Assembly: GCA_009746045.1 (NCBI GenBank)
Contig: RPFO01000156.1
Coordinates: 4,600,091-4,664,090 of the forward strand
Source of the DNA: Mesostigma viride
Lineage: Eukaryota; Streptophyta; Mesostigmatophyceae; Mesostigmatales; Mesostigmataceae
DNA length: 64,000 nucleotides
Reading direction: 5' to 3'
Positions 1 to 64,000 of the stretch are shown here, piece after piece (the first letter of the stretch is position 1; the number at the start of each line of letters is the position of its first letter). A model generated the notes under the pieces. The model had not been told where the DNA came from, did not search any database, and saw only the letters and a list, made by a program, of their open reading frames with translations. The translations under genes and the position numbers were made by a program.

Positions 1-121
1 AGTTTGGTGGCCGTTTCCAGGTAAAACCGTTGTAACCGCTCGCTGTCAGCATAGCGCAATGGAAGGGCAAAAGGCTCCGGAAGCTCTCGATTGCGTACAT
101 AATTCTCCTTGACTCTTTCAC

Positions 122-168
122 TTGCACACATGCACACACATGCACACACACACATACACACACAACAC
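122..168. repeat. CA-rich microsatellite
   Basis: Imperfect (CA)n run with interspersed TG and TA dinucleotides. A pure (TG)n run occurs about 1.1 kb further on. It gives spurious open frames rich in His and Thr and has no coding meaning. Confidence 0.85.
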
Positions 169-189
169 CCATCCTCCCGCCTGCGTTAC

Positions 190-1225
190 GTGTGCCAGAG
201 GAGCGGCAGCGGCGGGACGTTGCCGAGTGGCAGCGCCGCAAGGGAGAGGAGGGCTCGTTTCTGATGGCGGAAATGTCACGGCTGTCGGTGTCGCCAACAA
301 AGAGGAGCGGCGCCGGTACGCCCAAGGTAAGCGGCTGTTATGATTTTATTATATTAGAATGCTAATATTAGGATTCCTGGGGTAAGACTAGTTGGATACC
401 TTGGATTATCAGCCTATCGTCAGACGTACCTGAGAAGAGGACTGGGGCTGGAAAACCCAAGGTGAGCTGCCATCAAGGGCTGTCATTTTACAGCTGACAA
501 CTCTACCTGATTTTTGTGTGTCATCTTCAGTCCAGTTTGCCCAGACAAAACCGCGCAGAGGCGCGGGGCCGTGACATCCGAGGTGAGCCGCCGCTAGGAG
601 TTGGTGTTTCAAAGCAGACCATATCTGATACCTGGATGTTGTAACTAGTCAAGCCTTTCCTCAGCGTAGGGGCAGGTGGGCCAGTTCACCCAGTGAGAGC
701 TGCTGGTTATTGTTTTTAGGGATGTCGTTTCTGGTTGATGCCAGCCATCGATAATAAACTACTCACAGCTTATTATAAAACTTTACCCAAGTGGACTGGA
801 CCCTGGGACACGCAAGGGGCTGCGCCTCTCTAGTACCGTAAGTGTCTGTGACTTCATGGCAGTTTTGGTCGTAGAACAAGCGTTGGGGCTTTTTTTTTAC
901 TGTACAATAACTTATTTAGGTACATGATATAGTGAACCGAAAACATAGGCGTGAAGGCCTCTTGCATTCATGCACCTACGGACGGAAGGGGCCTGTTCAA
1001 CGAGTGTGCACCCCGTGACTCTCGCAACGGTGGCGGGTGAATGGATAATCCAGCATGCATGCACGCATACATGAGTGTGTATGCAGCTGGACAGTGTAGG
1101 TCTAGGGGGCAAAGAGTCAAGGGGGCAAGGGGGCAACGGGGCAAGGGGGCAATGGCAGAAATCAGGGTAACTGTGCCAAGGGGGGAAATGGAATACAGGA
1201 AATGGGGGAATTGGGGGTACCCAGT

Positions 1226-1264
<39 letters not shown>

Positions 1265-1401
1265 TGGTGGGCTTGATGCTGTTGGGGCTTTATCTTCCCC
1301 CTTGTTTTTCCCCGCCTGTGCTTGTTTGATGTGCAGACCTCTTATCGATAGCAGCAGCAACAGCATGGTGGGGGAAATTCTCCCAGGGATTCCCACCGGT
1401 G
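190..1401 (+). other. Candidate exon-rich host gene (partial)
   Basis: Several short open stretches end at good splice donors. One ends in SGAGTPK at about 328 before GTAAGC. One ends in TGAGKPK at about 461 before GTGAGC. One ends at about 571 before GTGAGC, one at about 839 before GTAAGT, and one runs about 1337-1399 before GTGAGT after a pyrimidine-rich acceptor. Two of the exons end in similar Ser/Lys/Gly-rich peptides. The reading frames cannot all be joined without a break, so splicing is unresolved and the gene may be decayed or start left of the window. No family was recognised. This is inference from splice-like signals only. Confidence 0.22.
1230..1264. repeat. (TG)n microsatellite
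   Basis: About 17 uninterrupted TG dinucleotides, preceded at about 1100-1160 by a GGGGGCAA-type purine-rich minisatellite. Both sit in what would be an intron of the left-edge candidate gene. Confidence 0.9.
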
Positions 1402-1404
1402 AGT

Positions 1405-2404
1405 TTTATGTGTCTTGTTTCCCTGGGTCACTTGTTCAATGCTTCTCTTCTTGCAAGGGTGACGTCGCATGTACACAGTATGATATCGCTTTGCAGGATA
1501 GCAACACTTCATAGAACCAGCATGATGTTTTGCCTGTTGTGTACGAGGTTCTTGAGCATTTGTGGTAGGTTGCTGATCCAGTTTTGTCCATCCTATCAAA
1601 AGGAATGTCTATCTATTGCGTCTTGTGATCAGGCTGTGGCCATATGGCGGCAACGCAAGTGATGAGGACATCGCACTACCTGCATACAGTAACGACCGTG
1701 TACTCTATGCAATCATCCTCATCTCCTGCCTTTGCTCCCCCGTCCCACCCAACCCCGCCCCCCACAGTTTTCTCCCACCCATCCTTTTCCATCGCGCAAT
1801 CGCTCCAGTGGGGAGATGGTGCGTTCATGATTAATAACTTGTTCAACTTGTGGTGATGTCAAGATGGATGCTTTCTGCGTACGACTGCCGCCGTTTAAAT
1901 CTGCTACCCTCGTATTTGCCCTCCAGACAGTCCAGGGACTCATGTATGCTGCCCTGCTCGTTGTCCACTTGTGGGTGGCGACTGTTTGCAGGCTTTCATG
2001 CAAGATTGCAAGCACCCATGGATGCTCATCAGATGTGGCTGTGTGTCATCGCGTGGGGGCATGCACATGTATATTTACAACGTTGTTAACCATTATTTAC
2101 ATCAATGAAATCTAATGATCAGGGCGAACATCAATATTAGCATCAATAATTTGCGCTCTCTTGTTAGTAGTCATGTGCAGATCGAGGCATGCCACGGAGT
2201 ACTGACTATGCTGTCTCATTTTATAATCAATGAGACAGCTCATTATAAAATGATAGAGACAACTATTCCTGGACAACTATATACAAATTGATGATCGTCT
2301 GCATCATGTTCCAACCAGGCTAGCTGCATGCACTAGATGGGAATGTAATCCTCATCCAAGCTGTCGTCTACAGTTCAATGGCAGATGCAATGTGGTAATT
2401 CGTA
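1405..2404. other. Stretch without recognisable gene
   Basis: Short open frames occur on both strands, but none shows a domain, and no splice signals join them into a gene. An imperfect AT-rich hairpin lies at about 2213-2257 (arms read TCTCATTTTATAAT and its complement with one bulge). Confidence 0.5.
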
Positions 2405-2535
2405 GCGGCTGTCAGCTAACCCCTACTGGCACTCGAAGGACCTGGGCGAGGACCGCAAGCGAGTGCTCTTTAAGGTCCTGGTCCTCTCGGTGCTCACCTA
2501 TGGCGCCAAGGCATGGACGCTCACGGATCCAAGAT

Positions 2536-2836
2536 TAATTAATTAATTAATTAAACTCGTGCTCCCGTTGGGGAGTCACGGAGCACCGAAGTGCTTTTAA
2601 TCCCTGTGTGTGCACTACAGGAGAAAGGGCAGAGACCCCCAGTCTCCTTCATGCCAAAGGCATGCCCCAGCTGCATTCGGGCGCGCTAGCTAAACGGACA
2701 CGCTAACGATCCGGCAGTCTGTGGGTGCAATAAGACCCATGTGAGCATATCATAGCAAGGAGCGTGGGCAAGTAATCTGAACATAGCCAGGGCGTAGCAT
2801 GGCTGTACTAGGACTAGGCTAAGGCTATGGCTGGTT
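2536..2836 (-). mobile_element. 5'-truncated retroposon tail, beta subfamily
   Basis: A 301-bp insertion in minus orientation with an 11-bp TSD, GGATCCAAGAT, at 2525-2535 and 2837-2847. Its 3' end carries a hairpin (GTGCTCC / GGGAGCAC arms) followed by a (TTAA)n run. The same sequence forms the 3' part of the ORF1-bearing elements at 9430-10385 and 11368-12000, so this is a truncated member of that ORF1-only family. Tail repeat, variable 5' end and TSD fit target-primed reverse transcription. Confidence 0.8.
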
Positions 2837-2883
2837 GGATCCAAGATGGCCACAGGGCTGAACGGCACGGTTTACAGGATGCT

Positions 2884-3229
2884 TTTCGTGATAGACTCGG
2901 CATGAACATGTGCTACACTAGACGCGACGGGCTCACGCCCGGGCAGCCTCCTGGTTTGTCTGTAATATGGAGGCAGATGGTACGCAAGGATAGATGGCAA
3001 GTAGTAATGAAGGAGACCACCCCCAAGTCTGTGGGGGCTCCGCGTGTGACCGCGTATGGCATTCATAGCGATTCGGGCCGCGGTGCCCACACCCCTGTAA
3101 CTAGGACCTAGATAGCTTACACCATCCATTCCATCCCATGTTCCCCTCCCACTGAGGACTTACGCTCACGTGACGCAGTCATGTGTCTATTAATTAATTA
3201 ATTAATTAATTAATTAATTAATCAATTAA
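2884..3229 (+). mobile_element. 5'-truncated LINE insertion with (ATTA)n tail
   Basis: A 346-bp insertion bounded by the 12-bp TSD TTACAGGATGCT (2872-2883 and 3230-3241). The first part reads like the far C-terminus of a LINE ORF2 (a W..MVRKDRW..VM segment matching the final helix of the RT proteins elsewhere in the window). It is followed by a short 3' UTR and about nine ATTA repeats. It belongs to a LINE subfamily different from copies A and B. The same 3' end recurs at about 4171-4258. Confidence 0.75.
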
Positions 3230-3315
3230 TTACAGGATGCTCCGACAGGTCCTGAACGTAGGGTTTTCCACACATGGTCGTTAGAGTCATTGTATAAGGG
3301 TATGCCTCGCATTAG

Positions 3316-3428
3316 AGTTAGCTTAGGTGGGTTTCGCGGCTTCGCTCACCCCCATCCATCACGCAAGGGAATACGTGCTACATGATCTCCCCACGGAGTC
3401 ATGTTATAATTTAATTTTTTAATTGTAA
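3316..3428 (+). mobile_element. LINE 3' UTR fragment
   Basis: Matches the 3' UTR of LINE copies A and B: a GGCTTCGCYCACC segment, the GAATAYGTGCTACATGA block, the terminal hairpin with CTCC/GGAG arms inside CATG repeats, and a TTTAATTTTTT tail. No coding sequence is left. No convincing TSD was found. Confidence 0.65.
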
Positions 3429-3450
3429 TGCCTCGGGGTCGACCACTTCG

Positions 3451-4440
3451 GTGCGCACTCAACACGGCATTACCCCGCCATGCCCACTGCAGACCGGCGT
3501 CTGGCAGGGTTGCGTCCTGTCGCCGTACCTGTTTATTATTGTAGTGGATTATGTTATGCGCCAGGCACGTGCTCGCTTTGCTAGCATTGCAGGCCGTGCC
3601 CCTGGCCTAGCGATCACGAACGAGCTTGGAGAAGGGGGGCCGACTAACAAGCAGAATTTACTAGCTGACCTCATTTATGCCGACGACATCACGCTCATCG
3701 AGAAGCCGGAGTCTGCCCAACTTTGGCTGGACTTACTGGCGCTTGAGGCTTGGGCGGTTGGTCTAGAAATCAGCCCCAAAACGGAGGCCCTGGCCGTCGG
3801 CATGGCAGGGCCCCCACCCACACTCCGCCTTTTAGACGATGCCGAGGTCAACTACCCTCCTTCAGGCCGCTTCAAGCTGCTCGGCAGTTGGCTTCCCGAC
3901 TGCGAGGACGACATGACGACACGGATCGGCATGGCGTGGGCGCACCTCCATGACCACCGCCGCTGGTGGAGCAACCCCGCCCTACCCCGGATCGTCAAGC
4001 GTGACCTCTTCAAGGTCGTCATTCTGACGATCCTGACCTACGGCGCCGAGACCTGGACACTGACGCAGGAGCTGGAGCAACGACTCGACGGCGCTGTCAC
4101 CAAGATGCTGCGCAAGGCCCCTAACATCCCCTTTGGTTTGCACATTAGTAATGAGGAGTTGTACGCTTACACCCGCCATTCCATCCCATGTTCCCCTCCC
4201 ACTGAGTCCTGACTTATGCTCACGTGACGCAGTCACGTGTCTATTAATTAATTAATTAATGCCTCGCATTATGGACGAGATTAGGCAGCGTAGGAGAGCA
4301 TTCGTAGGACATCTTGCTCGCATCAGTCAGGTAGACACCGCCCTCGATCTGGCCGGCCCCCAGCGGCTTGGCCAGCTGGGGCGGCATATCCTGACCTGGC
4401 CTGGCCCCAAGGACATTCCTAGAAAGATCATGTTTAACAC
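3451..4440 (+). pseudogene. LINE reverse transcriptase relic
   Basis: An open frame to about 4170 encodes the RT palm and connection region: a GVWQGCVLSPYLF motif, catalytic LIYADDITLI at about 3680, then the LLGSWLPD and LTYGAETWTL segments. It resumes at 4259 with the RQRR.AFVGHLAR and GRHILTWPGP segments after an 88-bp insertion. The N-terminal RT motifs and endonuclease are missing. It is more diverged than LINE copies A and B, so probably an older subfamily copy. Confidence 0.8.
4171..4258 (+). mobile_element. Very short LINE 3'-end insertion
   Basis: Sits inside the RT relic and nearly repeats the last ~85 bp before the ATTA run of the insertion at 2884-3229, ending in (ATTA)n. It interrupts the RT frame. 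No clear TSD is visible, so the boundaries are approximate. Confidence 0.6.
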
Positions 4441-4735
4441 CCGGAGTCCGTTGGGAGCTTATGTAACACATAGCCCTGACTCCTGAGAGGGGGCATATGG
4501 TTTCTAATACATTCTGAGCTACAACCTGCAGCTGGGGGGATGTAAACCGCCACCTACTCTGGGTGCACAAGGTGCACCTGCACCACCATGATGCATCATA
4601 CCTGAAAGGCCTGGCATGGGGTGGAAGATGATTAAATGGCTAGGCAATGGCAATGTAGGGTGCATGGCATCTCAGCAGAGAGCATCTCTCTGCATGGGCA
4701 CAGCATGACTAAATCAATGCTGGGCATCATCGGAT
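4441..4735 (-). mobile_element. 3' region of an ORF1-only element, alpha subfamily
   Basis: Matches the 3' noncoding part of the complete element at 5600-7724 (reverse complement of about 7400-7680), including the paired GGTGCAC/GTGCACC and CTCTG..CAGAG segments. No ORF1 sequence is attached, so it is 5'-truncated. Confidence 0.65.
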
Positions 4736-4923
4736 GTGGGACGGTTCATCATAGGCACCATATTTTGCTAGCGCGCCCGAATGCAGCTGTGGCATGCCTT
4801 TGGCATGAAGGAGACTGGGGGTCTCTGCCCTTTCTCGTGTTGTGCACACACAGGGATTAAAAGCACTTCGGTGCTCCGTGACTCCCCAACGGGAGCACGT
4901 GTTTAATTAATTAATTAATTAAT
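4736..4923 (+). mobile_element. 5'-truncated retroposon tail, beta subfamily
   Basis: Nearly identical to 10226-10385: a CAGCTGTGGCATGCC block, AAGCACTTCGG, the GTGCTCC..GGGAGCAC hairpin, and a (TTAA)n tail at 4902-4923. Confidence 0.75.
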
Positions 4924-5044
4924 CATAGGCACACATGTACATGGCTAAATAATGCTAATTCATCAGCTGGTATGCATGGGGCCCATAATAGGCCGGCGTA
5001 CATGTACAATCCACGTTGGCTAGGCCTTACTATTCTCTAGCTCC

Positions 5045-5580
5045 GGCTTGCTAATTTTCGATTCCGGCTTGGACATGATCCTTAACGATCGCGAATATGG
5101 CGGCGGTGGCCCTGGCTACCGCCTGTCCGACCTGATTTATGCGGATGATACCACCCTCATGGAGCGCCCCGAGCACATTCAGACCTGCCTGGACTGTCTG
5201 GGCTTGGAGGCGCGGGCGGTGGGGTTGGAGATTAGTGTCAAAACTGAGGCAATGGTGATTGGGGCTAGGTCAGTCGCCCGCCGCTGCCGCGGCTGCTAGA
5301 CGGGACGGAGGTCCCGTTCCGTGATTGCTTCAAACTGTTGGGGTGCTGATGCTCACCGACACCGCCGACCGGCAATGTGGACATCCGCATCGGCCTGGCC
5401 TGGGCTAGGCATCGTTCGCTCAAAACCTACTGGCACTCAGGTATGCCTCGCATGTCGGACAAGATTAGACATGGCGTAGGATAGCATCCCGGTAGGACAT
5501 CTTGCTCGCACCAGACAGGTAGACACCGACCTCGGTCTGGCCGGCCCCCAGCGGCTTGCATGGCCAGCCAGGACGGCATA
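5045..5580 (+). pseudogene. LINE reverse transcriptase relic
   Basis: Encodes LSDLIYADDTTLMERPEHIQ and the following palm segment, close to LINE copies A and B, then frameshifts after about 5300. A deletion joins the WHS segment to the GMPRMSDKIR segment at about 5450. It is truncated at both ends, and the right end is the insertion site of the ORF1-only element that starts at 5600. Confidence 0.8.
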
Positions 5581-5599
5581 CACCGTCCGCATTGTTAAT

Positions 5600-7724
5600 A
5601 TGATGCCTTACGAGCCACGAGCCACGAGCCACGATCGAGGTAGCCATGGCCGACGGCGGAGCTCATAACTTTCACGTTAATTGGGCACCAAATTCGGCTC
5701 TGAATATCACAATCCCTTCGTCTTTCTAAGACGCACACGCTGATATAATTTTCCGAAGCTATTACGCAATATATGGCGAGCAAACTGAGCTCCTCCGCGC
5801 AACGCAGCCTGGCGGCTGCGCTCAGCCCTGAAAATACGTCTACAGCTCCGGCTGCAGCTTCGCCCTCCGGCCCAGAAGGCAGCGGCGCCACTAGCCAAGG
5901 CTGCCAAGCCCTAGTGATCGCCCAGCCCCCCCGGCTTGTCCTCGCCCGCAGCGTCGCCTGAGCCCAAGCGCAGTCCGGCGCCCTGCCGCGCCGAACTGGG
6001 AAGCTGGGTTAATTTGACTTTGACGCCAGCCAGCCCGGCTTTTTTGACAAGCTCAACCGACCACGACAAGCTCGGCTGAGCTACGTGTTCTGGGGATCGC
6101 ACGCCTCGCTACTGATTCTTTAACTGTGCAAGCAGCTCTTCCACCAGGGTCGCGTCGTCAATGCTTTCTTTCAGAGGCGCCCATTCGACTCCATCCTCAC
6201 CTCCCCCCGTCCCCGACTGCAAACATTCGCCCTCTTCTCCCTCCTTGGACGCTCCATCGAGGAGCTCTGGCCCCCCCAGCCCATCACCACCACCTAGTTG
6301 ACCGAATCCTCCATCCGCTCACTCCTTAAGGAGGCCCCGCGGCCTCGAGAAGCACGTGGCCCCCCTCGCTGCAGATGTGGCAGCCACGGGCGGCATACTG
6401 GCTGCCGAGCTCCCCCTCCTCTCCACCATCTCCACCGCAACTTCCACCCTCCTCGCCTCCTCCACCGCCACTGTACCACCCCCATCTCCGACGCCGGCCA
6501 TCACCGCCCAGCTCCGCGACATCGACCAGCGCCTCAAAGACAACGCCATCGCCATAATTGCGGAGCGCTTGCAAAACACCGCAGGCGTCACCGCCCAGGC
6601 GGTCAAGGACATTGCCGCCAAGCCAGCCCCCGCTGGCCCAGCTGGCGATGCTCCTCCCACCCAGACCTGGGCGGACATGCTCAAGCAACACACCACCTCC
6701 ACCACCTCCGCCGTTGGGCAGCACAGCTCCAGTGAGCAGACGCTCGACCTCCGCGAGGATGCCGAGCTCGCCAAGCGCAACCTTAACGTCATCGTCAAGA
6801 ACTTCGACCTGGTGGAAGGTGAGAATTCCGAGAAGCTTGCACAGGCGTTTGAGAGGGAAATCCTTGGTCGCATGGGCCTTCTTGGTGAGATCAAGCTGGT
6901 CGCCCACCTCCTAATTCCCCGCTCGCGGGGTAAGGCAGGGGCGCCCGGCCCGCTTAGAATTTTCATCTTTGAGAACCCGGCGGACAAGAGTTTCGTTTCT
7001 CAGACGCCGCAAGCGGCTCGAGAAGACTCACTACACCCTGGACGACGACTTGACCCTGGCGCAGCAACAACGGTGACGGGAGCTATGGCCGACCTATACC
7101 TCCAGCTCCGGCAGACCGCGGCGGGGAAGCCGGTGCACTGGAAGGGGGCGGCCATCTACGTCGGCCACAAGCCCTGGCAAGCGACCCCCGCGGCCCCGGC
7201 AGCACCTCAAGACACCCCATGCAGCCTAGGGGAATACAGCAGTAGTAGTGTAGAATAGTCAGGCCTAGCAGTGGCCTAGTTGTACATGTACGCCTATTAT
7301 GGGCCCCCTACCGGCATGCAGCTGATCAACCTTAGCCATATTTAACCATGTACATACATGTGTGCCTATGATGTGCCATGTGCACGCCAGATGATGCCTA
7401 GCATTATTTAGTTATGAGCTCTGCCCCTGCACTGAGAGCTACTCTCTGCGGAGAAGCCGTGCCCTAGCTTCAGACTGTATAGCCATGCTGAATCATCTTT
7501 CACCCCATGCCAGGCCCCCTTTGCGCTCTGAGAGATGATGGTGGTGCAGGTGCACTTGGTGCATGCCTAGAGCAGGTGTAGTTTACATCCTACCGGCCTT
7601 GCAGGAAGTAGCCCAGAATGTATTAAAAGCCATATGCCCCTTCTCAGGGATATGTGATACATGTACTCCTCACGGAGTCATGTTCCTAATTAATTAATTA
7701 ACTAACTAACTGATTGATTGATTA
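5600..7724 (+). mobile_element. Complete ORF1-only LINE-like element (alpha subfamily)
   Basis: A 2.1-kb element flanked by the 9-bp TSD ATTGTTAAT at 5591-5599 and 7725-7733. Order: 5' UTR (5600-5772), ORF1 (5773-7258), a 3' region of about 400 bp, a CTCC/GGAG hairpin, and an (ATTA)n/(ACTA)n tail. It has no endonuclease or reverse transcriptase, so it must have been mobilised in trans, in the manner of mammalian HAL1 'half-LINE' elements. A second complete member with an 11-bp TSD lies at 26016-34559 and 5'-truncated ones elsewhere in the window. Confidence 0.8.
5773..7258 (+). pseudogene. ORF1 (gag-like RNA-binding) protein of alpha element, frameshifted
   Basis: Begins MASKLSSSAQRSL; the corresponding protein of the minus-strand member at 34371 begins MTSKRPLTQRSL. 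The first frame stops at 5961; the main part is open from about 6356 to 7258. Visible parts are an Ala/Pro/Ser/Thr-rich N-terminus, a TWADMLKQ segment, a NLNVIVKNF strand typical of the RRM-like fold of LINE ORF1 proteins, and a C-terminal LDDDLT-like segment with GKPVHWKGAAIYV. Such proteins bind the element RNA in a particle with ORF2 protein. At least two frame changes suggest an inactive copy. Family assignment rests on motif order, not a search. Confidence 0.65.
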
Positions 7725-7739
7725 ATTGTTAATTTTATT

Positions 7740-8335
7740 CGGTTCAGCCGAAATGCCCTCCGGCATTAGATAATTTTGTTTAGGGATCGGTTGGAAGTAC
7801 TACTGGGCTTGTTCAATTGAATAATATCTAGTTTGTTTGTTTGTTTACTGAACAGCCGTTGAACTGGCAGAAACGACATTTGAAACTTCTTTGTTTGGTT
7901 GGTTAGTTAGACACGATCCAACCGGCAGCACTGCGATTTATTATAAATTATTTCAGACGTTTCGGTTTGGTTGGCGTATGTAGCTCACAGCAGCTGGCGT
8001 TGCTCACAGCAGCTGGCCAGCCTGGCCTAGCTCACAAGCGGTTGGCTTGGTACATATTCTGATCTTGGTACATATAACCACCAGTGAGAAGCGCACGTTT
8101 TGCTTGCCGAATAATATTTTTTTTTCTTTGTTTGTTTGGTACCTTCAGTCAGAAGCACATTTGTCCGCCAAGCATTATTTATTTACAAGTACTTCTTTGT
8201 ATGTTTGGTAGCCAGAACATGGACAGACGAGCACACTCGGGAATTGCTTACTTACATTTTTCTTATTTAGCGCTTTGAGGTGGTGTACTAAAATAATAAA
8301 CAATTATAATTAAAATTAACAAAGCGGAGGGTGTA
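7740..8335. other. No gene seen
   Basis: AT-rich DNA with many GTTT/TTTG runs and a small direct repeat of an AGCTGGC-containing block near 7985-8020. No domain-bearing frame and no mobile-element end recognised. Confidence 0.5.
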
Positions 8336-8640
8336 TCCTGACCTGGCCTGGCCCCAAGGACATTCCTAGAAAGATCGATGGGAAAACATGCCATGACCTA
8401 TCCACAGCAGTTGCTGGCCGACCTAGTGGTCCCAGCCCCGTTTAAACATCGCATTCACTCAGTTCACTCCCTCTCCAGTACTCTCAGCTTGGACTGCTAT
8501 ATGCAGAACAAGCGGAGGTGGAAGACGATTGTCCAGGCTCACACGCCAGCCCCTGTGGGCAAGCCCCCCCCCCCAAGAGAAAGGGGCGCTTTGCTGAGTA
8601 GAGTACTAGTTAGGGTTTGCTAGCTAGATTAGATTAGCTT
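8336..8640 (+). pseudogene. LINE ORF2 C-terminus and start of 3' UTR
   Basis: Reads as the last ~85 residues of the LINE RT protein (WPGPKD, LLADLVVPA, KRRWKTIVQAH and a poly-Pro stretch), then a stop and the start of the 3' UTR. One frame change is present. The 5' end is truncated. Confidence 0.75.
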
Positions 8641-8687
8641 AACCCTTAGATGGTACTGACTGATATTTATTATAGCGGGCAGTACCA

Positions 8688-8711
8688 ACTGTCCGCTACA
8701 AATAGCGGACA
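8688..8711. repeat. Short perfect hairpin, left partner
   Basis: CTGTCCGCTA, a 4-nt loop, then TAGCGGACAG: 10-bp arms. A near-identical hairpin (CTGTCCGCTATTTGTAGCGGGCAG) lies at about 10970-10993. The pair brackets about 2.3 kb containing an ORF1-only element. A 16-bp direct repeat, ACTGACTGATATTTAT, lies outside the pair near 8654 and 11325. Confidence 0.6.
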
Positions 8712-9429
8712 GTTGGTTGGGAGCATAACGCGAATGCCAGTAGGTAAATTTCCGTGATATTTTTAGCCAGGCGTCTTCAGCTAGATGTGTACTACGTCCC
8801 GTACCTAAACATCACTACATTCTGACAAGTACACAGGGACTAATTATTGACCAAAGTACAGGGGATACCCTTTTCAATGGGACGAAAACGTGAATGTAAA
8901 ATATTGACATCCGTGCAGATTTGCCGCCATGGCGGTGCAGAAAACTGACTGGCGCAGGAGCGCCGATGCATGGATTCGTTCCAAAATTTGTAGGCACACT
9001 TAATACGTCATAAAGATGCTATAGACCTAGTTGCGCAACCTTTAACGAGGCGCGCAATCATCTCGGGCTGGTTTTAATTTATTGCGTCAACACGCATTCA
9101 CTACCACGGGGATGCCGATGAAGCTAGCACTTGGTATTTGCCATTTTAATCATTGAATATTTCGCAACGATTAACTTTCTTATGATGTATATCGCATAGT
9201 TCATCAGCGCTGTGGGCCAGGGAAGCCTCGGGGCATCGTTTCTGTCATGAGCTTGCTATACCTGTCAGACAGCCTTTTTTGCGGTAGTTGGACCTGGCGC
9301 AGTTTGCAGTCCCTGCTGCTGCCGTGAAGGAGGTAAAGTGGTTTTATCGTTCGGTAAGTAATCCCGGACTTATTATTAAGGTTTCGTGGTTATAAAGTTC
9401 CCTCCTTACTACTTTTATGTAATGGTTCT

Positions 9430-10385
9430 ACCTACGCGGACCTGCTGCGGACAGCGACCGCCTCCACCACCGACGCCATCGCCACGAAGCTCCAGGAGCT
9501 GGAGGACCACCGCCAGGCCCAGCAACGGGAGGTCACCGATCGCGCTCGCCGCGAGTGCCGAGTGGTGCTACGTCGCTTCCCCCAGAAGCCAGGTGAGACG
9601 TCAACCTCCCTTGCTGACGAGATCAAGAACCAGCTTCTTACCCTCATGGGCCTGGTCGGTGAGGTAGAACTGCGTGGGTGCCACCGCCTTCCCCACTCAC
9701 GGGACAAGGCGGCCACCCCACCAGTCCTGCTCACCTTCCTCTCCCCTGAGGATAAGCAGCGGTTCCTCTCTCGTCGCAAGCGGTTGCACGACCTCACCTG
9801 GACGCTGGATGACGACCTAACCCCCGCTCAGCAACAGCAGCGACGCGACCTGTGGCCGGAATACCTCCGCCATAAGCAGGACCCCCAGAAGCCCAAGGTG
9901 TACTGGAGGGGCGGGGACCTGATGATCAACCACAAGATGTGGACGCCCCCAGCGGGCTAGAATAGCAATAGCCCTAGCTTGTAACCATTGGAGTCACTGT
10001 CGCTAAGGCAGCCATGCCTAGAATGTTTGCCTAGCTGTGCCAACACACCTAGTCACGTGCCGCCAACGCACGGTACACAACCAGCCATAGCCTTAGCCTA
10101 GTTCTAGTACAGCCATGCTACGCCCTGGCTATGTTCAGATTACTTGCCCACGCTCCTTGCTATGATATGCTCACATGGGTCTTATTGCACCCACAGTTTG
10201 CCGGATCGTTAGCCTGTCCTTTTAGCTAGCCGCGCCCGATTGCAGCTGTGGCATGCCTTTGGCATGAAGGAGACTGGGGGTCTCTGCCCTTTCTCCTGTA
10301 GTGCACACACAGGGATTAAAAGCACTTCGGTGCTCCGTGACTCCCCAACGGGAGCACGAGTTTAATTAATTAATTAATTAATGTA
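9430..10385 (+). mobile_element. ORF1-only element, beta subfamily
   Basis: A frame at 9562-9960 encodes an ORF1-type C-terminal domain: VLRRFPQKPG, a LMGLVGEVEL..CHRLPHSR segment, then LDDDLTPAQQQQRRDLWPEY and KVYWRGGDLMINHKMW. It is followed by a 3' region with the GTGCTCC/GGGAGCAC hairpin and a (TTAA)n tail ending at about 10382. The start of ORF1 is missing or frameshifted upstream of 9562. It differs clearly in protein and 3' end from the alpha elements, so two ORF1-only lineages coexist. Confidence 0.7.
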
Positions 10386-10965
10386 ATGGTTTGTCGTGGT
10401 GGCTGCGTACAACCATTTCGCCCAGTTTATCATCCGTTTTGTTCATGGTTAGCTGCGTCTTCATCCTATATACTAGAGTAACGATCGATGTAATGCTTAA
10501 ATATGTTGTGCAGCATGGTATTGTGATGGGTTTTCTTGCCTACATTCTTTGGAAAGATGGTATCTTGGCCAGGTTTTGGTTAGCTTTTTGGTTTTGTTAG
10601 TAGAGGACACCCCATAGCCATTTAGCAGCTACTAGTATGATAAAGCCCAGCATATAGGGAGCACTAGCTAGCATTGTCATTGAGCTAGGCTTACTTGCAC
10701 TTGTTTATTACAGCATCAGCACAAGAAAAAAGTGAGCATGGTGTTTGGCTTGTGTGGTTTAATTATTTCAAGGGTGTGCCCTTACCATGCTATGATACGA
10801 ACAAATGTGACTGTGCATAGGCGTGGTTACCTATCTTTATATGCTATGATGGATGTTCTGCAGCCTGGACAGGATGTAGTTAGCATGTTTGATCATCCAT
10901 GATGTTTTTTGTCGCTAGGGGATAAGAATTCAGCTTTGTAATTAATGCTAGCAAGCGTCACCAGC
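10386..10965. other. No gene seen
   Basis: AT-rich, T-rich on the plus strand. One 69-codon frame (10391-10600) is hydrophobic by composition only and is not supported as a gene. Confidence 0.5.
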
Positions 10966-11300
10966 CAAACTGTCCGCTATTTGTAGCGGGCAGTTATTTT
11001 TAGAGCTTGCAGCTGGGTCCCTGGGACACCCCATGATGTCAGTGTTCAGAGGCCCTTACTGGCTTCCCATTCAACTGCCTTGGCAAGACCAGGACCAACA
11101 AACGTGATTTGACATCCAATATTGCATTATATGTGTCTCTTGTCTCGCACCCTGCGCACCCCCTGCCAGGGGGTGCTATATTTAGCACCCATAGGACATT
11201 GCAATATGACCAATGACATGACCCCCAAGGATCGAGGTCCATATATGTGTGTGCTTTGGTCCTAGTATGGACCATAAATAATTATTAGGTTGGTTTGTGG
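10966..11300. repeat. Dispersed repeat, also inside element 2
   Basis: Similar on the opposite strand to about 37520-37850: both share the TTGGTTTGTGG end, the CACACATATAT..GGACCAAAGCA block and the CCTATGGGT block around a short palindrome. Function unknown; probably a non-autonomous DNA element. Confidence 0.5.
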
Positions 11301-11367
11301 GCATTATGATGCCAACTAGTGCTAACTGACTGATATTTATAGCAGTGAGTTGGATACCATTTAAGGA

Positions 11368-12000
11368 TTAATAAATAAACTCGTGCTCCCGTTGGGGAGT
11401 CACGGAGCACCAGAGTGCTTTTAATCCCTGTGTGTGCATGAACAGGAAGAAAGGGCAGAGGAGACCCCCTTTCTCCTTCATGCCTGAGGCATGCCACAGC
11501 AGCAATGGGACACGATAAACGATCCGGCAAGTTCTGTGGGCAGTATAAGACCGTGTGAGCATAGCCGTACTATCATAACAAGGATCGAGCGTGGGCAAGT
11601 AATCTGATCATCGCCAGGACGTACGTAGCATGGCTGTACAAAGGCTAAGCTAAGCTAGGCTGTGGCTGCTTGTGTACCATGCGTTAGCGGAGCACGAGTG
11701 ACTAGGTATGATGGCTAGGCTAGGCAAACATTCTAGGCATGGCTGCCATAGCGGCAGTTACTACATGTACCAATTATTCAAGCTAATAATGTAGGGCTAT
11801 TCTAGCCCGCAGGGGGCGACCACATCTTGTGGTTGATCATCAGGTCCCCGCCCCTCCAGTACACCTTGGGCTTCTGGTGGGGGCCCTGCTGCTTGTGGCG
11901 GAGGTACTCAGGCCACAGGTCGCGTCGCTGCTGCTGCTGAGCGGGGGTCAGGTCGTCGTCCAGCGTCCAGGTGAGGTAGTTCATGCAACCTCTTGCGACG
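11368..12000 (-). mobile_element. ORF1-only element, beta subfamily, 5'-truncated
   Basis: The minus strand encodes the final ~60 residues of the beta ORF1 (LDDDLTPAQQQQRRDLWPEY.., KVYWRGGDLMINHKMW, 11984-11802), followed by the same 3' region and hairpin as the 9430-10385 copy. The tail TTAATAAATAAAC is at the 11368 end. Its 5' end abuts a LINE 3' UTR. Confidence 0.7.
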
Positions 12001-12132
12001 AGAGATTAGCTTAGAGTTAGATTAGTTCGGTTTCGCGGCTTCGCCCACCTCCATCCATCCAGCAAGGGAATAATATGGGCTACATGATCTCCCAACGGAG
12101 TCATGTTCTAATTTAATTTTTTTTTTTTTACT
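12001..12132 (+). mobile_element. LINE 3' UTR fragment with poly-T/TTTAA tail
   Basis: Same 3' UTR as LINE copies A and B, including the CTCC/GGAG hairpin inside CATG, ending in a run of about 13 T. Only the 3' UTR remains. Confidence 0.7.
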
Positions 12133-12138
12133 ATTCTA

Positions 12139-12480
12139 CTACACTACTATACTGCCTAGTCCCCTAAGCGGGGGTGGCTGGGGGTGCTGCATGGGGAAAG
12201 GGGGGTCGCTTGCCAGGGCTTGTGGCCGACGTACGTAGATGGCGGCCCCCTTCCAGTACACCGGCTTTCCTGCTGCTGTCGATCTGCCGGAGCTGGAGGT
12301 AGGTCGGCCATAGCTCCCGTCGCCGTTGTTGCTGCGCCAGTGGTCAAGCCATCGTCCAAGGTGTAGTGAGTCCTCTCGAGCCGCTTGCGGGGAGAACGAA
12401 ATCTTGTACGCCGGGTTCTCAAAGCTATGAGCAGCTGCCAGCGGAGGCGCTCCTGCATGCCTTACCCCACGAGCGGGGAA
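12139..12480 (-). pseudogene. Alpha ORF1 C-terminal fragment
   Basis: The minus strand encodes the YTLDDGLTTGAATTATGAMA segment and KPVYWKGAAIYV, matching the end of the 5773-7258 ORF1. Two frame changes are visible. No 3' region is attached. Confidence 0.65.
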
Positions 12481-12489
12481 GGCGGAGGG

Positions 12490-12640
12490 CAAAGGAATGA
12501 TTGGTAAACCTGCCATGAACTATACACAGCAGTTGCTGCATGGCCGACCTTTAGTGGCCGACCTTGAGTGGCACCAGCCCAGTTTGAACACCGCATTTCC
12601 TCCCAGTCTAGGGACTGTATAACAGTAGTGTACATAGACT
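12490..12640 (+). pseudogene. LINE ORF2 C-terminal fragment
   Basis: Contains the MNYTQQLL..D and VAPAQFEHRI-like segment found at the end of the LINE RT proteins, with internal duplications around GGCCGACCT. No open frame is left. Confidence 0.5.
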
Positions 12641-12689
12641 AGTCAGGCTTAGCCTAGTATATAGGCTAGAGGTGTGGCAGACATTGATT

Positions 12690-13135
12690 ATTTTATTAAG
12701 CAAACCGGCCCGCACTCCAGTTGGGGAGTCACGGATCGAGCACAATAATCAGAGTTAAACTGCTTTTCATCCGGCCTGTACAGTATTATGTTGTCACATG
12801 CACTAGCTAGGAAGGGGGAAGAGACACCCGTCTCCCCTCACGCCCAGGATCGGAGGCAAGCTAGCCACAGCTGCAATCTAAACAACTCACTACATAGGAG
12901 AGTCTGGCATGATTCTCTGTGGGTGCGCTAATGCTGCCGCTGAAATGTGCGCGGGGTGACATGGTGGGGGAATTGTCTGGCACGATGAAACTGTAGACTG
13001 AAGTGTGCAGGCCGGTATATATAGACATGTGCCGCGGTGCATAGTAGCTACTAGGCTGAACTAACTTTAAAAAAGGTCTAGCCCAGTATAGTACGCTGAG
13101 CTACTATATACACAACCGCGCTGCGAAGGGCCATA
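12690..13135. other. Degenerate beta-like tail and unassigned DNA
   Basis: 12700-12850 resembles a decayed minus-strand beta 3' end (GCACTCCAGTTGGGGAGTCACGG). The rest shows nothing recognisable. Confidence 0.4.
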
Positions 13136-13139
13136 TTTA

Positions 13140-14240
13140 TACATATAGCATATTGGGGCACCAATGTACATACTAGTTGGATGCAGGGTACGTGAGGAGA
13201 CCGCTTAATTCTAACGCCGTGCTGACCACCTGAAACAGACAAGGGACGTGAAAGTTATCAGGTCCCGAAGTACTGCATGCCGACCGGCGGTGGCGGCGGT
13301 GCATGCACACTGAGGTCTCAGTGGATAGGACACGTGGCAGGCAGGGCCTGCACAGGCTTAGCCTGGACCATCACGTGACTAAGTAAGGTCCACGGAGGCT
13401 GAGGACACAAGGGTCCTGTGGCTAAGTAGAGGCCAGTAGGCCAGGATCGACTTCGTGTGCTCTGCAAGGATGCTCATCCGTGCCGGCAGAGCTGTGACAC
13501 GGAACTGGTGATATCTAGTCACGGGATGTCAGAGATCCTTGGGCCGCTGCCTGCAGCAAGGATGCAAGGCAGCGATTATTAAGCAGAGCTCTGGCAAGGT
13601 AGCGGTGCACTGTTCTGAGCCGATGGGAGATGCCTTAGGGCACGATGGAATGAGGTGACATAAAGCTATTGCCTATAAGGCAGGTCAAGGCAGTTCTAAT
13701 TTGCATACCCGCCGTGCATGGTCATGTCGCCCTGCATGCCGGCGAGCAAGCCGACGAGAGCGTTATACTTGGTGCAAGGGATTAAAGGTTGCAAGCCTGG
13801 CAAGCGACCTAGGTTCAGTCAACAGCGGAAAGACCAGGAGCTCACAGTTAGCATTTTGGGCAACCAATATGCTAAGTGGATGCAGTTTGGAAAGACCTTT
13901 CCAACGCCGTGCTGACCGCCTGAAACAGACAAGGGACAAGAAAGATATGAGGTCCCGAAGTCCTAGCCGTCCGTGGCCGACTAGGGTGCGGTCCCGTCTG
14001 GTATAGTGGACAGGACACGTGGCAGGCCGTGCCTGCACAGGCTCAGCCTGTCTATCACGTGACTGTGGTCCACGTAGACCAGGAGGAGCAGCAGCCTGTG
14101 ACTGGTGGGGTACTGGAGCTGGCACAGGACTGCAACACAAGGATACTAGACCTTGCAGCCTGGCTTGTGACAGGTCCTGTACTTCCTAGGTTGCAGGAGT
14201 CTAGGCAAATCCAGCTCGTCCTGGCTCTGCACTGATGCCA
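13140..14240 (+). repeat. Long dispersed direct repeat, left copy with partial duplicate
   Basis: 13140-13855 matches, in direct orientation, the sequence at 35612-35678 continued at 43810-44430 after element 2. A second partial unit starts near 13856. Each unit begins near a TTGGATGCAG block and contains AACGCCGTGCTGACC, the very site into which element 2 inserted. Two long direct repeats on either side of a decayed pol gene would fit LTRs of that element, but the terminal TG..CA ends and primer site were not located, so this stays a repeat of unknown class. Confidence 0.55.
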
Positions 14241-14559
14241 GTGGACGTTACTGTAGGGATTTGTCTGTATACCTGCACGTGCCTCGTCACGCCGATGGGA
14301 ACGAGGAACAACGCAAAGGATATAGCTGGTCATGGGGGATGACCAGCTATCTTGGCAAGCACGAACCGTGGGTGCCCACATTGGACGTGGAAGTGACCAC
14401 CGTGGTCGTGACTTGGTGCACGGGTTAATAAAAGGTTGCTGCCTGCAACTTTGGCTCATCCCGTTGTGTGTGAACGATCGACCAGGAGCTCACGCTCTGT
14501 GCTTCGTTCTTAACTCGTACTATTGCATTTTCCTGCTGCAAGTTTTCATGTCGGCCGAC

Positions 14560-14941
14560 GCTCGGGCAAACACGCCTGAGTCGCATTCTTCCAGCCGCCA
14601 AGATACGTCGGTGCCGCCGGCGCGCGAGAGGTCGTTCTATCCTTACACGCACCATGCAGTCAAACGCATCTACCTTTGTGCAGGCTGCGTACGTAGCGCG
14701 AGGCCTTGCTGAGGGCGGGTGGGTTGCGGTGTTCGGCAACGCAGCTGGGCCGTCAGCTAACGACCCAGTGGTAATGAGGATAAGGGCGACGACGTCGCCA
14801 GGCGAAACGGGCAGAGTGGCCACCGAGCGTCTCGTCAGTATACGGGACGAGATAGCCTCTTTGATTTACAGTTTGGAGGTCGCGTACCAGGGAGGTCACG
14901 TGACGATACAAGCGTTGGACTTGGCGAGGCGGAGACGCTGA
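14560..14941 (+). CDS. Hypothetical protein fragment
   Basis: An open frame from 14654 encodes 95 residues with an FVQAAYVARGLAEGGWVAVF segment and a C-terminal Arg-rich end. A frame beginning MSADARANTPES at 14548 overlaps it. A single frameshift would join them. Its position between retroelement blocks suggests a retroelement structural protein, but no motif was recognised. Confidence 0.25.
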
Positions 14942-15439
14942 GTCAGTTAACCGCCATCTGTTTAGGTGGTGCGAGACTGTATAATCATTGGGTGGCTACA
15001 AGCTCATTGGGGGAAGGCACGGACGCATCGCACATTGCACAGCAACTGACACGGGGCCAGCAGGGGCCAGGGCTGCATGGACCAAAGCCCAAGGGGCTCC
15101 TTATGGTGGACGTCATCCGGGCGCTGATGGAACGGCAAGCGTGATCCCAAGGTATCTAAGCTCACGGGGTGGGGGTCATGTTGGGCAGCAACATTAGTTA
15201 GAGGTCCAGATACCAACTCGATCACAGGTGTCGATTCTGAGGGCTGAGGATGCTGCATGCAGGGTTGCACATGTCCTTAGCCAGTTGCCTGCAGCCGTGT
15301 CTGATTTCTGGATACATAATCATCACCTGTTTATTTCAGATCGGTAATAATTCTGGGGGTGCCCACTGTGTTCTGCATGTGGTAGAGGGCTACATACATA
15401 TGATACCAAGGGTCTGCTTCTGTGGTTTTGCGCTCACCC

Positions 15440-16110
15440 TCGATCGCGTCGTTCACTGGCTCCGGGGCGCTCTTCCGGCTCAGGTCTGGCTGGCCGCCGA
15501 GGGCCACGACAAACGCATCCAGTCGGCCTTGGCGCAGCTGACGATCCCGGGCCCTGCCCTCCCGCCACATGCTATATTCGCATTGCCTCCCTGCCTGCAC
15601 GGATGGGTGGCTGTGGTCTGACTCGTGCCGCCTGGCTCAGTGCATGGCCCCAGCAGCATTTTTGGGCTCCGTCGCTCAGTCGTGGGCGGAAAGCTGCCGG
15701 CAGCCTCCTGCCCCTTTTGGCAACGGCCGCGCCTGACCTCCTGGACCCCAGCAGCCCTTTGCCCTTTCTCACCGCCATCCAGGAGGCCTATGCTGAGATC
15801 CAGCAGCAGGCCTGTTCTCCCGTCCGTGCCGCTCAGGCGGTGCAGCGCCGCCTCCCTCGCAAGATGTCCTGGAGGAGTTTGGGGCCATGGGGCCCCTGAC
15901 CTCCGCCTTCTTCAAGGAGTGTTGCCGGCTCCGGGAGGACCGCGGCTGGACCTGGAGGGCCAGCGGGCCCCATGGTCGGCGCGGACCTGCATGGACGTCA
16001 TATTGCAGCGTCAGCGCTTAATTGTCGGTGGCGCTGACTCGGGCCATGGCTGACATCATGCTCCGCCGTACGCGGGCTGATTTTGCGGTGCAGCAGGGCT
16101 ATTAGGTTCC
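15440..16110 (+). pseudogene. Decayed retroelement ORF, C-terminal part
   Basis: Shares a collinear segment with the minus strand at 45740-45390: the EEFGAMGP block, then a CRLREDR-like segment, then the RTRADF end. It also resembles the minus-strand frame at 48504-48848 (PDL..PS.PF..A.Q..Y..IQQ). The three are relics of one retroelement type distinct from LINE copies A and B. Composition suggests the region downstream of a reverse transcriptase. Several frame breaks. Confidence 0.4.
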
Positions 16111-16199
16111 TCCCGTTAGGATATTCCATTGGTCTTATCGTACTATAGAGCTTTGACATGGCTCTGTATATATAGGCTTATAGCTGGGCGTTTGCTTTG

Positions 16200-18210
16200 G
16201 TTTGAGTGATTTCACTCCATACTGTAAGTAATTATATTTTTAATATACATATGAGGGTCCGGCCATACTGGCTGGGGCAGAATTTCTTATGCCAGCCGGG
16301 GGTGACGATAACCTCTGAGGAGCTAGCACAAGGAGGGCAGGGCTGCCTACCCCAGGCTACAGAGATAATATCTCTACTCCCAGGGTCTTAGTGTGGCTGT
16401 AAGGGCTGTGAAGGGAGTTGCAGTGGAGGGACCTGATTCTAAGGTGCCCATTGCACAGGACCTGCTGATCATCCCTGGCAACTACGTTTGACCCACGCCA
16501 GTTGGGGGTGCAGAGGTATTAGATCCCTGGAACGAGTCCTGTCTGTACTCTTGGCGCAAGCTATAGTGGAGATGATGCAAAGCCCCATGCAAGATGGCTA
16601 AGGCATGGACCCTTGGCTTTGTGGCCTCTGGGCATGAGTGGATGATTGCCAACTGTGCAGAGCCTGTTGTAGATGTCCTCCCTGAGGATCACCAGCTGCT
16701 CAGATTGATGTTAAATTGTCTTCAAGCTCAAGCAGGTAGATGGCGTCGAGGTGCCACATGTCTGACAGGCCAGTTGTAACCAATACCATGGCACTGGACA
16801 GTTAGCAGATGAGGCTCTACTATACGCCAGGGATGCTGCATGACACGTGGAGAATGTTGTTGTACGTGTGTTTTCTTGTCTTTCCTGCATGGTCAAAGGC
16901 ATTGCCTATGGCTCTAGCTGCTTTGATAGAGTTTCAAGAGGGCTTTTCTCAAGGGTGACCACGAAGAGGCTAGGGAGACATGGCGAACGATAGGTCACGT
17001 ACCTTTCTTTGTTAGTGTGCCTGCAGTGTGGAGGGCAGAGATCAAGGCAAGGTACCTAAGGATTCTCAAGGGTGTAGAGGGTCTAATGGTCCAGTCCCAT
17101 CATCTGGAGGAAAAGCCTCGAGAAGTTTCTCAAAGCTGACAGCTGTGGCTTGTCTGTATCCCCATGCAGTTGATCCTTGCTTGTTCAGTCCAGGCTAGGG
17201 ATGTTGGCCTGCCTGTATTTTCCTCCCTGCATGGTGATGATATGCAACTCATGGGTTCTCCCTCCTGCATGGATTGAGAAGACTTTGTCCAGGATCCAGA
17301 AACGGTTTGAGCTCAGGGTAAGAAGATCCATACCGCACATGGTTGAGAATGATCGAGCCCATGGTCTTTTGTGGGATGCAGGCAACACTGATCAAACAGC
17401 ATGCAGGGTTCTTGGGTCATCAAGCTGCATGGAGGATGGTAGCCATTATACTCATGCAGCAGATCCTTGAGGCCCTGCAGGAGCCCATTACTAATGGGGC
17501 CCAGCCAAGGTGTGCTACCATACACGCGGTAATAATGTTGGCATCAGGTTGGCTATATAGCATTTGCGCGCCTGACCTGCTGGTCTTGTGTCGATTGACA
17601 GATTCCCAGCTGGTCGAGGTGGGTGCTGAGAGTGTGCTGCAATCTGTGAGGATACATGTCTCCACCTCTCATCTTGGGTCCTCTGGATTTGTACAGGCCC
17701 TTTGACATGGTTTTCTAGGTGGACAGTTATATGGATAGTGAGGAAGGTCACAGAGGTCAGGGGGCGGGCAGCAGTGCATTAATCACCTGCATGGTGCAAG
17801 AGCAGTCCTCTCTAGCTAGTCTGCTGGTACAGTCGGTCGCAGAATAGGGTAACCCCCAGCAGTGAAATTGCTGAGTGCAGGACAATCTGTGAGGGGCTGC
17901 ACACAGCCCTTTACTTGAGGGAGCTTTTCTACCAGCTGTGTAAGGTAGCTTCCTGTACGTCGGTTGCTGATGCACACACTGGTGAATTAAACTGACACGA
18001 GCATGACTGGTGAATTAAACTGACACGGTGATCGAGCATGGACATGGGCATGGTGCATGCAGTTCGTGCACAGGCAGCTGGCCAGAAGCAGGGACCTTGA
18101 TATTATCTGTTGCTCATCAAGGAAATTTCTGGCTTGGCTGACATTGAACATGTGGCCCGCCGGCGGCGTGGATAACCCTGCAGACGCTCTCACCAAGCTC
18201 GAGGAGAAGG
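16200..18210 (+). pseudogene. Ty1/copia-like pol relic
   Basis: Interrupted frames near 17170-17330 resemble a copia RT core (DPCLF then, after a break, HGDDMQLMG in place of YVDDM, then IEKTLSRIQKRFEL). Near 17860-17945 an SEIAECRTICEG..LYLRELFYQL segment resembles the copia RNase H helix. The frame ends with VDNPADALTKLEEK, the NPAD.LTK signature of copia RNase H. At that codon element 1 interrupts it. The same frame resumes at 25973 (AVQQYPLLRGLM) and at 34571 (GPHGGVLGRP.. to a stop near 34648), which supports both the identification and the insertion order. Confidence 0.55.
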
Positions 18211-18336
18211 AGGGGATTCATAGGTGTTTGCTCAATTTCACAAGTCTTCAAATGAGTAAAAAAAAAATCTTTCAGATCTGAGGGTACCTAAAGCTGGACT
18301 GTTGCAGGCAGCATGTAGACCATGAAAATAGACCAC

Positions 18337-19426
18337 AGTTAGGTTAATATTGTGCGGAAACCTTTTTGCCACTTGGGCTACTCAGGTTCCGCACAATATT
18401 ACCGGCGATAACCACTCGCCGGACACTCAAGTTCACGACGTCGTGAACTTGAGTGTCCGGCGAGTGGTTATCGCCGGTAATATTGTGCGGAACCTGAGTA
18501 GCCCAAGTGGCAAAAAGGTTTCCGCACAATATTAACCTAACTAAAACCTAGCCTCTTGGGGCGAGGACGAATCACTAGGCTCGGAACACCCGTATGCATG
18601 AATATGATCGAATATAAGCATCTCGTTGGTGCAAATATCGATATGAATATGATCGAATATGAGCATCTCCTTGGTGCGCATATGATTAGAGCCGGGTGCC
18701 AAATCGGAACGAATTATTCCCCCAAATAATCCGCTTCCGAGTGGATTCGAACCTGCGCCCCGCAAGGAACCAGGTCTTAGTTAGGTTAATATTGTGCGGA
18801 AACCTTTTTGCCACTTGGGCTACTCAGGTTCCGCACAATATTACCGGCGATAACCACTCGCCGGACACTCAAGTTCACGACGTCGTGAACTTGAGTGTCC
18901 GGCGAGTGGTTATCGCCGGTAATATTGTGCGGAACCTGAGTAGCCCAAGTGGCAAAAAGGTTTCCGCACAATATTAACCTAACTAAGACCTGGATCCTTG
19001 CGGGGCGCAGGTTCGAATCCACTCGGAAGCGGATTATTTGGGGGAATAATTCGTTCCGATTTGGCACCCGGCTCTAATCATATGCGCACCAAGGAGATGC
19101 TCATATTCGATCATATTCATATCGATATTTGCACCAACGAGATGCTTATATTCGATCATATTCATGCATACGGGTGTTCCGAGCCTAGTGATTCGTCCTC
19201 GCCCCAAGAGGCTAGGTTTTAGTTAGGTTAATATTGTGCGGAAACCTTTTTGCCACTTGGGCTACTCAGGTTCCGCACAATATTACCGGCGATAACCACT
19301 CGCCGGACACTCAAGTTCACGACGTCGTGAACTTGAGTGTCCGGCGAGTGGTTATCGCCGGTAATATTGTGCGGAACCTGAGTAGCCCAAGTGGCAAAAA
19401 GGTTTCCGCACAATATTAACCTAACT
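18337..19426. mobile_element. 1,090-bp palindromic foldback element
   Basis: Three copies of a 206-bp palindrome (18337-18542, 18779-18984, 19221-19426) alternate with two 236-bp spacers (18543-18778 and 18985-19220) that are inverted copies of each other, so the whole is a palindrome centred at 18881/18882. Ends are AGTTAGGTTAATATT and its complement. The insertion split a satellite unit and duplicated ACCAC (18332-18336 and 19427-19431). The spacer carries GGTTCGAATCC, a perfect RNA polymerase III B-box/tRNA T-arm core, at 19010-19020 and mirrored at 18743-18753. The open frames inside are by-products of the symmetry. Confidence 0.85.
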
Positions 19427-19431
19427 ACCAC

Positions 19432-20963
19432 CCACGAAAATTGGGCTCATTCTGAGCTCAAATGGTGACATGTGACAGCATACATGTGCAGTTTTTCGTC
19501 ATTTTCCCCCTTTTCTTACATGAAACAAATATGAATAGTGAACAAATGAACTCATATCAGGCTGGATTCTTGCAGGCAGCATCTAGACCATGAAAATAGA
19601 CCACCCACAAAAATTGGGCTCATTCTGAGCTCAAATGGTGACATGTGACAGCATACATGTGCAGTTTTTCGTCATTTTCCCCCTTTTCTTACATGAAACA
19701 AATATGAATAGTGGACAAATGAACTCATTTCAGGCTGGATTCTTGCAGGCAGCATGTAGACCATGCAAATAGACCACCCACAAAAATTGGGCTCATTCTG
19801 AGCTCAAATGGTGACATGTGACAGCATACATGTGCAGTTTTTCGTCATTTTCCCCCTTTTCTTACATGAAACAAATATGAATAGTGGACAAATGAACTCA
19901 TTTCAGGCTGGATTCTTGCAGGCAGCATGTAGACCATGAAAATAGACCACCCACAAAAATTGGGCTCATTCTGAGCTCAAATGGTGACATGTGACAGCAT
20001 ACATGTGCATTTTTTCGTCATTTTCCCCCTTTTCTTACATGAAACAAATATGAATAGTGGACAAATGAACTCATTTCAGGCTGGATTCTTGCAGGCAGCA
20101 TCTAGACCATGAAAATAGACCACCCACAAAAATTGGGCTCATTCTGAGCTCAAATGGTGACATGTGACAGCATACATGTGCAGTTTTTCGTCATTTTCCC
20201 CCTTTTCTGACATGAAACAAATATGAATAGTGAACAAATGAACTCATTTCAGGCTGGATTCTTGCAAGCAGCATCTAGACCATGAAAATAGACCACCCAC
20301 AAAAATTGGGCTCATTCTGAGCTCAAATGGTGACATGTGACAGTGTAAATATGCAGCTTTTCGTCATTTGCACCGGTTTCTTACATGAAACTAATAGGAA
20401 TCATGACCAAATGAACTCATATCGAGCTGCCAGGATTCTTGCAAGCAACATTTAAACCATAATACTACACCACCTACAAAAATTGGGCTCATTATGAGCT
20501 CAAATGGTGACATGTGACAGTATAAATATGCAGTTTTACGCCATTTTCATCGTTTTCTTACACGAAATAAATAGGAATCATGACCAAATGAGCTCATATC
20601 GAGCTGGATTCTTGCAAGCTACATTTAAACCATAATACTAGACCACCTACAAAAATTGGGCTCATTATGAGCTCAAATGGTGACATGTGACAGTATAAAT
20701 ATGCAACCTTTTGTCATTTGCACCGGTTTCTTACATGAAACAAATAGGAATCATGAACCAATGAACTCATATCCAGCTGGATTCTTGCAAGCTACATTTA
20801 AACCATAATACTACACCACCTACAAAAATTGGGCTCATTATGAGCTCAAATGGTGACATGTGACAGTATGAATATGCAGTTTTACGCCATTTGCACCGGT
20901 TTCTTACATGAAACAAATAGGAATCATGACCAAATGAACTCATATCAAGCTGGATTCTTGCAA
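19432..20963 (+). repeat. 173-bp satellite array, element 1 left arm
   Basis: The TTGGGCTCAT landmark recurs at 19441, 19614, 19787, 19960, 20133, 20306, 20483, 20656 and 20829: a 173-bp period with one 177-bp unit. The outer five units are nearly identical; the inner four, next to the core, carry shared differences (AATAGGAATCATGA in place of AATATGAATAGTGG), so homogenisation is regional. One further outer unit is split by the palindrome. Confidence 0.92.
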
Positions 20964-21064
20964 GCTTAACATCCATGAAATATGCTCATTGTATAATGGT
21001 TTACGATTTATGAATGCAGGGGGGTCGCTACGCGAGTGACCAACAAGCACTCAAGTCAACAATA

Positions 21065-21590
21065 TGCCCAGAAAGAAGGCAGGGCCAGGTAAAGTAAAGG
21101 CTGGTCCTGAAAATGCACCCAGGGTGCCCACAACATGTCTACTACGTTACACCCTCGCTATCCTAGACCCTGCAGCCTGCCGGGGGGGGCACAAAATGTA
21201 ACTGGCAGCCAGGGACCATGGTGCAGGCCAAACAGCAGGTGTAAAGCTAGCTCAAAGCTAGCTCAGTCCAAAGAATGAAATAATAAGAAGCAAATACTTG
21301 GCAAGGTTAGGTCCATGATCGTTATTGGAGGCTTGGCTGCCACCACGGTGCTCGACAATGATGCTGAAGCCTTCAATTATATATAAAGCAGATACTGCAA
21401 AGAGGCACAAATAGCAATACAAGCACAATGTAAGCATGACAAGCTCAAGTTTCCAAGCCAGTCTAGCTCACTTGGACATGAGTTAAAGCGTTGGAAACAT
21501 ATGGGCAACATCCCAGCAGGCCTTGAAAAAGTTTTCAGCAACAAGGCAGTATATGTTTTAAATCAAACTACCACATTGCAATTCTAAGCA
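21065..21590 (+). other. Candidate spliced frame in the element core
   Basis: An ATG at about 21069 starts a basic peptide MPRKKAGPGKVKAGP. A separate ATG-less open stretch at about 21398-21586 reads KHDKLKFPSQSSSLGHELKRWKHM and LEKVFSNKAVYVLNQ, ending in a stop. Both are conserved in element 2 (38300-38820) apart from small indels. They could be exons of a core gene, but no unique splice path could be proved and no domain was recognised. Confidence 0.3.
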
Positions 21591-21710
21591 CAGTGACTTC
21601 TGCTTGCTGCTGTTTTGACGACACAAGGCCGTTTACCTTTTCAGTGACAACACGGGAAAAGAAAGCATTACCCAGCAAACTTCCTTTAAGTTCCCCGGAC
21701 ATAGGCGTAA

Positions 21711-22355
21711 TCACAACCACGACGTTGGGCATCGAAAAGAACCGGAATCATAAAGTCTGCGGGAGTTATAAGCTACGATACTCTTGACACGCTTATTTAG
21801 AACGACGCGGTTGCGGATGACATCCGGAACCTTGTTCTTGACGTGCGCCCAGGCCGCCAGCTGCGCGGAACAGCTCAAGAAATATATATTAAAGGACGGT
21901 GACGCCCGGGAAGCACCCAGCCTTGCGGCAAAAGTAAAATATGGCTCGCGCTCGCCGTGGTTTTCGCCAGGCGTGACTGCGATATCACGACGAAAAAATG
22001 GAGACTCTTTGACCCATCTAACTGCCCAGGTCCCTCTGTTGCCCGGGTCGCCCATTAGCCCAGAAGCGTACCATAACCCATACTCGCGATATCCGCAGCT
22101 ACTGGGCGGAAAAAGAAATTGTAAAACCGAACAGCATACTGACCTATCATGCCATCTACGTAGCTTCCAGAATTTCTTCACCGTTGCCAAAATCCGTTCA
22201 TGAACAATATTTTCGACGTACACAAAGCACCTGCACGTCAATCTCCCCTGACATTGGTTATCTGCCCCATCTTCATGATCTAACACGCAAACACCTAAAG
22301 TATTTGCATAACACAGGCGTTTTGCCCTCTGGTTCTCAGTTTCACTCATTGCCAT
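21711..22355 (-). CDS. Hypothetical core protein, 214 aa
   Basis: The longest frame in the core, identical in element 2 (38945-39589). It starts MAMSETENQRAKRLCYA; the middle contains GDPGNRGTWAVRWVKESPFF and the C-terminal half is basic (IRNRVVLNKRVKSIV). An in-frame 42-nt stretch with GTCAGT..CCGCCCAG ends could be an intron. A 139-codon frame lies antisense to it on the plus strand (21784-22203). Identity between the two elements shows recent common origin, not selection, so coding status is uncertain. No family recognised. Confidence 0.4.
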   Translation of the reverse strand: MAMSETENQRAKRLCYANTLGVCVLDHEDGADNQCQGRLTCRCFVYVENIVHERILATVKKFWKLRRWHDRSVCCSVLQFLFPPSSCGYREYGLWYASGLMGDPGNRGTWAVRWVKESPFFRRDIAVTPGENHGEREPYFTFAARLGASRASPSFNIYFLSCSAQLAAWAHVKNKVPDVIRNRVVLNKRVKSIVAYNSRRLYDSGSFRCPTSWL

Positions 22356-22593
22356 ATCATATTATGCAGGCACGTTTTGGTAAACAATCGCCGGCGACGT
22401 TGGTTTTGTTCGTGCGCGCACAAAGTAATTACCGGTAGTGCTTGGCAGGCTGTACGCACCTGCAGCCGCGCGCGCGCAAAGACGACGGTCACTGTGCTTT
22501 GTTCATTCAAATGCCATTTGCATGCGAGGCTCGGACAACACCGCGGACTGTTTGAATCAGAATTTTTTCACTTTTGGATGGTCCTTCGTTTCT

Positions 22594-23215
22594 CGCATGT
22601 TCAGCCCAGTTCAGGTTGTACGGTCAGTGTTGGGGGTCGGTGCATGGGTTCTCAATGGAATTCTCAATGGAATGCCGCAACAGCCCATTTTCATTGAGAA
22701 TGCAAGTCCTTTTCGCATGTTCAGCCCAGTTCAGGCTGTACGGTCAGTGTTGGGGGTCGGTGAATGGGTTCTCAATGGAATTCTCAATGGAATGCCGCAA
22801 CAGCCCATTTTCATTGAGAATGCAAGACCTTTTTGCATGTTCAGCCCAGTTCAGGCTGTACGGTCAGTGTTGGGGGTCGTTGAATGAGTTCTCAATGGAA
22901 TTCTCAATGGAATGCCGCAACAGCCCATTTTCATTGAGAATGCAAGTCCTTTTCGCATGTTCAGCCCAGTTCAGGCTGTACGGTCAGTGTTGGGGGTCGG
23001 TGAATGAGTTCTCAATGGAATTCTCAATGGAATGCCGCAACAGCCCATTTTCATTGAGAATGCAAGTCCTTTTCGCATGTTCAGCCCAATTCAGGCTGTA
23101 CGGTCAGTGTTGGGGGTCGGTGAATGAGTTCTGAATGGAATTCTCAATGGAATGCCGTTACAGCCCATTTTCATTGAGAATGCAAGACCTTTTCGTATGT
23201 TCTGGCTGTACGGTC
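22594..23215 (+). repeat. 120-bp coding-type minisatellite
   Basis: Five to six tandem 120-bp units containing TTCTCAATGGAATTCTCAAT. Because 120 is a multiple of three, two plus frames stay open through the array and give different 40-residue repeats: one with VLNGILNGMPQQPIFIENA, the other with FSMEFSMECRNSPFSLRM. Element 2 has one more unit (39828-40565). Confidence 0.85.
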
Positions 23216-23405
23216 AGTGTTGGGGGTCGGTGAATGAATTCTGCATGAATGGAACTTTCATACGCCGCGCTGAGTCGGTGGAAGATCGAGCCACAAAAGA
23301 GGCAGGAGAGGCATCATTGGGAGAGGCGTGCCAACCCCGAGCGAGACGATGGTGAATTCGATCAAATTGGCTGATTGCAATAATTTTGCGGAGCTAGAAT
23401 AATCG

Positions 23406-23690
23406 CTCGTGACGGCCTTTAGTAAGGAGCACGACATGGCCCATCTGCTATACTCCGATGGCGACGATGAAATAGTGGGATTTGATGAGGTGCAGGCTGC
23501 GCTTTGCGCATGCCCCGGTGTGCAGTTGCCAAATCTTCCACCTGCGAGCATTGCGCGAGGGAAGGCGGACATTACTGAGTGCATTCGCAAGCAGGTCGCC
23601 CAGCGTTCCACGGCAATGAAGCAAGCCAAGGCCACCCCGCGCCACAAGCGCCGGCCTCCCATCATTCCTGATTCAGACTCTGATGACTAG
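23406..23690 (+). pseudogene. C-terminal remnant of core gene (internal deletion copy)
   Basis: Encodes the last ~93 residues of the frame at 41722-42405 in element 2: a VTAFSKEHDMAHLLYSDGDD segment, a basic stretch and an acidic SDSDD end. Relative to element 2, about 1,360 bp immediately upstream (40764-42123) is missing, so the N-terminal part is gone. Confidence 0.7.
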
Positions 23691-23939
23691 CCTTGCCGCA
23701 TGTGGCTTTTAATTTTTCATGGCTGCCCTACCTTCTCGGTGCATGCTTTGCGGCTAGCAGCCTTGTGATCAACACATTCCGTGTCTTATGACCTTGGTTC
23801 ATAGGTTTATTACATGTCCTTACAATTGGTAGAACATATATCAAATGGGATAAAACCATATTTGGGTGAACAGGTTTCATGGCTCATGGCTCATCTATTT
23901 TTTTTCAATGGGATATGACGTAAAAGCTGGCAATGTGCA

Positions 23940-25862
23940 TTTTCTAAATGCTGCCTGCAAGAATCCAACTTGATATGAGTTCATTTGTTCACTATTCATA
24001 TTTGTTTCATGTAAGTTAACCGAGAAAATGACGAAAAACTGCAAATGTATGCTGTCACATGTCACCATTTGAGCTCAGAATGAGCCCAATTTTTGTGGGT
24101 GGTCTATTTTCATGGTCTAGATGCTGCCTGCAAGAATCCAGCCTGAAATGAGTTCATTTGTTCACTATTCATATTTGTTTCATGTAAGAAAAGGGGGAAA
24201 ATGACGAAAAACTGCACATGTATGCTGTCACATGTCACCATTTGAGCTCAAAATGAGCCCAATTTTCGTGGGTGGTCTATTTTCATGGTATAAATGCTGC
24301 CTGCAAGAATCCAGCCTGATATGAGTTCATTTGTTCACTATTCATATTTGTTTCATGTAAGAAAAGGGGGAAAATGACGAAAAACTGCACATGTATGCTG
24401 TCACATGTCACCATTTGAGCTCAGAATGAGCCCAATTTTCGTGGGTGGTCTATTTTCATGGTATAAATGCTGCCTGCAAGAATCCAGCCTGAAATGAGTT
24501 CATTTGTCCACTATTCATATTTGTTGCATGTAAGAAAAGGGGGAAAATGACGAAAAACTGCACATGTATGCTGATCACATGTATGCTGTCACATGTCACC
24601 ATTTGAGCTCAGAATGAGCCCAATTTTTGTGGGTGGTCTATTTTCATGGTCTACATGCTGCCTGCAAGAATCCAGCCTGATATGAGTTCATTTGTCCACT
24701 ATTCATATTTGTTTCATGTAAGAAAAGGGGGAAAATGACGAAAAACTGCACATGTATGCGGTCAAATGTCACCATTTGAGCTCAGAATGAGCCCAATTTT
24801 TGTGGGTGGTCTATTTTCATGGTCTAGATGCTGCCTGCAAGAACCCAGCCTGATATGAGTTCATTTGTTCACTGTTCATATTTGTTTCATGTAAGAAAAG
24901 GGGGAAAATGACGAAAAACTGCACATGTATGCTGTCACATGTCACCATTTGAGCTCAGAATGAGCCCAATTTTTGTGGGTGGTCTATTTTCATGGTCTAG
25001 ATGCTGCCTGCAAGAATCCAGCCTGATATGAGTTCATTTGTTCACTATTCATATTTGTTTCATGTAAGAAAAGGGGGAAAATGACGAAAAACTGCACATG
25101 TATGCGGTCAAATGTCACCATTTGAGCTCAGAATGAGCCCAATTTTTGAGGGAGGTCTATTTTCATGGTCTAGATGCTGCCTGCAAGAACCCAGCCTGAT
25201 ATGAGTTCATTTGTTCACTGTTCATATTTGTTTCATGTAAGAAAAGGGGGAAAATGACGAAAAACTGCACATGTATGCTGTCACATGTCACCATTTGAGC
25301 TCAGAATGAGCCCAATTTTTGTGGGTGGTCTATTTTCATGGTCTAGATGCTGCCTGCAAGAATCCAGCCTGATATGAGTTCATTTGTTCACTATTCATAT
25401 TTGTTGCATGTAAGAAAAGGGGGAAAATGACGAAAAACTGCACATGTATGCGGTCACATGTCACCATTTGAGCTCAGAATGAGCCCAATTTTTGTGGGTG
25501 GTCTATTTTCATGGTATAGATGCTGCCTGCAAGAACCCAGCCTGATACGAGTTCATTTGTTCACTGTTCATATTTGTTTCATGTAAGAAAAGGGGGGAAA
25601 TGACGAAAAACTGCACATGTATGCTGTCACATGTCACCATTTGAGCTCAGAATGAGCCCAATTTTTGTGGGTGGTCTATTTTCATGGTATAAATGCTGCC
25701 TGCAAGAATCCAGCCTGATATGAGTTCATTTGTTCACTATTCATATTTGTTTCATGTAAGAAAAGGGGGAAAATGACGAAAAACTGCACATGTATGCTGT
25801 CACATGTCACCATTTGAGCTCAGAATGAGCCCAATTTTTGTGGGTGGTCTATTTTCATGGTC
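23940..25862 (-). repeat. 173-bp satellite array, element 1 right arm
   Basis: Eleven units, inverted relative to the left arm. The fourth carries a ~15-bp duplication of the CACATGTATGCT segment. Pairs of neighbouring units share private variants (GGTCAAATG; GAACCCAGCC), a sign of recent duplication of two-unit blocks. Confidence 0.92.
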
Positions 25863-26361
25863 TGAAGGCTGGATGACCCCTGCTTTATTGACAAATATAA
25901 GGATTTAATCACATGTGGAAAAATTGAGTAAAATTTATGAAATTGAGCAAACACTTATGAATCCCCTCAAGGCTGTGCAGCAGTACCCTCTGCTCCGTGG
26001 GCTCATGGGCCCCATTGATTAATTAATTGCATGGAAACATAACTCCGTTGGGAGTATCTGTAGCACATATCCCTGAGTGAGAATGATGCCCATGCAAGCA
26101 CGCCGAGCTATGGATGCCGAGAATGCTCATAACTTTTGATTCCGGGCATGAAATTTGGTCGGGTAAATTGCTACAGACTCGCTTTTTGATGACGAACACG
26201 CTGATCTAATTTTTGGCAGCCATCGCCAAGGATTTCGAAAGTTATCGCCGGCGGCCTGCCCAGCAGATATCGCTATTTTTCTGCACGATTATGGCGGCAC
26301 CACGCACGTGAGCCGTGCGCCTGCGCCCCCTGCCATCGTCTAGGTGCTATTAAACGTAGCC

Positions 26362-27537
26362 ATGGAGGCCCCCGCATCGTCTTCAGCTCTTGCTGCCGAG
26401 TCTCTCGAGGACAAACTTGCTGCAAACAAAATCGCCACCGACATTGCCGCGGCCAAGAAAGCCGCTAACAAGCGCACCAAGACTTCGGCAGCGACTTCGG
26501 AAGCAACGCCGATAGCGGTTGAAACCTCCTTGCCGGACTCCATTTCTTCCTCATTCTACATGCCAGACGCACGTTTGAGCCTGGACGACATCGCTGCCTT
26601 CCTTGGCTTCAGCGACGCCGAGGTGCGACGCGTGCTGCAGCTCCGCTACGAACACAACGCCCCGATTCGCCACCCTCGCACCGGCCAGGTTATGGACGCT
26701 CCTTCGGATACCATTGATGCTTTGGAGCCCAAGGATTGCCGTCTTGCATGTCTTATTTCGTGCTGCTCTGAACTTGTCGAGCTGCCGGCGACACCCATCG
26801 CCAGGCCAGCCCCCGCGCCCGACACTACCGTGCCGCTGCAGGACCTCGCACAGTCTTTTACGACCGTGCAGGGCGACATTAAGGTCCTGAAGGAGACGAT
26901 GCTGGAGCTGAAGAAAGCCATGGCAGCCCCTGCCAAAACTACCACGTTTGCCGATGTCACCGGCAAGCAATTGACCACCATCGTTCAACAGGCGGCCAAG
27001 TCTGCAGCTACCGCTGCGGTCACCCAGAATGAAGTGCAGCAACGCCAACGCAATATGGTAATCAAAGGCTTCCAGAAAGGCGCGGCAGCACAGGAGACAG
27101 CACACTCACTTGCCGAGGAGCTGCGCGGCCCAGCGTTTCTGGGGAAGCTGCAGCTCCAGAACCGTGTTGCCATTGAACGTGCCATTCGGCTGCCAGGCCC
27201 TCTGGGCCTGGTCGTCGTCACCATGGCCTCCATGCACGACAAACGCCTCGTGCTGGGAGCACGTCGTCTGCTCCAACGCGGTGACTTCAGCCTCGACGAG
27301 GACTACACGACGGCTCAACTGAAGGCGAGGAGCGCGGTGTGGAACAGCACCATCGTCCAGGAGACCAAGAAGCAAGAGACCAAGGGTAAGCGCATTAAGT
27401 TGCGTCTGCTTCAGGATGGCTCCTTTGCAGCATTCTTTGATGGGCACAGGATTACAGGTGTTCCGATTAACACCCCCGGAGCGGAGTCTCGTCAGGCGTC
27501 TAGCCAGAAGGGTGCTGCCTCTGTTGGTAGACAGTAG
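26362..27537 (+). CDS. LINE ORF1 protein (RNA-binding, gag-like)
   Basis: An intact 391-residue frame from the first ATG (MEAPASSS); a GTG six codons upstream is less likely to be the start. The N-terminus is Ala/Lys-rich; a DDIAAFLGFSDAEVRRVLQL helix follows; a coiled-coil-like segment with LKETMLELKKAM lies near residue 195. Then comes an RRM-like domain (RQRNMVIKGF, later LGLVVVTMASMHDKRLVLGA) and a C-terminal domain with LDEDYTTAQLKARSAVW and FFDGHRI. This order (coiled coil, RRM, CTD) is that of L1-type ORF1 proteins, which coat the element RNA. The assignment rests on motif order, without a search. Confidence 0.72.
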   Translation: MEAPASSSALAAESLEDKLAANKIATDIAAAKKAANKRTKTSAATSEATPIAVETSLPDSISSSFYMPDARLSLDDIAAFLGFSDAEVRRVLQLRYEHNAPIRHPRTGQVMDAPSDTIDALEPKDCRLACLISCCSELVELPATPIARPAPAPDTTVPLQDLAQSFTTVQGDIKVLKETMLELKKAMAAPAKTTTFADVTGKQLTTIVQQAAKSAATAAVTQNEVQQRQRNMVIKGFQKGAAAQETAHSLAEELRGPAFLGKLQLQNRVAIERAIRLPGPLGLVVVTMASMHDKRLVLGARRLLQRGDFSLDEDYTTAQLKARSAVWNSTIVQETKKQETKGKRIKLRLLQDGSFAAFFDGHRITGVPINTPGAESRQASSQKGAASVGRQ

Positions 27538-27611
27538 GTAGACAACCTTCCTCGTCGGCTCGCGGCTAACAGGCTTCGGGGACAGCCTCTAAATAGTCCC
27601 GTTCCACTACC

Positions 27612-30600
27612 ATGCATCGACCTAACAGTCGACTGAGACACATGGTGGTGCCGGTATCTCGGGCCAGAACGACAGCTCTCAGCAGCAAGATTAGCAACAC
27701 CCAACGCATGCTAGATTTCCTACGCCTCTGCGTTGCGCAAGCATCCCCGAATACCCAGAGCAGGCGGCAGGCTCGCATCCTACGCCTGCAGGACAAAATA
27801 AATGCGATGAAAAGCACTATTTCCACCGCTTCCCTTCCCCCCTCCGTTCCACCCCCACCTCCATTCCCCGCCGCACCCACCCCCATCACCCATCGTCGTT
27901 CTCCCCTGGTGGGCCAGCAGGCATCCTTGGCCCTTGCCACTTTTAACACCCGCACATTGCTAGATGACGACCATAGCTGCCGGATCGAGGAGCTAGTCGC
28001 ATTTTGCATTGAGCATCGTGTATCTATATTAGGCGTCCAGGAACACCGCCGCACGGTGCCACTTGGCCTGGTGAGCACTGCTCGCTTGGCGGGTGGCTGG
28101 CGGTTTTACTTCGCTGGCAGCGGTACGTCTGGCCAAGGTGGTGTTGGTCTTTTGTGTTCGCCGCTGGCAGTTGCTAGCCTCAGCACGCTTAAGTTTCTAA
28201 CCCCACGCCTTATGGTAGCACATTTCACCTCTGTCGAGGGGCGGTCTAAACACCACCTCACGGTGGGGGTGGGCTACGCACCCCACAGTGGTCTACCTGA
28301 TTCGGCCCGTGAGGAGTTCTTCGAATCTTTGCATGACCTTGAGAGGGTCACTCCGGCCCGCCACTTTTTGGTTATGCTGCTCGACGCCAATGCCACGCTC
28401 CCCGTGGGCACTGCTGGCAGTCGCTTTGCGCCTGCTGACACGGAAGCTAACGCCAATACTCCCCTTTTCTCTGCCTTTTTGCGGGATAGCGGGATGGTTG
28501 CTGTCAACTGTCAATTCCAACGTCCCTCACAGGACTTGGTCACTTTTCGTGGCCCTAACGGCCGTCAGGCCTGTCTGGACTATGTGGTGGTACGGCAGCC
28601 CAGGTGTACCTCGGTTCTGGACGCCCGAGTGTTTGACACGCCCACGGTGTGCTCTGACCACCGGTTGGTGCGCGCGACCCTTCGGCTCCGGTTCCACGTC
28701 CCCACGCGCCGCGCCCAGTGGTCCGCCCTGACTGGTCTGCTCTACGTCCGGTCAAGGGAGATCCTGAGGACTGGACGGACGCCGAGCACGAGCGGAACTG
28801 GTGCCGACGGAAGTACCTGTCGGCACTGGACGCCCGGGCGGACGTCGACAAGCTGGACAATGGTGCCCCCAACGCAGCCATTTTTGCGGGCTTTGCGGCC
28901 CGTGCCCCGTTGCTGGCGGCCCGGCACCTGCCGGTCATGCCCCGCCGCCGCCCCGGCCCGCTCTACCGCCAGGACCCCAAGGTCTTGGCCGCCCGGCACC
29001 GCCTCAAGCGTAACCGGGACCCGCTGCAGAAACCATCGCTCAAGGCCGCCCTTGTGGAGGCCTACGCGCACGCTCAGGACGCGGAGGCGGCCCAGTGCAT
29101 CGCGGATGCCAAGGCCTGCCAGGCCGCAACCAGGGCAAGGACATGTGGTACCACCTCGACCGGCTCGGCGGCCGGCGGCAGCGCACCCCGGTGGAGCATA
29201 CGGGGGACGGCACGGCGCCGGTAAGCCTTGACCGCTGGTTGGCCCACAATGTTTCCTTGACCGGTGGGGCTCGCGCCCCCCCCCGCCGCTGCACCCCGAG
29301 ACGGCCGCCCGCCTCGGGGTCGCCGGACCCCCGCCGCCACCGGCGCCCCCCTCCTCGGCCGCGGACTACCAAGTCCCCGCCTTGCAGGAGGGCCGCCTTG
29401 CCACTGACGACGTTGTCCCCCCTTCACTTTGGAGGAATTGGACGGCGCCCTTGCTCGCCTGCGGTACGATGCAGCGGTCGGTGCCGACCACCTTTCTGCT
29501 GAGCTGCTGAAGACCCCTGATCTGGCGGTTAGGGATCTTCTGCTGGCGTTCTGCAACCGTGTCCTGCTCTCTGACGAGCCTCCGCCTGCTGAGTGGCAGA
29601 CGGCCATCCGCGTCATGCTGTACAAGAAGGGCTCTGCTGCTGACCCCGGCAACTACCGGGGTGTCTGCCTCCAGAGCGCCGCGCTGAAGGTCTTCATGCG
29701 CATGATGCTGCACAGGCTCCGCGCCGCGCTGGACCCACACCTGGGTGAGTCTCAGATGGGTTTCCGTAGTGGTCGTAACACTGTCATGGCTGTGTTTGTC
29801 GCGCGCCGGTTGATGGAGGAGGTGCGTCGACTTCCCCCTGACAGTTTGCCGCTGGTCTTCATTTTTGTTGACTATATCAAGGCCTTTGACACGGTTCTCT
29901 GGGAGGCTCTTTGGGCCATCCTAGCTCTGGATCGGGTACCACCTGCGTTTATTGCTGCCATTCGCCGACTGTATGAGGGCTCACAGGCAGTAGTGCGGAC
30001 TGCGGAGGGCACCACTCCACCATTCCCCCTTCACCACGGGGTGTGGCAAGGTTGTGTCCTGTCCCCATACCTGTTCATTATTGTCGTGGATCACGTCATG
30101 CGCCGGGCACGTGCGCGCTTTACTGCTCTTAAGGGGTTCGAGCCAGGCTTGGACATCCTTAACGTGAAAGAGCACGGCGGGGTTAGACCGGGGTACCGCC
30201 TTGCCGACCTGATTTATGCGGATGATACCACCCTCATCGAGAGCCCCGAGCACATTCAGACCTGGCTGGACTGCCTGGGCCTGGAGGCGCGGGCGGTGGG
30301 GTTGGAGATTAGTGTCAAGACTGAGGCGATGGTGATAGGGGCCTCCAGTAAACCACCGCTGCCGCGCCTGCTCGACGGGACGGAGGTCCCGTTCCGCGAC
30401 CGCTTCAAGCTGTTGGGGAGCTGGCTTCCTGACACCGACGACGATGTGGACACCCGCATCGCCCTCGCCTGGGCCAAGCTCCGTTCGCTCACACCTTACT
30501 GGCGCTCGAAGGGCCTGGACGGGCACCGCAAACGCATGCTCTTCAAGGTCCTCGTCCTCACGGTGCTCACGTATGGCGCCGAGGCGTGGACCCTCCCACC

Positions 30601-31078
30601 CAAACTGGCAGCTCGGCTCGACGGCACAGTTTACAGGATGCTCCGGCAGGTCCTTAACGTAGGTTTTTCCGAGCGTCCGTCATCAGAGTCTTTGTATCAT
30701 GGCATGCCTCGTGTTTCGGACGAGATTAGGCAGCGTAGGATAGCATTTGTAGGACACCTTGCCCGCACTAGCCAGGTCGACACCACCCTTGGTCTGGCCG
30801 GCCCCCAGCGGCTTGGCCAGCCAGGGCGGCATATTCTGACCTGGCCTGGCCCCGCGGACATTCCCAAAAGGGTAGGGAAACCTGTCACCAACTACGTTCA
30901 GATGTTGCTGGACGACCTAGTGGTCCCAGCCCAGTTTGAGCACCGCATACACTCTCTCTCCCGTCTTTGGACTGTCATGCAGGACAAGACGCGGTGGAAG
31001 AAGATTGTCAAGGCGCACACGCCCGACCCTGTGGGCAAGCCACCTCCCCCCAAGCGGAGGAGGCGTTTTGATGAGTAG
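27612..31078 (+). pseudogene. LINE ORF2: APE endonuclease and reverse transcriptase, frameshifted
   Basis: The endonuclease keeps its core motifs: ATFNTRTL, GVQEHR, MLLDANAT, the T-F-RG..CLDYVV segment and SDHRLV. The RT keeps GFRSGRNT, FVDYIKAFDTVLW, GVWQGCVLSPYLF, catalytic LIYADDTTLI (YADD at 30215-30226) and the LTYGAEAWTL thumb. Breaks: a frame change near 28735, and single-base losses relative to copy B near 29127, in a C homopolymer at 29275-29284, and near 29415. The RT frame 29429-31078 is open to the stop. All three compared breaks are one-base deletions, two of them in or next to C runs, so assembly error is possible. Confidence 0.85.
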
Positions 31079-31266
31079 TGTAGTTAGGATTTTCTAGATA
31101 GCCTAGCGTTAGTATAGTTCGACCACGCGGCTTCCTCCACCCCATCCATCATGGAATATGTGCTACATGACCTCCCCACGGAGGCATGTTATAATTTAAT
31201 TTAATTTTTTTTTAATATCCCTGAGAAGGGGCATATGGCCTGTAATACATTCTGGGCTACTTCCTG

Positions 31267-32610
31267 CCCATAGTCCGGGAATGGGTTTTTGGCATTTTTA
31301 GACCCCTGAAAATGGAAAAAATCATAACTCATAGGCCACAACTCCAAATACCCCCAACCAAGGTGCTAGGAGTATCTACACTTCAAGGGCTTTCAGAAAA
31401 TGCAATAATATCCCGAGTCCATTCAGTGCTTTGCAAGATATTTACTGCCAAAGTTGGACAAAAGACGATCATTTTCAGGCAAGGGAAATCCCCTTAGTAG
31501 TTTACCCCTGCAGGGAGGGTTCTAAAAAATTATTCTGGGGTTGGACAATGTCAATAGATAGTGCCACCATGCTTTCCTTGGGTCAGACCGCACGGATAGC
31601 CCATCTGACCTATATAATGCGCTCACTTACGTGTGTGGGTTACGCGCGCGTAAGCAGCCATCCATGAAATGCCACACAGTTATGCATTGTATACAGCCAC
31701 ATAGGACTGTCAAAAGTGCTGGGAAACAAAGAAGTGCTAAACCAGCACTAACGGAATGGCATCCTCCATAGAAACACCACAAACTGAGCAGATTTGGGGC
31801 TAATAGCACTCATACAGCAGGCATGGAAACCTGCTGCAAGAGGCACTGATACACTCGTGTAAAATGGATGTATAAACGACAGATTCCCGTGCAAACGACA
31901 TGCAAACACGTTGCCGTACCTGGCTTGATCACGACCTTTCCGGGTTCTGCTGGCCGGGACCCTCATATCTCACACTGGCTAATGCTTTCCAGGCATAGGC
32001 CGCCATAGCCGCATAATGCATGCATCCGACATGATTACCAGGTTGATGTTCTGTGCAAAGATGACCTATAAACGCATCCGAATTCACAGGGACGCTGCTG
32101 CGGATGTCCCGTACCAAACCTGGGTGCTCGGGCTGGCGCAGACTGCCGGGCCATAAGAAGAAAATCGAAATATGGCATGCCATTACTCATCTGGTACTGA
32201 CGACCAAGAAAGCAGTAATGTCCTACCTGTATTTTACCAATGCTATACATCTGGCCACCCCTGACCTACGAAAATCACGCATCATCATTCTGAGCAACAT
32301 TCTGAACCATTACAAGCCGCGAGACGCAAAATTTCCTTGATAACGGCACGCTAGCAGCCATATCTCGTTACGCGCGCGCGCGAGTGAAAATTTCCCGCCA
32401 AAGTCACGTGATACTGTCTCAATACACGTTGTATTTACCAGGCTATGGCGAATATTACCCCCAAACCTATGCATCACCTTCGTCCCTAAGTGTTCCCAGA
32501 CCCACCGGACCACTGACATCCGTCACGGGTGGCGCGGCGCTCCTGGAATTAAGCGCCGCGCCACCGGGGGTCAAACAGGGCGATATATCGCCCTGTTTCC
32601 GGACTATGGG
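31267..32610. mobile_element. Terminal-inverted-repeat element rich in hairpins
   Basis: Begins CCCATAGTCCGG and ends CCGGACTATGGG (12-bp perfect inverted ends), 1,344 bp, inserted in the 3' region of the ORF1-only element. Near its right end lie a 14-bp-arm hairpin (32528-32541 / 32552-32565, arms GGTGGCGCGGCGCT) and a 26-bp perfect palindrome (32573-32598, half-site AAACAGGGCGATA). No frame resembles a transposase and no clear TSD was found, so the superfamily is unknown. Confidence 0.55.
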
Positions 32611-32979
32611 TTAAGGGTGGGAATGTAAGCTAGTACCCTTGCTCTATAGGTGCACCAGCCTGGGCACCTGCACCCTCATGATCTATCACGCTATGCCCAG
32701 CTAAGGGGGAGCTATGATGTCATGTGGGGGAAGATCATCATGGCTATACATTAAGAGCTAGGGCATGGCTTCTCAACAGAGAGCAGCTCTCTGCCTAGGC
32801 ATAGCATGGCTAAATTCATGCAAAATCCATGGGGGTCCCATTAGAGGCATGGCTTGGCTAAATTCTGAAGGCATCATCCATGGGGGCCATTATGGGCGCA
32901 CATGCGCGTGGGCCACGTGCTAGGCTAAGCCTGACTAATGTACACTATACTCATATATATTCCCTATAGTCTGAGGTGG

Positions 32980-34371
32980 CAGGAGGGGGCTGCCAGGGCT
33001 TGTGGTCAACGTGGATGACCGCCCCCCTCCAGTATACCGGCTTCCCCATTGCGCTCTGCCGGAGCTGAAGGTAGGTTGGCCATAGCTCGCGTCGCCGCTG
33101 TTGCTGGGCCAGGGTCAAGTCGTCGTCCAGCGTGAAGCGAGTCTCCGAGAGCTCACTTGCGGCATCAGTTGAAGGAACGCCAGCTTGTCCGCCATGTACT
33201 TAAAGGTGAGGAGCACGGGTGCCGGGCCAGCCTTCCCCCGCGCGCGGGGGAGGCGGACAGCCGACATCCGCAGCTCACTGGTCAGTGAGTAGCATGGGGG
33301 CAAAAATGTCGCTCTTAAATGCGCCCTCTAGAAGACTCGTGGAGGTCTCACCTGCCGGCTGGTCGAAGTGCTTGACGATGACATTGCAAGCGCAGCCACA
33401 TGTGGCTGCGCTTGGCGGTGTCGGCTTCCTCGCGAAGGTCGAGGGCTTGTTGCTTGAGTTGTGCCGTGATGCAAGGTGGAGGTGGCGGAGGTGGTGTGAT
33501 GCTTAAGCAAGTCCGCCCAGGTGGAGGGAGGCATCGCCGGCCGGGCCAGCATGGGTGCCGGCTGGGCGGCGATGTCCTTCACCGCCTGGGCGGTGAGGCC
33601 GGCGGTGCCCATGCAAGCACTCAAGGGCGGTGGCGGTGGCTTGAAGGCGTTGGTCGAGGTCGAGGAGCTGGGGCTTTGATGTCGGCAGTGGAGGCGGAAA
33701 TGGCAGTGGAGGTGGACTCAGGCGGCGGTGGTGGAAATGTGAGGAAGTTCAGTAGCCAGCGTGCCACCCCTTGCTGCTACGTCGGCAGCAAGGGGGGTCA
33801 CGTGCTGCTGAAAGGCTTCCGTAAGGATGGAGCGAAGTGTGGGGACGGAGATGGATGGAGCCCAGATCTCGCCGTCAGAGCGCTGGAGAAGGGAGTCGAG
33901 GATGGTGTGCTGGAGTTCAATGGGGGCGGGGGCACCCGAACAGCATGCTGATGTTGTTCCATGCAGCGGCGGCCGTCCGGGAGGAGGAGGCGATTGTTGT
34001 CGTGGAGATGGAGGCACAGGTCGTAAAGCGAGGCGTAGTCCCCGAAGAGGATGTCATGGATAGCATCGCTCGGAGACATGCTGGTCCAGTCGTGATCATC
34101 GACCTGGAAAGGTTGGGCCGGGCCGAAAGCGCGGTTCTGAGGGGCGTGAAGACCCTCCTGTTTTGTCGGCTGAGCGGGTGCGTTTCGGGTCAGGCGATGC
34201 CGATGGCGAGGCATTGAGCCCGGGAGGCTGCTGGGCGACCACCAGTGCACGACTAGTGTCACCGCTGCCTGCCGGACCTGAGGGCGAAGCTGCAGCCTGA
34301 GCTGCAGACGGGTTTTCATGGCCGAGCACATCCGCCAAACTGCGTTGCGTCAAGGGGCGTTTGCTCGTCAT
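32980..34371 (-). pseudogene. Alpha ORF1 protein, decayed
   Basis: Starts MTSKRPLTQRSLADVL, matching the start of the 5773 ORF1, and ends in the KPVYWRGA-like segment near 33010. Between, recognisable pieces (STWADLLKHH, VIVKHFDQP) lie in different frames, so at least three frameshifts separate them. Confidence 0.65.
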
Positions 34372-34570
34372 ATATTGCGTAATAGATTCGGAAAATTATA
34401 TCAGCATGTGCGTCTTAGAAAGACGAAGCGAGAGTGATATTCACGGCTAAATTCGGTGCTCAAACGTGAAAGTTATGAGCTCCGCCGTCAGCCATGGCTA
34501 CCTCGTGGCTCGTGGCTCGTCATCAGGGTTAATGCTCCGTCCATGGTGGGGTGCCTGGGATGGGCCCCAT

Positions 34571-35678
34571 GGTGGGGTGCTAGGGAGACCAACGCCTTGC
34601 TCTGGGTTGGGATGTGTCCCAGTGGGCTGGGTAGCCAGAAATGGCTGACAGCAGGTTCTTCAGGGTTAGGTGCACCCTGCATGCTGAACAGGGGTCAGCC
34701 GGTGGAAGTCACTTCCCCTGGCTGAGAATAACGCCTGGCCCTGTCATGGGGTTGCAGAAGGGCAGACCTTGTAACCGGCCTTGGGTCTAGTCACTGATGC
34801 ATGGACCCTGAAAGGGCAGCCCAAGTGTTGGCTCCTACATGCAGGTTGCTGTACACTTGTACATATTCTCTGTATAACCATTCAAACCTGTTGCATGCTA
34901 TAATAAACCCTGGTTGTGTGACCATGCATGTTGGACGTACGTAGTTGCCGGCAGCCCGGGGGCCTCATTATGGGTTATACTCTCTTTATATTAATAAACA
35001 ATAATCATGTTTATATCTCCATTTCCTGTTTGTTTGTAATGTACAGTTCCAGGATCTGTTCCAAACCTGGAGGATACGGGGTGGGGTTCGATTCCCCAGC
35101 TCAGACCACAGCCTGCATGGCATGCATGTATGATTCCTGAGATTATCCCTCAGTGAGGACATGGGCTTCCCAGGTTGGCAAGCACTTTAACTGGGCTCTA
35201 TCCATGTCTGTTGAATGCAAAGGAAGGGGATAGGACGTGGTGGCGGGCGCCATAAACAGGCGCCTGTGATAACTGGGAAAGACCAGGAACTCACAATAAT
35301 ACGTTTCATGACATCCTCTGTCCAAGTTCAGCTCGCTGGATGTAGAGACCTCACTATAAATCTTCACCAGGTTCCCGCCAAAAGAAAGGGTTGGGGGCTG
35401 ACATGTGGGTCAGGGTTAAGCCTTGGAACCAATGTTGGCTCTGCATGGACTAATCTTTGGGTACAATTTGTGTAATGCCTCAAGTTCCAAATTATACGAA
35501 AGGGCAGGCCTGGTCTCTGGGAGAGATCAGGAGTCTGTGGCATGAGTGGGTCTGGCTGAATGGGATCTCAGTCTGGTCCAGCCTCCAAAACAAGAAAGGG
35601 TTGGAGTTATGTAGCATAAATATTGGGACACCAATGTGCTAGTTGGATGCAGGGTGAGGAGACCTTTCTAACGCCGTG
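34571..35678 (+). other. Copia pol end and downstream host sequence
   Basis: The pol frame ends near 34648 (GPHGGVLGRP..VARNG then stop). Downstream are a TATAACC box-like motif (about 34873) and AATAAACCC (about 34902), which would fit a 3' LTR or a terminator, but no TG..CA boundaries were proved. From 35612 the sequence joins the long dispersed repeat and is cut by element 2 at 35679. Confidence 0.4.
35083..35097 (+). other. tRNA T-arm-like sequence
   Basis: GGGGTTCGATTCCCC forms a perfect 5-bp T stem and 5-nt loop core, followed by AGCTCAGACCA, a plausible acceptor end. No pairing 5' acceptor strand (CTGAGCT) is visible upstream, so this is at best a 3' tRNA half or a tRNA-derived retroposon relic. 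Confidence 0.3.
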
Positions 35679-35787
35679 AGGGGATTCATAAGTGTTTGCT
35701 CAATTTCATAAATTTTACTCAATTTTTCCACATGTGATTAAATCCTTATATTTGTCAATAAAGCAGGGGTCATCCAGCCTTCAGACC

Positions 35788-36640
35788 ATGAAAATAGACC
35801 ACCCACAAAAATTGGGCTCATTCTGAGCTCAAATGGTGACATGTGACAGCATACATGTGCAGTTTTTCGTCATTTTCACCCTTTTCTTACATGAAACAAA
35901 TATGAACAGTGGACAAATGAACTCATATCAGGCTGGATTCTTGCAGGCAGCATTTATACCATGAAAATAGACCACCCACAAAAAATTGGGCTCATTCTGA
36001 GCTCAAATGGTGACATGTGACAGCATACATGTGCAGTTTTTCGTCATTTTCCCCCTTTTCTTACATGAAACAAATATGAACAGTGGACAAATGAACTCAT
36101 ATCAGGCTGGGTTCTTGCAGGCAGCATCTAGACCATGAAAATAGACCACCCACAAAAATTGGGCTCATTCTGAGCTCAAATGGTGACATGTGACAGCATA
36201 CATGTGCAGTTTTTCGTCATTTTCACCTTTTTCTTACATGAAACAAATATGAACAGCACTTGAACAAATGAACTCATTTCAGGCTGGATTCTTGCAGGCA
36301 GCATCTAGACCATCAAAATAGACCACCCACAAAAATTGGGCTCATTCTGAGCTCAAATGGTGACACGTGACAGCATACATGTGCAGTTTTTTGTCATTTT
36401 CTCGGTTATCTTACATGAAACAAATATGAATATTGAACAAATGAACTCAGATCAGGCTGGAAACTTGTAAGCAGCATGTAGACCATCAAAATAGACTGTT
36501 TACAGCTCAAAAGGTGACAAATGAAAGGAAAACAATGCAGTTTGATGCCATTGCCACTGTTCTCTTGAATAAAACATTTTTGTGCGACCAAATGAACTCG
36601 ATCGATCATGTCAGGCTGGAAACTTGCAAGCATCAACTGA
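35788..36640 (+). repeat. 173-bp satellite array, element 2 left arm
   Basis: Four good units plus a degenerate fifth and sixth (36400-36640). Same orientation as the element 1 left array but fewer units. The innermost units are the most diverged. Confidence 0.88.
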
Positions 36641-36849
36641 ATCATGAAACTTCATGATTCAATCTGAGATGAAATGGGATGGCACAAGAGCAACCCAGGC
36701 CATCGACAGACGACAAGGCACATGTCTCGGCTGCCAGTGGCACGCCACGTACTCTTTCAGTCCAGCATGAATATACAATAAGTACTAAGACATCACCTTC
36801 TACTAGAAGCACTGGCTCACTTAATAATACATCAGAAACTAGTATAAGC

Positions 36850-37507
36850 TTAGCTGGTAAACCAGTCATTGCTAATAGTCCAGTCATTGGAGAAGTTTGG
36901 CCACTGCTGCAATGGGCGGCCGACACCATAGTTGGGCGGAGCTGACACGGATGATGGCATCCACGTGGTCACCGGGCGCCATCGTGGCACGGGCGTCGTG
37001 TTCCCAGACATGGCCAGTGTCGCAATTGAGTTGAGCGCAGCCACCGCCACAGAGACCGTGCCAGAGAAGGGATCAATGGATGGGAGCCGGCGTCCACCAA
37101 CCTGCACACCACCACCCAGCACATCAAGCCAGCATGCCTTAGGGCACGGTATATGAAGGAATAATCAACAAACCAAACAAATATATCCTATATACTCCAA
37201 CAAACTATTCACAAAGGCAGATTATGTTGATTCAAAGAAATCACAATAGGAAAGGACATACCTGGGGAAGTTGCATATGAGCCAGCATTTGCTGCACTTG
37301 CGCGAGGGGCGCTACTTCGGCGTCCCCGTCAATTACTCGTGTAGTCGTTGTAGCGGCAGGGAGTGGGAGGCGATAGTGTTGCTGTTGTTGCAGCAGCTGC
37401 TGCGGATGCTGCTGCTGTCTAATCACCAAGAAAATGTCCTCATGTGAGGACATTTTCAACCCTTGGATGGTGTCTAACTCGTTCCTAAAAGTAGTTACCA
37501 GTTGCAC
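36850..37507 (-). CDS. Two-exon hypothetical gene in element 2
   Basis: Exon a reads from about 37507 (RNELDTIQGLKMSSHEDIF, a Gln-rich stretch, LAQVQQMLAHMQLPQ) to a GTATGT donor at about 37261. Exon b follows a GTGTGCAG acceptor at about 37098 and runs to a stop at 36850 (VGGRRLPSIDPFSGTVSVAV.. ending SNDWFTS). Both junctions are phase 0 and the joined frame is about 165 residues. A CTTTTAG just upstream of RNELD may be a further acceptor, so more exons may lie upstream. Absent from element 1. No family recognised. Confidence 0.45.
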
Positions 37508-37519
37508 TTTGCACTATAA

Positions 37520-38010
37520 AGTCCACAAACCAACCTAATAACAATTTTGCCATCCATATTGGGACCAAAGCACACACATATATTGAGTTACTTGGGGGTC
37601 ATGTTGCCGTGGTCATGTTGCAATGTCCTATGGGTACATTTTAAGGACCCCCCCCAGGGGGATCCGCTGGGTGCGAGACATGATACACCTAAAATGTATG
37701 CTGTCAGGTTTAAACAACTTTATTGGACCTGGTCTTGGAAAGGCAGTGAAATTGGTAGCCATGCATGGCTTCTGAACACTCACATCACTGGACGTCACAA
37801 GGACCCAGCTGTACTATCTAAAAATAACTGGAAGATGACAAGCTAAAAATGAGTGGCAGCTGTGCACCAGGGTACCCCCCTGTACTGTAACCGTTAATTA
37901 GTCCCTGCAAACTTGGTCTGAACATAGTGATGTCCGGTATCAGGGTGTACTACACATCTAGCTCTAGCAGCATGCAGACCTAAAAATATCACGGAAATAT
38001 CTACTGGCAT
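37520..38010. repeat. Dispersed repeat inside element 2
   Basis: 37520-37850 matches 11300-10970 inverted, and 37880-38010 matches 8640-8860 inverted (ATATTTCCGTGATATTTTTAG, then a CTAGATGTGTA block). The two matches correspond to the two ends of the 8.6-11.3 kb block, so this may be the internally deleted form of one element. Confidence 0.5.
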
Positions 38011-38944
38011 TCGCGCCAGCTCGGTTCTAAAACTGGTTACGATTTGTAGTTACGAGTAAAACTGGTAACTAGAAATAGGTACCAGTACCATCCAAATTAA
38101 TTAAGCATGGATACCATTTGTAATAACTCACACATTTTAACATATCCATGGGTACGGCATGGAAACATGTTCATGTATGATGTGTTCAAGAGTAGCAATG
38201 CTTAACATCCATGAAATATGCTCATTGTATAATGGTTTACGATTTATGAATGCAGGGGGGTCGCTACGCGAGTGACCAACAAGCACTCAAGTCAACAATA
38301 TGCCCAGAAAGAAGGCAGGGCCAGGTAAAGTAAAGGCTGGTCCTGAAAATGCACCCAGGGTGCCCACAACATGTCTACGTTACACCCTCGCTATCCTAGA
38401 CCCTGCAGCCTGCCGGGGGGGGGCACAAAATGTAACTGGCAGCCAGGGACCATGGTGCAGGCCAAATAGCAGGTGTAAAGCTAGCTCAAAGCTAGCTCAG
38501 TCCAAAGAATGAAATAATAAGAAGCAAATACTTGGCAAGGTTAGGTCCATGATCGTTATTGGAGGCTTGGCTGCCACCACGGTGCTCGACAATGATGCTG
38601 AAGCCTTCAATTATATATAAAGCAGATACTGCAAAGAGGCACAAATAGCAATACAAGCACAATGTAAGCATGACAAGCTCAAGTTTCCAAGCCAGTCTAG
38701 CTCACTTGGACATGAGTTAAAGCGTTGGAAACATATGGGCAACATCCCAGCAGGCCTTGAAAAAGTTTTCAGCAACAAGGCAGTATATGTGTTAAATCAA
38801 ACTACCACATTGCAATTCTAAGCACAGTGACTTCTGCTTGCTGCTGTTTTGACGACACAAGGCCGTTTACCTTTTCAGTGACAACACGGGAAAAGAAAGC
38901 ATTACCCAGCAAACTTCCTTTAAGTTCCCCGGACATAGGCGTAA

Positions 38945-39589
38945 TCACAACCACGACGTTGGGCATCGAAAAGAACCGGAATCATAAAGTCTGCGGGAGT
39001 TATAAGCTACGATACTCTTGACACGCTTATTTAGAACGACGCGGTTGCGGATGACATCCGGAACCTTGTTCTTGACGTGCGCCCAGGCCGCCAGCTGCGC
39101 GGAACAGCTCAAGAAATATATATTAAAGGACGGTGACGCCCGGGAAGCACCCAGCCTTGCGGCAAAAGTAAAATATGGCTCGCGCTCGCCGTGGTTTTCG
39201 CCAGGCGTGACTGCGATATCACGACGAAAAAATGGAGACTCTTTGACCCATCTAACTGCCCAGGTCCCTCTGTTGCCCGGGTCGCCCATTAGCCCAGAAG
39301 CGTACCATAACCCATACTCGCGATATCCGCAGCTACTGGGCGGAAAAAGAAATTGTAAAACCGAACAGCATACTGACCTATCATGCCATCTACGTAGCTT
39401 CCAGAATTTCTTCACCGTTGCCAAAATCCGTTCATGAACAATATTTTCGACGTACACAAAGCACCTGCACGTCAATCTCCCCTGACATTGGTTATCTGCC
39501 CCATCTTCATGATCTAACACGCAAACACCTAAAGTATTTGCATAACACAGGCGTTTTGCCCTCTGGTTCTCAGTTTCACTCATTGCCAT
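38945..39589 (-). CDS. Hypothetical core protein, 214 aa (element 2 copy)
   Basis: Identical in translation to the element 1 frame at 21711-22355. See that entry for visible segments and the possible 42-nt intron. Confidence 0.4.
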   Translation of the reverse strand: MAMSETENQRAKRLCYANTLGVCVLDHEDGADNQCQGRLTCRCFVYVENIVHERILATVKKFWKLRRWHDRSVCCSVLQFLFPPSSCGYREYGLWYASGLMGDPGNRGTWAVRWVKESPFFRRDIAVTPGENHGEREPYFTFAARLGASRASPSFNIYFLSCSAQLAAWAHVKNKVPDVIRNRVVLNKRVKSIVAYNSRRLYDSGSFRCPTSWL

Positions 39590-39827
39590 ATCATATTATG
39601 CAGGCACGTTTTGGTAAACAATCGCCGGCGACGTTGGTTTTGTTCGTGCGCGCACAAAGTAATTACCGGTAGTGCTTGGCAGGCTGTACGCACCTGCAGC
39701 CGCGCGCGCGCAAAGACGACGGTCACTGTGCTTTGTTCATTCAAATGCCATTTGCATGCGAGGCTCGGACAACACCGCGGACTGTTTGAATCAGAATTTT
39801 TTCACTTTTGGATGGTCCTTCGTTTCT

Positions 39828-40565
39828 CGCATGTTCAGCCCAGTTCAGGTTGTACGGTCAGTGTTGGGGGTCGGTGCATGGGTTCTCAATGGAATTCTCA
39901 ATGGAATGCCGCAACAGCCCATTTTCATTGAGAATGCAAGTCCTTTTCGCATGTTCAGCCCAGTTCAGGCTGTACGGTCAGTGTTGGGGGTCGGTGAATG
40001 GGTTCTCAATGGAATTCTCAATGGAATGCCGCAACAGCCCATTTTCATTGAGAATGCAAGACCTTTTTGCATGTTCAGCCCAGTTCAGGCTGTACGGTCA
40101 GTGTTGGGGGTCGGTGAATGGGTTCTCAATGGAATTCTCAATGGAATGCCGCAACAGCCCATTTTCATTGAGAATGCAAGTCCTTTTCGCATGTTCAGCC
40201 CAGTTCAGGCTGTACGGTCAGTGTTGGGGGTCGTTGAATGAGTTCTCAATGGAATTCTCAATGGAATGCCGCAACAGCCCATTTTCATTGAGAATGCAAG
40301 TCCTTTTCGCATGTTCAGCCCAGTTCAGGCTGTACGGTCAGTGTTGGGGGTCGGTGAATGAGTTCTCAATGGAATTCTCAATGGAATGCCGCAACAGCCC
40401 ATTTTCATTGAGAATGCAAGTCCTTTTCGCATGTTCAGCCCAATTCAGGCTGTACGGTCAGTGTTGGGGGTCGGTGAATGAGTTCTGAATGGAATTCTCA
40501 ATGGAATGCCGTTACAGCCCATTTTCATTGAGAATGCAAGACCTTTTCGTATGTTCTGGCTGTAC
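39828..40565 (+). repeat. 120-bp minisatellite, element 2
   Basis: Six to seven units of the same 120-bp repeat as at 22594-23215. The third unit (TCGGTGAATGGG variant) is the extra copy relative to element 1, consistent with gain or loss of a single repeat unit. Confidence 0.85.
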
Positions 40566-40770
40566 GGTCAGTGTTGGGGGTCGGTGAATGAATTCTGCAT
40601 GAATGGAACTTTCATACGCCGCGCTGAGTCGGTGGAAGATCGAGCCACAAAAGAGGCAGGAGAGGCATCATTGGGAGAGGCGTGCCAACCCCGAGCGAGA
40701 CGATGGTGAATTCGATCAAATTGGCTGATTGCAATAATTTTGCGGAGCTAGAATAATCGCTCGCGAGAGC

Positions 40771-42405
40771 TGCCATGGGCGGTCGTGAAGGTTCAGACTA
40801 TTTGAGGCGCCGTGACGAATATGGTGGGGGGCGCTGGAATTGGATGTCGTTGGACATTGAAGAAGTCGACCCTTGACCCCTGGGCCCCCTGTTTTAGCCG
40901 CAGGGGATGAGGCAGCTTGCTGGCGAACGTTCGTCGGCGTTTTGGTGTTGCTGAGCCTCTTACGTCCCGACCACCATGGGCCCGTGTCGTACAAGGGGAC
41001 GGAATTTATGCCCAGGCAGTGTCGATTCCCCACGAGGCATACAAGGGCGTAGTAGACGGTGATGACTTGCAGGTCGACCATCTCGATATCAGTGATGACG
41101 ATGATGATCTAGATGGTGGGTGCCGTGAGGCTCGCACAACAGGATTAAAATCGTCTGCCTCGACAGTATTGAAATACGCTACAAATGCCGACGTGATCGC
41201 GGCAGTCGGAGTTGCAGCGCGGTCGGTGTTGTAAACGCCGATGCATCCAAGATCCCGAGAAAGCCCTGTCGTCGTTTGTAATCTGGGAGGCCGCCATTGC
41301 ATTGGCGCAGCAAATATTGGGCCAACTACACTGTAGAGCGGAAATCCAGGCGCTGCGGCGACCCAATCAGAGCGGAGCAGGCCCGAGTGCCACCACTGAC
41401 CTGGATGCGGAAACGCGTCTAGCATTGGAGGGTGCTCGTTGCTTCGTGCCGCTGGTTGACCCCGTTGTCCACGCGGGGCGGCCCGCTAGCCCTGAGCACT
41501 GTGCGACGCGCAGAGGATGCAGCGGTCGCGCTAAAGCAAGCATCCGCTGCAGCATGGGAGGGCATCGAGGACGTGGGGAAGCCGATGATGTGTCAACATC
41601 CGGGGCTAAAGGACAGCTGCGATCTTCTGTGCAGCCCCCTAATGCCTTTCACTCCTTTGCTGTACGTGGTGGCCCGCAACATCACCGGCGACTTATCGCC
41701 AGACGCCGTGGTTGAACTTGAGTGCTACGGCTCGCACTCGTACACAACGCGGTTTTCGCCCTTCAGCCCGAGCTCGGCCCATTTCCCCCTGCCCGCCGCC
41801 ACAAGGACAGGTACCCACACATTTTCAGTGAAGGCAAGCACAATCGTCTTGTCTTCGTGGCGTGCGGGGGGGGCAAGGTGCGCCGGGTGGGCTTGACAAG
41901 CAGTGGCACATTGACGCAGCACACGAAGGATGCTGTTGTTGGGCTCTCGCTCGACTGGATTCAGTGGGATGGGTACGGAACCCCGGCGATGGCGGAGAAG
42001 ACGGCGGTGGGACTTTTCAAATCGCGTGTCATGGACGTGCCAGAGCCGGAATGGTTGGTGGGGACCCTGGTATGCAAGATATTTTCGGGCCCCAACTCGG
42101 GGGAGAAGCGGTATCATGGCCATGTGACGGCCTTTAGTAAGGAGCACGACATGGCCCATCTGCTATACTCCGATGGCGACGATGAAATAGTGGGATTTGA
42201 TGAGGTGCAGGCTGCGCTTTGCGCATGCCCCGGTGTGCAGTTGCCAAATCTTCCACCTGCGAGCATTGCGCGAGGGAAGGCGGACATTACTGAGTGCATT
42301 CGCAAGCAGGTCGCCCAGCGTTCCACGGCAATGAAGCAAGCCAAGGCCACCCCGCGCCACAAGCGCCGGCCTCCCATCATTCCTGATTCAGACTCTGATG
42401 ACTAG
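40771..42405 (+). pseudogene. Core gene with Tudor-like C-terminal domain, frame-broken
   Basis: Collinear open pieces switch frames: MGGREGSDYLRRRDEY (40771), an acidic ISDDDDDLDGG piece (40917-41231), DPEKALSSFVIWEAAIALAQQ (about 41245-41470), EDAAVALKQASAAAWEGIEDVG (about 41512-41740), and the last frame 41722-42405. The last contains WLVGTLVCKIFSG..KRYHGHVTAFS..HLLYSDGDDEIVGFDEV, the layout of a Tudor/chromo-barrel-like module (V-G..V.K.F.G...G.V..............Y.DGD.E), then a basic KATPRHKRRPP and acidic tail. It could be spliced or frameshifted. It may be a targeting protein of the element, but no catalytic domain is visible. Confidence 0.45.
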
Positions 42406-42664
42406 CCTTGCCGCATGTGGCTTTTAATTTTTCATGGCTGCCCTACCTTCTCGGTGCATGCTTTGCGGCTAGCAGCCTTGTGATCAACACATTCCGTGTC
42501 TTATGACCTTGGTTCATAGGTTTATTACATGTCCTTACAATTGGTAGAACATATATCAAATGGGATAAAACCATATTTGGGTGAACAGGTTTCATGGCTC
42601 ATGGCTCATCTATTTTTTTTCAATGGGATATGACGTAAAAGCTGGCAATGTGCATTTTCTAAAT

Positions 42665-43725
42665 GCTGCCTGCAAGAATCCAACTTGATATGAGTTCATT
42701 TGTTCACTATTCATATTTGTTTCATGTAAGTTAACCGAGAAAATGACGAAAAACTGCACATGTATGCTGTCACATGTCACCATTTGAGCTCAGAATGAGC
42801 CCAATTTTTGTGGGTGGTCTATTTTCATGGTCTAGATGCTGCCTGCAAGAATCCAGCCTGAAATGAGTTCATTTGTTCACTATTCATATTTGTTTCATGT
42901 AAGAAAAGGGGGAAAATGACGAAAAACTGCACATGTATGCTGTCACATGTCACCATTTGAGCTCAGAATGAGCCCAATTTTCGTGGGTGGTCTATTTTCA
43001 TGGTATAAATGCTGCCTGCAAGAATCCAGCCTGATATGAGTTCATTTGTTCACTATTCATATTTGTTTCATGTAAGAAAAGGGGGAAAATGACGAAAAAC
43101 TGCACATGTATGCTGTCACATGTCACCATTTGAGCTCAGAATGAGCCCAATTTTCGTGGGTGGTCTATTTTCATGGTATAAATGCTGCCTGCAAGAATCC
43201 AGCCTGAAATGAGTTCATTTGTCCACTATTCATATTTGTTGCATGTAAGAAAAGGGGGAAAATGACGAAAAACTGCACATGTATGCTGTCACATGTCACC
43301 ATTTGAGCTCAGAATGAGCCCAATTTTTGTGGGTGGTCTATTTTCATGGTCTACATGCTGCCTGCAAGAATCCAGCCTGATATGAGTTCATTTGTCCACT
43401 ATTCATATTTGTTGCATGTAAGAAAAGGGGGAAAATGACGAAAAACTGCACATGTATGCTGTCACATGTCACCATTTGAGCTCAGAATGAGCCCAATTTT
43501 TGTGGGTGGTCTATTTTCATGGTCTACATGCTGCCTGCAACAGTCCAGCCTGAAATGAGTTCATTTGTCCACTATTCATATTTGTTTCATGTAAGAAAAG
43601 GGGGAAAATGACGAAAAACTGCACATGTATGCTGTCACATGTCACCATTTGAGCTCAGAATGAGCCCAATTTTCGTGGGTGGTCTATTTTCATGGTCTAC
43701 ATGCTGCCTGCAACAGTCCAGCTTT
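42665..43725 (-). repeat. 173-bp satellite array, element 2 right arm
   Basis: Six units in minus orientation. The inner end, next to the core, is identical to the inner end of the element 1 right array; the outer end leads to the type X terminus. Confidence 0.9.
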
Positions 43726-43809
43726 AGGTACCCTCAGATCTGAAAGATTTTATTTTTACTCATTTGAAGACTTGTGAAATTGAGCAAACACCTATGAATC
43801 CCCTCCGTG

Positions 43810-44430
43810 CTGACCGCCTGAAACAGACAAGGGACGTGAAAGTTATCCTGGGTCCCGAAGTACTGCCGCCGGACCGGCGGCCGGCGGCGGCGGTGCACAC
43901 CGAGGTCTCAGTGGACAGGACACGTGGCAGGCAGGGCCTGCACAGGCTTAGCCTGGACCATCACCTGACTAAGGTCCACGGAGGCTGAGGACACAACGGT
44001 CCTGTGGCTATTAAGTAGAGGCGAGTAGGCCAGTCGCGTGCTCTGCAAGGATGCGCATCCGTGCCGGCAGAGCTGTGACACGGAACTGGTGATAAATCTA
44101 GTCACGCCGGGAATCATGTCAGAGATCCTTGACCGCTGCCTGCAGCAAGGATGCAAGGCAGCGATAAGCAGAGCTCTGGCAAGGTAGCGGTGCACTGTGC
44201 TGAGCCGATGGGAGATGCCTTAGCGGCCGGCGATGGAATGAGGTAACATAAAGCTATGGCCTAAGGCAGGTCAAGGCAGTTCTTTGGCATACGCGCCGTG
44301 CATGGTCATGTCGCCCTGCATGCCGGCGAGCAAGCCAACGAGAGCGTTATACCTGGTGCAAGGGATTAAAGGTTGCAAGCCAAGCGACCTAGCTAGGTTC
44401 AGTCAACAGCGGAAAGACCAGGAGCTGACA
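43810..44430 (+). repeat. Long dispersed direct repeat, right copy
   Basis: Continues 35612-35678 across element 2 and matches 13217-13850, including the TGAAACAGACAAGGGACGTG and GAAAGACCAGGAGCT blocks. Many small indels distinguish it from the left copy. Confidence 0.7.
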
Positions 44431-44599
44431 GCTCACTGGGCTGATAGTCGCTAAATGCCATGCAGTACGTTAGTGGCTAGGCCATACAGCGATACATCAC
44501 TGACACCGGCCACGCAAGGCCTATTATCTGAACCTAGTGTAGACATTCATGAATCGATCCTAAATGTCACCTGCCACGAGTGGAACGCAAGCTAGAAGG

Positions 44600-45120
44600 C
44601 CACCGAGCGCGACCGGCCGCCGGTCGCAGCTGCCGGGTTGATTCTGCGTCGCTTCCCCATGGACCTTCCAAGGGGAGGATGCCGAGTCTCTTGACCCTTA
44701 GCTGACTCTGGCACGCTCCTTACACGGCGGTCGTCCCGCATGGGGCTCACCGGCCCCTCATACGTGTGCATGGGGGCAAAGGTGACATCCCACTGCGAGG
44801 TTACCGTCTGCCCAGCTCGTGGGACAAGAAAGTTGGTTGGACCCCACCAGTGGCTCAGCTCACCTTTGACCGCCCCAGCCAGACTTGAGCAGGATCATTG
44901 GTGCGTTTCCTTTCGCATGCAGCGCAAGACTCTGCACTCCGTCCAGTGACCCCATGCGTGTGTTAAATTATGGTCGCTGGATGACGACCCGGCCTACCAT
45001 CCTGCGCAGCAGCTGCCATGCAGCAGGCTGCAGCGTCGCGACCTGTGGCCCACCTTCGAATCCGCCACAAGCAATCCCCCCAGAAGCCCGAAGTCCACTG
45101 GCGTCAATCGTCAAGGCAGG
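44600..45120 (+). pseudogene. Decayed ORF1 fragment
   Basis: A broken frame contains RRFPMDLP, a region like the LWPTF..SATS and PQKPEVHWRQS segments of the beta ORF1 C-terminus. It ends at about 45115. Many frameshifts; the identification is tentative. Confidence 0.4.
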
Positions 45121-45389
45121 ACAGGGACCTGTGCACACACATGTGCATTGATATATAGTAATTGAGAATGATAAATTACGGAGGTGAGATTGGCATGCAA
45201 CATAAGGAAAACCCCCAAAAGAAGAACAACCCTGAAGAAATTAATAGTAATCTGACACGGACATCCAAGGATCACGCCACTGGCTGCACAAGGTACAACC
45301 AACTACATCACAAAACTACGACACACAGCAACATTGCTGCCGGCACACAATGTGATGCAGGCCTGGGAGGGATCTAGACTGCATGGGTC

Positions 45390-45745
45390 GCGACAAAGTC
45401 GGCCCGGGTGCGGCGGAATAACACATCAGCCACGGTGCGAGTGAGGGCGAGACTGTGACAGACACTGCCGCCAATTACGAGGACCACGTGCGGGCAGATC
45501 ACGGGGCGCCGTCTGACCCTCGAGGTCGAGGCGGTCTTCACGGCGCTGGCAGCACTCGTGGAAAAACTGACTCCGCCGTCTTGGGGCCCATGGCCCCGAA
45601 CTCCTCAAGGACAAAGGGGATGACCCGCCAGACCCGGTGGGGCCCCACATTGCCGTAGGAGGCAAACTTGTCGCGCTCAGCCACAGCGGAGCCCTGCAGC
45701 GCCGGCATCCGTCCACAGACGCCCGGAGGATGTGGCGACCGGAGA
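45390..45745 (-). pseudogene. Decayed retroelement ORF fragment
   Basis: The minus strand matches 15840-16080 (EEFGAMGP, CRQ-like block, TRTVADVLFRRTRADF end). Same retroelement type as the plus-strand relic at 15.4-16.1 kb. It ends immediately before the LINE copy B tail. Confidence 0.45.
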
Positions 45746-45775
45746 GCGGCCGAGCCACTGACGTGGAGACATCGA

Positions 45776-47895
45776 TTAAATTAAATTAAATTAAATTATA
45801 ACATGCCTCCGTGGGGAGGTCATGTAGCACATATTTCATGATGGATGGGGTGGAGGAAGCCGCGTGATCGAACTATCCTAACTCTATCTAGAAAAGCCTA
45901 ACTACACTACTCATCAAAACGCCTCCTCCGCTTGGGGGGAGGTGGCTTGCCCACAGGGTCGGGCGTGTGTGCCTTGACAATCTTCTTCCACCGCTCCTTG
46001 TCCTGCATGGCAGTCCAAAGACGGGAGAGAGAGTGGATGCGGTACTCAAACTGGGCTGGGACCACTAGGTCGTCCAGCAACATCTGGGTATAGGTCATGG
46101 CATGTTTCCCTACCTTTTTAGGAATGTTCTTGGGGCCAGGCCAGGTCAAAATGTGCCGCCCCGGTTGGCCGAGCCGCTGGGGACCGGCCAGACCAAGGGC
46201 GGTGTCGACCTGGCTGGTGCGAGCAAGATGTCCTACAAATGCTATCCTACGCTGTCTAATCTCGTCCGAAATACGCGGCATACCGTGATACAAAGACTCT
46301 AAGGACCTACGCTGAGAAAACCCGACATTCAGGACCTGTCGGAGCATCCGGGTTACCGTGCCGTCTAGCTTGGCTGCCAGTGTTGCCGTGAGTGTCCATG
46401 CCTCGGCGCCATACGTGAGCACCGTGAGGACGAGGACCTTGAAGAGCATGCGCTTGCGGTGCTCGTCCAGGCCCTTGGAGCGCCAGTAGGTGTTGAGCGA
46501 ACGGAGCTTGGCCCAGGAAAGGCCGATGCGGGTGTCCACATCGTCGGCAGTGTCCGGAAGCCAACTCCCCAACAGCTTGAAGCGGTCGCGGAGTGGGACC
46601 TCCGTCCCGTCTAGCAGGCGCGGCAGCGGTGGGCGACTGGAGGCCCCAATCACCATCGCCTCAGTTTTGACACTAATCTCCAACCCCACCGCCCTCGCCT
46701 CCAGGCCCAGACAGTCCAGCCAGGTCTGAATGTGCTCGGGGCGCGCGATGAGGGTGGTGTCGTCCGCGTAAATCAGGTCAGCCAGGCGGTAACCCGTGCT
46801 AACCCCGCCGTGCCCACGCTCGTTAAGGATGTCCAAGCCTGGCTCGAACCCCTTAAGAGCAGTAAAGCGCGCACGTGCCTGGCGCATGACGTGGTCCACG
46901 ACAATAATGAACAGGTATGGAGACAGGACACAACCTTGCCACACCCCGTGGTGAAGGGGGAATGGTGGGGTGGTGCCTTCCGCAGTCCGCACTACTGCCT
47001 GTGAGCCCTCATACAGTCGGCGAATGGCAGCAATAAACGCTGGTGGCACGCGGTCCAGAGCTAGGATGGCCCAAAGAGCCTCCCAGAGGACCGTGTCAAA
47101 GGCCTTGATATAGTCAACAAAAATGAGGACCAGCGGCAAACTGTCAGGGGGAAGGCGACGCACCTCCTCCATCAACCGGCGCGCGACAAACACAGCCATG
47201 ACAGTGTTACGACCACTACGGAAACCCATCTGAGACTCACCCAGGTGTGGGTCCAGCGCGGCGCGGAGCCTGTGCAGCATCATGCGCATGAAGACCTTCA
47301 GCGCGGCGCTCTGGAGGCAGACACCCCGGTAGTTACCGGGGTCAGCAGCAGAGCCCTTCTTGTACAGCATGACGCGGATGGCCGTCTGCCACTCAGCAGG
47401 CGGAGGCTCGTCAGAGAGCAGGACACGGTTGCAGAACGCCAGCAGAAGATCCCTAACCGCCAGATCAGGGGTCTTCAGCAGCTCAGCAGAAAGGTGGTCG
47501 GCCCCGACCGCCGCATCGTACCGCAGGCGAGCAAGGGCGCCGTCCAATTCCTCCAAAGTGAAGGGGTGGACGACGTCGTTGGTGGCAAGGCAGCCCTCCT
47601 TCAAGGCGGGGACTTGGTAGTCCGCGGCCGAGGAGGGGGGCGCTGGCGGCGGCGGGGGTCCGGCGACCCCGAGGCGGGCGGCCGTCTCGGGGTGAAGCGG
47701 CGGGGGGGGGGCGCGAGCCCCACCGGTCAAGGAAACATTGTGGGCCAACCAGCGGTCAAGGCTTACCGGCGCCGTGCCGTCCCCCGTGTGCTCCACCGGG
47801 GTGCGCTGCCGCCGGCCGCCGAGCCGGTCGAGGTGGTACCACATGTCCTTGCCCTGGTTGCGAGCCTGGCAGGCCTTGGCATGGAGACATCGATG
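45776..47895 (-). mobile_element. LINE retrotransposon, copy B (5'-incomplete, chimeric)
   Basis: The minus strand carries the LINE from the region just before RT to the 3' end. The tail is (AATTT)n at 45776-45800, preceded by the same 3' UTR and CCTCC/GGAGG hairpin as copy A. Homology to copy A begins at ATGCCAAGGCCTGCCAGG (about 47866-47883); upstream of that point an unrelated retroelement sequence is joined in frame. No TSD was recognised. Confidence 0.8.
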
Positions 47896-48171
47896 AGCGG
47901 GTGGCAACCCTGCCCCATCATAGTCAAGCACGGTAATGTCGGGGCGGTGGTTGGGTGAGTAGAGGGCGGCCCCATCCACGTCCTCGCACTTGATGGTGGA
48001 GTGGGGAAAGACCGACCGAACCATGGCACACACCACCCGGAGGAGAGCGGCATGGAGATAGAGGAACCAGTTCTGGTCCTGCTGGCCACCCATCAATGAT
48101 GCACGCGAGGTAGTGCGTCCCAGTGTGTATAGCGGTATCGAGAGCAAGCCCGCAGCTGCCGCAGGACGCAC
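45907..48171 (-). CDS. Reverse transcriptase fusion protein, 754 aa, intact
   Basis: Residues 1-~97 come from a different element: a segment resembling the RPDITVLDYDG strand of the nuclease-like domain found after some algal and protist RTs. From about residue 98 (ARNQGKDMWYHL) it is LINE ORF2: a Pro-rich linker, FTLEELDGALARLRYDAAVG, GFRSGRNTVMAVF, FVDYIKAFDTVLW, GVWQGCVLSPYLF, catalytic YADD at residues 468-471, LTYGAEAWTL thumb, RQRRIAFVGHLAR, and a basic KRRRRFDE end. The endonuclease is absent. Unlike copy A, the RT has no frameshift. The chosen start is the first Met of the open frame; the true start, if any, is unknown. Confidence 0.75.
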   Translation of the reverse strand: MRPAAAAGLLSIPLYTLGRTTSRASLMGGQQDQNWFLYLHAALLRVVCAMVRSVFPHSTIKCEDVDGAALYSPNHRPDITVLDYDGAGLPPAHRCLHAKACQARNQGKDMWYHLDRLGGRRQRTPVEHTGDGTAPVSLDRWLAHNVSLTGGARAPPPPLHPETAARLGVAGPPPPPAPPSSAADYQVPALKEGCLATNDVVHPFTLEELDGALARLRYDAAVGADHLSAELLKTPDLAVRDLLLAFCNRVLLSDEPPPAEWQTAIRVMLYKKGSAADPGNYRGVCLQSAALKVFMRMMLHRLRAALDPHLGESQMGFRSGRNTVMAVFVARRLMEEVRRLPPDSLPLVLIFVDYIKAFDTVLWEALWAILALDRVPPAFIAAIRRLYEGSQAVVRTAEGTTPPFPLHHGVWQGCVLSPYLFIIVVDHVMRQARARFTALKGFEPGLDILNERGHGGVSTGYRLADLIYADDTTLIARPEHIQTWLDCLGLEARAVGLEISVKTEAMVIGASSRPPLPRLLDGTEVPLRDRFKLLGSWLPDTADDVDTRIGLSWAKLRSLNTYWRSKGLDEHRKRMLFKVLVLTVLTYGAEAWTLTATLAAKLDGTVTRMLRQVLNVGFSQRRSLESLYHGMPRISDEIRQRRIAFVGHLARTSQVDTALGLAGPQRLGQPGRHILTWPGPKNIPKKVGKHAMTYTQMLLDDLVVPAQFEYRIHSLSRLWTAMQDKERWKKIVKAHTPDPVGKPPPPKRRRRFDE

Positions 48172-48345
48172 CCGCCGTTATGAGAGGTTGCGGGGCAAAC
48201 AGCTGGTGGCGGAGAGCGATGGCGTAAAGGGCCGGAACCAGCGTGAACAAAGGGCTCATGGGGAGGGCGCGCAGGAATGCAGCCCCCACGTCCCCTCAAG
48301 GGAAACGGAGGGAAGCCAAGCCCGCCCCTGATCGTTCAAGCTCGC
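47884..48345 (-). pseudogene. C-terminal fragment of another retroelement
   Basis: The minus strand encodes LRHQLFAPQPLITAG, a CGSCGLALDT..HTGTHYLAC zinc-knuckle-like cluster, LHAALLRVVCAMVRSVFP and RPDITVLDYDG. This order (CxxC..H..C followed by RPDI) is common downstream of RT in some non-LTR elements. The lower part is fused in frame to the LINE copy B RT. Confidence 0.5.
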
Positions 48346-48358
48346 ATGCAGACCCATC

Positions 48359-48417
48359 CATGCTCCGTGACTCCCCAACGGGAGCACGAGTCTAATATTT
48401 TATTACATAATTAATTA
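48359..48417 (+). mobile_element. 59-bp ultra-truncated retroposon insertion
   Basis: Contains little more than the beta-family hairpin (GTGCTCC..GGGAGCAC, with CATGCTCCGTG at its start) and an AT-rich tail ending TTAATTA. It is flanked by a perfect 13-bp TSD, ATGCAGACCCATC, at 48346-48358 and 48418-48430. Confidence 0.78.
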
Positions 48418-48430
48418 ATGCAGACCCATC

Positions 48431-49080
48431 TGGACAGTCGACACAGTGTAGTATACCCGCGTAGGTCTTTTGTTGTTTCTCATGAACGCAGGCAGGGAAG
48501 ACACTAGGACTGACGACAGTGGACACGCCGGGCGTGCCCCGGGGCACTGGCAGGCGACGGTGGACGGCCTGGGCGGGGCCGGCGGACGAGGTCGCAGGCC
48601 TGCTGGATCCCGAGGTAAGAATCCTGCACAGCCTGCACAAAGGGGAAGGGGGATGGGGTGACCAAGTCGGGAATGGCGGTGACGGCGCTGGGGACCAACC
48701 GGCGGGAGTTGTTTTCATAGCCGGGGGGCGCTATTTGTGTTCGTGGCAGGGTTACTTGGGCTCTGGCAAGGCGCATGATTCGCAATGCGTGGGCAGACGA
48801 TCCGGGTGGCTGAGCAAGGGCAAGGGCGAGTGGGTTGGAGTCGGCCAAATGAAGCCCAAAAGCTCCTTTTCCAGACCGCGTTTAGCTTTTGGGGTCGTAA
48901 TAGCCTGATTCGTGTCACATGCGTATAACTTTTTCAATTCTGCGTTTCAGCCGTACAACCCATTATACTGGCGGATGTATCATAGAAAGACTTATCGAAT
49001 GCAAGTACGTGATCTGCGTGACTAAATTTGGGGCTCTGACAGCAAAGTTCTGAGCTCCGTCGTCAGCCATGTCGTTCAAC
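48431..49080 (-). pseudogene. 5' end of a further retroelement
   Basis: The minus strand shows a 5' UTR-like block (49075-48940) sharing GAGCTCAGAACTTT and CCAAATTTAG with the LINE 5' UTRs. A frame follows (48848-48504) whose PDLVTPSPFPFVQAVQ..IQQ segment resembles the relic at 15.6-15.9 kb. No domain assigned. Confidence 0.4.
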
Positions 49081-50074
49081 CAGTTCCAGCTTTTCTTTTT
49101 TCTGAGTCACGTAGAACCGGTGAAAGAATATTAGCATAGATTTCACCAATCCGAGGGCGCCTCTCATGTGAGTTCTAAGCCTAGGTCGGTGGTCTCTGGA
49201 AGAATTGGCAGCCTTAGGGCACACACAATGCACAAATCTTTATTTCACCAATGCACAGTGGATGTTAGACTCTCCCAGCAAGCCTGTGGCATGCCTCGTG
49301 TTAATCAAGGCAATGACAGAAGGCGGTGATCCCTGCCCCCTTCTTGCCATATACATGCATCAATCAGGGATGATACTCAAAAGTTTATAACCCGCAACTC
49401 TTCCAACGGAGCCGCATGATTGAGTGAATGCGTGTAATTCAAATTGCAGAGAAAGCAGGAATCCATGGCCATTGCATTCAAAAGCCATACAAGTCAGGAT
49501 ACATTACTTACAAGATAAACTACCTATGAAAACCAAATCAAATCACACGCCGGCAAATATTTGCAGTTATCCCCACAGCTGGGGCCGGTATACACACAAA
49601 TTTATCGAGGAGATCCAGCTACACCATGCCTATATTGTCGCCCTGGCACAGCAGACACCCAACAGTGTCAAAGCCTGGTACATCATCGTGGGTGCCCACC
49701 AGCATATATTTGCAGTGCTGGCACATGCACCCACCCACGGTAGGCCTTCATAATGAATTGTTTGCAAACCCGTATCAATGAAACATCCCGTCTACATATG
49801 TACGTTTTGATCGCATACCTATCATCTGCCCTAGACTAAAAAGGCATCCACACACAGTCCATTGAAGCGCTCTCTAGTCTTCCATGTACAGTGCCCCTCT
49901 CGGGAGGGGCCAGGTATCACTCCATCCTCGCGCCTTTCAAACAAGGGCGAAGTCAAGATATAGTTACAAAGGCAAAAGTCATCGTCAACATGCGGTCACC
50001 CATCCCATCCAGTCGACCACCAAGGTTCCATCACGCACGTTCAGACCTCCTGTTCAGTCGCGGATTTCCCACTC
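49081..50074. other. Intergenic region downstream of the PRR gene
   Basis: 49230-49415 resembles a diverged beta 3' region (GTGGCATGCCTC..GATCCCTGCCCCCTTC..CATGCATCAATCAGGGAT). A TGTAA pentamer on the minus strand at 49964-49968, about 110 bp after the PRR stop, could be its polyadenylation signal. No gene seen. Confidence 0.4.
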
Positions 50075-53000
50075 TCAGTCGTGGATCTCTGCATCCTTGC
50101 GCACAAACTGGCCACGCACGCGCGGTCTTTGTTCTGCGAGCCGCTTCCGGCTCTGGTACCGCACCTTCTTGTCAAAACACCGCTCCTTGCGCTTCAGCAA
50201 AAACTTGCTCAGCGCCGCCTTGCGCTGCGCGATCAGGCTGCCTGCCGTGTCCAGGATCTGCGATGACATCAGCGCCGACGCCGTCGCCGCCGCGGTGCTG
50301 TCGCTGATGTCGTCGCAGCTTGTGCTGCCCAGGCCCGTCGCCGTGCCCGTGTTGTCGGAATCCGTGACCACGTGCGAGTGGGAGACGCCGGCATAGTGAT
50401 GGCTGCCGCTTGCCGTCCGCCCGATCTCGTGGCCATGGCCGTACATGGACCCCTCCGAGTGGTCCGGCCTAACCGCCCCTGGCTTCCCAAACCCACCCGG
50501 GACGCGGCCTGGCTTGTGGAGGTCCCCCTCCAGGGCATGCACGGCTCCGATGCGGGTGGCCCCCGCCCACTTGAGGAACCCGTTGGGCTGCGGCTGCTGG
50601 CGCACCCGGGCCAGCGAGATGTCCGTCTCCCCGTCCGACGAGCTGCTGCCTGCGAGCGCCGACCGCGTGATGCCTGACGAAGACACCGACACACTCGGGC
50701 CGTCCCTGCCAGGGTGGTCCTGGGGGTACCCGACGGCTGCCTGAAACCCTCCGGCGCGACCGCCGCCGCCCGACGGCGACATCATCGGCGACGCCTCGCC
50801 CATCACGGGGTGGAGTGGTGTCCTGATCATGCTCCCATCCTTCCCCATTGCGCACGCATCTGGCCCCCCGGCCCCGTTCTGTGGCGCCACGGCCGGCTGT
50901 GGTTGGTAGGGGCCCATACCCGGGCCCCCCGCCATGTACCCACCAGGGTGGGCCTGCACCATGCTGCCGCCAGGGTGGCCGTACACGCCATACATGTGGC
51001 CCCCGTGCGAGGCGCCAGGTGGTGGCGACAGGGGGGGCCAGCCCACCGGGGACGAGAGAGGCGAGCGGCGGTAGTCAAACCCAGCGGCCGCGCGGGGGTC
51101 GCTGGCATCCGAGGGGCGGGCCGCGCGGATGGCGACTTGGTGGCGGCCGTCCCAGTGACCCCCAGAAAACGAGCGCACAGAGTCCTGCTGGGGCGCTGAC
51201 CCTGTCGGTCCCTTGTTATCACCACCAGCATTATGGCTCGCGGCCTGGGCACGGCCGCGGGAGCTAGCGGCGCCGTCGTCGCTGGCGCGACGGTGGCTGC
51301 TGCCCCCGCTCTCAATCCTAGGGGAAGACGCTGCGGCCGCCGCCGCCGCCGCCCTCGCTTTATAACCGCCATCCGGCACCGCCGCCATCTCCTCGACGGC
51401 CTCCTTGTCGACCACACCCGGGGACCCATCACGGTTTCCGGCCGAGCTGTGCCCGCTGCCACTCCCTCGGTCCTCGTCCTCCCTGACAGCCGCGCCCGAG
51501 GGGCCATGGGCACACTCGGCCACGCCGGCCCTACTGGCACCCGCAGCCGCACCCAACCCGCTGCTCCTGGCCGCACGCCCCTGAGCAGCCCTCCCGGGGC
51601 CCTCGTGTGAGTCATTGCTGTCAGCGCATTCTGTCCGCATCGACCCGCCCGCGGCACCATGCTCGACGCTCGTCCTGCGGGCGCTGCCAGAACGAAACGC
51701 GCTGCAAGCCCCGTGGCCGATGCCATCACCCGCCCCGCTGCAAGCATTAGCGTCGGCGACGGGGCTCGAGAAGATGCTACGGAAGCCCTTGTCCCCACAT
51801 GCCTCCCCGCCACCAAACCCAGTCGCGACCGGCCCTTCCTTGCCTTGGTCGGACCACTTGGTCAGGTGGGGGCTGACGGCGCCCCAGGGGCCCACGGCCC
51901 CACTTACACCCTGGGAGGGGACTACGGCGATCGGCCGCACCTGGCGCCCGCCGCCGATAATGCTGCAGCCCGCGGGGCCATAGCGCGAGAAGGCGGACCG
52001 GGTCTCGCTGTGGCCCAGGGACGCGGGGGCACCCTGGCCAGGGTGTACCCCGCTCGCGTTGGGCGACGTGGCAGCGCCAGTGGCCCGCCACCCCTCGCCA
52101 CTGCTGCAAGCATAAGGGAACGTCCACGTGTTAACGATGCCGGCATTCCTTGGGGCACTTGAGGGCAGGCCGCCGCCGCTGCTGGCACCCAGACGCTTAG
52201 AGGAGCGGGCCCCCATCCGCCTTTCTTGCTCCTGCTTGTCCTCCTCATCCTCCTCCCCTTGGTGGAGTGACGTTGTCTCATCGGCAGAGTCCTGGCTTTG
52301 GTGATGCGCTGGCGACCGCCACGCGCCCTTGGAACCTGACGTCCCATCGGCTGCAACCACTGTGTTGTCGACGGCTCCGCTCCCGCTGCCTTCATCCGAA
52401 CGAGAGGGCGACAAAAGGTGGTGGGGCGCGCGCACAACCGTGTGCCGGCGCGCAGAATAATCCTTCCTCCCCGCCAGTGCCGCCAAGGCCTCCGCCGCAC
52501 CCCGTGCACTGTCACTGTCCGGCTCATCCCCCTCTCCAGCCTCCCCGCCCCCTTCCTCCCGCCCCTCACTCGCGAGCCGACGAGACGTGCCCGCCCCCTC
52601 GCCCTTGCTCGTGCGCGCCTGCTTGCGCACGGTCTGCGCATCCTCTGCAGCGCCGTGCTTGCGGCCGTCAAACATCCCGCGGGCTGACTTGGTCCGCTCC
52701 GTATCCCCCGCGCGCCGGCCCCCCTCCTCCGCCTCCAAGCCCCCGCTATCGCGCCGACCCTGCTTGCGGACGTCGATCCTCGTACCACCCTTCACGCCGC
52801 CTTCTTCCGACGCCCCGACGGCATCAAGCACGTCCAAGGAAGGGGCTGCGCCGAGGCTCGTCCTGCCGGCCCTGGGGCGGATCGGCAACGTCTCTGCTGC
52901 CGCGGCCGCCCTACCCGCATCCATGGGCTTGCCACCAAGGGTCCCTGCCTTCCGCCCCTGCTGCGCCCCACACTCGCCGGCGGCAGTGTCGGCTTCAGCG

Positions 53001-55097
53001 TGGTCCACCACGATGTCCGCATCCGAGGACATGCCAGGGGCACCCCCGGGGCCGCTCCCCCCTGAGCTTTGATGATGGTCCCCCCCCTCGTTGTTGTCGC
53101 TGCTGTTGTTGTGGTTGTCCCTGTTGTTGTGGTGGTGGTTGTCGCTGCCCTCATACCCAGCCCTTGTGTCCCTGTCACCTGGGTGGGGCCCTGGAGAGGC
53201 TTCGTCTGCACCCATCATTTCCCCCCCATTCTCCGTGAGCGCACCACGAGCCGTCATGGCGGCGGTGTCACGTGATGCCTCGTCCCCTTGTGCGGTCGTA
53301 CTCGTGCGTGGCGGCGGGTCGGACGCTGGGTCAGCGTGCCCCTGCGATAACGCAAACCTGCGCCACGCGTGCTGCCACAGGTTGTTCAGCTCGTTCTTGC
53401 GCACAGGCTTGAGCAGGTAATCGGCCGCGCCCAGGCGTAGGTACTCGAGCACCACCGCGCTGCCCTCTTGATCCGACATGACTGCAAGGTGATTGTTGGG
53501 ATGGTTGTGGTTGTGGTTGTGGTGGCAATTTTTGCAGTGCAACGATGGCCAGGGAGCCGAGTTGTTAGGCAGATATACAGGGAAAAAGAGTAGGGCAGTG
53601 GTCTGAGCGGAAACATAAGAGGACGAGCAGGAAGGGGAGGGAAAGAAGAGGACACTAGCATGTAGGATACAAAGCTGCAGGGGCTAACACAAGAGAGATG
53701 CTTAGAAGGCAGCATTGTTCACATGATTGATTAGTCAGACACAATCCAGTGAGGGGCTCAATATGCCCTGGAAAGAATGTTTACAGAAACATTAAGACCC
53801 CCACCCCCACCCCCACCCCCACCCCCACCCCCAACCCCCACCCCCACCCCCACCCCCACCCCCACCCCCACCCCCACCCCCACCCCACCCCCACCCCCAC
53901 CCCCACCCCACCCCCACCCCACCCCTCTTGGACCACCCTGTGGCATTATTCTTCAACAGATATGCACTACCACTTCAGGTCTGCTAGCGCGCCAACCTGC
54001 GTCAAGAAAACCTACTGCCCCTCACCCACATTCCACCCCACCCCACCCACAAACAATGCACATGTCCCAGGAAGACTACCGACCCAACCAGACAAGAGTC
54101 CCGCCCATGCAAGAAGCATGCCCCAGGCGCACTAGACCCAGAACACAGGAGCAGATCAAGAAGGCAAAACTCTGCCGGTTGTGGCGCCATGCAGGGCATG
54201 AGCAGCTCGGGATGGGTCACAGAGTCATAATAGCGAATGCCAGGTATGAGACAAGCTGCCATACGCACTACATCGACAAGAAACCTCAGTGCAGGCATGG
54301 GATCTGCGACCACAGAATTTCCGTTATGGGAAATCTTTCTTGGCGCGAAGCCACACACAGGAAAGCCGCAGCCGACTTTGTGCCGCGTGTCTAACGGGTG
54401 GGCGGCCTACGGCCCTGATGAATCAGTGCCAAAAACATAGCCCGAATTTTACATGCCAGAAATTCATTGACGTTCAGGGTGGGGGGTAACTGCGCCCTTT
54501 TATTAGCAACTTGCACCGAGGTACGCATACCAAACTTCCCAGGAAACGCCGGTGAACTGCTGGACTGGATCGCATCGACGTGTGAGGGTGTCAAATAGCA
54601 CAAGCATCTTACAGCGCACGCGACCAAGATTCCCGGGAGGTACCACGTACCCACAACAGGAGGAAATAAGCGGTTTGCTCTGCATCGTTGTAGCAGCTTC
54701 AGGCAGCCGCTGTCTGCAGCGTCTGCGAGGACCACGTCGTAATCCTGCGGGCGCGCGTCGACAAGCTCGATGGTCGCATCCCCGCTTGTGCATGCGGCCA
54801 CTGTAATAACCAAACATTCGGGCGCACAAAATTATACCAACAGAACAGTCAGTCCCGCATTCGAAATCATCAATCATACTAATCTGAAGGCACCTCTCGA
54901 CGGAGATGCGCCTGCATGCGAGAGGAAACGTGCAGATCTTCAGGGAAAAAGGATTGTTGATCCAACGCACCATCATACCGGCACTCGCGCAGAAGGGACG
55001 CGACCACACCGGAGTTCTCCCCACCCTCCACAAGTAAAACACGAGCGGCCTTCCCGCCTTCCATCGCCCAATCAAGACCTTGTTGTCGTTCACCCAT
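50075..55097 (-). CDS. PRR: Pseudo-response regulator with CCT motif (TOC1/PRR-type clock protein)
   Basis: Three exons: 55097-54971, 54800-54651 and 53481-50075, both introns phase 1, giving about 1,227 aa. Exons 1-2 and the start of exon 3 rebuild one receiver domain (about residues 18-140): [48 protein letters not shown] and the conserved-lysine segment [20 protein letters not shown], typical of PRR proteins. The acidic pocket that normally follows LLVE is Gly-Gly, as expected of a pseudo-receiver, though an Asp is kept at the phospho-acceptor place (VLAD). A ~1,000-residue Gly/Ser/Ala-rich, His- and Asn-rich linker follows. Near the C-terminus lies a CCT motif (genome 50224-50096; [20 protein letters not shown]). 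Such proteins act in the nucleus as DNA-binding repressors in the circadian loop with CCA1/LHY-type MYBs. The long linker is unusual compared with plant PRRs. Confidence 0.88.
53798..53926 (-). repeat. (GGGGGT)n in PRR intron 2
   Basis: About 21 C5A/C4A repeats on the plus strand, so the PRR pre-mRNA carries G5U repeats, able to form stacked G-quadruplexes. It lies about 320 bp upstream of the exon 3 acceptor inside the 1,169-nt intron 2. The surrounding intron (53482-54650) shows no gene. Confidence 0.9.
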
Positions 55098-55334
55098 TGT
55101 TCCGTGCTCGATGGCTCGCTATGCACGATCTGGCCCTTGTCTTGTGCTCCTGGTACAAGCGATCTCGGCGTTGCGGTGGATACTTTCGAGTGATTTTTTC
55201 GGACGATTTCGACGCTTCTTGGCCGCTCGTCGGGAGCTTTGTCAGTGAGCTTCCGAAATCGTGAGGCCGACGATCAGCATCTGTACGGACAGAATCAAAC
55301 CGGACCAACCATGGATCAGAAAAAAGTCTCTACA

Positions 55335-55343
55335 AAATATCTA
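55335..55343 (+). promoter_or_regulatory. Evening Element upstream of PRR
   Basis: AAAATATCT, the exact Evening Element bound by CCA1/LHY-type single-MYB clock proteins, 238 bp upstream of the PRR start codon. In Arabidopsis and in Ostreococcus the TOC1 promoter is repressed by CCA1 through this element. The element works in either orientation. Position and gene identity together make chance occurrence less likely. Confidence 0.65.
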
Positions 55344-56682
55344 GGCAACAGTGAAATGTTAACCCCATTCTGGAGACCCACCTCGTGGATGGCCAGGATG
55401 GCGACTTCGACTTGAGGCAGCCCTGATATTTTCGGGCCCATCCGGATTTTTTCGATAATTTCCGTTTCCCCGATTTTTTCCACAGGTTTTGGCAGTCGCA
55501 CCTCGGATTGGTGGTTCGGGGAAGGCCACGGCCGGGCTTTTTATCCGGGTCGTCCGTTGCAGATAATCTTTTCCGCCGTGCCGCTGCGCTTTTCGGGTAA
55601 GTGGGTATTTTCATTATCCAATGATTAACCAGAGATGTAAAATGGAGAATAAGTATCAGCCGCTGCGCTTTTTGCTTGCTTGCTTCCCCACAGTTCCGTG
55701 AGAAAAAGTCGTCTTTCCGTCTCCAGCCGTATTCAAAGCAGCCTTTTCCTCGTAGGGTGCCGTACGTCAGAGACCTTTTCTCACAAAGCGTCAATGCCAG
55801 TCAGCGAGCCAGCGAGACATGCCAGCATTCCGTTTGAAACAAAAACGAATCCTAAGGGGCACCCAGCACACCAGCAGCCACCCGCGATTGGAGTTTCGCG
55901 TCACCGATAGTTTTTTGCCAACGGACGTTCGTACCGCGTACGCAATCCAAGTGGTCAGGCCTTGGCAGGAACAGACACTAGGATACGCAATCCAAGTGGT
56001 CAGGCCTTGGCAGGAACAGAAACTAGGATAGTCCGGCCAGCGGTTCTCCATCGGTTATTTCGACCACAACACGAGGTATCACATCGTATACCGTGGCCAA
56101 TAGCCAGCCACCATAATCTCGGTAAATCGGGCTACTGTATCTCGGGCTACACGACAAATCTCACGTAGTGAATCTCTTGCATTGCACTAGGCTGCCGGCC
56201 TCATTCGGGCTCCAGACCCTTGATTATTCCCTACCGGTGCCACGCGGCCACGGATGACGCAGACGGCAATCACAGAGAAACCCGGTGCTCGCGGCAGCCT
56301 AAGTGCCGACACGTGTCCAGAATTAGATCAGTTGAGAATCTTGGGATCGAGTAACTCGTGGACATCCACATCGAGGCGACACGTGGCGAGATAGCCAAGA
56401 AAGTGGAATTGCCTCGCACGTGCAAACCGTAGCTTTGGCTAGTCTTGACAATGTTACAAGCAGAATCTCTGGCATCGAGAACACCGAAGACCTCCACGTG
56501 GCGACGATGTGCAAGTGCAAATTGTAGTGCACTGCGCAGGTCCAAACTAGAAGAGGCGACCGACTTTGCCACCGTCAACGCAACACTCACTTAGTGGTCG
56601 TTTTGGATGTCTTTCTGGTGACAAATTATCCCCAGTCGTTGCAGCTGCCTCCTTTGGTATATTGAGAACTGAAATTTTCGCC
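55344..56682. other. Divergent intergenic region between PRR and the secreted-protein gene
   Basis: It would contain both promoters. Features seen: a 45-bp direct tandem duplication at 55941-55985 and 55986-56030 (GTGGTCAGGCCTTGGCAGGA core). A minus frame at 55330-55794 is basic (KKPGRGLPRTTNP.., KKSGKRKLSKKSG) but lacks a domain or clear splice context and is not called a gene. Confidence 0.45.
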
Positions 56683-59600
56683 ATGAAGCCCTGTCGCGGT
56701 ACGCAGCAAGTTTGGCTCTGCGTGTGCCTGGCATTGGCAGTCGTCCATGGCACTGCAGGGCAGGCATTTGACGCAAGCCAATGGACCGCATTGACGGCTA
56801 ACCCAACTGCACACAGCCCCCTCTACGAGGAGTGGCGTGAAACACGCCCCCACGTGTTCTGGGCGGAAGGCCCAGGCCAGCACATGGGCCAGGTCTGCGA
56901 CGTCTGGCGCACCCCGGAGACGACCGAGTGGCCGCTTGTGGACCAATGGGAAGGATGCGCAAGTAAGGACTGCCAGAAGGATGCACCGCCAGCCTGAACT
57001 TTAAAACCATTCCTTTTTCTTGCATTCCACAATACAACCTCGAATAGGAATTACAACGCCCCTTGCAAAGTGTGTTTGGTTGGGGGCCCCGAGCTGCCGA
57101 AGCGCGTGCGTACCGAGCGCGTGTGCGCGCGACGGTTGGCGTGGCATGGACGAGGTGACCTGCCTGCTGGCTAGGCTTTTCAGCTCGTTATCTAACTCCA
57201 ACATCTAAACTGTACGCACCGCGTGCATTTTCCTTCCATGTCCCTCTCGGCCTCACCGTGCTGTCCCAGCCCTCTTCTTGTCCGAAGTCCAGGGCAACTT
57301 CACGGTGAAGAACCTGCCCGCCAACCAGCAGAACAACTTCCACAACACCCAGAAATACAAGGTAAGTGGCCCAGCTGAATCCGTATGCCGTCCCACGTTC
57401 TCCTTCTTTCATGGGTTATTCCAGTCATGCCCTTTCCTTTGTCCATTAATTCAAGGTAATCCACCACGCCTTCTGCCACCTGATTACCGCATACTTGTGG
57501 GCATCAGGGCGGGTATGCATACATGCCACAGGGTTCCACCATCATTGTGAACAAATACAAGGTGGTTGGCGTGCCGTTTTCATGTCAGCTGGTAGTTGGA
57601 AGGATGCCGCGTCCCAAATGGCCCGTACAAATGTGGCATGCTACTACAACGGTCACGTGCACAGTAGAAGGGTCAGGTTCACAGTATCAGGAGCATGCCA
57701 CTGGTTCTATTAAAAAGAAAATCTTCTGCCACCTCCATATGATATGCATGCTGCAGTTCACTGTAGCAAAAGTACTGCTCTATACTGTAGCATGTTTGCT
57801 GCATGATACTTTCGCATGTGTGCTGCTGTGTACTGTCACATGTTTGCTGCACTATACTGTAGCGTGCTTGCTGCACTATACTGCAGCATGTTAACTGCCA
57901 TATGCTGTCAAATGTTTGCTGCTCTGTACTGTAGCATGTTTGTTGCACTGTACGTGCCACGACAATTCTGCCATCCCCGCCTTGACCTGTCCTTGCACCC
58001 GACCGACAGCCTTCACCCCTTTGTCTACTGTCCAATGTCTCATGGCCGCACCGTGCCTCTGCCCCATGTGCACAAAAACATCGGCCTGAACTGTACATGT
58101 TACGTCTGCCAGAACGCCTGGTCCTTCAACAAGCCCCTGGGCTTCAAGGACGATGCGCTGCCCATTCCCGGCACAGACATGGACGCGACCTGCTACATCT
58201 TCATGCTGAACGGGACGTACCAGATCGGGTACGAGGAGGGTGACGGCGACAGCATTGTGCCCTGCAACCCGACCCAGGGTGGCTTCCCCTTTACGAACGC
58301 CATGCTCATGACGGCCACGCGTGAGGAGCTGCAGGTGAGTACCCAGTGGCCCTGTGCACTAACTACACATTACCAGTGATACTGTGATAGTTTTATATTT
58401 TTATCTGGACCGGCATGTGTCCCTCTCTATTGATTGTTTTATATGATCGTCATTAGTTTAGTCATCTAGTTTTGTTAAGTATACACGCAGTCCAATCAGG
58501 CAGCCGTATACAATAATCTTTGAGGTTATTCGCATCATATCAAGGAGACAACCAGCGCTGAGGATGGTGGCATCGCATGGTGGGTGGCTCTCCTGTTTTG
58601 CGACCCTTCTTACCTGTCCGCACCCTTCCTGGCCCTGGGATATATATCCTTTGTTCCTTACTCGGCAAAAGACTCACCAGCATGAACAAGGAAAAAACCA
58701 TTTATACGTTTTTGAGCTTGTCATGCCGTGTGCTTCCTTTTGAGTTGCCTCATCGCCCTATCAGCTGGCATGTCCGGCACTTCAGACATTGTATGTCTTA
58801 TCTTATCCCCTGGCTCTGCTTTTATTCTTTCCTCCCTCCTGATGTGCCATGTCTGGTGTGCTTTTCCCTCCCTGCGCCACGGCCTCTGGAAACCCTCCGT
58901 TGTGAATTGCGCCACAGGAGTACTGCAACATGTGCTACCAGGCGACCTGCTCCAAGGCCTACTCCCACGACCCTCGCAGCTGCGGGAGTGGGTACTCGGT
59001 CGGCCAGGGCAGTGGCGTGGTGGTCAACGTGTCCCTGCAGGCGACGCCCGCGTACCACTGCCACCTGACCATGTCAAACGACGGCGCGTGCGAGTACGTG
59101 CAGTACAAGCAGCACGAGACCGCACGCCAGTATTACATGCCGTCTGCAGTCATCTGCGGGTGGCAGAACCTCAAGGACTTCAAGGTGATGGACTGTGACT
59201 GCACGCTCGTTGCGGGCACCGACAACGGCTGCGGTGTCGTTGAGTGCTGGAAGATGGCTGCCGAGGGGATCGCGTGCGGGAACTGTAACGGATGCCAGAA
59301 CAGCGATGCTCGTGAGTATATCTTTGGCCTCTATGACCCCGGCTCGTGGCAGACCGACGCCTTTTACCACGGTTCGTGCGGCCTCGCCCGCTACCTGCGT
59401 GGTACCCAGCCCAACAGCACCGCGCACAAACAGGCCGAGCGGATGTGCGCGGAGGCGATCTTGTGCCCGCAGCCGCAGAACTCGACGGCCACGATCAACC
59501 TGACCCAGAACCAGTGCGCTCTCTACTGCCAGATGGCGAATGCTGGTGAGAAGTTGGCTAATGACTTCCGCTGCCCGCTCCCTAACCCCGCGCGCCGGCT

Positions 59601-59712
59601 GCTCGAGGTCAGCGAGGGTTCTGCATTTGACGGGATTAAGACGGACATGGCCAGCGCCGAGGTGGTGCTCCCTAAGAAGGACAACGCCTGGTCTCGCCGT
59701 ATGAGGTTTTGA
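56683..59712 (+). CDS. Secreted cysteine-rich glycoprotein, spliced
   Basis: Exon 1 56683-56962 starts MKPCRGTQQVWLCVCLALAV, a classical signal peptide likely cut after HGTAG. Exon 2 is 57270-57361 (phase 1 in, phase 0 out). An exon ending in STIIVNKYK lies near 57508-57561. A further exon 58010-58334 reads HPFVYCPMSHGRTVPLPHVH to EELQ, and the last exon is 58918-59712 (EYCNMCYQATCSKAY to RRMRF, stop). The phase at 57561 does not fit the phase-2 acceptor at 58010, so that junction is unresolved: a missed small exon or a different donor. The mature protein has many Cys, including CxxC pairs (CDC, CGNCNGCQN), and seven N-glycosylation sequons (NFT, NCT, NGT, NVS, NST twice, NLT). This suggests a wall, surface or extracellular role. 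Family not recognised. Confidence 0.75.
57775..57960 (+). repeat. Imperfect ~22-bp minisatellite in an intron
   Basis: Eight or so diverged units built on CTGTAGCATGTTTGCTGCA inside the intron before the 58010 exon. It keeps a frame open by chance (VACLLHYT-type repeats), which is not considered coding. Confidence 0.75.
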
Positions 59713-60605
59713 GCTAGGCCAGGAAGTTTTGCTGGCCAGGCTGGTCAGCAGGCCGCAGCTGGTCTTTTGTGACGGCTAGGAGACCTTTCCCTGCTGTGGA
59801 TCGAGATTCACACCCTGCATTATGGGTGACTTGTGGTCTTGAGGGCAGAGTGGAGTCAGAAGGTGTCTTCTTGGCTAAACGCCGGGCTGTGTGCGGCGGT
59901 GAAGGCCACAGGAATTCTTTGACCTTGACATTCTTTTTTCGAAGCACACAACATGTGGGTGCACGCACATTCGTTATTTGTTTTGACTTTTCCCCAGTGT
60001 ACTTGGTCAGGCACGATTGCTCTAGGGCTGAGTTGCTACTCAAGAGTTTGCTTCCATCTGCGCTGGGCTCATGGCAGGGATCAAGGGCCGGTGATGTGAA
60101 GTGTGGCTTTGGGTGGCTGCAGTGATGTCCAAGGAACAGTGTGGTACCAAGCAGTGAGTGTAAAATGTATACTAGATTGTGTACTTCGATGGTTTCTTCA
60201 TTTTTTTACGGCGCGTATTGTGTCTGCTATTCTTTGGGCTGGGCACGTGGCATAAATTAAGGTGCTTGCAGCTGCTTGCACAAACCCCATTTAAGGGGGC
60301 ACCCCACGATGTTTACCCCATTCATTTTAATATTGAATGATTAAAGAAATTTGTTATTTTTTGAGCGATGTGTGTTCACATAGTTTGTCACCCAGATCGA
60401 TGAGATGAAGTGACATGTATATCTATATAGGTGTGTAGATATTAATCGATCTAGGTACTAATGAACTCCCAAGAATGATTTGGTGGGTTTTGAGCATTCA
60501 TGCTCTTTGATAGCCGGCAGAGCTTGAGTCTTCCTCCTTGATGGCTCCCGCGTCCCTTACCGGCCTAGCGTGAGGCTGCTGGGCAGCGTGCTACCCAGCC
60601 CATAA
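59713..60605. other. 3' region of the secreted-protein gene and unassigned DNA
   Basis: TGTAA at 60159-60163 is a candidate algal polyadenylation signal, about 450 bp past the stop. The rest shows no gene. Confidence 0.35.
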
Positions 60606-60609
60606 GTGC

Positions 60610-60860
60610 GCGGCTGATGTACGTTGAGAATCGCATCTCCCTGGCCTGGAACGGTCTCCGCCAATACCGGTAACAGGGCCTTTCATCTGTCACCGGCCCT
60701 GGGGCAGGCACAAGAAAGCAGGACATGTTCAAGGTCCTGGTTCTCCCGGTGCTCACTCAGTTACGGCGCCCGGCGCTGTAACTGAGACGTGCACATGAAC
60801 GGCCCTCACCGACGCACTTGAGAAGAAGCTGGACGCCGGTGCGGTCACCAACAAATCATG
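60610..60860 (+). pseudogene. Highly decayed LINE RT fragment
   Basis: Pieces resembling the LAW..LRQYR, MFKVLVLPVLT-YGA and TDALEKKLDAGAVT segments of the LINE RT thumb region, with an internal insertion and frame breaks. Confidence 0.5.
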
Positions 60861-61076
60861 ATGTTTGTTACCATCTGTCTCCCACTCTCCCTCCATGCCA
60901 CAGGTCTTCCTACAGATGGCCACGCGGCTCGGGCCACGGTCTTCGCGTCTAGCTCTTCAGTTGAGCAGACAACTACCCTAGTCCTTCCCACGACCGACGT
61001 TGGATTGGCAGCCATGCGTCCAGGAGTAGCGGTTGTCTCACAAGCCAACACAGACGGCCGAACTGGTAGGATTGAA

Positions 61077-62415
61077 TTAATTAAGAACATAGCTCCGTGC
61101 CAAATCAGAATAGCTCCGTGGGGAGCATATGTAACACAGCATATGTAACACATATCCGGCTGAGAAGGGGCATATGGGTCAGTCTGGGCTACAACCTGCA
61201 GGTGGAGGATGTAAACTGCCACCTACACTGGGTGCACAATGTGCACCTGCACCACCATGATGAATCATACCTAAAAAAAAGGCCTGCATGACATGGGGTG
61301 GAAGATGATTATGGCTAGGCTATAGCTGGAGCATGGCATCTCAGCAGAGAGTAACTCTCTGCATCCATGGGCAAAGCATGACTAAATACTCCAAAGCTAA
61401 TGCATTGGCGGGTGTGAGCCCGTCGCGTAGGCATACATGGCCACGTCACTAAGCTTTACTAGTCTACACTACTGCTATGTAGTGCCCTAGGCTGGGGTGG
61501 CTGGGGTGGCTGGGGCGGCAGGGGTCGCCTGCCAGGGCTTGTGGGCGACGTAGATGTCCGCCCCTCTCCAGTAGACCGGCTTCTTCCCTGCCGTCTGCCG
61601 GAGCTGGAGGTAGGTTGGCCATAGCTCCCGTCGCCCTTGTTGCTGCGTCCGAAGATCAAGTCGTCCTCCAGCGTGTAGGAGGTCCCCCCAAGCCGCTTGG
61701 GGGGACCGGCTTGCGACGCTTGAGGAACTCCATCTTTTCCCCCATGGTGTCGAAGGTGAGGAGCACGGGGCATGGGCCAGCCTTATCCCGCGAGCGGGGA
61801 AGGCGGGTCACCCCCCGGCCGCGGCTTGCCCTTAACCCAGTGAGAGCCATGGGGACCATGCAGGATGTTGTTCTCAAGCGCCTGGGCAAGGGTTGCATGT
61901 GGAGGTCTCCCGTCCTGCGGCTGGTCGAAGTGCTTGACTATGACGTTAAGGCTGCACTTGTCGAGCTCACACACGAACAAGAAGAGGTGGCAGAAGATTG
62001 TCCAGGCCCACACGCCAGCCTGTGGGCCGAAGCCCCCTCCCCCCAAGCGGAAGGGGCACTTTGCTGAGTAGCGTAGTTAGGGTTTTTTCTAGACTAGATA
62101 GCTTAGAGTTAGCTTAGTTCAGTTCCACGGCTTCGCCCACCTCCATCCATCCAGCAAGGAATATGTGCTACATGATCTCCCAACGGAGTCATGTTATAAT
62201 TTAATTCAATTTGATTTACTTTTGTCGAGCTTGGCCTCCTCGCGGAGGTCGAGCATCTGCTGCTTGAGCTGGGCAGCGATCGGATGGCGGAGGTGGTGGT
62301 GGTAGTGTGGTTCATCAGCATGGCTGCTCAGGTCTGGGTGGGAGGTGCATCGCCGGCATGCAGGGCCAGCAGGGGCTGGCCGCGGGCGGCGATGCATGTC
62401 CTTCACCGCCTGGGC
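61077..62415 (-). mobile_element. Alpha ORF1-only element, 5'-truncated, with nested LINE tail
   Basis: On the minus strand: ORF1 pieces 62415-62232 (QAVKDMHRRP, LDLREEAKLDK) and 61967-61460 (SLNVIVKHFDQP, SYTLEDDLIF), then the alpha 3' region down to the AATTAATTAAG tail at about 61077. The 5' end stops at the start of the DIRS element. The 3' region contains the CTCTG/CAGAG and GTGCAC pairs seen at 4441-4735 and 7400-7600. Confidence 0.68.
61968..62221 (+). mobile_element. 5'-truncated LINE 3' end
   Basis: A 254-bp insertion with the 10-bp TSD TTGTCGAGCT (61958-61967 and 62222-62231). It encodes the last ~30 residues of the LINE ORF2 (RWQKIVQAH and a Pro/Lys end), then the 3' UTR, hairpin and TTTAATTCAATTT tail. 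It splits the ORF1 of the minus-strand alpha element between LDK and the NVIVKHF segment. Confidence 0.8.
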
Positions 62416-62417
62416 AT

Positions 62418-64000
62418 GAGTGTACTTCACCCACTGTACGACGGTGGCCGGGGTCAACGAGCAGTTGGACCGTGTTGCAGCCGCCTATGAGGCGGCCGGC
62501 TTGCGGCAGAAGGTCAGCAAAGTGGTTCGGGCGACCGCGGATCAAAAGAGTGTGCACGCAGTTGGGGTGATACACCAGCGGGACGGGACCGTCACGCCTG
62601 TGCCGGAGCGTGTATCCAAGGTCATCGCAGACACGGAGCGGATTCTGGCGCGTGGGTTTGTCTTTTACCGCGAGCTGAGCTCTGTTGTTGGCAAATGGGT
62701 GTGGATGCAGCTCATTTGCCGCCCTCTGCTATCGGTGTGGTCTGAGACTTACCGGCTGATTGCCCTCATGGAGCAGTCCTCCCTGCGGCGCCGGTGGGTG
62801 TTGCCCCGGCAAGTTCGGGCCGAGTTGGAGGCCGCGGTGTGTCTGGCACCTTTCATGCGGGCCATGCGGGCTCGCCCCCTCTCCCAGCAGGTGGTTGCGA
62901 CGGATGCGAGTAGCTCGGGGGCGGGTGTGGTGTACCAGGACCTGCCTTCCGCTACGTGTGCGCGCCTTGCAGCCTGTCGGGAGGCTCGTGGGTGGCAGAC
63001 AACGGCCCTCCCCACGGATGCTGACTGGAGCGTGGAGCGGCCATGGAGGAGGCAGACTACCGCTTGCTGGCCGTGGGGCGTTGGCGGACGGCGGTGTCCT
63101 ACCGCTGGCGGGGTAAGGCCAAGCATATCAACGTGAAGGAGGCGATCGCGGCCACCCAGGGTCTGGAATGGTCGTGCCGTTCCCGTGCCGTGCGTGGGAC
63201 CCGTTGCATTCGCCTTGTTGACTCAAGTGCTGTGCTAGGGGCGTTTGTCCGCGGGCGGTCCTCCTCTTACCGGCTTAACCAGTTGGTCCGCCGTTACTGT
63301 GCCCTGTCCTTGGCAGCTGACACGCAGTCGCATTGGGTGTGGGTCTCTACGCACTACAACCCGGCCGATAGCGCTAGTCGGCGGCAAGGATGGGTTCCCG
63401 ACCTTACTCGCTGCGGGGATGTCCACCCCAACCCGGGCCCATCTGGCGGCCGCCCACGTACGGCAGGGGAGATGCGGCTGCTGGAGGCGGCGGTTAACCC
63501 GGTGTCTACCCTTCCCCGCTACAAGCACGCGGTGCTGACCTACATTGCCTGGGCCCCGTCTGGCTATGTTGACCTGGCGGACGCGGAGACCCTTTTCTGC
63601 GAGTGGATCTCCGCGGTGTACAACAGTAACTGTGATGGCCGGGGCTGCACCCTGTGTCAACACGCCAAGTCGGGTCTCCAGTTGTATTATCCTGACATTG
63701 TTGGCCAGTGGAAGCGGGCTGATCGGATGCTTGCTGGGTGGGGTCGCTTGGTACTGCCCGTCAGCCCGCCCCCCATGCCGTGGAGCCTTTGTTATTTTAC
63801 TGCCGTTTTGCTTCTGTCCCGGGGCCATGCACGGCTGGGGGCCTTACTTATCATCGCCTTCCAGCAGTATTTGCGCATTAGTGAGGCTCTGGGGCTGCGT
63901 GTCGGTGATGTGGCGCTACCTGGGGACCCACGGCTCGGCCCATCTGACCTTGGTCACGGGGCCCTTCTGCTCCGCGACCACAAGACTGCGCAAGGGTCTA
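62418..64000 (+). mobile_element. DIRS-type tyrosine-recombinase retrotransposon, truncated
   Basis: Encodes in order the end of an RT (LSSVVGKWVWMQLICRPLLSVW), an RNase H (first Asp in VVATDASSSGAGVVY, Glu in HINVKEAIA, Asp in IRLVDSSAVLGAF, last Asp in HYNPADSASRR), a GDVHPNPGP motif, and the start of a tyrosine recombinase whose catalytic Arg lies in LRISEALGLRVGDV (63874-63876). The rest of the recombinase (HxxR, Tyr) is beyond the window. RT + RNase H + tyrosine recombinase defines the DIRS order. The RT catalytic core is missing at the left, and one -1 frame change at about 63030-63045 splits the RNase H. Confidence 0.82.
63415..63441 (+). other. 2A-like GDVHPNPGP motif
   Basis: The sequence between RNase H and recombinase reads CGDVHPNPGP. 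The ribosome-skipping 2A consensus is D(V/I)ExNPGP; here His replaces the Glu. If active it would separate the RT-RNase H product from the recombinase during translation. Confidence 0.5.

Follow-up and report, generated by a model that had tools for sequence, protein, structure and literature searches.

Opposite linkage of tips and core in two foldback-like elements of Mesostigma viride points to exchange between inverted 173-bp repeat arrays

How can two near-identical copies of a mobile element come to carry the same core in opposite orientations relative to their ends? The question is raised by E1 (positions 18211-25967) and E2 (35679-43804), two near-identical elements with a common 11-bp terminus, whose ends lie 9.7 kb apart in the window, i.e., the whole stretch of 64,000 nucleotides analysed here. 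In both elements, the core is flanked by inverted arrays of a 173-bp repeat (Table 1). The order is X-core-Y in E1 and Y-core-X in E2, X and Y being the two types of tip, and the cores lie on one strand; therefore, with respect to the ends, one of the two cores is inverted. We consider it probable, judging from the sequence, that E1 and E2 are copies of an apparently non-autonomous, foldback-like DNA transposon, and that one intra-element exchange between the inverted arms flipped the core, likelier in E1 than in E2.

The two types of tip are reliably distinguishable because their identity reaches past the shared terminus. The X tips of E1 and E2 agree at 125 of 126 positions and the Y tips at all 115, whereas X and Y tips agree at 80 or 81 of 106 aligned bases, with gaps, in the three pairings compared, and this likeness is concentrated in the first ~33 bp. 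A mix-up of X and Y is thus ruled out. The terminus itself, AGGGGATTCAT, was matched four times with up to one mismatch permitted, each match being exact (18211 and 35679 on the forward strand, 25957 and 43794 on the reverse strand); as at least four such matches occurred in 7 of 100 shuffles, the count alone is not rare. The cores align plus/plus, 20967-23250 with 38203-40495 and 23409-23942 with 42124-42657. The alignments of tips and cores thus confirm two claims of the original prediction, namely, that X and Y can be separated by the sequence inside the shared terminus and that the two elements, with co-directional cores, have opposite tip-core linkage.

Table 1. Features of the two elements, E1 and E2 (positions in the window)
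Feature	Position	Strand	Remarks
E1 target-site duplication	left GAAGG 18206..18210, right CAAGG 25968-25972	+ (left)	4/5 alike
E1 left tip, X type	18211..18336	+	begins AGGGGATTCATAGGTG; continues into first partial satellite unit; 125/126 versus E2 X tip
E1 palindrome, 1090 bp	18337..19426	.	near-perfect, inserted in X arm; 1088/1090 positions self-complementary; no spacer
E1 left 173-bp array	19427..20965	+	units 1-5 type A; unit 6 A turning into B; units 7-9 type B, adjoining core
E1 core	20966..23942	+	by alignment to E2; lacks 1361 bp of E2 core at 23408/23409
E1 right 173-bp array, inverted	23943..25852	-	collinear with E2 from core edge to ~24713, then diverges; Y-arm markers in some units
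Putative exchange interval	24697..24760	.	unit 7 of E1 right array, counted from Y; placed by hand from unit markers
E1 right tip, Y type	25853..25967	-	115/115 versus E2 Y tip
E2 target-site duplication	left CCGTG 35674..35678, right CCGTG 43805-43809	+ (left)	5/5, perfect
E2 left tip, Y type	35679..35793	+	by tip comparison
E2 left 173-bp array	35794..36496	+	4 units, innermost an edge variant
Diverged unit after E2 left array	36499-36649		64-68% alike
E2-only segment, ~1.55 kb	36650..38201	+	between left array and shared core; missing from E1
E2 core	38202..42657	+	same strand as E1 core; contains 120-bp tandem repeat and Tudor-like ORF
E2 right 173-bp array, inverted	42658..43678	-	6 units, X arm
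E2 right tip, X type	43679..43804	-	by tip comparison

Both E1 and E2 look like insertions. For E2, the predicted perfect CCGTG duplication was recovered, and the joined flanks, with one copy of the duplication kept, match 13150-13847 at 87.8% (~59 bp of this match lies left of the junction) and 13853-14172 at 72.3%, unbroken across the junction in both cases; these alignments identify a related, empty copy of the E2 target within the window. The evidence for E1, which had been said to restore a copia frame, is weaker: its joined flanks read NPADALTKLEEK up to the junction and AVQQYPLLRGLMGPID, closed by a stop, beyond it, an open, copia-like C-terminal reading that is consistent with a restored copia end without proving it, the copia label being taken from the look of the translation and not from a family search. 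If E1 had undergone one crossover with E2, or either of them with a distant copy, the outer flanks would have been swapped; this possibility is disfavoured because the outer duplications are matched, perfectly in E2 and at 4 of 5 positions in E1, and was set aside.

The cores of the two elements have hardly diverged. With the 120-bp repeat left out of the computation, substitutions between E1 and E2 amount to 2 in 1616, 0 in 166, and 0 in 534 aligned bases (2/2316 in total), and there are one 3-bp and one 1-bp indel. Given this very low divergence, the differences in arrangement would be recent, unless conversion between the copies homogenised the cores; as part of the explanation that we favour, E1 and E2 are probably young copies of one element. 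At the join of the core deletion in E1 there is a 1-bp overlap. The 120-bp tandem repeat is about one unit longer in E2 (6.5 units at 39827-40596) than in E1 (5.5 units at 22593-23242), and parts of the segment found only in E2 resemble the region at 8.7-11.4 kb of the window (72-74%). An ORF at 41722-42405 in the E2 core matches a PTM/DIR17-like Tudor domain weakly, below the threshold (E 0.00047 when scanned alone), and is possibly a captured piece of a host gene; E1 retains only its end.

The arms of the two elements are 0.7-1.9 kb long, and the two arms of an element are exactly identical over 231 bp at most in E1 and over 113 bp at most in E2. Two types of repeat unit can be recognised, type-B units differing from type A at 19-28 positions per unit; type B was found only beside the left edge of the E1 core (~20290-20965). 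At this edge, four type-B units, the outermost of which is mixed, are joined to TTAACATCC with a 2-3 bp overlap, whereas the left edge of the E2 core is preceded by the edge unit, the diverged unit, and then the 1.55-kb segment, such that the core-adjacent left arms of E1 and E2 differ in kind. Clearly, the arrays of these copies have been reshuffled. The unlike left arms, the core deletion and the palindrome in E1, and the segment confined to E2 go beyond the original prediction. The palindrome in the X arm of E1 is flanked by ACCAC on either side (18332-18336 and 19427-19431) and looks like a separate foldback-type insertion; it contains three copies of a palindromic block of ~206 bp starting with AGTTAGGTTAATATTG. 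Each of its arms has a stretch that we take to be reminiscent of a tRNA B box, and ARAGORN found no tRNA in the whole window.

The right array of E1 indicates where the core may have changed its partners. Over the 771 bp of array that adjoin the right core edge, 2 substitutions and one 15-bp indel separate E1 from E2; near 24.7 kb, divergence sets in abruptly, and the 309 bp that follow contain 14 substitutions. The best changepoint falls at 24714; when the substitutions were re-dealt uniformly 5000 times, its likelihood ratio was never reached. In terms of units, right units 8-11 of E1 pair one-for-one with right units 3-6 of E2; this pairing, with 3 differences overall, is the best among the 56 four-unit runs compared. 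Unit 7 is a composite that shares markers with X-arm unit 2 of E2 in its inner part and with Y-arm units 3 and 5 of E1 in its outer part. Such an abrupt switch within a 173-bp array is the mark that an exchange inside the arrays would be expected to leave.

The kinship of the units suggests which of the two arrangements is the older one. Of the 10 Y-linked type-A units, 6 carry the marker GAACAG, which is absent from all 16 X-linked or core-right type-A units (Fisher p 0.0009, uncorrected for shared descent, with the grouping chosen after the units had been viewed and the 4 type-B units left out), and Y-arm markers of this type occur solely on the Y side of the switch. For every one of X-arm units 1-5 of E1 (5/5), the nearest unit of E2 is an X unit, and X-arm unit 1 of E1 shows no difference from core-right unit 9 of the same element. 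From these unit kinships, markers, and the collinear stretch, the X arm appears to have once been attached to the right core edge, as it is in E2, which suggests that E1 is the derived copy. The marker split is not clean, however, since units 1, 3, 5, and 7 among Y-arm units 1-7 of E1 have their closest match among the X units of E2, and, read inward from the tips, matching arms are free of differences for just ~109 (X) and ~95 (Y) array bases. The left junction yielded no collinear array signal between E1 and E2. A reciprocal exchange between the arrays of E1 is possible: the A-to-B switch on the left and the switch on the right overlap in register, but by a few columns only, and one further marker in unit 7 opposes this overlap.

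Collectively, these observations lead us to propose that the terminal arms, as inverted arrays of a 173-bp repeat, supplied the homology (231 bp exact in E1) for an exchange that took place within one element, between its two arms, on the lineage leading to one copy, more likely E1, and that would have re-joined the core to the opposite tips. Two routes may be envisaged. A reciprocal crossover between the arms would yield a clean inversion of the core. Alternatively, gap repair after excision or breakage would copy from a sister copy, and a jump of the template from arm to arm, with an end-joined finish, could produce an inverted core together with deletions and odd junctions. The second route fits at least as well as the first because E1 has both a core deletion and an odd left junction, and we lean slightly towards it. 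We infer that a single event was responsible and that E1 is derived; with the cores so little diverged, one complex event is an attractive reading of the several rearrangements, and it is possible that they arose from independent deletions. The original prediction of recombination between the inverted arrays within one element is supported as far as the place of the exchange is concerned, the switch lying in the right array and the outer flanks being matched, but support for its simplest form, a clean reciprocal crossover, is incomplete, given that E1 and E2 have dissimilar junctions at the left core edge and that E1 bears a core deletion as in aborted gap repair. Most likely, the flip is a neutral by-product, and the tips would stay usable by a transposase supplied from elsewhere.

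Among the alternatives, misassembly, in which reads from the inverted arrays would have been assigned to the wrong arm, leaving one core misoriented only on paper, is unlikely. The arms are indeed inverted repeats, the cores are near-identical over kilobases, and a misjoin would likewise place the switch inside an array. However, the window is free of Ns and of ambiguous bases, arms of this length with such short exact identity would be easily spanned by long reads, and the private structures of both elements were resolved in the assembly. Rather unlikely, too, are two independent one-sided changes, by which each tip of one element would have been overwritten from another copy, through template switching or gene conversion, without any inversion. 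The type-B units in the left arm of E1, which require another source or an older history, the short-overlap junction in that element, and the reshuffling of the arrays are all in keeping with such replacements. Yet this would require both ends to change separately, Y giving way to X at one of them and X to Y at the second, with tips still 99-100% intact, a result that a single exchange achieves at once, and neither of the two copies is of the X-X or Y-Y kind.

A bolder extension of the exchange between arms, which we regard as quite improbable, is that satellite-built arms make the element invertible, with the core flipping so often that copies ~0.1% apart in their cores differ in orientation, and both orientations may coexist at a locus. 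Ongoing or programmed isomerisation, with the arrays acting as an inversion switch and both orientations coexisting at single loci, is very unlikely, and the likeness to inverted-repeat replicons drawn in the original prediction was not borne out: the flip falls within a core divergence that looks recent unless conversion homogenised the cores, but each of the two loci presents one state, and nothing points to a programmed switch because Pfam searches of the E2 core in all six reading frames found no recombinase domain, although split or unfamiliar genes could escape them. We retain a single homology-directed exchange between the arms of one element as the probable origin of the opposite linkage.

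To which class do these elements belong? Their long terminal inverted repeats consist largely of tandem repeats, in the form of the inverted 173-bp arrays beside both cores, and they generated target-site duplications (5/5 in E2, with the related empty site, and 4/5 in E1), as is characteristic of foldback-like transposons. In six frames of E2 36650-42660, Pfam (E up to 1) recognised neither a transposase nor a recombinase, although a gene with introns or a disrupted frame could have been missed. The matches that it did return, to a Tudor-like domain (0.0074), Sushi (0.012), and the CP2 transcription factor (8.2e-05), are all below the curated cut-offs, and for Sushi and CP2 no stretch passed alone. 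The 5-bp CCGTG of E2 differs from the 3-bp TTA/TAA duplication of PIF/Harbinger elements, the DDE transposase of which was likewise not detected by Pfam in E2 36650-42660, as might hold for any non-autonomous copy. Mutator elements produce duplications of 8-11 bp, and the 5 bp of E1 and E2 do not fit a duplication of the Mutator or Tetris type. A P-type transposase with a THAP domain, as in Galileo, was also not found by Pfam in this region, which for a possibly non-autonomous copy speaks neither for nor against Galileo. Finally, polymerase and integrase genes, as a Polinton would carry, were not found by Pfam in the six-frame search of the E2 core, although E1 and E2 might be gutted derivatives; this class was considered solely because the ends read AG...CT and the duplication is short.

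The surroundings contain other repeats and genes. Two LINE-like copies in opposite orientation (29106-31207 and 45783-47882) are 93.6% alike, the LINE reading being based on a reverse transcriptase match in the first copy, the only one scanned. An open frame at 50075-53683 carries a CCT motif (E 3.2e-16), which hints at the green lineage and is the best marker of the host observed in the window. DIRS-like frames in the window, labelled from the look of their translations, received no support from Pfam. Rfam gave no match at the gathering threshold in 18000-44500, and searches of viral contigs with exact tip and satellite patterns, in a collection that may omit records from the genome of the window itself, revealed no further copies.

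Repeat-built arms are known from other transposons. Galileo of Drosophila mojavensis resembles E1 and E2 in that its arms are built of repeats, but it belongs to the P superfamily by its transposase, and the available part of the report describes arm expansion and chimeras and not inversion of the core relative to the tips (PMC3573991). Tetris, a foldback element of Drosophila virilis, resembles them in being apparently non-autonomous, with tandem repeats in its terminal inverted repeats; these repeats, of ~220 bp, also form satellite arrays. Unlike E1 and E2, it makes duplications of 8-10 bp, and core inversion is not described in the accessible portion of that paper (PMC4079207).

A close counterpart is MtPH-A6-4 of Medicago truncatula, a PIF/Harbinger element with subterminal 60-bp tandem repeats, some copies of which have them in opposite orientation at the two ends (PMC2213677). 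Inversions of its internal region were reported, with this region described as inverted in one copy and the elements MtPH-A6-4-XIV and Ia compared, and the authors judged abortive gap repair triggered from the repeats to be probable (PMC2213677). The repeats of MtPH-A6-4 are 60 rather than 173 bp long, its duplication is the 3-bp TTA/TAA rather than 5 bp, and it has transposase-bearing relatives in its genome (PMC2213677), whereas no transposase was found in E2 36650-42660. What it shares with them is the combination of repeat-bearing ends in opposite orientation with an inverted internal region. Among the papers found, this kind of event has one clear precedent (PMC2213677). E1 and E2 most likely represent a clean new case of a core flipped by recombination between arrays, and a seemingly recent example, with the switch mapped inside an array, of repeat-built ends rearranging the element between them. 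Core orientation is, accordingly, an unsafe marker for classifying such elements, and more copies of the family could separate a crossover from gap repair.
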